Source: Artemia franciscana (lineage: Eukaryota; Arthropoda; Branchiopoda; Anostraca; Artemiidae). From it: DNA of 64,000 nucleotides. Location of the stretch: assembly GCF_032884065.1 (NCBI RefSeq), contig NC_088872.1:34630917-34694916 (forward strand), given 5' to 3'. Position 1 is the first letter of the stretch; each line of letters starts with the position of its first letter. Below, in pieces: positions 1 to 64,000 of this stretch. The position numbers and the translations under genes were made by a program. The notes under the pieces are model-generated. The model saw nothing but the letters and a program-made list of their open reading frames with translations. It searched no databases and was not told the origin of the DNA.

Positions 1-146
1 GTCTGCAATTACTGTGAACCAAAAGAATCTGAAATCTACCAAAAACAAATTAGTCAAATGAATGCACTTGAAGAAAAATTCTCTAAACTCTGGACTCAAT
101 GTCAACGCTGTCAAGGAAGTTTACACGAAGATATTCTTTGCACCAG
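1..146 (+). CDS. POLD1: DNA polymerase delta catalytic subunit, penultimate exon (partial)
   Basis: The reading frame opens at base 1 and runs into a GT donor (AG|GTTTGT) at 147. It encodes the C-terminal metal-binding tail of the replicative polymerase delta catalytic subunit, which copies DNA in the nucleus together with PCNA and the accessory subunits. Visible landmarks are CNYC near the start (second Cys pair of the CysA zinc module), the conserved stretch LNALEE-like '[18 protein letters not shown]', and [11 protein letters not shown]. The C-x2-C plus the Cys of 'LCT' are three of the four ligands of the CysB module, which binds a 4Fe-4S cluster in this family. The last codon is split: AG at 145-146 joins C at 4678 to make Ser. 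Upstream exons lie outside the window. Identification rests on strong recall of the conserved animal POLD1 tail; splicing is inferred from perfect frame continuity with the next exon. Confidence 0.93.
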
Positions 147-274
147 GTTTGTTTCATCTCAATACTATTGTTCGTTATTTATTTGTTATTATTTGTTGTT
201 CTTATTTGTTATTACTTGTTTTTGTTTTTTTTTACAATGAGAGTTGCCCCATTATTTGGACGGGTAACTTTTGG

Positions 275-280
<6 letters not shown>

Positions 281-348
<68 letters not shown>
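281..348. repeat. (TA)n microsatellite, left flank of Helitron
   Basis: Uninterrupted TA dinucleotides. The tract continues at 1588 beyond the Helitron, so one (TA)n locus appears to have been split by the insertion. Confidence 0.95.
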
Positions 349-351
<3 letters not shown>

Positions 352-1101
352 ATATATATAAAAATAAGTTGTCTGTCTGTGGATCTGTGGATCAGGTGAC
401 GTCATGTTTCTGTGTCGGCTGACGTCATGTTTTCGACTGACGAAATTACGAAATTACATTGGGACACAAATGACGACCAGGACACCGGCACATAGGGAAT
501 ATAAATGACGACCGGGACACTCAAAGAGAAAGCGACCGGGACACAAGGAATGTTCAATTAGCAATCACCATCAACAAAACACCGTCAACAAACCATCACA
601 AATGACGACCGGGACACAGGGAGTATAAATGACGACCAGGACATAAGTAAAAAAAAACTAAAAAAAAAAGGTAAAAACTACAAAAAAACTAAAAAGAAAA
701 AAACAAACTAAAAACTAATAAAAAAACTAAAAAAGCTAAAAAACTAAAAAAACTAAAAAATAAAAAAAACTAAAAAAAGGAAACAAAAAGAAAAATAAAG
801 GAGAAAAACAAAACTAGAAAAATAAAAATAAAAAAAAAACTAAAAAGAAAAAAGAAAAAAAAACTAAAAAAATGTAAAAACCAAAAAAAAACTAAAAAGA
901 AAAAAAGGGGAAAAATACAAAAATTTATTTCATCATTTACCATTTCAAAAACGAATGTATATACAGACTGGGACACCGGAATACAAATGACGACCGGGAC
1001 ACAGGGAATATAAATGACGACCGGGACACAGGGACACAACTACAACGGGGACGCCGGGGGGCGCAGGGGGATATATAAATGACGATGGGGACACAGAGAA
1101 T

Positions 1102-1155
1102 GTTCGATTAGCAATCACCATCAACAAAGCTCAAGGGCAATCATTAGAATCATGA
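1102..1155 (+). pseudogene. Helitron helicase remnant
   Basis: Reads VRLAITINKAQGQSLES then a stop. This matches helicase motif text LAFAITINKAQGQSLE in the minus-strand Helitron copy at 60.5 kb. A shorter relic of the same motif is at about 549-590. Too short to function; it shows that the element derives from an autonomous Helitron by internal deletion. Confidence 0.75.
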
Positions 1156-1552
1156 GTTATAACTAAAAAAAAACTAAAAAAAAAGGCAGAAAACTAAAAC
1201 CTAAAAAAAAGACCAATTCAAAAACGAATGTATATACAGACTGGGACACCGGGACACGAATGACGACCGGGACACCGGGACACAAGGAATATCAATGACG
1301 CCCGGGACCCTCAAAGAGAATTCACAGACTGGGACACCGGGACATAAATGACGACCGGAACACATGGAATATAAATGACGACCGGGACACCGGGGGGCAC
1401 ACGGAGATATATAAATGACGACATATATCTATCTATATTCACAGGTGGGACATAGGGACACAACTACAATGGCGCGTAACTAATATGGCGCGTAACGACT
1501 TACGCGCGCGGGGGGGCTTGGGGGGGGCGCGAAGCGCTCCCACCAACTAGGT

Positions 1553-1581
1553 GTTGGGGTGGCGCGAAGCGCCACCCCAAC
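1553..1581 (+). other. Helitron 3' subterminal hairpin
   Basis: GTTGGGGTGGCGC, loop GAA, then its exact complement, followed by AG and CTAG. The same 29 bases recur at 59353-59381. Hairpins at this position are thought to mark the end of the transferred strand during rolling-circle transposition. Confidence 0.85.
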
Positions 1582-1586
1582 AGCTA

Positions 1587-1587
<1 letters not shown>

Positions 1588-1652
<65 letters not shown>
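1588..1652. repeat. (TA)n microsatellite, right flank of Helitron
   Basis: TA dinucleotides starting immediately after CTAG. Confidence 0.95.
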
Positions 1653-1653
<1 letters not shown>

Positions 1654-1656
<3 letters not shown>

Positions 1657-1971
1657 GAAATCACAGGTAATATACGTTTTAATGCCGTTTAGGGAAATAA
1701 GATACAGAATTTACTTTTAATGTTAGTATCAATTGAGTTAATGCCATTTGATTGATCGATAATGCCATCAGGTTCTGGGACTTTTGTCGAATACTTGTTA
1801 ATAGCCCTAAATGAGGGTCTACAAATATTTGATATTTTTCCATTACTTTTGGACGTCATCATGGTAATGTTTGTCACATTTTATTGCTCCCTGTAATTTT
1901 TTTCTGACGCTATAACGAGTTAGTGAGGCTTAGTGACACGTGTCTTTCTTTTGTTTATCGCCACATAAAAA
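1654..1971. repeat. Dispersed repeat, second copy at 62530-62846
   Basis: About 320 bases closely match 62530-62846, and in both places a (TA)n tract lies directly to the left. On the minus strand both copies keep an open frame of about 60 codons (1689-1877 here) starting MTN(I/M)TMMTSKSNGKI. The differences between copies change amino acids as often as not, so coding selection is not evident. Family unknown. Confidence 0.7.
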
Positions 1972-2223
1972 TATCCAGTAGCACAATTATTTTGACAGAG
2001 ATGAATTATTACGAGTGCAGGTGCTCGTTATGACGTACTGTTAGCTATAAACTATCCTTTATAATGTGTTCCTTTCAGAAGCTGGATTTCTTTTACTGAC
2101 CATGTGCTTCTCTCACTTCACTGCTTTTGGTACCTTTGGCAGGTTAGGTCGAAAGCAAAACACATGTCTTTAAAGTTTAGTTACTTGTCAAAGATTAATG
2201 ATACAATCTTGTGGTATATTACA

Positions 2224-3960
2224 TTAAAAAAACAAGTTTTTCTAACTGAAAATAAGGAGCGACATTAAAACTTAAAACTAACAGAAATTACTCCGTATAT
2301 GAAATGGGTTGTCCCCTCCGCAATCCCTCGCTCTTTATGCTAAAGCTTTTAATTGTTTTAAAAAGCAGAATTGTGGTAAAGAGTCAAACCTTAGCGTAAA
2401 GAGCGAAGGATTGCGGAGGGGACAACCCATTTCATATACGGAGTAATTTCTGTTCGTTTTAAGTTTTAATGTCGCTCCTTACTTTCAGTTAGAAAAACTT
2501 GTTTTTTTAATGTAATTTCTGAACGTTTTTGAATTAATGCATGTTTGATTTTGGCTCTCCACACATAAATTATTAAAATGAAATTTACATTTTAATTCCT
2601 TTTTTGGCTAAATGGCTTTCTCTTAGTTCTGATCAGACGATTTTGAGAAATAAGGGATGGGGAGGAGGCCTAGTTGCCATGCAATTTTTCGGTTACACAA
2701 AAAGGCAACTATAAATTTTATTTTTTGACGAATTTTTTTATTAGTAAAAAATATACGTAACTTAAGAATTAACTTACGTAACAAACTTTCATATTCTTAA
2801 ATTTTTATTATGTATATGAGGGGGTTTGTACCCTCGTTAATACCTCGCTCTTTACACTAAATCGTAAGTTTTGTGCCGATTCTGTAAGAATGACCCCTGA
2901 ATCAGAAAGGCCGTAGAATAAATAGTTGAAATTACTAAAAATACTATAGCATAAAGAGTGAGGCATTTATCTCCTCCTAAATACCTCGCTCTTTATGCTA
3001 AAGTATTTTTAGAACCCCTCATATGCGTAATAATCTCTGTTCGTTTTAAGTTTCAATGCTACTCCTTACTTTCAATTGAAAAAACTTTTCCATGTTTATT
3101 TTTTCATTGTTTTTTATAGTAATATTAGAAAATCCTGCGCCCTTTTCATTGAATTTTTCTTCCCCCAAGACTTATTTCTCCAAGGAAAGCTCCTCCCACA
3201 TAGCCCCCTCCCCTCAACCCCACCCCCAAAACCAAAAAAAATCCCCTGAAAACGACTGTACACTTCCCAATAACCATTATTATATGTAAACACTGGTCGA
3301 AGTTTGTAACTTGCAGCCCCTCCCCCAGGGACTGTGGGGGAGTAAGTCATTCCCAAAGACATAGTTATTATGGTTTTTGACTATGCGGAACAAAATGGCT
3401 ATCTCAAAATTTTGATCTGTTGACTTTGGAGAAAAATGAGCGTGGCTGGGGGCCTTGGTGCCCTAAAATTTTTTTGGTCACTTAAAAAGGGCACTAGAAC
3501 TTTTCATTTCCGTTAGAATGAGCCCTCTTGCAACATTCTAGGATCACTTGGTCGATACGATGACCCCTGAGAAAAAAAACAAAAAAAAAAACAAATAAAC
3601 ACGCACTCGTGATTTGTCTTCTTGCAAAAAAATACGAAATTCCACATTTTTGTAGATAGGAGCTTGAAAATTTTGCTATAGGGTTCTCTGATACGCCGAA
3701 TGCGATGGTGTGATTTTCGTTAAGATTCTGTGACTTTTAGGGGGTGTTTTCCCCTATTTTCTAAAATAAGACAAATTTTCTCAGGCTCGTAACTTTTGAT
3801 GACAAATACCAAATTTGATGAAACTTATTTATTTAAAATCAGCATGAAAATCCGATTCTTTTGATGTAAATTTTAGCATCAGAATTTTGTTATTTAGAGT
3901 TTCGTTTACTATTGAGCCGGGTCGCTCCTTACTACAGTTCGTTACCACGAACTGTTTGAC
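2224..3960 (+). mobile_element. Foldback repeat element, near full length
   Basis: Opens with a large inverted repeat (2226-2507). The left arm runs to about 2345 and the right arm from about 2393, with only three mismatches over the central 88 positions. A second small hairpin built on the same 'ctcgctctttatgc' text lies at 2940-3005. The body contains blocks found in the copies at 16.8, 25.3, 50.7, 53.2, 55.6 and 57.2 kb. It ends with the 20 bp near-palindrome CAGTTCGTTACCACGAACTG (3935-3954). I see no transposase frame, so it is probably non-autonomous. The superfamily is not identifiable by eye. Confidence 0.75.
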
Positions 3961-4677
3961 AAGGAAGCTGGGGATGAGATACTGATGTACGTCCCTGATG
4001 TATAGGTCCAAATATAGCTGAAAATGCATCAGAGCGTGGGTGTTCATGTTGAGCTTATAGATGGCCTTTAAGATCTTGGGACATGGTTGCACAACAAGCT
4101 AAAGTGTAATATCTCGTGTATTGAAGATAAAAATAGAGAGAGGTCCAAGCTCCTTCGCACTATGAGGTGCGTCTTCAAATGGTATTATGACTTTGAGACA
4201 TGTTTTGACTAGGGACTTTTAGAACATGGAATATACAGAGACTATCCTAATGGAAGATGGGTCTCAAAGGGCAGATTTTAAAGGAGTTCTAATTTTAAAA
4301 AAAAAATCTAAGCGCTTGGACTTGAAGATTGTATTTTTTAATGCACAGCCGAGTGAAACTGAAACTTCCAACTCTAAACTAAACTAGTAATCAAGATTTT
4401 AGGCTTTCAGTAAATTTGGCTTGAACCACTCAAATAAATATGGCCGTTGACTCCAGCTAGTGATACCGTTTCCTATCCCTGTTTTCAAGCAAAATTTTGA
4501 ATCCCCACCCCTTCTTTCCAACGTTTTGAAATTTAAATTTGCTCATCAATACTTGGAAGAATACAAACGTACTATTAGCGTCATTCAGTCATTATTATCA
4601 TGTTGAACTCCTTATATATCACAATATTACGATATTTCTCTTTGCAATTAACCGTGCTATCTTGCCTTTATTTTCAG

Positions 4678-4771
4678 CCGAGACTGTCCGATTTTCTATA
4701 TGCGAAAGAAAGTCCAAAAAGATCTGTCCGAGCAAGAGAAGACAATGCGTCGATTTCAAGATGAGTTTTAA
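4678..4771 (+). CDS. POLD1: DNA polymerase delta catalytic subunit, terminal exon
   Basis: Starts directly after an AG acceptor with a polypyrimidine tract and completes the split Ser codon. It then reads [20 protein letters not shown] and a short tail ending RRFQDEF before TAA at 4769-4771. The Cys in RDCPIF is the fourth ligand of the CysB 4Fe-4S module begun in the previous exon, so the module C-x2-C-x9-C-x4-C is complete. The [11 protein letters not shown] block is near-invariant in animal polymerase delta. The tail after RRF is short, as the family allows. No frameshift or stop interrupts it, so the gene looks functional despite its TE-filled last intron. Confidence 0.94.
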
Positions 4772-4844
4772 ATTGAGAAGAAGATCTTGACGAGGATTAA
4801 TTGAATATTTTGTATTTTATAATCATTTTTCCAGCGAAATTAGC

Positions 4845-4850
4845 AATAAA
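4845..4850 (+). promoter_or_regulatory. Poly(A) signal of POLD1
   Basis: AATAAA lies 74 bases after the POLD1 stop codon, in an AT-rich 3' UTR. It is the first canonical signal downstream. Confidence 0.7.
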
Positions 4851-5220
4851 ATGGATCTGCTATTTCTGTTATAACTTAAGGTTTGAAACCAACAACTTTC
4901 AATGTCCTTGGAGATTCTGAACGTACCGCAGAAATATTTGAAACTGCTCCGTTAAAAAATTTAAAGCTCTACTCGGCAGGTTTGACACCAAAACTGTGGA
5001 GTCGCTAAATCCAAGATGCTGAGTTTCACGCCGTGAAAAATACTTTTTTTCGTCCACCTTTTTCTATTTTATAAATATGGCTCCAACCCTGACTCCCAAA
5101 ATTCAAGATGCCTGACTCTTCCTTTTGAATAATAGTTAGGACTCCCTAAATTTGGGTCTCTTGTGGTTATAGTGATGCAGCTGTGGTTCTGCGTCAAATT
5201 GTTGAACAACAATACCTGTA

Positions 5221-5631
5221 ATATACTTGAACAAAAGTGTCAACTGTGATGCCTTAGATGTGGGGTTTACTGATATGATATATGTTCCAAATAGACTTAT
5301 CATACAAAGTACAAACTGTTTTATTTCGCCTCTGCAAGTTAAATGTCTGGTTGACTCAGACGTGGAATGTCACCTGCAATTGGATTTTGACCCTCAAGAA
5401 TAAATTTCTTCGGAAATTCAAGAGCTACAAAACATGTCTGATTTTTTTTAAAAAAGAACAATTATTTTTGTTTGTTAAGACATATCAGAAACTATATTTA
5501 CTCTAAAATTTCTGGAAAAACTTAAAATTAAAGAGCAACAATTTCGGGCTCGGTTATCCAACATGGCTAACCGTAACATATCATTCGATGACATTTTCTG
5601 TGGTAAACAGTGCACACCATTGAGTGTATAA
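5221..5631 (+). pseudogene. Degraded reading frame, unknown product
   Basis: One frame carries about 137 codons with only three internal stops (5401, 5449 and about 5476) before TAA at 5629. That is fewer stops than this AT-rich DNA would give by chance. Recognisable text includes VNCDALDVGFTDMIYVPN and, at the end, EKLKIKEQQFRARLSNMANR followed by FDDIFCGKQCTPLSV. I do not recognise the family. The 3' part overlaps a repeat also present at about 10250-10780, so it may be part of an old mobile element rather than a host gene. Confidence 0.3.
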
Positions 5632-6030
5632 AAAGAAAAAAAAACATGATTCAAAGACAAATTATGGTAGTGTGTTTGTTCCTTAACACAATTCTAAGCC
5701 TTTCCCACCCCGCCTCCACGACTTCGATGTTTGGTTATTTCTACTAAATGTGCATTTAGAAATAAAACTAGATACTTAAATAGTTTAGCCTTTATAAAAA
5801 AAGCAGCCAAAGGTAATGGATGGCCAGTGGGTACTTTTTATTTTCACATGGAGAGGTTTTTCAGTTAATTGGTCTTCCCTGTCTCTTAATCACTTTAAAC
5901 CGAAGTTTCACTTTTGTGTGACGATTTTTTTTTACACAGTAAACTATGACTATTGGAAATATGTGTTAATCACCATCTCCTGAACTCCTTTCTCTGTTCG
6001 TTAAACTGTTAAATTTTGAAGCTTAAGTGT
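5540..6030. repeat. Diverged dispersed repeat, paired with 10250-10780
   Basis: Shared blocks in the same order: 'acatggctaa', 'gatga..t.tgtg.tgtggtaa', 'attatggtagtgtgt..gttcctta.cacaa', 'caccccgc' and 'gcaatcaaaggtaa.ggatg'. Divergence and indels are substantial, so this is an old family. Confidence 0.55.
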
Positions 6031-6148
6031 TGATTACTGCTGTTTCCAGAATAAGTGGAGAGCTGTCACTAACTCATCATCGATTATGTAGGTTTAGTGC
6101 AAATGATCTTCTCCAATTGTACCTGGAAGATTTAGGCCTATTAGAACC

Positions 6149-6352
6149 ATGAGCCTTTTAAGGTTCAAGGTACCAGCTCTGCTACACAAAGACTCTCTGA
6201 CCCCTTTCCTTACTATCCGGAAAGCAGCTATGAAGGAAAAATATTCCAAAACAAATGAGGCTTTAGACGAACCAATTCTGTCAATTGAAGATGTTATTGT
6301 TAAAATAATATCTACTACAAAATATAACCACTATCAGATCTTGGATTTGTGA
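6149..6352 (+). CDS. Short unassigned ORF (67 codons)
   Basis: Begins MSLLRFKVPALLHKDSLTPF and contains a serine- and lysine-containing stretch with IEDVIVKII near the end. A preceding open stretch in another frame (about 6050-6140) reads GELSLTHHRLCRFSANDLLQ. I do not recognise it and there is no splice or promoter evidence. It may be a relic of a mobile element. Confidence 0.15.
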   Translation: MSLLRFKVPALLHKDSLTPFLTIRKAAMKEKYSKTNEALDEPILSIEDVIVKIISTTKYNHYQILDL

Positions 6353-6819
6353 TTTAATCTCAGAAAATTGTTCTAAAATCATGTCAATGGATATAAATTT
6401 TGGAGCTATATTAAATGCACCTCCGTAGACAACAATTTAAAAAGCTCAGGATTGAGCACCTAAGCAGTTTTCTGAAAACTTCTTAACAATTCTGGAATTG
6501 GCTTGAACGCAATAAATCCTTATTCCAGTCTTCCCTGGTGGTCAGCAGTAGATGTAAGGCGTTTTTTTTGTCGGGAGACAGGCTATTTGAAAACATAAGC
6601 ATTAAAAAACATACATGGTGATTTTTCAGCCGAATTAGACATGATATCTGATGCTATACAGGACCTTTAGTGATGGTTGGAAATTGCTAGTTATGTGCCT
6701 AAACCAATTGATCCCATTACAGTTAATAGATATTTAACTAATGACACAAAAGAAAAGGTTGGAATACTGTGAGTAAGCGTTACGTGAAAATTGTCACAGG
6801 TCAGTGGTCTTCAAAAAAA

Positions 6820-7830
6820 GGCAATTCCATCCCTCATCCCTCCATCAAAATAAACTCATCCGTCTATCAAAACAAACTAATCCCTAATCCTCTCAGTCAA
6901 TCTTCTCAAACAAACTCCTTCCTCCATCGGTCATCCCTCCATGAAAACAGACTCATCCCTCCATCAAAGAAAACTCGTTCTTCTATCCGCCATCCCTCCA
7001 TCGAAACAAACTCATCCCTGCTTTGAAACAAAATCATGCATCCATCAAAACATGCATATCCCTTCATCCTAGGATCAACACAAACTAATCCCTTTACTAA
7101 AACAAACTCTTCCTTCCATCTGTCATTCCTCCATCAAAATAAATTCTTTCCCCCATCCGTTATTCCTCTGTCAAAACAAACTCATCCCCTAGCCCCCATC
7201 CATCACCTTTCCATCCCTCTTCCGCCAATAAAAAAAAACTAATTCATCCATGCATCATTCCTCCATCAGCACAAAGGATTCATCTATTTGACAGAGGGAT
7301 GAGAGATGGAAGGCTTAATTTGTTTCGATGAGGGATTAGGCTATGCATGGAAGGATGAGTTTGTCGTGATGGAAGAATAAGTTTGTTTTGATGAAGGGGT
7401 ACGGGACGGAGGGATGAGGTTTTATTGAAGGATAGCGGATAGAGGGATGAGGTTTTATTGAAGGATAGCGGATAGAGGGATAACATAAAAAGAAAGAAGA
7501 TGATCAAAAACAGGGTTTTTACAGGCCAAACGAAAATACTGAAGAAACACAGAAAGCGAATATTTCGAAAGAATAGCCGCCTCTTTTCTTTCTTTATGTT
7601 ATGGCAGGCCAATGTGGTTTAAGAAATTATCTTTAATGGAGGGATTAGTTCGTTTTGATTTAGGGATGAGGGTAGAGGGGAGGGAGGTATGTTTTTCTTT
7701 GTACAGAGGTTACAAATAAAGGGATGAGTTGGTTTTGATGGAGGGACGGAATCAAACCAAATTCTTCCCTCCATCCGTCATCGATTCATCACTCATCCCA
7801 CAATCAAAACAAAACTCATCCCTCCATTAG
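6820..7830. repeat. Degenerate minisatellite with strand switches
   Basis: Units of about 22-27 bases, like TCCCTCCATCAAAACAAAC, repeat on the plus strand from 6820 to about 7275. From about 7285 to 7745 the same unit appears as its reverse complement (GATGGAGGGATGAG-type). After 7750 it returns to plus orientation until about 7830. The apparent ORFs here are low-complexity Ser/Pro/Lys by-products. A unique block at 7490-7615 interrupts the reverse part. Confidence 0.8.
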
Positions 7831-8042
7831 TGTACCAACTCTATTAGCTAATGTACTACTTCTGCCACAGAAAATATTGTGTGCTAAATATAGTGCACCA
7901 AAATACAGCGTACAAACTCCTCCTGCCATAACAAGCATGGTGGACAAAAATTTTATGTAAAAACTAATTATGTCACAAGAAATATGGTTTACTACCCATT
8001 CTTACCACAGCAAAAATAGCGTATCAAAATATGATATCCCAT
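7831..8042. repeat. Second degenerate minisatellite, left part
   Basis: Loose repeats built on 'caaatatggtgtaccaaaata' and 'actacttctgccacaa'. It resumes at 8706 after an inserted element. Confidence 0.6.
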
Positions 8043-8705
8043 CTGTTTTGGTCAGGCCTGGATTTACGCATAGGCCCGCTAAGCCCGGGCTTTTGTGCAT
8101 CTAAAGGTGCACAATGCCGAGAGGCATAAAAAAAAATACTGAGTGATTTTTTTATTAACAAAACTTGACTGATGTGATTGATCGTCGAAGTGCCAGGTGC
8201 ACATTGCTGCTGCACTGTCTATTCACAGAAAAGCGGTTTTAAAACAAAACACACATTCATTACCGCTTAAAAAACTGTCCGATGTCACCCAAGAATGGCA
8301 GCCGAGAGCTCGGTATCACCTCTCTCCTGTATTACTTTTGGCTCGTCACTCTTCAGTTGCCTTCTGTTGAGGGCATCTACTATCCCCGAATTTCAGCCAA
8401 TTTCCCTGTAAATCTCTGTTTCGCCCCGAAAAAAATTGCTTGGGCCTAGAGTCACCATAATGCTTCGGTCTAAGGGTATGGGTGCCCATATGGGGGGGGG
8501 CTCCATCCCCCCAGGCTGAATGACACTACATTAAATTTTATATTTTTGTTTTGAGATTTCTATTATGCGGCATTGGCCGCTTTTATTAATAAAATTTTGT
8601 TATATTAAGTGCCGATTTGACCAAATAAGCCCCCCCCCTCCTAAAATTCAGCTTATGGTGCCCATGCCTAGGGGCGTCAAAGATTTGAATCTGGCCCTGA
8701 CTTTC
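8043..8705. mobile_element. Candidate hAT-like non-autonomous DNA transposon
   Basis: Starts CAGGCCTGGATTTACGCATA at about 8055 and ends with text whose reverse complement begins TCAGGGCCAGATTCA at about 8690-8705. The termini are therefore short imperfect inverted repeats of the CAGGSCYGGATT type common in hAT elements. It interrupts a minisatellite. An 8 bp target duplication is not clear. No transposase frame is seen, and a C-rich/G-rich interior (8495-8515, 8629-8640) is typical of short hAT derivatives. Confidence 0.45.
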
Positions 8706-9050
8706 GCCACAATAACTATAGTATATCAAAATATTGTACACCTACCTTATAACCATTTGCGTCAGAGCCTGTATGGTGTACCAAATATGGTGCCCTAAAA
8801 TAAGGTGTAGCAACTACTTCTACCACCACCAATATTTTGTACAAACTTTTTATTCTACAAAAAAATAGTATGGCGCAGCAAATATTGTGTACAAACAACA
8901 TTTTACAATGGATATGGTGTGTCAAGCGTGATACGGTAAAATATTATCTATCAGCTACTTTTGCCATAAGAAATACAGTTTACAAAATATGGTGCACCAA
9001 AGTACCAGCTACTTCTACAACAACATCTATTGTTTAACAAAGTATTATTT
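8706..9050. repeat. Second degenerate minisatellite, right part
   Basis: Continues the 'tggtgtaccaaatatggtgc' / 'caactacttctaccacca' pattern seen at 7831-8042. Confidence 0.6.
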
Positions 9051-10249
9051 GCCAACTATTTCTGTCATATCATTAAATAAGCGTTTTACATCATTTTTAA
9101 TGCCCCATCTCAGAGCGTCCCGAAGAGATTGGAGCTAGACATGTTTACACTATGAACAACTTCTTAATTTTGAAGTAATTTATAATTTGATTTTTACCAT
9201 AGTACCATAGTAATTATATCATAATTATTTTTACGGTACCTAATGAGTACTAGTAATTAACACCATAGAGAATGATCTGACCAGCGGCGCCGGTATGTAC
9301 AAGATAATTAATTTCAAAAATCAAATGAATGTTTTTTTGTTTTTTTTTAATGAATATAAATAGGGACATGGAAACTTTACAAAAAAAAGCAAACACGTTT
9401 TTTTTAAATGAATGCAAATAGACCCCTCAAATACTTTGATGGTGGGGCGAGGATTGGAGGGGTAAATTTTTGATGAGAGGATTAATTTTCTTATTTAGGG
9501 ATTAGAAATGAGAGACGGTTCTTGTGATTTTCCCTCCTCCTACCCTTTCTGCACCTTTTTTCCGAGTAAGCCTGTGGAAATAATCTTTAAGTTACAAAAG
9601 AAACATTTTCTTTTTTTTTGAATAAAAGGTTGGCTATAATCTCACAGTGCCCATGCTCATGCTAATTACAAAAGAAAGCAGGTCAGAAACTTATTTCTAC
9701 ATTAACCCCCCTCCCTCAGATCCTCTTCTATGATTACCTGAGAGCTCGGGGAGTTCGAAAAGATAGAAAATACGAGTATGAAAAAGGGCTTTCAGACACA
9801 TCATCCGTGACTCCTTACCCCCTTTCCTACCGAGACGATGACTCAGAGGACCACTCTATAGTAGCTCATGCGTAGTTAAATTATGCATCAATGAGCATAA
9901 TTTTATCAAGCGTCAAGAGAATCGGAATTATTCGTTAAGTGAAATTTTAATATAAATGTCTGAATTAATCGTTTATTCTGTATGGACTACGTCAAACTTT
10001 AAGAATGACTGCAACCCGCGCGGTATTATTGCCTCTGAGTTTGGATGGCTCAAGGTATTGTTGGAGTATCCAAAATAAACACCCCGAAAAAACTTCCACA
10101 AATGCCCCCCCCCAAATTTGATGTTAGACCCTCAAAAATAATGTTTTTCAAAAATGTTAAAGTCACAAAAGTATTTCTGAATTTTCAGCTCGATGATGTT
10201 TGCTCTAAAGCTGATGGGAAAAGCCTTCAAAATAAAGGATAACATTCCC
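9051..10249. other. Unassigned stretch
   Basis: AT-rich DNA with T- and A-runs and a 65-codon frame at 10045-10242 that I do not recognise. No gene or repeat can be supported. Confidence 0.5.
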
Positions 10250-10780
10250 AGGCGTGTATAAAAAAACATGGCTAATCATAGTAATTTCAATGAGTCGATG
10301 ATATGTGCTGTGGTAAGAAATGCTAAGCATTGAGCGAATATAAAAAAACATCGTTCAACAGAAAAATTACGGCAGCGTGTCCGTTGCTTAGCACACTCTA
10401 GACCTCCTTCACCCCGCGCCATAATTCTGATGTTTTATCCTTTCTATGAAATGCTCAGTTAGAAATAAAAAGTGTTTCCTAAATACTTTCGTGTTACCTT
10501 AATTCAAGATGCAATCAAAGGTAAGGGATGATAAGTAAGTCACTCTTACTTTCAGGTAAAAAAAAACTGTTTTCAGTTAATTTTTGTCCGTTTTACATCA
10601 TAAACAGTGTTTCTCTTAATAGAAGGGTTCCTCCTGCCCTCTTGATCAGTTCACACCAAAGCTTCGCATTTGTGTAACAAACTATAAACTATAATCAATG
10701 AACTTTAACTATAGGAAATGTGAGCGAGCCATATCTCCTTAATTCTTCCCTCCATTCTTTACGCTAAATTGTAAAGGACC
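10250..10780. repeat. Diverged dispersed repeat, paired with 5540-6030
   Basis: See the block order given for the 5540 copy. Here the coding-like text of the other copy is destroyed by stops. Confidence 0.55.
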
Positions 10781-11924
10781 CACGATAAAGAAAGATTACT
10801 AGAAAATAGTTACCAAGCTTGAACGAGCTAAAGAGGGTTTAAATATGGAATATAGGTTATAAAAGTGCTGAAAATGAATATCTGGAGGCGCATTTGAAAA
10901 TCTATGCGACAATGGCAAAAAGGGCGTATCTGCAGAAATAGGAAAAAATGAAGATTGGGTATACTTTTAGTCTGAGGAGCTTTTTTGAGCATTTTGTCTG
11001 GTAGAATATTCTTCCATGAGCGTAATTTCAGATCCAATTCCACTAATAAGGGATTTCAAGAGAAGAGGGTGAGTATTATCTCTCCACTCCACTTTTCAAA
11101 TTTACCTTCCCTTAACTTGGACTTGCAGGCATTAAGAATTTACTAGTTCTGCAAATGATCGACATTAACGTGAAAAAGCTATACTCAGTGAGATACCAAG
11201 TGATTTTTGCAAGTTCTGTCCCATCCCCCACCCTAAATTTTCCGATATGACCCGGATTTTCCCACGCTCGGACATCCTCTTTCCACTATACTTATGCGAA
11301 TTTCCTAGCGGAAATTTTATGGGTGCACTACCTAGCAATGGGATCTCATTGGACGAACGTCAATGCAATCACTTTGTTGATTATCGAAGCTGATATTAAA
11401 TGTGAAAAGTCGACCAGGCTTGTTTAGCCTTGTGCCACCGATTCATACTGTTGAATTCACATATATCTTGATTCGATAAGAAATTCTGATCTGGTTGGTG
11501 TCACAACAAGCCATCTAGCAGTCGCAAAGCGGATTAGTACCCTACCTTTTGTTGCCTCAGTTTCGTCTGCTTTGTAAGACCTTATTAAATTGACTGAAAC
11601 TTCAAAGTTTGATTCTCTACATCACGAAGATTGCTTGAAATTTATCAAAAAGCAGACGATGCTTGTAAAAACAGCTGTGTCATATTGCACTATCACACAA
11701 ACCCCTTTACTACGACTGAAGAAATCCTTATTAATGTGATAACAAATGAATAGGCTAGTTCATCGGTTACGAGCTCCTTACATCTGAGGACAAACTTTTG
11801 TCAAGTATATCAAAGGGGATGAAAAAGCCTCTTAAAAAGTTCAGGTAACCCCGATGAATATGGCTTCAAGAAAATCAGGACCAAAAACAAATACCATTGG
11901 ACACAATGCAGTTTTTCACAGTTC

Positions 11925-12395
11925 ATGACAGTGAAGAGAATCCTGTGTGGGACAGATTCCAGCATTAACAGTAGACTGATACATGTTCAAAATATTCTGA
12001 GCGTTGAACTCTTTTTATATGCTCCTTCAATTTTGGGGCTCAAAGATTCTACGTTGGCTCTTCGAACTGGTCTTAAGTCTACCATGCTAGGCTTACTGAG
12101 AGAAGCCAGTGGGTTGCGTGAATGGTCTGAAAACCAGAACTTTGAAGAGTAACATTGCTTGTATGGTCGTGAAGCCTTTGTTATCAATTTCATGCTACTG
12201 ATTCACCAAAAACCACCACCTGAACACGAAACCATTGAAATCCATGCCATGCGGTTATTTAAAGCTGTGTTGAAAGGGATACCTGAAACAACAAGTGAAA
12301 TCCATATCGTGGGTGACAGGTGTGACGGACTGTTTGGCCACACTGATCCAAATGGTGGCAGTATGTCCCTGAAGGACTGCAGTAGGTGTCACTAG
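11925..12395 (+). pseudogene. Degraded ORF of unknown family
   Basis: One frame runs 157 codons with a single internal TAA at 12150-12152. It starts MTVKRILCGTDSSINSRLIH and ends with TDPNGGSMSLKDCSRCH before TAG. The second half contains EIHIVGDRCDGLFGH, loosely reminiscent of the hydrophobic-VFDRY...SIK text of a repetitive arthropod protein family, but I cannot confirm this. It directly precedes a LINE-like 3' tail. A host pseudogene or an ORF relic of a mobile element are both possible. Confidence 0.35.
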
Positions 12396-12399
12396 TTAC

Positions 12400-12796
12400 G
12401 TGGCCACTTCTCGGCCACGTTTTTTGCTGTTTTGCCTTAATATCTGTGGTTTTGATAGTTGAGTGGACCTCAAGTGGAGCCAAGATGTTGGTTTTGTTTT
12501 GGGCGATACTGGTCAAAGTGGTTTTAGGTTCTTTTTGTTTTGTCTTTTTTGGAAGTTCAATTCCGTATCGATTGAAATGCAGGGTAATTGAATTTTTTCT
12601 TCTTCTATTCTTTTCTTTTTTCTATTCCTTTTCTTTTCTTTTTTATTTTCTTCTTCTTTTTCGTACTGTTTTTATTTGTATGTGTATTGGGGTTGTAAGC
12701 CCAAACAAGCTTTGCTTCGGGCCATTTGCCAGTTTTGTTTTGTTATTTATATTACTAAACCCATCTTTCTCTCTCTCTCTCTAAAAAAAAAAAAAA
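12400..12796 (+). mobile_element. LINE-like 3' end with poly(A)
   Basis: Pyrimidine-rich 3' UTR-like DNA (12590-12665) is followed by 'cgggccatttgcc', a CT microsatellite and a 14 base A tract at 12783-12796. This resembles a 5'-truncated non-LTR retrotransposon. The long hydrophobic frame inside it is an artefact of the T-rich composition. The left boundary is uncertain. Confidence 0.5.
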
Positions 12797-14288
12797 TCTC
12801 ATGACTTGCTGAAATGACGTTTCGAACGGTTTGGGGTCTAATTTCATGAATATCCTCCATGTGTTATGGCTAGCTAGTAGCTAGTTTTCATACTTGAATA
12901 TGATTCCATACTTTATGATATCTTCAGCTGCTGTATAAATAATGACAGTTATCGTCGGAATTGTTAGACGTATCTTTGTGATTTTTTTAATAGAATTAAT
13001 GTTATTATTCTTATTTGAATGTAATACAAGGCTAATTTATGCGAGTGTTTAATAAGTGATTTTAAGCAATTCGCTTTTGAAGGCAGGATTGGCTTGTGGG
13101 TTATTTCGTCATAGATAATTGTAGAAGAGACAAGATTGGCTGGAGAATTTACATATTTGACATAATGGTAATGAAAGGGGCTGAAAAATGTATTCTAATC
13201 TAGGACAATAATATTTTGTGGAGATTGCGTTGTCCATAAGGGAATTTTATCCTTACATTAGTATGTTAGCTATTTTGTTCCTTGGATTTTGCTTTCTTGT
13301 TTTTTTCTCTTAGATGCTTTCTTGTTTTTCTATGAATTGTTTTTAGTATATTATTGCTAACAAGTTAAAAGGATGTTTCCTTTAGGATGTAAAATAATTT
13401 GAATTACACCATTAAGTAATTGTCTTCATACACTACTAACCTATGATGTTAATCCTGGTTCAAATAAGACCATTTTAATGTATCAGATTGAATTAGCTCA
13501 AATTAAGCAAATGAGATAAATCGTGAGCTGTTTCTCTTTGAGGTATGAAATGATGACTTTTGAGTGTACTGAGTTGTTTTTTAATGTAATGAGACTCAGC
13601 CTACTCATTCATTTTGCTGTTTTACGAGGTTAGTCAGTAGTCCAATGCTACATACTCTTTCTACTTCAAAATAGAATTGTACGATAAATGGCACATTATC
13701 TTCGCGCAAGGCTCTACTAGATTTACTTGCGACCAAGTTAATGTCAGCTGTATGTTTTTCTTTCTTCTGTTTGTAATGATTCGATATAACAGAGCAAAAA
13801 GCAGAATATAACGATAAAGAACGGTTAAAGAACAGCAGAATATAACGGTTAAAAAGCAGACTATAACGGAGATTCTGCTGTTTAACGACAGCTATTTAAT
13901 GCAAGTTGAATAATGAGTTGAATAATTCGATATAGCTTGTAGAAAATTCCTAATATATTTAATGGAACACTCGATATATCCCAAGGTCATATGCAGTTAA
14001 ATTTAATATGGGTTTATCCTCAGGTCGTACGGCTTGTCCTGCAAACAGTAATATGTGTGGGGTCATATTGATTGGTCTTAATTGTATTAAATATAATAGT
14101 AATGGGTTGGGACTGGCAAGGCTGTTCAATGTGGTGCATATGTCAATTTTTGCATGTTTTCACGAATGACTTTGCGATTTCATTACAGGACTTACCAGGG
14201 AGGGTGGCAATGGGCAGAAGATGTTTTTGTATATTTTTCTTATAATGTTGGAGAATTTGTTCTTAAAATTTATTTTTGTTCTTTCGTT

Positions 14289-14294
14289 TTTATT
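14289..14294 (-). promoter_or_regulatory. Poly(A) signal of Tyr-rich gene copy 1
   Basis: AATAAA on the minus strand, about 190 bases past the stop codon. It is conserved in copies 2 (27214-27219) and 4 (63281-63286) and lost in the inverted copy 3. Confidence 0.6.
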
Positions 14295-14482
14295 GTTCTA
14301 TTTACACTAATTTTAAAACACTACTTTCTTTCTATAAATTTCATGAGCAATAAGAAATACAGCTTAAATGCTAATAATTGAGAATAGAACAAACAGCTAA
14401 AATAATACTAAGTAAGTGAAAAAACATTTAATTTGAAATAAATTACGTAAAAAACTTTTGTAACTTAAAAACTTCCTTCTTT

Positions 14483-16302
<1,820 letters not shown>

Positions 16303-16347
16303 TACTAGCAATTTTTGGAGACCAACCAACTTCGACTAAAAGATTCA

Positions 16348-16380
16348 ACTGATAATGTAAACTAAAGAAGTCCTTATATA
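16348..16380 (-). promoter_or_regulatory. Core promoter of Tyr-rich gene copy 1
   Basis: On the minus strand a TATATAAG box begins at 16380. An arthropod-type initiator TCAGT (16352-16348) puts its A (16350) 30 bases downstream. The ATG follows after a 47 base leader. The same TATA/initiator pair and spacing occur in copy 2 (30448 and 30418). Confidence 0.7.
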
Positions 16381-16837
16381 TATTTGAAAATACAGACTGT
16401 ATTTTTCTAAATCAAACTAGTTTCAGGTGAAAAGATACCGGGGACTTTTTCAATTGACGTTGGATAAGGCAGTGGTAAAGAACCGAGATTAATTAAGCAA
16501 AAATTAGTGGTACAATTTCTTTTAGTGTAGAGCCCTATCAAAAGCAAGATACTTGGGTGAATCAATGCACAAAATACAGGTTAACTAACTGTGATTGTTG
16601 ATTTTTGGGGTGAGAGGGAGGTGTATTTATATGATTTATTGAGCTTGAATTTTTGGGGAGGAATTTGGCTTTAGTCCCTCTCTAATGATGCCCCTGCAGG
16701 CACAAACTATGAATTACTCTTGCGTGGCATTTAGTTGCTACGTAGTGACGGAAGAAGGGGAAAATGTCAAACTTCAACCATGTACATGCTATAACAGTAT
16801 TCCTTCTTCAAAGAGGGTGAAGAATGCAAAAGATTGC

Positions 16838-17512
16838 TCCCCCAGGGACTGTGGGGGGGGGGTTAAATCGTCCCCAAAGAAGTATTTATTAAGTCTTCGT
16901 CTACGTTGAACATAATGGCCATCTCAAATTTTGATCTAGTGACTTTGGGAAAAAAATGAGCGTGGAAGGGGGCCTAGGTGCCCTCCGATTTTCTGGTCAC
17001 TTAAAAAGGGCAGAATAAATCTTAATTTCCGTTAGGATGAGCCCTTTTGTGACATTCTAAGACCACTTGGTTGATACGTTCACCATTGGGAAAAAAAACA
17101 AATAAACACGAATCCATGATCTGTCTTCTGGCAAAAAATGCAAAATTCCACATTTTCGTAGATACGAGCTTGAAACTTCTACAGTAGGGTTCTCTGATAC
17201 ACTGAATCTGATGGTGTGATTTCCGTTATGATTCTACGAGTTTTAGTAGGTGTTTCCTCCTATTTTCTCAGGCTCGTAACTTTTGATGGGTAAGACTAAA
17301 CCTGATGAAATTTATATATATCTACAATCAGCATTAAAATACAATTCTTTTGATGTAACTACTCGTATCAAAATTTCGTTTTTTAGAATTTGTGTTACTA
17401 TTGAGCCGGGTTGCTGCTTACACGGCTTGAAATTTCCCAGCAGTTTTATCAATCAGATTAAATAAAAAAAAAACAAGTTTTTTTAACTGAAAGTAAGGAG
17501 CAACATTAAAAC
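16838..17512 (+). mobile_element. Foldback element, partial copy
   Basis: Covers the later body, from 'cccccagggactgtggggg' to 'ttactattgagccggg'. It then restarts with 'aaaaaaacaagtttttttaactgaaagtaaggagc' and breaks at 17512 where the Penelope-like sequence begins. In duplication B this segment is deleted, and 'ggacagtggggg' joins the Penelope block directly at 30927. Confidence 0.65.
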
Positions 17513-19185
17513 TTAAGTGGATAGAGAGGAGGATCCTCAAGTCCATTGTTAGCAAATATTTATGTAGAATATGTAGAAAATTTAGCTATGATACATTATT
17601 TTTTTAAACCTAAATTTGGGCCAGATATTTGGAGGATGTATTAGTTATTTGGAATTATGGGAAATTACAAATTGAAGGTTTTCTGGAAAACTTAAATAAT
17701 TTGGGAGGGGAATTAGTTTTTACAATTGAAAATGAAACATAGAATAAGTTACCATTTCTAGATATTTGGATCCATAGAAAGAATAATAAACTAATGTTTC
17801 CAATTTACCGTAAACCAACTAAAAACAATCGCTATTTGTTTTTCGTATCAAATCACCCGATCCAAGTAAAAAGGGGGGTAGTTATTTCTTTAGTTGATAG
17901 AGTGTTAAAATTAGCTTCACCAGAATATATGAGTAGTGAATTAATTTTTATTAAGGATATTCTAGTAGGAAATGGATATCCCGAAAATATGATTTCTCAA
18001 ATAATTGAAAAAAGGAAAAAAAAGTTACTGGAACCTATAATATTAGAAGAAAACGGATGAAATCAAAAAACAAATTACATAACTTTGCCCTATATCCCAA
18101 GGTTGTCACAGAAATTAAGGAGAGAATTAAAAAAACATAATTTAAAAACATCTTTTAAATCGGGACAAAATATAAGCTCATGGCTAAATAATGGAAAATA
18201 TAAAGTTCCAAGAAATATACAGCAGGGGGTATACAAAATTCCATACTCCTGTGGTAAATTTTATTTAGGTAGAACACAGCAGAATTTACAAACTGGGCTA
18301 CAGCAACACAATTATGTGATAGATTGCTCGCTAAGACAGAATAAAAAAACTGAAACTTTTGAATCCGCTATAGCAGAACACGTATATAATTTTCCTCATC
18401 ACAGTATTTTATTTGATCAGACAAAAATTTTTGACAAGTCTGTAGGACTTTTACAAAGTTTCAGAGAAATTATAGAAAAAAAAAGATTATGTATGGGGGT
18501 ATTAGTATCAATAGAGATGAAGGGGATTTAAAAATAAATTCAATTTATAATAGTTTAATTAAAGACCAGTCAAAAACTTCAATAAGTATTGATTTGCATA
18601 ATTGTCCCGGAACAAGTAATAACCTTGCAAACGAAAGTCAAAGAAAGGTCAATACTGTAAGAAGTCAACAGACTGCAGCTAAAATAGCCAATGAAAAAAT
18701 CCATTCAATTTATAATTCATAACTTTGTTTCATTAACCTGTAAGATTTTGATTGGATTTGGGATTGGGTGACCTGTCTTTTGTTGCAAGTATTTATAATT
18801 TTCATTTTTAATAGATTCCCATTTATACGCCGAATGTGGTAGAGGAAAGTTTCATTATATACAATTGCTTTAGTTTTATTCTAAAGTTATTACCGTCAGT
18901 GCAGGAGTTTTGTTTTATAATGTGAGTTTGTTTCTTATTTATTTTATTGTTTATATTTTTTGTGGTGTTTTATTTGTCATGGCATTTTATTTATGATGTC
19001 TTAAAAAAAAGTCTTTATTTTTACAGTTTGTAATTTTTTTTTCGCTGAGAAAGGCTCCCGGACGTGGGGCCGAAATATTTGGAGTATTTTTATTATTTTT
19101 TTAGTTAAAGTGTAGTATATATATTTTATTTTTGTTCACTGGCTTATAGAAATTAAACCCGTTTTTTCTTCAATCGATTTTTCGT
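17513..19185 (+). mobile_element. Penelope-like retroelement, 5' truncated
   Basis: The RT palm remnant begins with SPLLANIYVEYVE text, and the following catalytic box is decayed. The RT thumb follows (17690-18060, with LPFLDIWIHRKNNK and MFPIYRKPTKNNRYL), then a linker and a GIY-YIG-type endonuclease. The 3' region includes 'gaaaggctcccggacgtggggccgaaatat', a block typical of Penelope-like 3' ends. The element stops at about 19185 and is followed by a foldback fragment (19190-19297). Confidence 0.75.
17520..18722 (+). pseudogene. Penelope-like polyprotein (RT + GIY-YIG), broken
   Basis: In frame 17794-18060 the RT thumb reads YRKPTKNNRYLFFVSNHP and on to EENG, then a TGA at 18058-18060. The same frame resumes and reaches GVYKIPYSCGKFYLGRT at 18226, the GVY...YLG signature of the GIY-YIG nuclease used by Penelope elements to nick target DNA. 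A frameshift in an A-run near 18478 separates the tail (MYGGISINRDEG, 18489-18722). The RT active-site YxDD is not preserved. It is inactive by at least three lesions. Confidence 0.75.
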
Positions 19186-19189
19186 AATA

Positions 19190-19297
19190 AGATTCTCTGA
19201 TACGCTGAATCTGATGGTGTGATTTTCGTTAAGATTTTATGACTTTTAGGTGGTGTTTTCCCCTATTTACTAAAATGGGGCAACTTTTCTCAGGCCC
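19190..19297 (+). repeat. Foldback-family fragment
   Basis: 'attctctgatacgctgaatctgatggtgtg' through 'ttttctcagg', a block from the foldback body. Same at 32040-32145 in duplication B. Confidence 0.7.
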
Positions 19298-21175
19298 ATT
19301 CATACCGGGATATGTATTCTCCCACTTATCATATCTATCATAGTGACAATTGGAGCATAAGAATCATCTAGTGTCAGAGTCACAAATCTATTCAGGAATT
19401 ACAGTATTTAATTTGTACTGCATTTCCTCTAGCCAATTTAAATGGATTGCAGAATCTACATTTTTCATCATACTCATCAACAACTGTCCAATTCTCACAT
19501 GATGACCAGCTGCCCAGTGTATGCATGCAGAGAGGATATATATAGAACATTTTTTTAGTGTTGACTCTCTTACATCAAAATGAAACTGATTTACGATCGA
19601 TAAGGAGGGTCTTTTGTATTGCTAGAGAGGAGTAATCGAGTTACATAACAATTCAAAATCAAATGATTCTTTTTGAAAAAAATCTTCTAAGTTATCGATT
19701 TATTTGTTGTTCTTATGAACAATCATTTGGATACAGTCTTAGATGAACATTGAATTTCTGATGTAGGGTTCAAAAACAAATCCAAAATACTTTTTTGTTT
19801 TTTCTCGATTAATATGCCAATAAATTAAGTAAATGCGTTTGGACTACGACTCATAAGTATCATACAATAATTTAAAGCCAGCAATTCATTTTCCATATTA
19901 CCATCATGCATTCTTTCAGAAAATATATTCTTTTGTACTGATAAATTTTTAAAACGATCATGCCGATGCAGACTTTTTATTACCATCATTTATTACCATT
20001 TATTATCATTTATTACCATCTGGTTACTAGGGAAGTAAATATATATTTTGCTAGTATGTCTTGTCAAATGGAACTTTGATTAAAAAGATATATTCAAGCT
20101 CTTTTCTCTCTGAATTCTACTTTCTTACTAGTATAAAAAAAAGGAGGATAAATATCCTCCTGAGCCATTGCTGGCGCATAGGGCGTCGAGTCGACGTTTC
20201 AGTTGCTGAGTGTTGCTACGGTTGCTACGGTTGTTTGTTGGTTGTAAGGTTGGTTGCTACGGTTGTTTGGTATAGTTTTATGGCTATATACAAATGAGAT
20301 TATCATGAAAGTATTCAAAAGAGATGTATCCTCTGTCAATCTGGTTACTAGGGAAGGTCCATAACCAGGTTTGGTTGCTAGGTAAATCGGTTATACAAAT
20401 TATGTGCCTGATTGAATTTTGTAAATATGGTTAACGATATATGTTTTACGGCCAGAGGCGTACGCCAGATTGGTACGTTACCGTACCAATTCGGTAAAAA
20501 CCAAATTTTCTTGTTTTTTCAACAGTTGAAGTGTACACCTAATTCTTCCTCCAAAAACAGTTAAAATCATAACGATAACTTTTTTTTGACTGATCCAAAT
20601 TATTACCATCAATATATTCTGATGTTTCATTTAAAGCAGTTTGAAGTCTGTTCATTTGCTTTATTTTCAGTTTTGCTGCGAAACAAAAGTGCTCTCCATT
20701 TAAAATTTTCTCAAAGTATTTTAAATCTTTCTCACTAGTATAAAATACACTGAAAATCCAGCATTATGTCGGATCTGGTTGCTGTGGTTAGTTGGTAGAG
20801 TCTTATGGCTATTTACAAATGAGATTGGCATGGAGTACGCAAAAGAGATGTACTCTTTGTATTATATACAATCTTGTTTCTAGGGAAGGTCCATGACCAG
20901 GTGTGGTTGCTAGGTAAATCAGTTATGTAAATTATGTGCCTCTTGGAATTATGTAAATATGGTTAACGATTTATGTTTTACGGCCAGAGGTGTACTGCAG
21001 ATTGGTACGTTACCGTACCAATTCGGTAAAAACGACATTTTCTTGTTTTTTCAACAGTTGAAGTGTATAGCTAATTTTTCCTCCAAAAACAGTTAAAACC
21101 AAGACGATACCTTTTTCTTAGAAATAAACTAAATACTAATTCAGGGTACTTTCCATACATACCGGGATATGTATT

Positions 21176-21412
21176 CTACCACTTATCAAATCTATCATAG
21201 TGACAATTGGAGCATAAGAATCCTCTAGTGTCAGAGTCATAAATCTCTTCAAGACAGGAATTACAGTATTTAATTTGTACTGCATATCCTCTAGTCAATT
21301 TAAATGGATTGCATAATCTATACCTTTCATCATACTCATCAGCAATTTTCCAATTCTCATATGATGACCAGTTGCCCAGTGTATACGTGCAGAGAGGACA
21401 TATATAGAACAT
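21176..21412 (-). pseudogene. Cys-rich zinc-finger-like exon, array A
   Basis: 78 codons from MFYICPLC to HYDRFDKW then TGA. The array consensus has four CxxC pairs (CPLC, CRLC, CNSC, CSNC), enough for two zinc sites; here the first Cys of CRLC is Tyr. Other copies continue past DKWEY to a basic tail GKRYRRGFNCFWRKN. I do not recognise the family. The pairing with a CARD-like exon upstream suggests one multi-exon gene. Loss of a different Cys in each copy argues that most copies are decaying. Confidence 0.5.
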
Positions 21413-21585
21413 ATTTTGAGTGTTGACTCTCTTAAATCAAAATGAAACTGACTTATGATCGATAAAAAGAGTTTTTTTTCTATTTCTTGAGAGGAGTAAT
21501 TGAGTTAAATAAAAATTCAAAGTCAAATGATTCTTTTTGAAAAAAATCTTCTAATTTGTCGATTTATTTGTTGTTCTTATAAAAA

Positions 21586-21800
21586 TCATTTGGATACAGT
21601 CATAGATGAACATTGAATTTCTCATGTAGTGTTCAAAGGCAAATCCAAAATACCTTTTTGTTTTGCCTCGATTAATATGCCAATAAATTGAGTAAATGCG
21701 TTTGGACTACGACTCATAAGCATCATACAATAATTTAAAGCCAGCGATTCATCTTCCATATTATCATCAAGTATTCTTTCAGAAAATATATTCTTTTGTA
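21586..21800 (-). pseudogene. CARD-like exon, array A unit 2
   Basis: Begins after an acceptor-like TTTATCAG and reads QKNIFSER(I)LDDNMEDESL, then the SRSPNAFTQF...LDL block. A TCA to TGA change interrupts it just before EIQCSS. Confidence 0.45.
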
Positions 21801-22099
21801 CTGATAAATTTTAAAAACGATCATTCCGATGCAGACTATTTATTACCATCATTTATTACCATTTATTATCATTTATTACCATCCCGTTACTAGGGAAGGT
21901 CCATGACCAGGTTTGGTTCCTAGGTAAATCGGTTATGCAAATTATGTGCCTGGTATGCAAATTCTTTGCAAATTATGTGCCTGCTGGAATTATGTAAATA
22001 TGGCTAATGATATATGTTTTACGGCCAGAGGCGTACGCAAGATACGTTACCGTAACAATTCGGTAAAAACCAAATTTTCTTGTTTTTTCTACAGTTGAA

Positions 22100-22448
22100 G
22101 CGTATACATAGTTCTTCCTCCAAAAACAGTTAAAACCACGACGATACCTTTTTCCTAGAAATAAACTAAATACTAATTCATGGTACTTTCCATTCATACC
22201 GGGATATGTATATTCCCACTTATCAATTTTATCGTAGTGACAATTGGAGCATAAGTTTCCTCTAGTGTCAGAGTCTTAAACTCTTCAAGACAGGAATTAA
22301 AGTATTTAATTTGTGCTGCAAATCCTCTAGTCAATTTCAATGGATTGCATAATCTACACTTTTCATCATACTCATCAACAATTGTCCAATTCTCACATGA
22401 TGACCAGCTGCCCAGTTTATGCATGCAGAGAGGAAATATATAGAACAT
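22100..22448 (-). pseudogene. Cys-rich exon, array A unit 3, frameshifted
   Basis: Starts MFYIFPLCMHKLGSWSSCEN and keeps CRLC. One Cys of CPLC is Phe and one of CNSC is Phe. A deletion after CLEEF shifts the frame, and the C-terminal text GKRYRRGFNCFWRKN resumes in another frame to about 22100. Confidence 0.5.
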
Positions 22449-22622
22449 TTTTTCAGTGTTGACTCTCTTACATCAAAGTGAAGTGACTTACGATTGATAA
22501 AGAGAGTTTTTTTCTCTATTTCTAGAGAGGAATTTTTGAGTTACATAACAATTCAAAATCAAATGATTCTTTTTGAATAAAATCTTCTAAGTTGTCGATT
22601 TATTTGTTGTTCTTGTGAAAAA

Positions 22623-22839
22623 TCATTTGGATACAGTCTTAGATAAACATTGAATTTTTGATGGGGTGTTCAAAAACAAATCCAAAATACCTTTTTGTTT
22701 TGTCTTGATTAATAGGCAAATAAATTGAGTAATTGCCTTTGGACTACGACTCATAAGCCTCATACAATGATTTAAAGCCAGCGATTCATCTTCCATATTA
22801 TCATCAAGCATTCTTTCAGAAAATATATTTTCTTTTGTA
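22623..22839 (-). pseudogene. CARD-like exon, array A unit 3
   Basis: 62 codons from MLDDNMEDESLALNHC. The helix-like block MSRSPKAITQF...TKQKGILDLFL fits the second half of a CARD (death-fold, caspase recruitment) domain, whose signature is RGP.AF..F...L..T.Q..L..LL. The acceptor AG present in other units is mutated here. Upstream, the first half of a CARD is suggested by a stretch reading IIVIEEKGLHRNDRF before a TAA. Confidence 0.5.
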
Positions 22840-23398
22840 GTGATAAATTTTAAAAACGATCATTCCGATGCAGACTATTTATTACCATCATTTATTACCA
22901 TTTATTATCATTTATTACCATCATGTTACTAGGGAAGGTCCATGACCAGGTGTAGTTACTAGGTAAACCGGTTATGCAAATTATTTGCCTGTTGGAATTA
23001 TGTAAATATGGTTAACGATATATGTTTTACGGCCAAAGGCGTACGGCAGATTGGTACGTTACCGTACCAATTCGGTAAAAAAATTTCTTGTTTTTTTTCA
23101 ACAGTTGAAGCGTATACCTAATTCTTCCTCCAAAACCAGTTAAAAACTAATTCTTCCTAATTTTTCCTTCAAAACCAGTTATAACCACAACGATACCTTT
23201 TTCTTAGAAATAAACTAAATACTAATTCAGGGTACTTTCCATTCATACCGCAAAGAGGGCATATATAAAACATTTTTTCAGTGTTGACTCTCTTACATCA
23301 AAATGAAACTAACTTAAGATCGAGAAAGAGAGTTTTCTTCTATTTCTAGAGAGGAGTATTCGAGTTCTATGTTGAAAGTCTTCTATGTACAAAGTCTT

Positions 23399-23608
23399 CT
23401 ATGTTGTCGGTTTATTTTTTGTTCTTATGAAAAATAATTCGGATAGAGTCTTAGATGAACATTGAGTTTCTGATGTATTGTTCAAAAGCAAATCCAAAAT
23501 ACCTTTTTGTTTTGTCTCGATTGAAATGCCAATAAATTGAGTAAATGCGTTTGGACTACGACTCATAAGCACCATACAATAATATAAAGCCAGCAATTCA
23601 TATTCCAT
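23399..23608 (-). pseudogene. CARD-like exon, array A unit 4
   Basis: MEYELLALYYCMVLMSRSPN and on through the AFTQF/ILDLLL block. Unlike most copies it reads through the usual TGA (SELFFIRTKNK). The start region has a deletion that removes the LDDN text. Confidence 0.45.
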
Positions 23609-23895
23609 AGAAAATATATTCTTTTGTACTGATAAATTTTAAAAACGATCATTCCGATGCAGACCTTTTTCTTCAATCACAATAATCTGCTCGATTTATG
23701 CTTCAAAAATAAATACATTTTTTTAATCCTAACACTCTCACAGCTGACTACAATTTATGGATAAAGGCCAAATAAGCTTCTCTCTACTTCGAGAATATCC
23801 CTAGAGAGAGGAACGGTAACCTCGTAAAAATATCTAACAAGAAACACCTATTGACTTAGAAACACTTTTATTTTATAATTAAAATGATATATTAC

Positions 23896-23990
23896 TCATT
23901 TGACATACAGATCCAAGTTATTACCATCAATATATTTCAATGTTTCATTTAAAGCAGTTTGAAGCCTGTGCATGTGCATTATATTAAGTT
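23896..23990 (-). CDS. Putative terminal exon with poly(A) signal, array-associated gene
   Basis: After an acceptor-like TATTGCAG the frame reads LNIMHMHRLQTALNET, then YIDGNNLDLYVK and TGA (23898-23896). AATAAA follows on the minus strand at 23872-23867. The same exon with the same signal recurs at about 38880-38990 and 43390-43500. Truncated copies without the signal lie at about 20590-20680, 36370-36450 and 41940-42020. Upstream on the same strand (24014-24110) an open stretch contains AWDEIYAKYLTSLRKFKMES. Function unknown. Confidence 0.35.
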
Positions 23991-24957
23991 TTTCTGCAAT
24001 ACAAAACTGCTCTCCATCTTAAATTTTCTTAAAGATGTCAGATATTTTGCATAGATCTCATCCCATGCAAGGCATAGTGGAGATGCTCTTGTAACTTTTA
24101 CTGCTTCGTTTAGTTTTCTTGTTATTTATCATTGCTACTGCCAGCTCTAATATCTATTTCCAATAGTGTAAACAAACCACTCATGTTTTGCAAGTATGTC
24201 TTGTCAAATGAAACTTTGGTGTAAAAGATATATTCAAGCTCTTCTCTCTCTGAATTCTACTTTCTTACTAGTATAAAATACACTGAAAATCCAGCAGTAT
24301 ATTGGATCTGGTTGCTACGGTTGGTTGGTAGAGTTTTATGGCTATATACAAATGTGATTGTCATGGAAGTACACAAAAGAGATGTACCCTCTGTAGTATA
24401 GACACTCTGGTTCCTAGGGAAAGTCCATGACCAGGTGTGGTTGCTAGGTAAGCCGGTTATGCAAAGTATTTGCCTGTTGGAATTATGCAAACATGGTTAA
24501 CGATATATGTTTCACGGCCAGAGGCGTAGAGTCTGTAGTATAGACAATCTTTGAGCCCCTATGCTGTAAGATCAGGACTTAATATAGTAACACTGCTCAC
24601 ACTCATACCACTAATATTCAACCCTTACAAATCCTCACTGAACATGAAGGTAAGGTAATTTTAGGCTATTTCTCAAAATTTTGCCTCAAGGCAATACCAC
24701 CTAAAGTCGGAACCAAAATCATGCACTTCTGGATTTGTTAATTTTTTTGCGAAAAATAACCGCCAGCGTTACCGTTGGTAGTTTCTATGCTCCAAAGTTA
24801 CTATGTAGCAGTAATTTTTGGTTTATCTTGCCTAAGAAATGAATAGAATATTAAAGCAAGAAAATTAGTTAGGTGTTCTTTTTTGAGCTTCCAAGAAATT
24901 ATTCCATATATTTTTTTTTATGAAATGAGGAGGTATTATTAAATCTCCTTCGATGTT

Positions 24958-25269
24958 TTTGTTCTACTGATTGAGTCAGTGGTGGTTCTGGCCTCTTTTG
25001 GGCCCAGGCAAGATCTAGATTGGTACTGCCCTGATTCCCACATAATTTTGCGGCCAAATTTTAACAAAATTTTCATATATTAAAAATAATGTATATTTTT
25101 GAACTATACAATAATATACTTTTAATTTGTTATTTCAATTATTAAATTATTTTAAATCATTGTAGTTTAATTATTTCAATAATTATTACTGAATTATTAT
25201 TTTTCAATTTTTTTTTATTTTATAACTTATTTTAGTAATTAATTAATGATTTATTAATCACTTTTATTT
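24958..25269. other. Spacer between duplications A and B
   Basis: Very AT-rich, with runs of ATTATTT. No gene or repeat family recognised. Confidence 0.5.
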
Positions 25270-25790
25270 ATTAACGGCAGACTCTACTCTTTAACTTTTG
25301 ATGGGTATAACTGATATTGATGAAATTTATATAATTAAAATCAACATTAAAATGCGATTCTTTTGATGTAACTATTGGTATCAAATTTCCATTTTTTAGA
25401 GTTTTGATTGCTATTGAGACGGGTCGCTACTTACTACAGTTCGTTACCACAAACTGTTTGATACTCAGGATTTTTATTTTTTCTTAACGTATCTTTCAAG
25501 AGTAGTTTGAGGAACCTCAAACTCATTAGAAGCCATCAGACAGTCCCATCGACCAGAAATAACCGCATCAACATTATTATTCATAGCCTCGGGCAACGCC
25601 TCGCTCTTTACGCTAAAGTTTTTATTGTTTTAAAAAGTAGAGTTGTGAGAAAGAGTCAAACTTTGGTGTAAAGGGCGAGGCGTTGAGGAGGGGACAACCC
25701 CTTCCATATACGGGATAATTTCTGTTCGTTTTAAGTTTTTAATGTCGCTCCTTACTTGCAGTTAAAAAACTTGTTTTTTTATTTTATAAT
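25270..25790 (+). mobile_element. Foldback element, rearranged copy
   Basis: Left part (25285-25462) is the 3' end of the element, ending with the CAGTTCGTTACCAC-type near-palindrome (one mismatch). The right part (25580-25785) is the foldback hairpin. 'caacgcctcgctctttacgctaaag' and its complement, around a short loop, form the core. Confidence 0.7.
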
Positions 25791-28700
25791 TATAAAGATC
25801 AAGGAAGGGGAAAGCGGACGGAAAAGAAAAGTAGCCTTTACTGACCTATTTTGCGCTCTTTGAAGTGAGCAGATAAGAGATTTAATAGTAATACTCCATC
25901 TTGTGATTTTTTTTAATAGAATTAATGTTATTATTCTTATTTGAATGTAATACAAGGCTAATTTATGCGAGTGTTTAATAAGTGATTTTAAGCAATTCGC
26001 TTTTGAAGGCAGGATTGGCTTGCGGGTTTATTCGTCATAGTTAATTGTAGAAGAGACAAGATTGGCTGGAGAATTTACATATTTGACATAATGGTAATGA
26101 AAGGGGCTGAAAAATGAATTCGAGTCTAGGACAATAATATTTCGTGGAGATTGCACTGTCCATAAGGGAATTTTATCCTTACATTAGTATGTTAGCTATT
26201 TTGTTCCTTGGATTTTACTTTCTTGTTTTTTCTCTTAGATGCTTTCTTGATTTTCTATGAATTGTTTATAGTATATTATTGCTAACAAGTTAAAAGGATG
26301 TTTCCTTTAGGATGTAAAATAATTTGAATTACACCATTAAGTAATTGTCTTCATACACTACTAACCTATGATTGTTAATCCTGGTTCAAATAAGACCATT
26401 TTATGTATCAGATTGAATTAGCTCAAATTAAGCAAATGAGATAAATCGTGAGCTGGTTCTCTTTGAGGTATGAAATGATGACTTTTGAATGTACTGAATT
26501 GTTTTTTAATGTAATGAGACTCAGCCTGCTCATTCATTTTGCTGTTTTACGAGGTTAGTCAGTTGTCCAATGCTACATACTCTTTGTACTTCAAGATAGA
26601 ATTGTACGATAAATGGCACATTATCTTCGCGCAAGGCACTACTAGATTTACTTACGACCAAGTTAATGTCAGCTGTATGTTTTTCTTTCTTCTGTTTTTA
26701 ATGATTCGATATAACAGAGCAAAAAGCAGAATATAAAGATAAAGAACGGTTAAAGAACAGCAGAATATAACGGTTAAAAAGCAGACTATAACGGAGATTC
26801 TGCTGTTTAACGACAGCTATTAAATGCAAGTTGAATAATGAGTTTAATAATTCGATATAGCTTTTAGAAAATTCCTAATATATTTAATGGAAAACTCGAT
26901 ATATCCCTAGGTCATGTGCAGTTAAATTTAATATGGGTTTATCCTCGGGTCGTACGGCTTGTTCTGCAAACAGTAATATGTTTGGGGTCATATTGATTGG
27001 TCTTAATTGTATTAAATATAATAGTAATGGGTTGGGAGTGGCAAGGCTGTTCAATGTGGTGCATATGTCAATTTTTGCATGTTGTCACGAATGACTTTGC
27101 GATTTCATTACAGGACTTACCAGGGAGGGTGGCAATGGGCAGAAGATGTTTTTGTATATTTTTCTAAGAATGTTGGAAAAATTATTCTTAAAATTTATTT
27201 TTGTTCTTTCCTTTTTATTGTTCTATTTACACTAATTTTAAAACACTACTTTCTTTCTATAAATTTCATGAACAATAAGAAATACAGCTTAAATGCTAAT
27301 AATCGGGAATAGAACAAACAGCTAAAATAATACTAAGTGAGTGAAAAAACGTATAATTTAAATTAAATTACGTAAAAAACTTTTGTAACTTAAAAACTTC
27401 CTTCTTTCTAGCCCCAATGTGCGTATCCATATGATGGATATGCGTAACTATATGAAGGGTAGTAATGACCATAATAACGGTAAGGATAATAAGTATAATG
27501 ATGAGTTGCTGCTCCTTTCAGAGCGTCTTCGACAGGTGCGTCCATTTCAGATGCTTCTCTTCTCAGCCTGTAACTAGGATCGTCAAAGGGAAGATCACCT
27601 CTGTTAGCTGTTAACTCTATATCTTGAAAATCAATAGCTGGTTCCCTTGGATTATCAGGTTTGGCTAATACCGCAGTGACATAAAGGGCAACAAGTAGAA
27701 TCTAGAAAAAAATAAAGTATTTATATTGATATAGATAAGTATATAAAAAATGTGTATATATCCTTTGGAGATCTATATTCTACTAATCCTATAAGGACGT
27801 CAAGAACAACAAGCAAAATCAAGAACAAAGTTCAATATGAATGTTATGTGAGCATTTCTATATTCAAATACCAATTTCAATTGGAATATCAGTAATGCAT
27901 TTAATAATTTACAGAACTCATCCTTGACTAAGTTTTACCACCAATCTTATCATGTCTCGGATTGTGAATAGAGCTTACAAAGAACATGGTAACAAATTTT
28001 TGTTGATGATTTTTTTTTTAAGTTCCAAGATTTAATTTGGGGATTTAGTTCATAGGATATCTATTAAGGGAAATAAAACTGCTCAAAAACTGCAGTTTTA
28101 TAATAAATGTGTCAATAGTGTACTGAACATCAGCAGGGAAGAAAAAAAAAGAAAATTATTCAAATGACTTTCTTTGACAACTTCATCGATTTCATCTTTC
28201 CAGATTTAATTACAAAAAGCAAAAAAAAAGAAAAAAACTGATAAAATAAAATTAATTCTGTTAAAGTCTACCATACTAAAAATAAATCAGAAGAGCATTT
28301 CAATTTGAAAAATTCCAAACATTCAAACATTTCACAGAGCCTTCTGAAACGAATAGAAATTGAGAGACAAAGTTCAAAAGACCTCGGATAAAAGTGAAAT
28401 TTTTAAAATAAAAAATGGGACATTATGTCATTATTGAATCAGAACAATACATATATAAATAATTGCCAAGTAAAGTAGATATGTACTTATCAGTTAAATG
28501 ATCCACGTTAAATGCAATAAAACTATACTTGGTTGGAATAAATCAAGACATTTAAGAATTGTCTTTTTTTTTTATTCATTTCGCATCAAATAAGTTCAAT
28601 TATTATTGTTGCTATAATCTTAAATGCTCATTACAATTTCAGCTTACAATTGTATTAATTTATTTCGTTTTACTGTGGTACTTGTTCATAAGTTCATAAG

Positions 28701-28868
28701 CTTATTAATCCACATTCACAAACAAATAAACAATTTAAACAACATTTTCGCACAGGAGAAAACCGATGAGGGATTGTAGTCGGTTGAAAGTCCACGTAAC
28801 TTCTCGCCTTTTAACTCTACTATTTACTTAAACGGCAACTATTTAATTAAAACTGTTCTAAATAAACA

Positions 28869-28993
<125 letters not shown>

Positions 28994-29243
28994 GTGTGTG
29001 TAAAAATAGATAAATATATAAATAACTGAATTTAAAACAAATAAAAGATAAATAAAAATATAAAAGTAAAATAACAATAACAAGTCCAGTTCCCATCACT
29101 CTTCAGTACTCAACCATGTTACTTTAAAATAATTGATATTTCAAAAGTTTTCGAAAATGAACTTCAAAAGTTGCGGATTGACTGTAAAACTACTAACAAA
29201 AACTAATTTACAATTTAAAATGACATGAATAAGCTACTTACAT

Positions 29244-29633
29244 CTTGAGCCTAGTCATGGCGCTGGTCATGAAGATCTTTTCTTAGATTTAAATATTAAT
29301 ATTTGTGATAATAATAAATTAAGTTTTATAATGTATAATAAAACGGATGATTTTGATTTTGAAGTGATTAGTTTCCCATTCCCTGAAAGTAATATACACT
29401 CAAATATCACATATTCAGCGTTTTTCTCACAGTTACTTCGTTATGCAAGGATTTGTAGTAATTATATTGATTTTAAAAATAGATATAAAATCTTAAGCCA
29501 AAAATTGATATCAAGAGGTTTTTCTGCAAATAAATTAACTTGGCAATTTAAAAAATTTAGTTTTCATTATAACGAACTTTTAAATAAATATCAAAAGAAT
29601 TATCTAGAAATACTTAAAGAAATTTTTAACTAA
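29244..29633 (+). pseudogene. Reverse transcriptase C-terminal fragment
   Basis: 130 open codons ending EILKEIFN before TAA, with no start codon at the junction. The pattern FLDL...K.DDF.F..I.FP......TY..F.SQL.RYARIC is shared with RT-type retroelement proteins that I recall only generally, so the clade is not named. Confidence 0.5.
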
Positions 29634-30357
29634 TTTCGGAGGTTCGAGAAATGTTGTCACAGCGCCATTTATTTTGAATTGTGTTTCTAATTGAGCGGAT
29701 TTTTTTTTTAAAATTAGCCACATGGTAAAGATGAATTCTATAATTGTTTAATTCATTCAGGTTTTTTGCAATGTGTTAATATTTGTGATTTGGTAAAATT
29801 TATAATATTTAGTTTACCTATTGTTGCTAAAGGGAGGGATATATTAACAAGATAAGCTTGTTTTGGTTTTACTTGGTTGTTTAACATTTGCTGTTTTTTT
29901 TTTCATAGGCATGTATTTTGAGGGTGATACCTGACGCGGGGATGCCATGGATATTCTGAGGTAGCCACAACACTGTGCTGGGTAGAGAATTTAGAGTGGC
30001 GAAACCCTATATAGGCCAGTGTATTCTCCTGATGAGCCCTTATGTTGGGTGTTGCCTCTGAATTATTTGTCTAAATTATTTTTTCTATTGTTCGGTAAAT
30101 GACGACTTATACTTATTGACGACATGACTGCCTGTCCATGGATTATTCTTTATGGTTGATTGTGTGTGGCTATGCTGTTTGACCTATGTGATTGTATGGA
30201 TGAGTAGGGTTAAGGCCTCATTCAAGTGCTGGTCTATATTAATCACTAATTTAGGAAAACAGTCTTCCTTTTCTCCTTCTGTCTCTTTTTTTTTTCTTTT
30301 TTTTTTTTTTTTTTTTTTTTTTTGTGCTGTAGCATTGGTGATTTCTCTTTTCATGAT
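29244..30357 (+). mobile_element. Retroelement insertion, 5' truncated
   Basis: Absent from duplication A, where exon 1 is continuous. Coding text starts exactly at the junction (29244) and runs open for 130 codons to 29633: FLDLNINICDNNK, FPFPESNIHSNITY, then SQLLRYARICSNYIDF. This looks like the C-terminal (thumb-side) part of a reverse transcriptase of unassigned clade. The long 3' UTR contains 'gcgaaaccctatataggccagtgtattctcctgatgagccc'-type text, a T-rich tract (30288-30323) and an end 'tttcatgatt'. The last 220 bases recur at 59565-59785. No clear target duplication is seen. Confidence 0.65.
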
Positions 30358-30415
30358 TTTTCATTATTAGCAATTTTTGCCAATAACCAACAACCAACTT
30401 CAACTAAAAGATTCA

Positions 30416-30448
30416 ACTGATTATGTAAACTATAGAAGTCCTTATATA
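30416..30448 (-). promoter_or_regulatory. Core promoter of Tyr-rich gene copy 2
   Basis: TATATAAG starting at 30448 and TCAGT initiator with A at 30418, spacing 30 as in copy 1. Now cut off from exon 2 by the insertion. Confidence 0.6.
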
Positions 30449-30926
30449 TATTTGAAAATACAGACTGTATTTTTCTAAATCAAACTAGTTTAAGGTGAAA
30501 AGATACCGGGGACTTTTTCAATTGACGTTGGATAACGCAGTGGTAATGAACCGAGATTAATTAAAAAAAAGTAGTGGTACAATTTCTTTTAGGGTAGAGC
30601 CCTATCAAAAGCAAGATACTTGGGTAAATCAATGCACAAAATACAGGTTAACTAACTGTGATTGTAGATTTTTGGGGTGAGAGGGAGGTGTATTTATATG
30701 ATCTATTGAGCCTGAATTTTTGGGGAGGAATTTAGCTTTAGTCCCTCTCTAATGATGCCCCTGCAGGCACAAACTATGAATTACTCTTGCGTGCTATTTA
30801 GTTGCTATGTAGTGACGGAAGAAGGAGAAAATGTCAAACTTCAACCGTGTACATGCTATGGCAGTATTCCTTCTTCAAAGAGGGTGAAGAATGCAAAAGA
30901 TTGCTCCCCAGGGGACAGTGGGGGGT

Positions 30927-32035
30927 TAATATTAGAAGAAAATGGATGAAATCAATAAACAAATTACATAACTTTGCCTTACATCCCAAGGTTGTCACAG
31001 AAATTAAGGAGAGAATTAAAAAAACATAATATAAAAACATCTTTCAAATCAGGACAAAATATAAGCTCTTGGCTAAATAATGGAAAATATAAAGTTCCAA
31101 GAAATATACAACAGGGGGTATACAAAGCAGAATTTACACAATAGGCTACAGCAACACAAATATGTGATAGATTGCTCGCTAAGACAGAGTGAACAACCTG
31201 AAACTTTTGAATCCGCTATAGCGGAACACGTATATAATTTTCCTCATCACAGTATTCTATTTGATCAGACAAAATTTTTTGACAAGTCTGTAGGACTTTT
31301 ACAAAGTTTCAGAGAAATTATAGAAATAAAAAAGATTATGTATGGGGGTATTAGTATCAATAGAGATGAAGGGGGTTTTAAAATAAATTCAATTTATAAT
31401 AGTTTAATTAAAGACCAGGCAAAAACTTCAACGAGTATTGATTTCCATAATTGTCCAGAAACAAGTAATAACCTTGCAAACGAAAGTCAAAGAATGGTCA
31501 ATACTGTAAGGAGTCAATGGACTGCAGCTAAAATAGCAAATGAAAAAATCCATTCAATTTATAATTCATAACTTTGTTTCATTAACCTGTAAGATTTTGA
31601 TTGGATTTGGGATTGGGTGACCTGTCTTTTTTTTTGTTGCAAGTATTTATAATTTTCATTTTTAATAGATTCCCATTTATACACCGAATGTGGTAGAGGA
31701 AGTTTCATTATATACAATTGCTTTAGTTTTATTCTAAAGTTATTACCGTCAGTGCAGGAGTTTTGTTTTATAATGTGAGTTTGTTTCTTATTTATTTTAT
31801 TGTTTATATTTTTTGTTGTGTTTTATTTGTCGTGGCATTTTATTTATGATATCTTAAAAAAAAGTCTTAATTTGTCGGTTTGTAATTTTTTTCTGCTGAG
31901 AAAGGCTCCCGGACGTGGGGCCGAAATATTCGGGGTATTTTTATTATTTTTTTAGTTAAAGTGTAGATTATATGTTTTATTTTTGTTCACTGCTTTATAG
32001 AAATTATACCCGTTTTTTCTTCAATCGATTTTTCG
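30927..32035 (+). mobile_element. Penelope-like retroelement, copy in duplication B
   Basis: Joins at 'ggttaatattagaagaaaatgg', so it lacks the RT thumb still present in copy A. About 40 bases are deleted from the GIY-YIG core: GVYK is followed directly by the later QNLxxxLQQH text. The C-terminal frame (31080-31571) is longer than in copy A because the A-run frameshift is absent here, ending NEKIHSIYNS. It is not functional. Confidence 0.75.
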
Positions 32036-32220
32036 TAATAAGGTTCTCTGATACGCTGAATCTGATGGTGTAATTTTCGTTAAGATTGTATGACTTTTAG
32101 GTGGTGTTTTCCCCTATTTACTAAAATGAGGCAACTTTTCTCAGGCCCATTCATACCGGGATATGTATTCTCCCACTTATCAAATCTATCATAGTGACAA
32201 TTGGAGCATAACAATCCTCT

Positions 32221-35200
32221 TTTTATGTGAAACTTTTTTTAAATGAAAAGAACCAGCTACTTATGGATATACCTGGATATAATTCAATATTTCTAAATAG
32301 AAAGATAACAAAAAAGGGGGGGCTAGGATTTTATGTATTGAGTAATCTGGCAGTTGTAAGAAGAGATGATCTGTCTAAAAACGTTGAACGGGTATTTGAA
32401 TCTCTGTTCATAGAATTGGCTACTAGCTCCAATGAGAAGATAATAATTGGTGAAATATACAGATCTCCAAGCGGATCAACAAAACAATTTATGGAAATAT
32501 TAGAGATTGTTCTTGGGAATGTATTGTCTGAAAAGGCAGAAATAATTTTAATGGGTGATTTTAACGTTGACATGATGGATATATCATCGAGTCAGGCTTG
32601 TGATATACTGGCACTAGTAATCTCGTCTGGGTTAACTCCCTGTATAAATATCCCTACACGAATTTCGAACCAATCTGCAACCTTAATTGACAATGTGTTC
32701 TCATCTATACATTCTGTAAAAAATGAAGTGCTACTATCAGATACATCGGATCATTTCCCAGTAGGAGTTTTACTTCCACTCCCCCGGCTTGCCCGCCGAA
32801 TAGCCCCTGATAATAAACCAAGATTCCGATATACACCAGCAAACATCGAAAAGCTCAAAGATGATTTATTCGCTACGTCATGGGAGTGTACAATACCTGA
32901 TAGGGTGAGCTTAGAAAATTATAATAAGGTATTTGATTTTTTTATGAAACAGTAAAGGAGAAATTGCCGATCACCCCAACCAAGTCTTTCTAAGGGATCA
33001 ACACCCATAGCCCCATGGACTACAGCTGGAATACTGAAGTCAATAAAGAGGAAACAAAAGCTTTGGAAAGAGTATAGGAACAGACCAAGTGATGCTAAAT
33101 TAGAGGCTTTTAAACTATACCGGAAAATACTTAAAACTCTGATTCGAAAAGCTAAAATTACATATTTTTCCCGAAGGTTTGCGGATTGTGGCAAAAATAT
33201 TAAGAAAACTTGGGATGTAATTAAGGAAGTTACGCAACCATCGGCAAGACCTAGAAAGCTCCCTAAATCACTTAATGTTCAGAATCAACTTTTCTTGGAC
33301 GAAGACCAAGTGCGACATCAGATGACTAAATTTTTTGCTGAGGTTGGGAAAACAACGGCGTTAGGTGTGGTTCCTTTTTCAAATTCTAGGTCTTGGAAGC
33401 AGTTCCTTGGTCCTTCCTGTGCAAAGTCGATGGTTCTTGAGTCAGTTACGGAGCAGGAACTGATAATAATAATTTCGTCATTGAAAAATTCTTCATCTGG
33501 ATTCGACCAAATTCCTGCCAAATTAATTAAACAGATTCTTCCCTCAATTATTAAACCACTGTGCCACTTGGTTAACCAGTCATTCAAGCTCGGAATATTC
33601 CCTCAGCGTCTCAAGTTAGCACGAGTGATAGCACTATTTAAAGGAGGTGACCGGGAGGACCCGGGGAACTATAGGCCTATATCTCTTTTGTCTGTTTTTT
33701 CTAAAATATTTGAAAAGGCTATGCTAAAGCGTTTGCTGAGTTTCCTAGATGCGAAGAAGTTTTTTCATCGGCACCAATTTGGTTTTCGGGAGAAGTGCTC
33801 AACAGAACACGCATGTAATATGCTTCTTCATTTTTTACGACAGTCTTTAGACTTCGGCCTTATCCCTGCGGCAATATTCCTTGATGTGAAGAAAGCTTTT
33901 GACAGCCTCACACACGAGATACTTATTGGTAAGTTGTCACACCAAGGTGTTCGTGGGGAAGCTCTGTCCTGGTTTTCTTCATTCCTAACTGGCCGATCCA
34001 TTGCAGTAGAAGCTTCTGATGAGCATGTTCCAGTTGAATATGGAGTGCCACAAGGCTCAGTTCTTGGGCCATCCCTTTTCCTCATATATGTCAACGACCT
34101 CTATCGACTATTTAGCAACCCACGATCTGATTTCTGTTGTCATTTGTGTCAGAAAGGAGATGCTGTGGTTGGAGCCTTGGATACACCTGGTCAACATGAA
34201 GAACTCTTTGCTTTCGCCGACAACACCACCCTGGGGGCTGCAGCAGCTGATGAATCGTCTCTTATCCTCAAGCTACAATTGATGACAGAAAGCATATATC
34301 GTTGGTTTGATGCAAATTTATTAGCTTTGAATGTAAAAAAATCGTTTCTTCTTATATTCTCCCGCATAGGCAAAAGCTGCCCTACAGTGACAGAGCTTAA
34401 AACATCTAAGGGATCCATATCCCGTCCAGCTGACCGGTTTATTTGATTCCTTGGGATACTTCTGGATGAAAATCTATCTTTCAAACGGCATGCTGAGTCA
34501 ATGAGATTAAAGGTTTCTCGAGGCCTTGGAATTATTCGGAAGCTGAAGCGAGTCTTTCCTTTTTCTATCCTTCGTCTATTATACTTTTCTCTTATTTACC
34601 CTTATTTATGCTACTGCTCGTCAGTTTGGATGTCAACATTTCCATCTGTACTTACACCTTTACATAATCTCCAACTGAAAGCAGCAAAAATCCTTCAGTC
34701 TACCACCCATATTTCTGTTGAACTTCTGAACACCTCTCTTTCATTGCATTTCAGTATTTCCGTGGAGACCTTCCATCAAGTTTTTTCGGGCTTCTTGAAA
34801 TTGTTCGAAATGTCAGTCCTTATGAAACTAGAAACAAGGATGATGTGCAAGTGCCATCCACCCCTGCAGTGCGCTCGGACTTTGGTCTGATAGTTGCTGT
34901 CGGACATGCCTGGAATTCCATTCCTGTTGGGATTCGACAGTCCTGTACCATAGGCTCCTTCAAGAAACGGTTGAAGAATTTTTTAATTAAAATAAAATAA
35001 ATTAAATTATAATATTGATCAGTTATTTATATTGTTTTGTTATCAAGATTTATTTAATTTAATTAGTTATTTAGATTGAATTTAATTATTTAGTTTAGGG
35101 TGGTGTGAGTGTCGGATCCTCGATGTATGTATATATATATTTTTTTAAGTAGGTGGTGCGGAGATCAGTTGTATTCGGGTGGGGATTGGTGAGTAGACTC

Positions 35201-35347
35201 TAAATATATTTTAAGTGTGAATGTAGTTAATGGTTATTTATGTTTTGTTTTGTTGTTTTTTTTCCAAATAACGGGCCATTAAGCCCTTTGGGATATTTTT
35301 TATTTATAAATGGATGGATATTTATAATAAAAGGAAATTGAACTTTA
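32221..35347 (+). mobile_element. Non-LTR retrotransposon (Jockey/CR1-like LINE), 5' truncated
   Basis: Inserted into an array unit: the flanks 'acaatcctct' and 'ttcaagacagg' are parts of one Cys-rich exon, and about 22 bases of target are missing between them. It contains the AP endonuclease C-terminal part, RT and a 3' UTR ending 'ggatatttataataaaaggaaattgaacttta'. The family-level call rests on the endonuclease motifs and on RT text YRPISLLSVFSKIFEK. Confidence 0.85.
32227..34998 (+). pseudogene. LINE ORF2: AP endonuclease + reverse transcriptase, broken
   Basis: The endonuclease part (32227-32955) shows MGDFNVDMM and SDHFPVGVL motifs but lacks the family N-terminus. Frame shifts near 32941 and 32990 break the linker (KLWKEYRNRPSDAK). 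RT (33295-34446) shows LIKQILPSIIKPL, KGGDREDPGNYRPISLLSV, HQFGFREKCSTEH, AIFLDVKKAFDS, GVPQGSVLGPSLF and then FADN (34213-34224) in place of the catalytic FADD. A TGA at 34444-34446 separates the thumb (FLGILLDENLSFKRH), and a last frameshift near 34845 precedes AWNSIPVGIRQS and the end at about 34998. At least four lesions plus a lost active-site Asp make it inactive. Confidence 0.85.
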
Positions 35348-36839
35348 TTCAAGACAGGAATTACAGTATTTAATTTGTACTGTATTCCCGCTGTGTATTC
35401 ATGCATTCCCTGTGTATGCATGCAAAGAGGACATATATAAAACATTTTTTTCAGTGTTGACTCTCTTACATCAAAATGAAGCTGATTTACTATCGATAAA
35501 GAGGGTTTTTTGTATTGCTAGAGAGGAGTAATCGAGTTACATAACAATTCAAAATCAAATGATTCTTTTTGAACAAAATCTTCTAAGTTGTCGATTTATT
35601 TGTTGTTCTTATGAAAAATCATTTGAATAGAGTCTTAGATGAGAATTGAATTTTTGATGTACTGTTCAAAAACAAATCCAAAATACCTTTTTGTTTGGTC
35701 TCGATTAATATGCCAATAAATTGAGTAAATGCGTTTGGACTACGACTCATATGCATCATACAATAATTTAAAGCCAGCGATTCATCTTCCATATTCCATC
35801 ATGCGTTCTTTTGTACTGATAAATTTTTAAAACGATCATTCCGATGCAGACTTTTTATTACCATCATTTATTACCATCTGGTTACTAGGGAAGTAAATAT
35901 ATATTTTGTTAGTATGTCTTGTCAAATGGAACTTTGACGAAAAAGATATATTCAAGCTCTTTTCTCTCTGAATTCTAGTTTCTTACTAGTATAAAATACA
36001 CTGAAAATCTAGCATTATATCGGATCTGGTTGCTACGGTTGTTTGGTAAGGTTTTATGGCTATATACAAATGAGATTATCATGGAAGTACGCAAAAGAAA
36101 TGTACCCTCTGACAATCTGGTTACTAGGGAAGGTCCATGACCAGGTGTGGTTGCTAGTTAGACCGGTTATGCAAATTATGTGCCTGCTGGAATTGTGTAA
36201 ATATGGTTAACGGTATATGTTTTACGGTCAGAAGCGTACGCCAGATTGGTACGTTACCGTACCGATTCGGTAAAAACCAAATTTTCTTGTTTTTTCAACA
36301 GTTGAAGCGTATACCTAATTTTTTCTCCAAAAACAGTTAAAACCACAACGATAACTTTTTCTTAGACAGATCCAAATTATTACCATCAATATATTCTGAT
36401 GTTTCATTTAAAGCAGTTTGAAGTCTGTGCATGTGCATTATTTTCAGTTTTGCTGAGAAACAAAACTGCTCTCCATTTTAAATTTTCTCAAAGTATTTTA
36501 AATATTTCTTACTAGTATAAAATACACTGAAAATCCAGCATTATATCGGATCTGGTTGCTTGGTAGAGTCTTATGGCTATTTACAAATGAGATTGTCATG
36601 GAAGTACGCAAAAGAAATGTACCCTTTGTAGTATAGACAATCTTGTTACTATGGAAGGTCCATGACCAGGTGTGGCTGCTAGTTAGACCGGTTTTGCAAA
36701 TTATGTAACTAATGGAATTATGTAAATATGGTTAACGATATATGTTTTACTGCCAGAGGCGTACGCCAGATTGGTACGTTACCGTACCAATTCGGTAAAA
36801 ACCAAATTGTCTTGTTTTTTCAACAGTTGAAGCGTATAC

Positions 36840-37181
36840 CTAATTCTTCTTCCAAAAACAGTTAAAACCACGACGATACCTTTTTCCTAGAAATAAACAA
36901 AATACTAATTCATGGTACTTTCCATTCATACCGGAATATGTATATTCCCACTTATCAATTTTATCGTATTGACAATTGGAGCATAAGTTTCCTCTAGTGT
37001 CAGAGTCGTAAAACTCTTCAAGACAGGAATTACAGTATTTTATTTTTGCTGCAAATCCTCTAGTCAATTTAAATGGATTGCATAATCTACACTTTTAATC
37101 ATACTCATCAACAATTGTACAATTTTCATATGATGACCAGCTGCCCAGTTTATACATGCAGAGAGGACATATATAGAACAT
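36840..37181 (-). pseudogene. Cys-rich exon, array B
   Basis: Keeps CPLC, CRLC, CNSC and CSNC-type pairs and the tail GKRYRRGFNCFWKKN. A TAA replaces the Glu-rich stretch before KCRLC (EYD-stop), so only the second half stays open (75 codons from 37067). Confidence 0.5.
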
Positions 37182-39590
37182 TTTTTCAGTGTTGACTCTC
37201 TTGCATCAAAATGAAAGCGACTTACGATCGATAAAGAGAATTTTTTTCTCTATTTCTAGAAAGGAGTTTTTGAGTTACATAACAATTCAAAATCAAATGA
37301 TTCTTTTTGAACAAAATCTTATAAGTTGTCGATTTATTTGTTGTTCTTGTGAAAAATCATTTGGATACAGTCTTAGATAAACATTGAATTTCTGATGTGG
37401 TGTTCAAAAGCAAATCCAAAATACCTTTTTGTTTTGTCTCGATTAATATGCCAATAAATTGAGTAAATGCCTTTTGACTACCACTCATAAGCATCATACA
37501 ATAATTTAAAGCCAGCGATTCATCTTCTATGTTATCATCAAACTTTCTTTCAGAAAATATATTCTTTTGAACTGATAAATTTTAAAAACGATCATTCCGA
37601 TGCAGACTATTTATTACCATCATTTATTACCATATATTATCATTTATTACCATCCCGTTACTAGGGAAGGTCCATAACCATGTGCGGTTGCTAGGTAAAC
37701 CGGTTATGCAAATTATTTGCCTGTTGGAATTATGTAAATATGGTTAACGATATATGTTTTGCGGCCAGAAGCCGTACGGCAGATTGCTACGTTTCCGTAC
37801 CAATTCGGTAATAACAAATTTTCTTGTTTTTTCAACAGTTGAAGCGTATACCTACTTCTTCCTCCAAAACCAGTTAAAAACTTATTCTTTCTAATTTTTC
37901 CTCCAAAACCAGTTATAACCGCGACGATACCTTTTTCTTAGAAATAAACTAAATACTAATTCAGGGTACTTTCCATTCATACCGGGAAATGTATTCTCCT
38001 ACTTATCAAATCTATCATAGTGACAATTGGAGCAAAAGAATCCTCTAGTGTCAGAGTCGTAAATCTCTTCAAGACAGGAATTACAGTATTTAATTTGTGC
38101 TGCATATCCTCTAGTCAATTTAAATGGATCGCATAATCTCTACTTTTCATCATATTCATCAACAATTGTTCAGTTCTCACATGATGACCAGCTGACCAGT
38201 GTATGCATGCAAAGAGGACATATATAAAACATTTTTTCAGTGTTGACTCTCTTACATCAAAATGAAACTAACTTGAGATCGAGAAAGAGAGTTTTCTTCT
38301 ATTTCTAGAGAGCAGTATTCGAGTTACAAAACAATTCAAAATCAAATGATTCTTTTTGAACAAAGTCTTCTAAGTTGTCGGTTTATTTTTTGTTCTTATG
38401 AAAAATCATTTGGATAGAGTCTTAGATGAACATTGAGTTTCTGATGTATTGTTCAAAAGCAAATCCAAAATACCTTTTTGTTTTGTCTCGATTAAAATGC
38501 CAATATATTGAGTAAATGCGTTTGGACTACGACTCATAACTCATAAGCATCATACAATAATATAAAGCCAGCGATTCATATTCCATATTATCATCAAGCA
38601 TTCTTTCAGAAAATATATTGTTTTGTACTAATAAATTTTAAAAACGATCATTCCGATGCAGACCTTTTTCCTCAATCACAATAATCTGCTCGTTTTATGT
38701 TTCAAAAATGCATCATGTTTTTAATCCTAACACTCTGACAGCTGACTACAGGCCAACTAAGCTTCTCTCTACTTCGAGAATATCCCTAGAGAGAGGAACG
38801 GTAACCTCGTAAAAACATCTAACAAGAAACACCTATTGACTTAGAAACATTTTTATTTTATAATTAAAATGATATATTACTCATTTCACATACAGATCCA
38901 AATTATTACCATCAAAATATTTCGATGTTTCATTTAAAGCAGTTTAAAGTCTGTGCATGTGCATTATATTAAGTATAATGGCAAAACAAAACTGCTCTCC
39001 ATTTTAAATTTTCTCAAAAAGGTCACATATTTTGCATAGATCTCATCCCATGCAAAGCATAGTCGAGATACTCTTGTAAGGTTTCCTGTTTCGTTTAGTA
39101 TGCATGCTATTTATCATTGCTACTGCCAGCTCTACTATCTATTTCCAGTAGTGTAAACAATTTCAGTCATATTTTGCTAGTATATCTTGTCAAATGAAAC
39201 TTTGATGAAAGAGATATATTCAAGCTCTTCTCTCTCTGAATTCTACTTTCTTACTAGTATAAAATACACAGAAAATCGAGCAATATATTTGATCTGGTTG
39301 CTAAGGTTTTTTGGTAGAGTTTTATGGCTATATACAAATGAGATTTTCATGGAAGTATATAAAAGAGATGTACCCTCTGTAGTAAAGACAATCTGGTTGC
39401 TAGGGAAGGTCCATGACCAGGTGTGGTTGCTAGTTAGACCGGTTATGCAGATTATGTGCCTGCCGCAATTATGTAAATATTGTTAACGATATATGTTCTA
39501 AGGCCAAAGGCGTACGCCAGATTGGTACGTTACCGTACCAATTCGGTAAAAACCAAATTTTCTTGTTTTTTCAACAGTTGAAGCGTATAC

Positions 39591-39932
39591 CTAATTCTTC
39601 CTCCAAAAACAGTTAAAACCACGACGATACCTTTTTTCTAGAAATAAACTAAATACTAATTCATCATACTTTCCATTCATACCGGGATATGTATATTCCC
39701 ACTTATCAATTCTATCATAGTGACAAATGGAGCATAAGTTTCCTCTAGTGTCAGAGTCGTAAAACTCTTCAAGACAGGAATTACAGTATTTAATTTGTTC
39801 TGCAAATCCTTTAGTCAATTTAAATGGATTGCATAATCTACACTTTTCATCATACTCATCAACAATTGTCCAATTCCCACATGATAACCAGCTGCCCAGT
39901 TTATGCATGCCGAGAGGACATATATAGAAAAT
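39591..39932 (-). pseudogene. Cys-rich exon, array B, longest open copy
   Basis: Open from MHKLGSWLSCGN to GFNCFWRKN and stop (105 codons), with CRLC, CNSC and CSIC pairs. The normal ATG (MFYI) is mutated to ATT and the second Cys of CPLC is Gly. It gives the best view of the full exon: a Cys-rich module of about 75 residues, then a basic tail. Confidence 0.55.
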
Positions 39933-40106
39933 TTTTTCAGTGTTGACTCTCTTACATCAAAATGAAAGTGACTTACGATCGATAAAGAGAGTTTTTTCTC
40001 TATTTCTAGAGAGGAGTTTTCGAGTTACATAACAATTCAAAATCAAATGATTCTTTTTGAACAAAATCTTCTAAGTTTTCGATTTATTTGTTGTTCTTAT
40101 GAAAAA

Positions 40107-40321
40107 TCATTTGGATACAGTCTTAGATAAACATTGAATTTCTGATGTAGTGTTCAAAAGCAAATCCAAAATATCTTTTTGTTTTGTCTCGATTAATATG
40201 CCAATAAATTGAGTAAATGCCTTTGGACGACGACTCATAAGCATCATACAATAAGTTAAAGCCAGCGATTCATCTTCCATATTATCATCAAGCATTCTTT
40301 TAGAAAATATATTCTTTTGTA
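40107..40321 (-). pseudogene. CARD-like exon, array B
   Basis: Acceptor TTTATCAG, then QKNIFSKRMLDDNMEDESLA and MSRRPKAFTQFIGILIETKQ followed by DILDLLLN. The stop is at 40107. The match to the last three helices of a CARD is good, with R-P-x-AF-x-x-F and L-x-x-LL positions kept. Confidence 0.5.
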
Positions 40322-41141
40322 CTGATAAATTTTAAAAACGATCATTCCGATGCAGACTATTTATTACCATCATTTATTATCATTTATTACCATCCCGTTA
40401 CTAGGGAAGGTCCATGACCAGGTGTGGTTGCTAGGTAAACCGGTTATGCAAATTATGTGCCTATTGGAATTATTCAAATATGATTAACGATATATGTTTT
40501 ACGGCATGAGCCGTACGGCAGATTGGTACGTTACCGTTACCAATTCGGTAAAAACAAATTTTCTTGTTTTTTCAACAGTTGAAGCGTATATCTATTTCTT
40601 CCTCCAAAACCAGTTAATAACTAATTCTTCCTAATTTTTCCTAAAAAACCAGTTAAAACCACGACGATACCTTTCTCTTAGAAATAAACTAAATACTAAT
40701 TCAGGGTACTTTCCATACATACTGGGATATGTATTCTCCTACTTATCAAATCTATTATAGTGACAATTGGAGCAAAAGAATCCTCCAGTGTCAGAGTCAT
40801 AAATCTCTTCAAGACAGGAATTACAGTATTTAATTTGTGCTGCATATCCTCTAGTCAATTTAAATGGATTGCATAATCTATACTTTTCATCATACTCATC
40901 AACAATTGTTCAATTCTCACATGATGACCAGCTGCCCAGTGTATGCATGTAAAGAGGACATATATAGAACATTTTTCAGTGTTGACTCTCTTACATCAAA
41001 ATGAAACTGACTTAAGATCGAGAAAGAGAGTTTTTTTCTATTTCTAGAGAGGAGTATTCGAGTTACATAACAATTCAAAATCAAATAATTCTTTTTGAAC
41101 AGTCTTCTAAGTTGTCGATTTATTTTTGTTGCTATGAAAAA

Positions 41142-41356
41142 TCATTTTGATACAGTCTTAGATGAACATTGAATTTCTGATGTATTGTTCAAAAGCAAAT
41201 CCAAAATACCTTTTTGTTTTGTCTCGATTAATATGCCAGTAAATTTAGTAAATGCGTTTGGACTACGACTCATAAGCATCATACAATAATTTAAAGCCAA
41301 CGATTCATCTTCCATATTACCATCATGCATTCTTTCAGAAAATATATTCTTTTGTA
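41142..41356 (-). pseudogene. CARD-like exon, array B
   Basis: QKNIFSERMHDGNMEDESLA, then SRSPNAFTKFTGILIETKQK and GILDLLLNN. Closest to the consensus apart from the HDG change. About 170 bases downstream on the minus strand lies a Cys-rich exon (40972-40717). Confidence 0.5.
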
Positions 41357-44300
41357 CTGATAAATTTTAAAAACGATCATTCCGATGCAGACTTTTTATT
41401 ACCGTCATTTATTACCATTTATTATCAGTTATTACCATCTGGTTACTAGGAAAGTAAAAATATATTGTGCTAGTATGTCTTGTCAAATGGAACTTTGATG
41501 AAAAAGATATATTCAAGCTCTTTTCTCTCTAAATTCTACTTTCTTACTAGTATAAAACACACTGAAAATCTAGCATTATATCGGATCTGGTTGCTACGGT
41601 TGTTTAGTATAGTTTTATGGCTATATACAAATGAGATTATCATGGAAGTACGTAAAAGAGATGTACCCTCTGTAGTAACCCAATCTGGTTACTAGGGCAG
41701 GTCCAAGACAAGGTGTGGTTGCTAGGTAAACCTGTTATGCAAATTGTATGCGTGTTTGAATTAAGTAAATATGCTTAACGATGCATGTTTCACGTCCAGA
41801 GTTGTACGGCAGATTGGTACGATATCGTATCAATTTGGTAAAAACTAAATTTTCTAGTTTTTTCAACAGTTTAAACTTATACCTAATTCTTCCTCCAAAA
41901 ACAGTTAAAACCACGAAGATAACCTTTTCTTAGACAGATCCAAATTACTACCATCAATATATTCCGATGTTTCATTTAAAGCAGTTTGAAGTCTGTGCAT
42001 GTACATTATTTTCAATTTTGCTGCAAAACAAAACTGCTCTCTATTTTAAATTTTCTCAAAGTATTATAAATCTTTCTTACTAGTATAAAATACACTGAAA
42101 ATCAAGCATTATAACGGATCTGGTTGCTATAGTTGGTTGGTAGAGTTTTATGGCTATTTACAAATGAGATTGTCATGGAAGTACGCAAAAGAGATGTACC
42201 CTCTGTAGTATAGACAATCTGGTTACTAGGGAAGGTCCATGACCAGGTGTGGTTGCTAGGTAAACCGGTTATGCAAATTATGTGACTGTTGGAATTATGT
42301 AAATATGGTTAACGATATATGTTTTACGGCCAGAGGCGTACGGCAGATTGGTACGTTACCGTACCAATTCAGTAAAAACGAAATTTTCTTGTTTTTTCAA
42401 CAGTTGAAGTGTATAGCTAATTCTTTCCAAAAACAGTTAAAACCAAGACGATACCTTTTTCTTAGAAATAAACTAAATACTAATTCATGGTACTTTCCAT
42501 GCATACCGGGATATGTATTCTCCCACTTATCAAATCTATCATAGTGACAATTGGAGCATGAGAATCCTCTAGTGTCAGAGTCATAAATCTCTTAAAGACA
42601 GGAATTAAAGTATTTAATTTGTACTGCATATCCTCTAGTCAATTTAAATGGATTGCATAATCTACACTTTTCATCATACTCATCAGCAATTGTCCAATTC
42701 TCATATTATGACCAGTTACCCAGTGTATACATGCAGAGAGGACATATCTAGAACATATTTTGAGTGTTGAATCTCTTACATCAAAATGAAACTGACTTAC
42801 GATCGATAAAAAGTTTTTTTCTATTTCTAGAGAGGAGTAATCGAGTTAAATAACAGTTCAAAATCAAATGATTATTTTTGAACAAAATCTTCTAAGTTGT
42901 CGATTTATTTGTTGTTCTTATGAAAAATCATTTGGATACAGTCTTAGATGAACATTGAATTTCTGATGTAGTCTTCAAAAGCAAATCCAAAATACTTTTT
43001 GTTTTGTCTCGATTAATATGCCAATAAATTGAGTAAATACGTTTGGACTACGACTCATAAGTATCATACAATAATATAAAGCCAGCGACTCATCTTCGAT
43101 ATTATCATCAAGCTTTCTTTCAGAAAATATATTCTTTTATACTGATAAATTTTAAAAACGATCATTTCGATGTTGACTTTGTTTCTCAATCACAATAATC
43201 TGCTCGATTTATGTTTCAAAAATGCATCCATTTTTTAAAATCCTTACACTCTCACAGCTGACTACTGGCAAACTAAGCTTCTCTCTACTTCGGGAATATC
43301 CCAGGAGAGAGGAACGGTAATCTAGTAAACATATCTAACAAGAAACACCTATTGATTTAGAAACATTTTTATTTTATAATTAAAATGATATATTACTCAT
43401 TTTCACATACAGATCCAAATTATTACCATCAATATATTTCGATGTTTCATTTAAAGCAGTTTGAAGTCTGTGCAGGTGCATTCAATTAAGTTTTTCTGCA
43501 AAACAAAACCGCTGTTCATTTTAAATTTTCTCAAAGATGTCACATATTTTGCATAGATCTCATCCCTTGCAAGGCATAGTCGAGATACTCTTCTAACTTT
43601 TACTGCTTCGTTTAATATTCTTGTTATTTATCATTGCTACTGCCAGCTCTACTATCTATTTCCAGTAGTGTAAACAAACCAGTCATATTTTGCTAGTATG
43701 TCTTGTCAAATGAAACTTTGATGAAAAAGTTATATTCAAACTCTTTACTTTCTGAACTCTACTTTCTTACTAGTATAAAATACACTGGAAATCCAGCATT
43801 ATATCGGATTTGTTTGCTAAGGTTGTTTGGTAGAGTTTTATGACTATATACAAATGAGATTGTCATGGAAGTACGCAAAAGAGATGTACCCTCTGTAAAA
43901 TAGACAATCTGGTTACTAGGGAAGGTCCATGACCAGATGTGGTTGCTAGGTAAACCAGTTATGAAAATTAAATGCCTGTTGGAATTATGTAAATATGGAT
44001 AACGATATATGTTTTACGGTCAGAGGCGTACGGCAGATTGGTACCTTACCGTACCAATGCGATAAAAACCAAATTTTCTTGTTTTTCAACACTTGAAGTG
44101 TATACCTAATTCTTCCTCCAAAAACAGTTAAAACCATGACGAATCCTTTTTCTTAGAAACAAACTAATATTAATTCAGGGAAGTTTCCATTCATACCAGG
44201 ATCTGTATTCTCCCACTTATCAAATCTACCATAGTGAAAATCTGTACACAAAAGAGATGTACCCTCTGTAGTATAGACAATATGGTTACTAGGGAAGATC

Positions 44301-44833
44301 CTTGACCAGGTGTTTTTGCTAGGTAAACCGGTTATGCAAATTATTTGCCTGTTGGAATTATGCAAATATGGTTAACGATAAATGTTTCACGGCCAGAGGC
44401 GTAGAGTCTGTTATATAGATAATCTTAGAGCCCCCATGCTGTAAGATAAGGACGTAATATAGAACACTACTCACACTAATACCACTAATATTCAACCCTT
44501 ACAAATCCTCACTGAACATGAAGGTAAGGTAATTTTAGGCTATTTCTCAAAAATTTGCCTCAAGGCAATACCACCTAAAGTCGGAACCAAAATCATGCAA
44601 TTCTGGAATTGCTAATTTTCTTTGCGAAAAATAACCGCCAGCGTTACCGTTGTTAGTTTCTATGTTCCAAAGTTACTATGCAGTATTAATTTTCGGTTTA
44701 TCTTGCCTAAGAAATAAATAGAATATTAAAGCAAGAACATTAGTATTGGTGTTCTTTTTTGGGCTTCCAAGAAATTATACCATATATTTTTCGCTATGAA
44801 ATGAGGAGGTATTATTAAATCTCCTTCGATGTT

Positions 44834-45070
44834 ATTGATTTTCAAGATATGAAAAGAGGGTTAACAGCTAATAGATGGGGTTCTTCCTTTGACGATCCTA
44901 GTTACAGGCTGAGAAGAGAAGCTCCTGCCGAAGAAGATCTGAAAGGAGCAGAAACTCATCACTATAGTTATTATCCTTATCAATATTATAGTCATTATTA
45001 CCCTACATACAGTTATGCATATTCATCATATGGATACATACCGTACAGCTATGGTCACAGACGGTATTGA
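44834..45070 (+). pseudogene. Secreted Tyr-rich peptide, copy 3, inverted exon 2 fragment
   Basis: Opposite strand to the other copies. It enters exon 2 at IDFQDM (the signal peptide and first 20 or so residues are lost at the duplication breakpoint). It keeps FDDPSYRLRREA, loses the SEMD segment, and continues EEDLKGAETHHYSYYPYQYY, ending with GYIPYSYGHRRY. TGA stands where copies 1, 2 and 4 have Trp. The homologous 3' UTR extends to about 45330, but its AATAAA is mutated. Its retained PYSYG.RRY block shows that copies 1 and 2 carry a deletion. Without a start or signal peptide it is unlikely to be expressed. Confidence 0.75.
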
Positions 45071-45330
45071 GGCTAGAGAGAAGAAAGTTTTAAGTTACAA
45101 AAGTTTTTTATGTAATTTATTTTTAAATTAAAGGTTTTTTCATCCATTTAGTATTATTTTAGCTGTTTATTCTATTCTTGATTAGGCTATTAGTATTAGA
45201 GCTGTATTTCTTTTTGTACATCAAATTTATAGAAAGAAGGTATTGTTTTCAAATTAGTGTAAAAAGGAAAATCAAACAAATGCATCTGCTGCCCATTACA
45301 ACCCTCCCTGGTAAGTCCTGTAAAGAAATT

Positions 45331-46118
45331 CTTGGTAGATATATCTACCAAGCTTTTGATAAATATATTAAGCTGCTCAATTTATCCTTAGAATTTACAT
45401 GCATTTGGTCCCACCACAAGCCATAAGCAACACTAAATGCCAAACAAAGGCATTCAGAGACCATGTTCTATCGTTACCTTATTAAAATATCCTTTCCATT
45501 CACCGTACTAATTAAACATTATTTCCAAAAAGAGGCAAGTAAAACTTATAAAAAACAAAAATTGTTACGAAAGATTTATCAAACCCAAAAGAAACAGAAA
45601 ATAAAATGAATAGTCACATTAAAGATAAATATAGCTGAAACTATTGCAGATAAGCAGATGAGTTATAGCCAATTTTTTCAAAATGTCATAAGAAATTTCC
45701 AGTTAGAGAATGTGTACTTATTAGTGACAATAACTAGTAGGATATTAATGTCCAATACGGCTTCGTTTTTCAGTCGCAGTTGAAAGGTTTAGTAGTGAGG
45801 AATTGTGTCTACCGTAAAATTTATAGATTGGAACTAATAAAAGGCTTTCTTTTACGGGTGAGGGGAGGGAATATTATGAGACAAGCTCTGATTTGTTGAT
45901 TTGGGACTTCAAAAAGATCAAATATTCGGAATTTTAGGGCTGTCGAGCAGGTTCCACTCCTCCTGTCTTCGTTCATAAATAATCCCAACCCTGTTTATAT
46001 TGCAAAAGAAAAGATTCTAGTGTGTTTTATGCCATTTTCTGAGCCAAACACTATTCCAACCAAATTCTAGTTAATTTACATTCAAGAATTGGCGTAATCT
46101 TAGAAATTGGTCTAATAA
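45331..46118. other. Unassigned stretch
   Basis: AT-rich DNA without a convincing frame or repeat. Confidence 0.5.
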
Positions 46119-46543
46119 AAAGGAAACATGTTAAGAAAGAATTGTTACTTCACAATAAGCAAAAAATTGTTGTTTTAAATTTGAATACTTTACCACTATA
46201 TTTAACCCTCTTCTCCCATAAATTGCAAATATATAGCCAAAATGCTATATATTTATGAAAAAGGGAACATGTTAAGAAAAAATTGTTACTTCACAATAGG
46301 CGAAAAATTGTTGTTTTAAATTTGAATACTTTACCTCTATATTTAACCCTCTTCTCCCATAAATTGCACATGTATAGCCAAAATGCTATATATTTATGAA
46401 AAAGGAAATATGTTAAGAAAGAAATGTTACTTCACAATAAGCGAAAAATTGTTGTTTTAAATTTGAATACGTTACCATTATATTTAAAGCTCCTCTACCA
46501 TAAATTGCAAATATATAGCCAAAATTCTAGGCTATATTCCCCA
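46119..46543. repeat. Tandem repeat, 141 bp unit, three copies
   Basis: The text 'catgttaagaaagaattgttacttcacaata' recurs with an exact 141 base spacing (reference base 46127, 46268, 46409). Each unit ends with 'gctatatatttatgaaaaag'. Copies differ by a few substitutions. Confidence 0.9.
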
Positions 46544-47739
46544 TGTGTTTTTCCGTTTCTTGATTTCGTCAGTGTTGATTCAATTTAGGCTACGGCTAAC
46601 CATATTGAAAAAACAATGACGCATTGCAAAATCCAGGTAAAATATTCAGTTTTGGCTACATATTTGCACTTTAAGGGTCAATATAAATTGGGTAAGTGGG
46701 TAAAACAAAGTGGAGCAACACTCAAAATGTGTTAACTATATCCATATTATGAATTAAGAATTGCTTTTGAACATGTTCTTATACCCAAAAATGTCTTTTA
46801 ATTTCAAAGTCGCAACACTTCAATTCAATTAATTTCAAAGTCGCTTCAAGTTTAACCACGCAAATCCCATTAATGCCTAAAAGATGTGTTAACTCACAAA
46901 GCATGGAGGTGGGCACAATAGGATCTTTGAATTTCGAGGAAGGAGGGTAAATTTGGCCAGTTAATTTTTTTCTGAATGTACAAAAAGGATTGATCAATAA
47001 AAATATCTCTCAGAATCGTCGCTTATGACATTATATTATATCCAATCATTTTTTTAAGGAGGGGGGAGTAAACGATTAAACTGGAGGGGACTAAAAAAGT
47101 TGATAAAAGGCTAATGCTGGTAAAAACATTTTCTGGAAATAGTGTAGCAATAATTTTACTGTCCCCTCATTATTTCTATAACGCATTCCCTAGCTAATAA
47201 TGTCTTATTTTAAAGTAACTTCTTATAACTTTTATCATATATCCTTTTCAGCATAATATTTTTCTATTATTTGTGTATCTATACAATCATTTTATTTCTT
47301 TGTAACTGTCTAATATATGACTAAACAAAAACCAAAATACTGTCAACAACCTGTAATGCATCGTCTTTTTGTTTTCTTAGCTTCACAAAAGAAGAAATGT
47401 TGTATGAAAATAATAGTATATTATACGTTACGTCCTGCTCTACTAATGCTGGTCAACAAACTCGTTTCTTCTGTAAAAACTACTCTTTTTTGACAAGGAA
47501 ACATATTGATAATGAGAAAGTTGTTTTCTTGAACGCTAAATTTTTAAAAGGGACTATTTTCAACAAAAAACATTGGAAAAGTAGCCTACTTCTTTCACAA
47601 ATAGGGCTAAAAAAATTACTGCTTTAATCAAAATGTCCTAAAATAGTACTTTGGTACTACCCGTGGCACTACCTGCTTGAGAGGTGAGGGAGCACCAATT
47701 TTATGTATAGTGTTGGATATTATAGGCAGTGCAATAGCG
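46544..47739. other. Unassigned stretch
   Basis: Only short frames are present. One at 47397-47627 follows a TTTTCTTAG acceptor-like site but is not recognised. Confidence 0.45.
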
Positions 47740-49330
47740 CTACCTAAGTAAAGACCGATTTTGGCACAATGTATAATTTTTTTTTTTCTGACCAAGGCAC
47801 TTTATATAGAAGGAATTGCAGTAGAAACTTTGAAATGAGCTTATTTGACTGGAAATAAAAAATTCTAGTGTCTTTTTTGGGAGTCAAAAGTAATTGGAGG
47901 GCAAGCAGCCCACCATGCCAATCGTTTCTCCAGACACATAACATTAAAATTTTGAGATGGTCATTTGGTTTAACACATTTGAAAGGTCCAGTAATCCCGT
48001 CTTTGGGGATCTTGACCCCCCTGTCAAACAGCTCACAGGGCAAGAGCTATAGGTTATACTAGCAGCTCATTGTTTGTATATAAGGTTCTTATGGAAGAGG
48101 TTGTCGTAAAAATTTCGAAGGGGTCTCAATGGATTTTCTGAATTTTCGAACGACGTTTTAAGAGTTAAAAGTGATGAGAGGAAATTATCCCCCCCCCCGA
48201 CGCTCTCTCTTCCCCAAATGTGATAGTTCAAAATTTTGAGGTAGCCGTTGTTGTTCAGAATAATCCAAAGATAATAAAGCAATGTCTCCAGGATTGACAC
48301 AGTCCAACAGACCCTGGGGGCAAGGGTTGTATTATGTGTCCCAGGATATATCTTATTATAGAAGGTGTTGTCGTATAGACTTTAGTTGAGGTTAATTTGA
48401 TAGGAAGTTGAAAGCTCTATTTCCCTTTTTAAGACTCAAAAGTGAACTGACGGCAACTCGTCCCTACATCCTCTCTTTGACAAAATTATTCTGATCGAAA
48501 TTTTAGGTAGTCATTTTGTTTGAAATAGGTCTAAGTAAAGACCGATTTGGGGACAATGTATTATTATTTTGTTTTTTGACCAAGGCACTTTATATAGAAG
48601 GAATTGCAGTAGAAACTTTGAAAGGAGCTTATTTGACTGAAAATAAAAATTTCTAAATTCTTTTTTGAGAGTCAAAAGTAATTGGAAGGCAACCAGCCCC
48701 CCATGCCAATCGTTTCTCCAAACACATCACATTACAATTTTGAGATAGTCATTTGGTTTAGCACATTTGAAAGGTCCAGTAATCCTGTCTTTGGGGATTT
48801 TGACCCCCCCCCTTCAAACACATCACAAGGCAAGAGCTATAAGTTATAATAGCAGCTCATTGTTAATATATAAGGTTTTTAGTGAAGGTGTTTTCATTCA
48901 AATTTCGGAGGGGTCTCATTTGATTGGAAATCTAAATTTCGAATGAGTTTTAAAGAGTTAAAAGTGATCATCGGTAATTAGCCCCCCTCCCAATGCCCTC
49001 TTTTATCCAAATGTGCTAGGTCAAAATTTTGAGGCAGCCGTTGTTGTTCAGAATAATCCAAAGATTATTAAACAATGTCTCCAGGATTGACACAGTCCAA
49101 CAGACCCTGGGGGCAAGGGATGTAAAATATGCCCCGGGGGTATATAAGCTAATTATAGAAGGTTTTTCAGTATAGACTTTGGCGGAGGTTCATTTGATAG
49201 GAAGTTGAAAGCTCAATTTCTCTTTTTAAGACCCAAAAGTAGACTGAAAAAAAGGTATCCCCACATCGCCTTTTCGAAAAAATTATTCTGATCGAAATTG
49301 GAGGTAGTCATTTTGTTCGAAACAGACCAA
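47740..49330. repeat. Two tandem units of about 790 bp
   Basis: 'cctaagtaaagaccgattt' at about 47740 and 'tctaagtaaagaccgattt' at about 48531 start two units that align throughout: 'ggaattgcagtagaaactttga', 'caaaattttgaggtagccgttgttgttcag', 'cagtccaacagaccctgggggcaagg'. Each unit contains weaker internal repeats of 'aaaattttgagatagtcattttg'. A third partial unit continues to about 49640. A text resemblance to the body of the foldback element suggests a distant common origin. Confidence 0.8.
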
Positions 49331-49734
49331 CAATTTTATCTGACAATAGCTTCAGGATTTAGACAATCCCCCCCCGTGCCTAGGGACATGAGTTGGAAGT
49401 TATTCCCATAACTTTTCAAAAGAGTTTCTAAGCAGTATCATAGGCAGCGCAGCGCTTTTATAGATTGCAATACCACATACTCTTTTAAAGGAGCTAATCC
49501 GATTAGAAATTAAAAGTTCTAGTAACCTTTTTAAGAGTCAAAACTAATTTGAGGGTAAGCAGTCCTCTTTCCAAGCCCACCAATTTTCCGAACACATCCA
49601 ACCAAAATTTTGTGATGTCCATTTTGTTCAGCATAGTTGAACAGTCTAGTAGCTATATCTCTAGGGGTATTGGGCACGTCAACCCGCAGTTCCAAATGAT
49701 CATAAACTCTAGTGTTAATGCACTTTTCTAGCAC

Positions 49735-49826
49735 ACAATAAATAACAGGTATTTGGAACTAATAGATTTTGGAACTAATTTATAACACAATAAATAACAA
49801 ATATTTGGAACTAATAGATTTATAAT
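49735..49826. repeat. Short direct duplication
   Basis: 'aataaataacaggtatttggaactaatagattt' is followed by a near copy 'aataaataacaaatatttggaactaatagattt'. Confidence 0.75.
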
Positions 49827-50296
49827 GCCCTGCTACCCAAATGTCACAACTCCGATGCAGCTGCTCCGTAAATGCGGCTACGCCCCCAAAATCTACATTA
49901 GAACCTTCCAGGAATTAAGACAGCTAATGCTCTGGGAATCATGATCATAATCATCCATTGTCATTAAATTCAAAAATAACCTCGGTACATGGTTTGAATA
50001 AAAATAACAGATAGACACAAAAAAGAAAAACAAATTGAAAAACAAAAATAATCCACTTGAAAACACTAATAAGGAAAAGAACAGACGATGAAAATATTGC
50101 CTGTAACCCATTCATGTATAAAGCTCAAACTCCTAACGCAACGGCTAACAACTTAATAATAAACAAAAACCCCAACATCATAGCTTCAATCGAAAACTAA
50201 TTTAACAAATCTTCAATAGGACTTAATCAACCAAAATACACAAATTACGGTATCAACAGACCCTTTGCATTGTACCAAATTACTTTATCTACAGTG

Positions 50297-50635
50297 TTAT
50301 TTTTTTTTACAAATAACTGGGGGTAAGGTGGGGGGGACCCAGCATTCAACTCCTTTATCCACTAGGCATTTACGGATACCCAGGAGTTCCCTGCGCACAA
50401 TACGCAAACGAGGCGTAACATCATCACCAATAAAAACATTCTTATAAATGTTAAACTGTTTTCCCTTAAATTTTTTCAGATTTTTCAAAAGAGAAAATCG
50501 AACGTGTGTATTGTCCACTTTAATTTTAACAAACTTTTTAGAGCACTGAACAACACTAAAAGACGGCAAATTTCCTCTATCCAATGACAATCCATGCACC
50601 AACACATCCGAAATCAGAGACTCGATAGGTACTTC
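50297..50635 (-). pseudogene. Possible retrotransposon ORF1 fragment
   Basis: Open from an acceptor-like TTATTTTAG at 50644, reading GLNEVPIESLISDVLVHGLS, then KKFVKIKVDNTHVRFSLLKN, KNVFIGDDVTPR and a Pro-rich end. The 'vRFsllknlkk...iYKNVFIGDDVTP' pattern resembles the RRM/C-terminal region of LINE ORF1 proteins, which bind RNA. It may instead be an exon of an unknown gene. Upstream DNA (50640-50936) is a foldback element. Confidence 0.3.
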
Positions 50636-50659
50636 ATTTAAGCCCTAAAATAATTAAAC

Positions 50660-52070
50660 AAGAAAATAACTAGTTTTTTTTAAATGAAATTAAGGAGCAG
50701 CATTAAAACGTAAAACGAACAGAAATTACTCCGTGTATGAAAGAGGCTTTTCCTCCTCAACGCCCCGCTCATTACGCTAAAGTTTGACTCTTTCACATAA
50801 CTCTACTTTTTAAAACCGTAAAAAACTTCAGCGTAAAGAGCGGGGCGTTGAGGAGGAAAAGCCCCTTTCGTATACGGAGTAATTTCTGTTCTTTTTTTTA
50901 AATGTTCCTCCTTACTTTCATTAAAAAAAAAACTTGTTTATTTTTTGTATAATTTCTGGACCTTTTTGAAGTAATGCATGTTTTGATCTTGGTTCTCCGC
51001 ACATAAATAATTAAAACGAAATTTGCGTATTAATTTTTTTGGCTAAATGGCTTTTTCATTTTTTAATCAGAAGATTTTGAGAAAAAAGGAGCGAGGGAGG
51101 AGGCCTAGTTGCCCTCCGATTTTGTACTTACTTAAAAAGGCATTAACTTTAAATTTTTTACTAACATTTTCATAAGTAAAAAATATACGTAACTTGCGAA
51201 TTAACTTACGTAGTGAACTTGCGTATTCGTATGTTTTTATTGCGTATATGAGGGGGCTCGCCCCTCGTCAATACCTCGCTCTTTACACTAAAACTTAAAT
51301 TTTGTCCCAATTCCTTAAGATTGACCCCTGAATCACAATGGCCGTAGAATAAGTAGTTGTAATTACTAAAAATACTTTAGCGTAAAGAACGAGGTATTGC
51401 GAGGAGGTAAATCCCTCATATGCGTTATAATGTATGTTTGTTTTCAGTTTTAATGCTGTTCCTCACTTTCAGCAGATAAAACTTTTCATATTTAATTTTT
51501 CATTGTTTTTTTTTTAATAATGCTGGAAAATCCTGCGCCCCCTTCCATTGAGAGTCGCTTCCCCCATGATAATTTTCTCCATGGAAAGATCCTCCCACTC
51601 GACCCCTCCCCTCAAATCCCCACCCCAACCAAAAAAATCCCCCTGAAAACGTCCGTACACTTCTCAGTAACCATTACTATATGTAAGCACAGGTCAAAGT
51701 TTGTAACTTGCAGCCCCTCCCGAGGGGACTGCAGAGGAGTAAGTCGTGGCTAAAGACATAGTTATTAGGTTTTTGACTATGGTGAATAAAATGGCTATCT
51801 CAGAATTTTGATCCGGTGACTCTGGGGGAAAATGAGCGTGGGAGGGGGCCTAGGTGCTCTTCAATTTTTTTGGTCACTTAAAAAGGGCCCTAGAACTTTT
51901 AATTTTCTTTAGAATGAGCCCTTTCGCTACATTCTAGGACCTCTGAGTCGATACGATCATCCCTGGAAAAAAAAACACACAAAAAAAACAAATGAACACG
52001 AATCCGTGATTTGTCTTCTGGCAAAAAATGCGAAATTCCACATTTTTGTAGATAGGGACTTGATCGAAAC
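50660..52070 (+). mobile_element. Foldback element, 3' truncated copy
   Basis: Foldback hairpin at 50664-50936, with arms built on 'ttcctcctcaacgccccgctc' and its complement. The body follows through 'atacctcgctctttacac', 'cctgcgccc' and 'cagcccctcccgaggggactg' to 'gtagatagggacttga', where it breaks off. Confidence 0.75.
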
Positions 52071-52684
52071 TGCTTCATAAAGTAGAGGACATTTCATTCA
52101 AATATAATGTTAATGTTTAATTGTAAAAAGTAAAAGAATATTGGTCAGTAATTTTTGATTCTTTATTAGCTTTTACTTGTTGAAACGGTCAATGACTTCT
52201 GAACAAAGATACAGCTAACATTGACAAAATTTCTTGTATGTAACTGATAAATTCAGTCTGTGGTTTCCTCCATAAATAAAATCAGATCAATAAACCTGAA
52301 AGGGACTTTTTCTATAGAAATTACTGTTACTTCGGGTACAAACCGACTCTAACACATCTGTGCAGTATATTCACTTTTGCAAAATTACTTCAGGTCTTTG
52401 AACCAAATTAATTAAAAAAAAAAAAATTATGGAAGTAAAGAGCAAAGATGAAACTTAAAGTAAGGAAAAGGTCAAAGGACTCTACAGTTTCTACCGACGG
52501 TGCTGATCTCTGTTCCATGGCCCTTCAGCCATGAAGTGTACAGGGGGTTTGGAGCCTACCATAACACGTTTTTTCATATCTTTCTTGTTTTATCTTCACT
52601 AAATTTCACCAGGTACCCATTTAGAATTGGGTCGACGATGATTGACCTTACAGATCAAACCACTTACTCCTTTTCCAGACAAAA
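52071..52684. other. Unassigned stretch
   Basis: No gene recognised. It separates a foldback copy from the tRNA-like sequence. Confidence 0.45.
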
Positions 52685-52687
52685 CAA

Positions 52688-52772
52688 CGAGCGACACCAG
52701 GACTCGAACCGTGGCCTCCGTGGACATAAGATTTTATATATAGTGTGCTAACCCCTCGGGAAAGACATGGCT
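52688..52772 (-). repeat. tRNA-like sequence (pseudo-tRNA or SINE head)
   Basis: On the minus strand a perfect B box GGTTCGAGTCC (52710-52700) is preceded by CCGAGGGGTTAGCACACTA (52759-52741), which resembles the A box/D arm of a Ser/Leu-type tRNA. The T stem has mismatches and the acceptor stem does not close, so it is not a working tRNA. A tRNA-derived SINE head is the simplest reading. Confidence 0.4.
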
Positions 52773-53194
52773 GAAATTTAAGCAAAAAATATTTATTGGT
52801 TTTAAGTTTGTGAAACAAATATGTATAAAACTGGCACAAATATTACGACTCAGAGTTTTCCCTAAATTTTAGATTTTTGAAAAACTAACGTTTTTCTGAA
52901 TTAAATAAAAACACTTTTTATATATTAATTTATATCATTATTGACATATACAAAATAAGTTCGAGAAACTTTGGAATCATGGGATCAGTTGCCCACATAA
53001 TTTCTTTTTTTTTAGATCTTGGCATGATTTGAGAAACAGTCAGATATTAAATAAAACAAAATGTTTTCTGAAATAAAAGTAGGGAACAACAATAAAACTC
53101 TAGATAAGGAAAACTCCGAATGAGAGGGGAACTGCCCCCTTCTACACATCACAATCTTTACATTCAGGTATCAATTTTTGTCCTGATTCTTTAA

Positions 53195-54998
53195 GAATTA
53201 AATAAAAAAAACAAGTTTTTTAAACTGCAAGTAAGGAGCGACAGTAAAACTTAAAACGAACAGAAATTACTTCGTATATGAAAGAGGCTGCTTCCTCATC
53301 AACGCCCCGCTCTTTACGCTAAAGTTTTTTACTGTTTTAGAAAGAAGAATTGAGAGAAAGAGTCAAACTTTAGCGTAAAGAGCGGGGCGTTGATGAGGAA
53401 GCAGCCTCTTTCATATACGAAGTAATTTCTGTTCGTTTTAAGTTTTACTGTCGCTCCTTACTTGCAGTTTAAAAAACTTGTTTTTTTTATTTAATTTCTG
53501 AACGTTTTTGAAGTAATGCATGTTATTATTTTCCAGCTGTACTTTTTAAATTAAAAAAATACTTTAGTGTAAAGAGTGAGGAGTTGCGCAAGGGACAACC
53601 TCTTTCATTTACGGAATAATTTTGTTCGCTTTAAGTTTTAATGTCGCTCCTTACTTTCCGTTTAATTTTTCTTTTATTTAATTTCTGAACGTTTTTGAAT
53701 TAATGCATGTTTTATTTTGTCTCTCCACAATAATTAATTCATGAATAATTAATTATTAATTGTTAGTAATAATTAAGTAAAAAAATTAAGATCAATAATC
53801 ATCTCAAAATTAACACAAGCAAATATTATCATAAATCAAAGTGTAGCTAATTTCACGTGTAAAGCTTAGAGTATTAAGATGAAAAGGGTGTCAAATGCAC
53901 ACATCAACAATATTTTTGGAACGGCTTAACGTGTCAAGGCGAAATTTCCGGGGCATCATGAAAGTGATGTTCAACTGAACAAATATGCACATTTTAATAT
54001 GCACAATCTAATTTCAGGCATGTGGTCAATTTTCGGGGTGATTTTTGGAGCTTCCATCTGTATGTTCGCCATAGATTGGCCCAAAGTTGAAATATTTAAA
54101 CTTTTATATCTAAACTGACCTACCAAATAATGCTAGTAAATCCTGCTCTCCCTTCATGGAAATTTTCTTCTCCCATTACAAATTCTCGAAGGAAAGTTCC
54201 CCCAGCATATCCCCCTCTTCTCAACCCCTCCCCCAAACCAAAAAAATCCTCCTGAAAACGCCTTAATACTTCCCAATAACCATTACTATATGTAAGCACA
54301 GGTCAAAGTTTGTAACTTGTTGCCCCTCCCACGGGGACTGTGGGGGAGTAAGTCGTCCCCAAAGACATAGTTATAAGGTTTTTCGACTACGCTGAATAAA
54401 ATGGCTATCTCAGAATTTTGATCCGTTGACTTTGGGAAAATAATTAGCGTGGGAGGGGGCCTAGGTGCCCTCCAATTTTTTTGGTCACTTAAAAAGGGCA
54501 CTAGAACTTTTCATTTCCGTTAGAATGAGCCCTCTTGCAACATTCTAGGACAACTGGGTCGATACGATCACCCCTGGGGAAAAAAAACAAAAAAAAAACA
54601 AAAAACAAAAAAAACAAAAAACAAAAAAACAAATAAACACGCATCCGTGATCTGCCTTCTGGCGAAAAATGCAAAATTCCACATTTTTGTAGATAGGAGC
54701 TCGAAACTTCTACAATAGGGTTCTCTGATACGCTGAATCTGATGGCGTGATTTTCGTTAAGATTCTATGACTTTTAGGGGGCGTTTCCCCCTATTTTCTA
54801 AAATAACGCAAATTTTCTCAGGCTCGTAACTTTTGATGGGTAAGACTAAACTTGATGAAACTTATATATTTAAAACCAGCATTGAAATGCGATTCTTTTG
54901 ATATAGCTATTGGTATCAAAATTCCATTTTTTAGAGTTTTGGTTACTATTGAGCCGGGTCGCTCCTTACTACAGTTCGTTACCACGAACTGTTTGATT
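53195..54998 (+). mobile_element. Foldback element, long copy
   Basis: Hairpin at 53201-53486 with two arms identical over at least 90 positions. A partial second right arm lies at 53560-53690. After a divergent AT-rich middle (53720-54110) comes the G/C-tract body (54160-54960), and the end carries CAGTTCGTTACCACGAACTG (54973-54992). Confidence 0.75.
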
Positions 54999-55562
54999 TC
55001 TGTTCAATACAAGAGCTGTTGAATTGGAATGAAAATCATTTTAAAACCGCTAAGAAAATTTACCATAAAGAGCAGAACTGAAGGATAGGGGAGGGGGCAT
55101 TTGCAGTGCACTTATAGCGGGACATAGTCGATGATTATTAGCCAACACATAATGTTGAAGCAAAGCTATTTTCAGCAGGTCAAATAACTAAAGCATTTGT
55201 GCTTATGTTATTTTTCCGTTATACTGCCTCGTCTTGAAAATCCAGTTTAACTTGTTCAGAATTTCTACGTTAAAATAATAATCCAGAAACTGCGCGGTTC
55301 TTTCGCATTATCTATCTAAAATTAGCAGATTGGTTCCATACCAAAAGTCGTATTCTGAGGTAACTTCAACGAAAAAGCCAACTTAAAGCAAAAAAAACAA
55401 ACACGTAGGAAACATAGACCTAGACGCATAATAATTCAGACCTAAAACAAACAGAAGCTACGAACAAACGAATGAATAAACGAAAATGCTTTCGAATGAA
55501 AAGGATTTAACGTCGCTGGTTGCAGTGTCAAAAAGGATAATTTTTGCAAGATGTTAATCTTT

Positions 55563-56455
55563 ATATTAATTAAACAAAAAAAAACGAGTTTTTTTAAATG
55601 AAAGTAAGGAGCGACATTAAAACTTAAAACGAACATAAATTACCCCGCATATGAAAGGGGCTTTTCCTCCTCAACGCCCCACTTTTTACGCTAAAGTCTG
55701 ACTCTTTCTCTTAACTCTACATTTTAAAACAGTAAAAACCTTTCGCATAAAGAGTGGGGCGTTGAGGAGGAAAACTCCTTTCATATACGGAGTAATTTAT
55801 GTTCGTTTTGAGTTTTAATGTCGCTCCTTACTTTCATTTTAAAAAACTTGTTTTTTTTTAATTTCTGGACGTTTTTGAATTAATGCATTTTTTTTTATCT
55901 TGACTCTCCGCGCATAAATAATTAAAACAAAATTTGAATAATAATTGTTTTGGGCTAAATGGCTTTTTCATAGTTTTAATCGGAAGATTTTGAGAAAAAA
56001 GGAGCGAGAGAGGAAGCCTAGTTGCCCTCTAATTTCTTGATTACTTAAAAAGGCAACTATAACTTTTAATTTTTTACGAACGTTTTCATAAGTAAAAAAT
56101 ACACGTAACTTACTAGTTAACTTACGTAGCAAACTTCTATATTCGTATATTTTTATTCCATATATGAGGGAGCTCACCCCTCGTCGATATCTCGCTCTTT
56201 ACACTAAAGCTAAAATTTTGTCCCAATTCCTTAAGAATGACCCCTGAATCACAAAGGGCGTAGAATAAATAGTTGAAATTACTAAAAACACTTTAGCGTA
56301 ACGAGCGAGGTAGGCTATTACGAGGAGGTAAACCCCTCATATGCGTAATAATTTTTGTTCGTTTTAAGTTTTAATACTGCTCCTCACTTTCAGCAGAAAA
56401 AATTTTCATATTTATTTTTTGGTTGTTTTTTAAATAGTGCTAGAAAATCATTATG
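55563..56455 (+). mobile_element. Foldback element, 5' half
   Basis: Hairpin at 55565-55856 (arms on 'ttcctcctcaacgccccac' and its complement). A second small hairpin at 56200-56345 encloses 'cctcgctctttacac'-type text. It stops at 'gtgctagaaaatc'. Confidence 0.75.
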
Positions 56456-57234
56456 CCTAACATCTGAAGGGTGATTTGTATGGGTTCCGGCATGTTTTAT
56501 TAGACTACAAATCAAATTGATACCCTTTTATACTACAGGGTGTACTCCTTACCAATTGCATTGTTTCTATATCTATCTCTGTCTCTCTGTCTTGGTGTCC
56601 TGTTTTTTGAAATAATTGTTTTTAATACAGGATATGAACTAGATCGCGATTTTCATGTTTTTAGTTAGGTATATTACTGTCTTTGTGAAAGATGCAAATG
56701 TAGAAACTGAGTCAACTCTGAAAATGAAATTGTTTTCTTTGTTGTATTGCATTAATTTTTCTTGGTCTATTATCTATCTCAATTAAGTTTCTCTTCGCCT
56801 GATAGACATTGACCAAGTTTTTCAATTCGATTCTTCCGACATAGATTTAAAGCTCAGCTAACACAAATTGTTTCAATTCCTATCAAAGTAATTCCTCAAA
56901 TGGTCAAATTTAATTCCTGTAATATCAGATTTTTTTCTAATTCTTTTGAAAAATTGTCAACATTCTAATTACTGGTCGGCATTTTGTAGGCTTTTTAGTT
57001 GTGTTTTTATTCCTAAAAACTTTTTCTTCTAGGCAAATACCAGGAAATTCTCCTAATATTATTGTAGTATTTTATCGGTTAACCAAACTCCAAACAAAAA
57101 TTAGTTCAAAATTTTCTGTTATCTTTATATAGTACTTCTTTCAGAATGATAACTTAGACCAAATCTTTGGAAAACACGAGTTCGCCTTACTACCAGTGTT
57201 AGATAATGTCTTTCATTTCACTACCACCAGTATC
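56456..57234. other. Unassigned stretch
   Basis: No recognised gene or repeat. A short CT-rich run lies at 56570-56595. Confidence 0.45.
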
Positions 57235-59327
57235 AAACAGTTCGTGGTAACCAAAAAAAAAAAAAAAAAATCCCCCTGAAAACATCTGTACACTTCCCAG
57301 TAACCATTACTATATGTAAACACAGGTCAAAGTCTGTAACTTACAACCCCTCCCATGGGGACTGCGGGGGAGTAAGTCATCCCCAAAGACATAGTTAAAA
57401 AGTTTTTCGACTACACTGAATAAAAAGGATATATCAGAATTTTGATCCGTTGACTTTGGGAAAATAACTAGCTTGGGAGGGGGCCAAGTGCCCTCCAATT
57501 TTTTTGGTCACTTAAAAAAGACACTAGAACTTTTCATTTCTGTTAGAATCAGCCCTCTCGCAACATTCTAGGACCACTGGGTCAATACGATCACCCCTGG
57601 AAAAACAAACAAACAAACACGCAGCCGTGATCTGCTTTCTGGCAGGAAAACAATTCCCACTTTTGTAGATATGAGCTTGAAACTTCTACTAAAGGGTTCT
57701 CTGATGCGCTGAATTTGATGATGTGATTTTCTTTAAGATTCTATGACTTTTACCGGGTGCTTCTCTCTATTTTCTAAATGGCAAATTTTCTCAGGCTCAT
57801 AACTTTTGATTGGTAAAAACAAAATTTGATAAAACTTGTATATTTAAAATCAGCATTAAAATGTGATTCTTTTGATGTAGCTATTGGTATAAAAATTCCG
57901 TTTCTTAGAGTTTTGGTTACTATTGAGCCGGGTCTTTCTTTACTACAGTTCGTTACCACGAACTGTTTGAAAAGTTACGAGCCTGAGAAAATTATTCTTA
58001 TTTTAGAAAACTGGAAAAACCCCTCAAAGTCAAAGAATTTTAACGAAACTCACACCATCAGATTCAGCGTATCAGAGAACCTCATTGTAAAAGTGTCAAG
58101 ATCCAATCTTCAAAAATGTGGAATTTTGCATTTTTTGCCAGAAGGCAGATCACGGATGGGCGTTTATTTATTTGTTTGTTCTTTTCCCCCAGGGGTGATT
58201 GTATCGAAAAAGTGGTCCTAGAATATGGCAAGAGGGCTCATTCTAACGAAAATGAAAGTTCTAGTGCCCTTTCAAAGTGACCAAAAAAACTGGAGGGCAC
58301 CTAGGCCCCCTCCCACGCTAATTATTTTCCCAAAGTCACCGGATCAAAATTTTAAGATAGTCATTTTATTCAGCGTAGTTAAAAAAAACCGTATAACTAT
58401 GTCTTTGGGGACGACTTACTCCCCAACAATCCCTGTGGGAGCGGCTAAAAGTAACAAACTTTGACCGGGGCTTACACATAGTAATGGTTATTTGGACATG
58501 TACAGATGTTATCAGGGAGATTTTAAGGTTGGGGGAGGGGTTGAGAAGAGAGGGATATGTTGGGGGAACTTTCCTTGGAGGAATTTGTCGTGGGTGAAAA
58601 AGTTTTCATGAAGGGAGCGTAGGATTTTCTAGTATTATTTGAAAAAAAAACAACGAAAAAATAAAAATGAAAAGGTTTTTCAACTGAAAGTAAGGAGAAG
58701 CATTGACACTTAAAACGAACAGAAATTATTACGCATATGATGGGCTTCCCTCCTTCTAATACCCTGTATTTTACGCTAAAGTATTTTTAGTAATTTCAAC
58801 TATTTATTCTACGGCTTTTGCGATTCAGGGGTCATTCTCAAGAAATTGGGACAAAATTTAAGCTTTAGTGTAAAGAGCAAGGCACTGAGGAAAGGGAGAA
58901 CCCCTGGATATACGTGATAAAACCATGAGAATACGGAAGTTTGTCAAGTAAGCTAATTTTTAAGTTATGTATTTCTGTTACTAATAAAATATTCGTAAAA
59001 AATTTGTTAAGTAACATACGAATATTTTTACTAATAAAAACGTTTGTAAAAATTTAAAAGTTCTAGTTGCCTTCTTAAGTAGCCAGAAAATCGGAGAGGA
59101 GCCAGGCCTCCTCCCCTGCTCCTTTTTTCTCAAAATCATTCGATCAAAACTATGAGAAAGCCATTTAGCCACAAAAATAAATAAGTAAATTATGTTTCAA
59201 TTATTCATCTGCTGAGAGCCAAAATCAAAACAGGCGTTGATTAAAAAATTTTAGAAATTAAATTTTTAAAAATAAGTTTTTTTAACGGAAAGTAAGGAGC
59301 GGCATTAAAACGAACAGAAATTACTTC
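57235..59327. mobile_element. Two foldback elements head to head (large inverted repeat)
   Basis: Plus-oriented body at about 57270-57970, ending with the CAGTTCGTTACCACGAACTG palindrome. It is followed at once by a minus-oriented copy (57971-59327) that ends with the element start, 'aagtttttttaacggaaagtaaggagc' in reverse sense. Arms 57270-57807 and 57971-58525 are complementary with moderate divergence, around a spacer of about 163 bases. A stub of a minus-oriented element end lies at 57235-57252. Confidence 0.75.
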
Positions 59328-59783
<456 letters not shown>

Positions 59784-59847
<64 letters not shown>

Positions 59848-59870
59848 CTAGCTATATATATATATATATA
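59784..59870. repeat. (TA)n microsatellite with CTAG
   Basis: TA tract containing ACTAGCT at about 59847-59853, the probable 3' end of the minus-strand Helitron. Confidence 0.85.
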
Positions 59871-60004
59871 CAAATATGCGCTTCGCACCCCCCCCAAGCC
59901 CCCCCGCGCGCGTAAGTCGTTACGCGCCATATTAGTTACGTGCCATTGTAGTTGTGTCCTTGTGTCCCACCTGTGAATATAGATAGATTTATATATGTGT
60001 TTCA

Positions 60005-60395
60005 AACTACGTAAAAATTGCGAATATACAACAGTCTTGGCTTTCCCACTACTGGGAGCTTTCCGTTTCCAAATGCCAGCATTTGATCTAAAAATGTTTG
60101 ACCAGAGTCATCGTTTTGCAATCGGACACGCATATTTGTAGTTAATTTTAATGTTTTTACGTGTGCCCATAAATTAGAATTTTTCAGGCAAGCATTCATT
60201 TCGTCTGCAGGAGTTAAACTACGTAAAAATTGCGAATATACAACATTCTTGACTTTCCCATTGTCTGTGCATATACAAAGCCGTATGTACTAATAATGAC
60301 GTCATATGCAAACGCTCTTTTTACAAACAAACAAACATGCATACACACAACTCGTTCTTATATAGATGGATAGATAGATAGATACAATACAAATT
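60005..60395 (-). repeat. Shuffled duplicates of helicase segments
   Basis: 60015-60207 repeats the segment at 61122-61290 (MNACLKN.NLWAHVK, NMRVRLQNDDSGQTF). 'ctacgtaaaaattgcgaatatacaaca' (the C-terminal text NVVYSQFLRS) occurs at about 60007 and 60218, with a variant at 60399. These pieces lie downstream of the helicase stop. Confidence 0.75.
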
Positions 60396-62371
60396 AACTG
60401 CGTAAAACTTGCGAATATACAACATTCTTTGCTGTCCAATTGTCGCTGCATATAAATAGATTGTCAGGTTTACCGACCCTCGAACATGCAATGTACAATT
60501 GTCCATGGGAAAAACAATCAGTATTAAGATCTATACCACATTTTTCTAATGATTGACCTTGAGCTTTGTTAATGGTGATTGCAAATGCTAATCGAATTGG
60601 GAATTGCAATCTTTTAAATTGAAAAGGCAGATCCGTTGGAATCATGGGAATGCGAGGAATAAGAACAGCCTCACCCTCAAAAGGCCCTGTCAAGATTGTG
60701 GCCTCTATTAGGTTTTCCATTGTTTTTTTTTTACGGCAAGTCGCGTGCCATTGCAAAGCTTTGGTGGGTTGATATTTCTTAAAAGTATTATTGGTACGCC
60801 TATTTTTAGTTGTAGCACGTGTGGTGGAAACCCTGAAAGATCTATGGAATTTAAAAATTCAGATGGATAATTAACCGCTTCATTTGGTTCCAAAACTGTG
60901 TCGACTGACTTGTAAAGGACTGCCTGGTCTAGAATCCTGGTCAAAACAATATTGTTGATTTCGTGGATGTCTATATTTTTGGGTGCGAGAATCGCTCTTT
61001 CACTTAGCCATTTATTATTTTTATAATTTTTTAGAATATTCGGAAATACTTTTTCAATCAATTCATTTTTGGACGTCACTAAATTACAGAAATCAGCAGG
61101 TAGTTGTATACGTCCTGAAATTGAGTCTACTGGGAGCTTTCCGTTTCCAATTGCCAGCAATTGATCTGAAAATGTTTGACCAGAGTCATCGTTTTGCAAT
61201 CGGACACGCATATTTGTAGTTAATTTTAATATTTTTACATGTGCCCATAAATTATAATTTTTCAGGCAAGCATTCATTTCGTCTGCAGGAGTTGATCTAG
61301 GTATTATAGATAATATTTGCCTGAAATCTCCTGCAAGCAATATTAATGTGCTGCCAAAGGGTTTCGACTTCCCTCTCAAATCTTTTAAGCATTGATCCAG
61401 AGCCTCGAGCGATTTTTTGTGTACCATTGTGCACTCATCCCAAATAATAAGTTTGCATTGCTGCAATACTTTACCCATCCCAGATGATTTGGAAATATTG
61501 CATGTGGGAGTTTCTGTAGAATGCAAATTGAGAGGCAATTTCAAAGCGGAATGAGCAGTTCTTCCACCAGGCAGCAATGTTGCGGCTATTCCGAACGACG
61601 CAATTGCCAACGCTATATCATTTTTTGATCAAATTGATGCCAGAATCAGTTTTATCACAAACGTTTTACCAGTACCTCCTGGCGCATCCAAAAAGAAAAT
61701 TTCTCCAACGTTGTTATCGACACAATGCATTATCGCATCATAAATGTCTTTTTGTTCCGACGTTAACTTGGAAATCTTATTTTGTACAGACGACAATAGA
61801 TCACTCGTACTGTAACTTTGTTCACGATCCAATTCTACACATGTCGAAACAGCAGCGATACGGTTAGGTGAAGGCATTCCCAAATCCTGAATAGGTTTGT
61901 TTGCCATACGTACGCACAAATCTTCTATAATAACTAAAGTGTAGTTATAAATTTCTGATGTAAAATCAAAAGTCATATCTGACGTCTCTAACTGTTTTCG
62001 ATGGAGTATATCTTCGGACATTTTTGACTTATATCTTTCCCATAACTCTGTAGGAGCTGATGGAGAGCAAGTTGTTAAAATGATGCGAAACAATGCACGA
62101 ATTTGACTTGGGGTTGACGTTTCGCACGCGTCATTGATGCAGTTATCCCAGTGTTGGTCATTCTTCAATAAATTCAGAGCTTGGCATGCACTACGATAAG
62201 TGTCATGTATAGTACCGTTTACAGTTCTCAAATACTCAAAGGATGTAGGACCGGGTACATTCACCAAAAGCAGGCGTAGAAAGAAGCATTCATGTTGATT
62301 GGGGTGAACGGTGTAGAGTCTTCCTATCGTGGTATCTTTGAAGATGGTAGGTTGGCCGTCGACTGACTGGC
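60394..62371 (-). pseudogene. Helitron Pif1-type helicase, broken
   Basis: Encodes the SF1B helicase half of a Helitron RepHel protein, which unwinds DNA in rolling-circle transposition. Order on the minus strand: [20 protein letters not shown] (truncated start at the TA tract), VNVPGPTSFEYLRTVNG, Walker A APGGTGKTFVIKLILA, then TGA in place of a codon just after LASI (about 61629), then ALAIASFGIAATLLPGGRTA, Walker B LIIWDECTM, LLAGDFRQIL, a frameshift in an A-run near 60725, then FAITINKAQGQSLEKCGID and the last motif IACSRVGKPDNLF, ending VVYSQVLRS. Two lesions and a missing N-terminal Rep domain make it inactive. Otherwise it is close to complete, suggesting fairly recent activity of the family. 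Confidence 0.88.
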
Positions 62372-62372
62372 T

Positions 62373-62526
<154 letters not shown>

Positions 62527-62529
62527 AAA

Positions 62530-62846
62530 GTAGAAATCACATTTCGGCATTAAAATATACATTTTAATGCCGAAATAAGATATAGAATTTACTTTTAATT
62601 TTAGTAACAATTGAGTTAATGCCAATTGATTGATCGATAATGCCATCAGGTTCTGGGACTTTTGTCGAATACTTAGTAATAACCCTAAATGAGGGTCTAC
62701 AAATATTTGATATTTTGCCGTTACTTTTGGACGTCATCATGGTCATGTTTGTCACATTTTATTACTCCCTGTGATTTTTTTCTGATGCTATAACGAGTTA
62801 GTCAGACTTAGTGACACGTGTCATTCTTTTGTTTATCGCCACATAA
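62530..62846. repeat. Dispersed repeat, second copy of 1654-1971
   Basis: Close match ending at 'tttatcgccacataaa', where sequence of the Tyr-rich gene duplication begins. The minus-strand open frame of 63 codons (62564-62755) is kept. Confidence 0.75.
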
Positions 62847-64000
62847 AGCAGACAATAACGGAGATTCTGCTGTTTAACGACAGCTATTTAATGCAAGTTG
62901 AATAATGAGTTGAATTATTCGATGTAGCTTGTAGAAAATTCCTAATATATTTAATGGAACACTCGATATATCCCAAGGTCATGTGCAGTTAATTTTAATA
63001 TGAGTTTATCCTCGGGTCGTACGGCTTGTTCTGCAAACAGTAATATGTTTGGGGTCTTATTGATTGGTCTTAATTGTATTAAATATAATAGTAATGGGTT
63101 GGGAGTGGCAAGGCTGTTCAATGTGGTGCATATGTCAATTTTTGCATGTTTTCACGAATGACTTTGCGATTTCATTACAGGACTTATCAGGGAGGGTGGC
63201 AATGGGTAGAAGATGTTTTTGTATATTTTTCTAATAATGTTGGAAAATTTATTCTTTAAATTTATTTTTGTTCTTCCGTTTTTATTGTTCTATTTACACT
63301 AATTTTAAAACACTACTTTCTTTGTATAAATTTCATGAGCAATAAGAAATACAGCTTAAATGCTAATAATCGAGAATAGAACAAACAGCTAAAATAATAC
63401 TAAGTGAGTGAAAAAACATTTAATTTAAAAATAAATTACGTAAAAAACTTTTGTAACTTAAAAAGTTCCTTCTTTCTAGCCCCAATACCGTCTGTAACCA
63501 TAGCTGTACGGTGCGTATCCATATGATGGATATGCGTAACTATATGAAGGGTAGTAATGACCATAATAATGGTAAGGATAGTAACTATAATGATGAGTTT
63601 CTGCTCCTTTCAGATCTTCTTCGACAGGTGCGTCCATTTCAGATGCTTCTCTTCTCGGCCTGTAACTAGTTTCGTCAAAGGGAAGATCACCTCTGCTAGC
63701 TGTTAACTCTATATCTTGAAAATCAATAGCTGGTTCCCTTGGATTATTTGGTTTGGCTAATACCGCAGTGACATAAAGGGCAACAAGTAGAATCTAGAAA
63801 AAGATAAAGTATTTATATTGATATAGATAAGTATGTAAAAAATATGTATATATCCCTTGGAGATCCATATTCTACTAATCCTGCAAAGACGCCAAGAATA
63901 ACAAGCAAAATCAAGATCAAAGTTCAATATGAATGTTATGTGAGCATTTCTAAATTCAAATACCAATTTCAATTGGAATATCAGTAATGCATTTAAAAAT
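62847..64000. repeat. Third copy of the duplication's left part (runs off the window)
   Basis: Matches 13856 to about 15005 of duplication A, same orientation, beginning 'gcagacaataacggagattctgctg'. Confidence 0.88.
63476..63793 (-). CDS. Secreted Tyr-rich peptide precursor, copy 4, exon 2 (exon 1 outside window)
   Basis: Exon 2 after TTTTTCTAG encodes ILLVALYVTAVLA (rest of the signal peptide), KPNNPREP, a propeptide with small changes (TASRGDLPFDETSYRPRREA), the dibasic site RPRR, and a Tyr/His-rich end. That end carries PYSYGYRRY before WG, an additional eight residues compared with copies 1 and 2. It is the longest version and probably the ancestral form, because the inverted copy 3 also has this block. 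AATAAA lies at 63286-63281 on the minus strand. The intron continues past the window end. Predicted secreted, role unknown. Confidence 0.78.
   Translation of the reverse strand: MLLVALYVTAVLAKPNNPREPAIDFQDIELTASRGDLPFDETSYRPRREASEMDAPVEEDLKGAETHHYSYYPYHYYGHYYPSYSYAYPSYGYAPYSYGYRRYWG

What the first reader, a model, noticed from the sequence alone, without database searches (positions are those of the whole stretch)
19298..44560. Tandem arrays of CARD-like and Cys-rich exons
On the minus strand each unit encodes (R)SPNAFTQFIGILIETKQ-type text matching the C-terminal half of a CARD fold, with an upstream stretch (IIVIEEKGLHRNDRF...QKNIFSERML) fitting the N-terminal helices. An exon with four CxxC pairs follows. 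A death-fold domain combined with a zinc module and tandem amplification is the kind of architecture seen in innate immune or apoptotic regulators. At least ten CARD-like exons occur in the two arrays. Most carry stops or frameshifts, so a functional source gene may lie nearby.
Basis: partly seen in the sequence, partly recalled or inferred. Interest (0 to 1): 0.8.

Follow-up and report, generated by a model that had tools for sequence, protein, structure and literature searches.

The report
Fossil viral CARD genes in arrays
The repeats are decayed tandem copies of a small gene block, one gene of which encodes a cell-death-type CARD domain, and the block most likely comes from an old virus-like element scattered through this genome rather than from a host immune gene family.

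Summary
In detail: two minus-strand arrays (about 19.3-24.5 and 35.4-44.2 kb) contain ten CARD-like and at least eight Cys-rich copies, mostly broken. Pfam's own CARD model is far weaker (1 of 25 copies, E 0.06). The host-gene reading fails: the genes recur genome-wide (1284-1433 first-look candidates, 150 scored per search), and in 16 of 21 dispersed loci they lie beside hexon-, protease-, pX- or polymerase-like genes. One 10-kb locus adds a PolB above Pfam's cut-off and a chromodomain. I conclude: a Polinton/Maverick (adintovirus-like) element carrying a CARD gene. The window holds only a locally amplified early-end fragment; 7 of 10 CARD copies lack the domain's start. Inferred ancestral function: a CARD-only decoy of host death signalling. 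I found no report of a CARD in a Polinton, within limited searches.

The parts
19750..19998 (-). CARD-like copy, array A, domain start missing, stop inside
   Evidence: tblastn E 3e-17; core and truncating junction
21613..21837 (-). CARD-like copy, array A, domain start missing
   Evidence: tblastn E 5e-19
22650..22856 (-). CARD-like copy, array A, domain start missing, frame shifted at its beginning
   Evidence: tblastn E 2e-12
23462..23668 (-). CARD-like copy, array A, with degraded CARD start at 23695-23718
   Evidence: tblastn E 1e-10
35646..35876 (-). CARD-like copy, array B, domain start missing
   Evidence: tblastn E 1e-13
37384..37659 (-). CARD-like copy, array B, domain start missing
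   Evidence: tblastn E 2e-18; CARD profile on 37360-37581 E 0.018
38439..38682 (-). CARD-like copy, array B, frameshifted; degraded CARD start at 38694-38717
   Evidence: tblastn E 3e-12
40110..40355 (-). CARD-like copy, array B, domain start missing; open piece 40110-40331 (74 aa)
   Evidence: tblastn E 1e-19; CARD profile E 3.3e-4, best window segment among the rows printed
41169..41396 (-). CARD-like copy, array B, domain start missing
   Evidence: tblastn E 2e-20; CARD profile on 41145-41366 E 0.0036
42993..43196 (-). CARD-like copy, array B, with CARD start DNA at 43208-43231
   Evidence: tblastn E 2e-12
19301..19550 (-). Cys-rich frame, array A
   Evidence: tblastn E 3e-25
21083..21415 (-). 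Cys-rich frame, array A
   Evidence: tblastn E 2e-45
22010..22448 (-). Cys-rich frame, array A, in three pieces
   Evidence: tblastn E 2e-35
36852..37181 (-). Cys-rich frame, array B
   Evidence: tblastn E 4e-42
37903..38232 (-). Cys-rich frame, array B
   Evidence: tblastn E 8e-43
39594..39956 (-). Cys-rich frame, array B, open over 121 aa
   Evidence: the ORF listing; genome query
40643..40972 (-). Cys-rich frame, array B
   Evidence: tblastn E 1e-41
42352..42759 (-). Cys-rich frame, array B
   Evidence: tblastn E 2e-45
23920..24190 (-). ORFx remnant (upstream early frame), array A
   Evidence: tblastn E 2e-13
38905..39160 (-). ORFx remnant, array B
   Evidence: tblastn E 5e-13
43422..43692 (-). 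ORFx remnant, array B
   Evidence: tblastn E 1e-17
36523..36560 (-). One of 8 copies of a TATA-like upstream stretch that aligns with dispersed elements; promoter activity is a guess
   Evidence: pattern hits, up to 7 mismatches; alignment
12972..19369 (.). Left flank, matching 25898-32220 in four pieces: flank plus array A and flank plus array B look like one duplicated block
   Evidence: self-BLAST 94-96% identity
24369..24961 (.). Right flank of array A, matching 44244-44837 right of array B
   Evidence: self-BLAST 92.8%

Best explanation
The arrays are a fossil. A Polinton/Maverick (adintovirus-like) provirus carried an early block, ORFx-CARD-Cys-rich, convergent with its late genes (protease-, hexon-, pX- and penton-like, then integrase and PolB). 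Related copies lie across this genome: 150 scored matches per search, 1284-1433 candidates. One degraded copy's early end (upstream stretch plus ORFx-CARD-Cys-rich) was tandemly amplified; it sits in a larger block that was duplicated here, and close relatives of the array lie on another large contig. Shown: CARD similarity, linkage to Polinton-type genes, dispersal, decay, and the array clade. Inferred: in the active element the CARD protein worked as a CARD-only decoy that binds host caspase or adaptor CARDs and delays death of the infected cell, with the Cys-rich protein as an early zinc-binding regulator. The confidence covers the origin; for the decoy step alone I would say about 0.5.
For: Smith-Waterman Z (100 shuffles each) to caspase-2 CARD is up to 11.9, median 7.8. 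CARD HMM over 2178 six-frame segments: all 37 rows printed (list cut there; 33 distinct places) are CARD-frame. Element: 16 of 21 dispersed 3.2-3.4 kb loci carry a hexon-, PRO-, pX- or PolB-like match, 15 of the 16 on the strand opposite CARD/Cys-rich. L061 holds a PolB piece (PF03175 E 2.2e-6, above cut-off), a chromodomain (E 1.5e-4) and penton-, pX-, hexon- and PRO-like frames, then the convergent early block. PolB recurs in L024 (50-71%) and the integrase C-terminus in L051 (44-57%). Array clade: C9 units are 89-90% like the window's, eight dispersed loci 71-76%.
Against: Hexon, pX, penton and PRO labels rest on recalled family patterns and gene order: Pfam and PDB searches gave them nothing convincing. 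Chromo is below its curated cut-off and rve is weak (E 0.11). No ATPase, terminal repeat or target-site duplication was established. 5 of 21 dispersed loci showed no late gene within their short flanks, and 3 of 21 showed no CARD match. Pfam's CARD model hits 1 of 25 members, at E 0.06, and nothing in the genome-wide search, whose 14 controls also rang in none. With 25 copies the PDB profile ranks caspase-9-type chains 6th, 7th and 9th of 10, E 0.53-1.4. Z to CED-3 and APAF1 CARDs is low (median 0.8). The CARD frame shows no third-position excess of substitutions, nor do pX and penton. Nothing tests function.
Confidence: 0.85

Rival explanations
1. A host CARD-zinc gene family, tandemly amplified, mostly pseudogenes, with a working host source gene.
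For: CARD and Cys-rich frames are real and tandem.
Against: 1284-1433 first-look candidates genome-wide, 150 scored per search; virus-type genes beside 16 of 21 dispersed copies; the same convergent order in the five 8-10 kb loci read, though penton is seen in 3 of 5 and L053 lacks CARD and has rearranged extra pieces.
Confidence: 0.05
2. A non-coding satellite with chance protein resemblance.
For: In the window the units are tandem, decayed and mostly lack the domain start; the CARD frame shows no third-position excess.
Against: The CARD frame in dispersed copies has 13 stops in 1343 codons against 65-150 in other frames, with the caveat that tblastn favours open pieces; shuffle and six-frame controls; at least the 20 fetched places are open over nearly the whole CARD.
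Confidence: 0.06
3. The arrays have been kept by the host as a source of RNA against the element (for example a piRNA-type cluster), since units keep the upstream TATA-like stretch and lie in a duplicated repeat-rich block.
For: 8 copies of the TATA-like stretch in the arrays; array relatives on C9 (89-90%) as close to the window units as those nearby on C10 (about 89%); other mobile-element genes in the window.
Against: No RNA data; unequal crossing-over alone explains arrays; no selection on the array DNA was tested.
Confidence: 0.12
4. The CARD gene is not part of the Polinton: a separate short repeat happened to insert into or beside Polinton copies.
For: 5 of 21 dispersed loci lack late genes in their short flanks; 5' ends of copies vary.
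Against: Convergent strand in 15 of the 16 loci with late genes; alignable DNA runs from CARD/Cys-rich into the late genes between unlinked loci, e.g. L017 and L026.
Confidence: 0.07

Closest known systems
Polinton/Maverick endogenous viruses and adintoviruses
   Same: Viral-type PolB; integrase-like frames with chromodomain on the strand of the capsid-like genes (a C-terminal chromodomain is named as an adintovirus feature in PMC11071296, passages); penton/pX/hexon/PRO-like block; many copies in one genome.
   Different: Carries a CARD gene beside a Cys-rich gene; capsid and protease labels not confirmed by a library; ATPase and termini not seen. The text of PMC11071296 (term search and passages only) mentions anti-apoptotic homologues and zinc-finger-like 'Ziftr' genes; 'caspase', 'CARD' and 'death domain' occur 0 times in it.
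Ranavirus vCARD (frog virus 3)
   Same: A DNA-virus gene with a CARD motif. PMC4974522 (passages read) reports that the knock-out triggers more apoptosis and is more interferon-sensitive in frog cells.
   Different: Another virus family (iridovirus); its sequence was not compared here.
Caspase-2 / caspase-9 type CARDs
   Different: No protease domain was seen beside it; the open copies are about 90 aa.

Membership tests
Polinton/Maverick | Viral-type PolB (protein-primed) | tested here: met
   L061:1536-1850 PF03175 E 2.2e-6, over the cut-off; L024 fragment 50-71% to L061's. Protein priming itself not testable. Not in the window.
Polinton/Maverick | Retroviral-like integrase on the capsid strand | tested here: inconclusive
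   Chromo E 1.5e-4 but below the curated cut-off, rve E 0.11; same strand as hexon-like frames in L061 and L051.
Polinton/Maverick | Major and minor capsid proteins | tested here: inconclusive
   Conserved hexon-like frames in L051-L054 and L061, penton-like in L051, L054, L061, but no convincing Pfam or PDB match.
Polinton/Maverick | Adenoviral-type cysteine protease | tested here: inconclusive
   Pattern recalled by eye; Pfam Peptidase_C57 E 0.047 for one piece; PDB none; the PF00770 genome search did not complete.
Polinton/Maverick | Packaging ATPase | not tested
   No ATPase search was made in CARD-bearing loci.
Polinton/Maverick | Terminal inverted repeats and target-site duplication | tested here: inconclusive
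   5' alignments end at different points; the other end was not reached.
CARD (PF00619) | Profile similarity over nearly the whole domain | tested here: met
   hhalign probability 93.9, 76 columns, 0 of 200 shuffles; CARD HMM from recalled sequences best E 2.6e-6. Pfam's own model: 1 of 25 members, E 0.06.
CARD (PF00619) | Six-helix death fold in three dimensions | not testable with these tools
CARD (PF00619) | Homotypic binding to another CARD | not testable with these tools
   Needs a bench assay.
Host CARD-zinc gene family | Gene copies in host gene context, not linked to virus-type genes | tested here: not met
   16 of 21 dispersed loci carry virus-type genes.

The most novel reading that the evidence does not exclude
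A Polinton/adintovirus lineage captured a caspase-2-type CARD from an animal host and kept it as a stand-alone early gene paired with a Cys-rich zinc protein, convergent to its capsid genes, to block host death signalling. It spread to probably over a thousand places in one genome, and a host locus that tandemly amplified just this early block now serves as RNA-based memory against it.
Probability: 0.15. Interest if true: 0.8.

Novelty: new variant of a known kind. Interest (0 to 1): 0.55.

Why it matters
Polintons are thought to be viruses, yet what they do to host cells is largely unknown. A CARD gene recurring in an abundant lineage suggests that these elements meet and counter host death signalling, which would imply a cell-infecting phase. 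The many dispersed copies form a fossil series in which the gain and decay of the CARD gene could be followed, and the tandem arrays show how one virus-derived block can become a local repeat that looks like an immune gene cluster.

Tried and rejected
Single CARD pieces against Pfam gave no CARD hit, so I moved to profiles of many natural copies. Host-gene and pure-satellite readings were set aside as above. Viral contigs (IMG/VR) held no relative of the CARD, Cys-rich, hexon-like (two queries) or PolB proteins; GenBank phage records held none of the hexon-like piece. PDB profiles of the Cys-rich, protease-like and hexon-like alignments gave nothing usable. The window has no Rfam match at gathering scores. 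The host species was not identified: a cuticle-family count that might have told arthropod from others did not complete. Genome-wide number of the hexon-like gene did not complete (with one query; 70, 75, 83, 88, 95 with another). Of the papers listed I looked inside only three (PMC11071296, PMC4974522, PMC9683012: term searches and passages).
Full report
1. Observation. The window is G000:C10:34630917-34694916 of a 1.27 Gb genome. Self-comparison shows two minus-strand arrays, with units 81-93% alike, at about 19.3-24.5 kb (A) and 35.4-44.2 kb (B). A 30-base CARD core occurs ten times, four in A and six in B. Core spacings alternate between about 1.0 and 1.7-1.8 kb in B; in A they are 0.8, 1.0 and 1.9 kb. 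Seven of the ten CARD copies begin at the same short TAATAAATG-type junction and lack the start of the domain; three keep the start DNA. The Cys-rich frame is seen in at least eight units, and a third frame, ORFx, in six partial copies. CARD (17 stops in 765 codons, other frames 37-66) and Cys-rich (17 in 1025, other frames 34-168) are decayed but the most open frames; tblastn's choice of pieces adds to this.

2. The larger block. 12972-19369 matches 25898-32220 in four pieces at 94-96%, and 24369-24961 (right of A) matches 44244-44837 (right of B) at 92.8%. So flank plus array look like one duplicated block in which the number of units later changed. A LINE-type retroelement (endonuclease and RT) sits between the second flank and array B. 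Related arrays lie on contig C9 (30.574-30.584 Mb) and just beyond the window on C10. Weighted identity to the window is 89.0-90.3% for four C9 loci, 88.7-88.9% for two C10 loci beyond the window, and 71-76% for eight dispersed loci, so the arrays look like one local amplification.

3. Dispersal. The Cys-rich frame gives 1433 first-look candidates and the CARD 1284 (876 with a shorter query); 150 were scored in each search, all listed at E below 0.001. They lie on many large contigs; identities outside the arrays are roughly 46-74%.

4. What the dispersed copies belong to. In the five 8-10 kb loci read, the order is ORFx, CARD, Cys-rich, then on the opposite strand PRO-, hexon- and pX-like frames, and in L051, L054 and L061 also a penton-like frame. 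L053 lacks a CARD match and has extra late-gene pieces. L061 continues with an integrase-like stretch (rve E 0.11, Chromo E 1.5e-4) and a PolB (PF03175 E 2.2e-6, above cut-off) on the late strand. L024 has PolB pieces 50-71% like those of L061, and L051 the integrase C-terminus at 44-57%. Of 21 dispersed short loci (the best-scoring ones outside the arrays; L020 and L025 are near-identical), 16 have at least one such gene and 5 have none in reach (L016, L019, L022, L023, L030). In 15 of the 16 it is on the strand opposite CARD/Cys-rich; L050 is the exception. L013, L021 and L027 show no CARD match. The names hexon, pX, penton and PRO are recalled from family patterns; Pfam and PDB gave them no convincing match. 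The defining gene set of Mavericks (PolB, integrase on the capsid strand, capsids, ATPase, adenoviral-like protease) is taken from passages of PMC9683012. Better preserved Polinton-like PolB loci of this genome (PF03175: 44 matches) show no CARD or Cys-rich match in the seven stretches looked at (L055-L060, L062; 4.3-10 kb, two overlapping, so only part of each element). None of the PRO, hexon, pX, penton, integrase or PolB queries matches the window at E 1e-3; in a search of the window alone one PRO-like match (E 0.002) at 59970-60068 lies outside the arrays and is probably chance.

6. Coding history. Substitutions between dispersed copies favour third positions in Cys-rich, ORFx, PRO and hexon-like frames, as expected if the parent elements evolved as protein genes before insertion. 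They do not in pX, penton or the CARD frame (CARD 0.264, 0.207, 0.237 at 15-30% divergence). For CARD this may mean fast protein change or weak constraint; I cannot tell which.

7. Mechanism (inferred). The CARD gene lies in a block convergent to the late genes. A stand-alone CARD of about 90 residues without a visible effector domain suggests a competitor for CARD-CARD contacts in caspase activation. Frog virus 3 vCARD offers a parallel: its knock-out triggers more apoptosis (PMC4974522, passages). The Cys-rich partner has up to five CxxC sites and no usable PDB match, and none in Pfam for the pieces tried; an early zinc-binding regulator is a guess, helped only by mention of zinc-finger-like genes in some adintoviruses (PMC11071296, passages).

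8. Novelty. Searches for Polinton with caspase recruitment or death domain gave 0 papers. Maverick with virus and caspase recruitment domain gave one paper, on neutrophils by its listing. Adintovirus with anti-apoptotic gave only PMC11071296. Nineteen papers hold Polinton, Maverick and apoptosis; I saw only their listing. The paper I looked up as the original adintovirus description is not held. So earlier notice cannot be excluded. I rate it a new variant of a known kind.

Noticed in passing
60711-62372, minus strand: PIF1-like helicase frames (Pfam PIF1 E 2e-47 and 9e-9; Pif1_2B domain), perhaps a Helitron-type element, near long (TA)n runs.
   Followed up: partly
32212-34890, plus strand: LINE-type endonuclease and reverse transcriptase in three open frames (RVT_1 E 1e-27), between the duplicated flank and array B.
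   Followed up: partly
17743-18531 and 31077-31571, plus strand: Frames that look by eye like a Penelope-type element with a GIY-YIG end; Pfam found no convincing family for the two frames at 17743-18531.
   Followed up: no
L022:1569-1877, L051:1720-2013 and others; window Cys-rich units: The +1 frame overlapping the Cys-rich gene is also unusually open (115 stops in 3500 codons against 444 in the +2 frame); possibly a second overlapping product.
   Followed up: partly
L062:1-10000: Head-to-head copies of a better preserved Polinton-like element with long PolB open frames (787 and 778 aa shown); no CARD or Cys-rich match.
   Followed up: no
63479-63793, minus strand: Open frame for a Tyr-rich, secreted-looking protein (cuticle-like by eye); no Pfam match.
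   Followed up: no
46117-46529: Tandem repeat of 141 bases, 2.9 copies, 91% matches.
   Followed up: no
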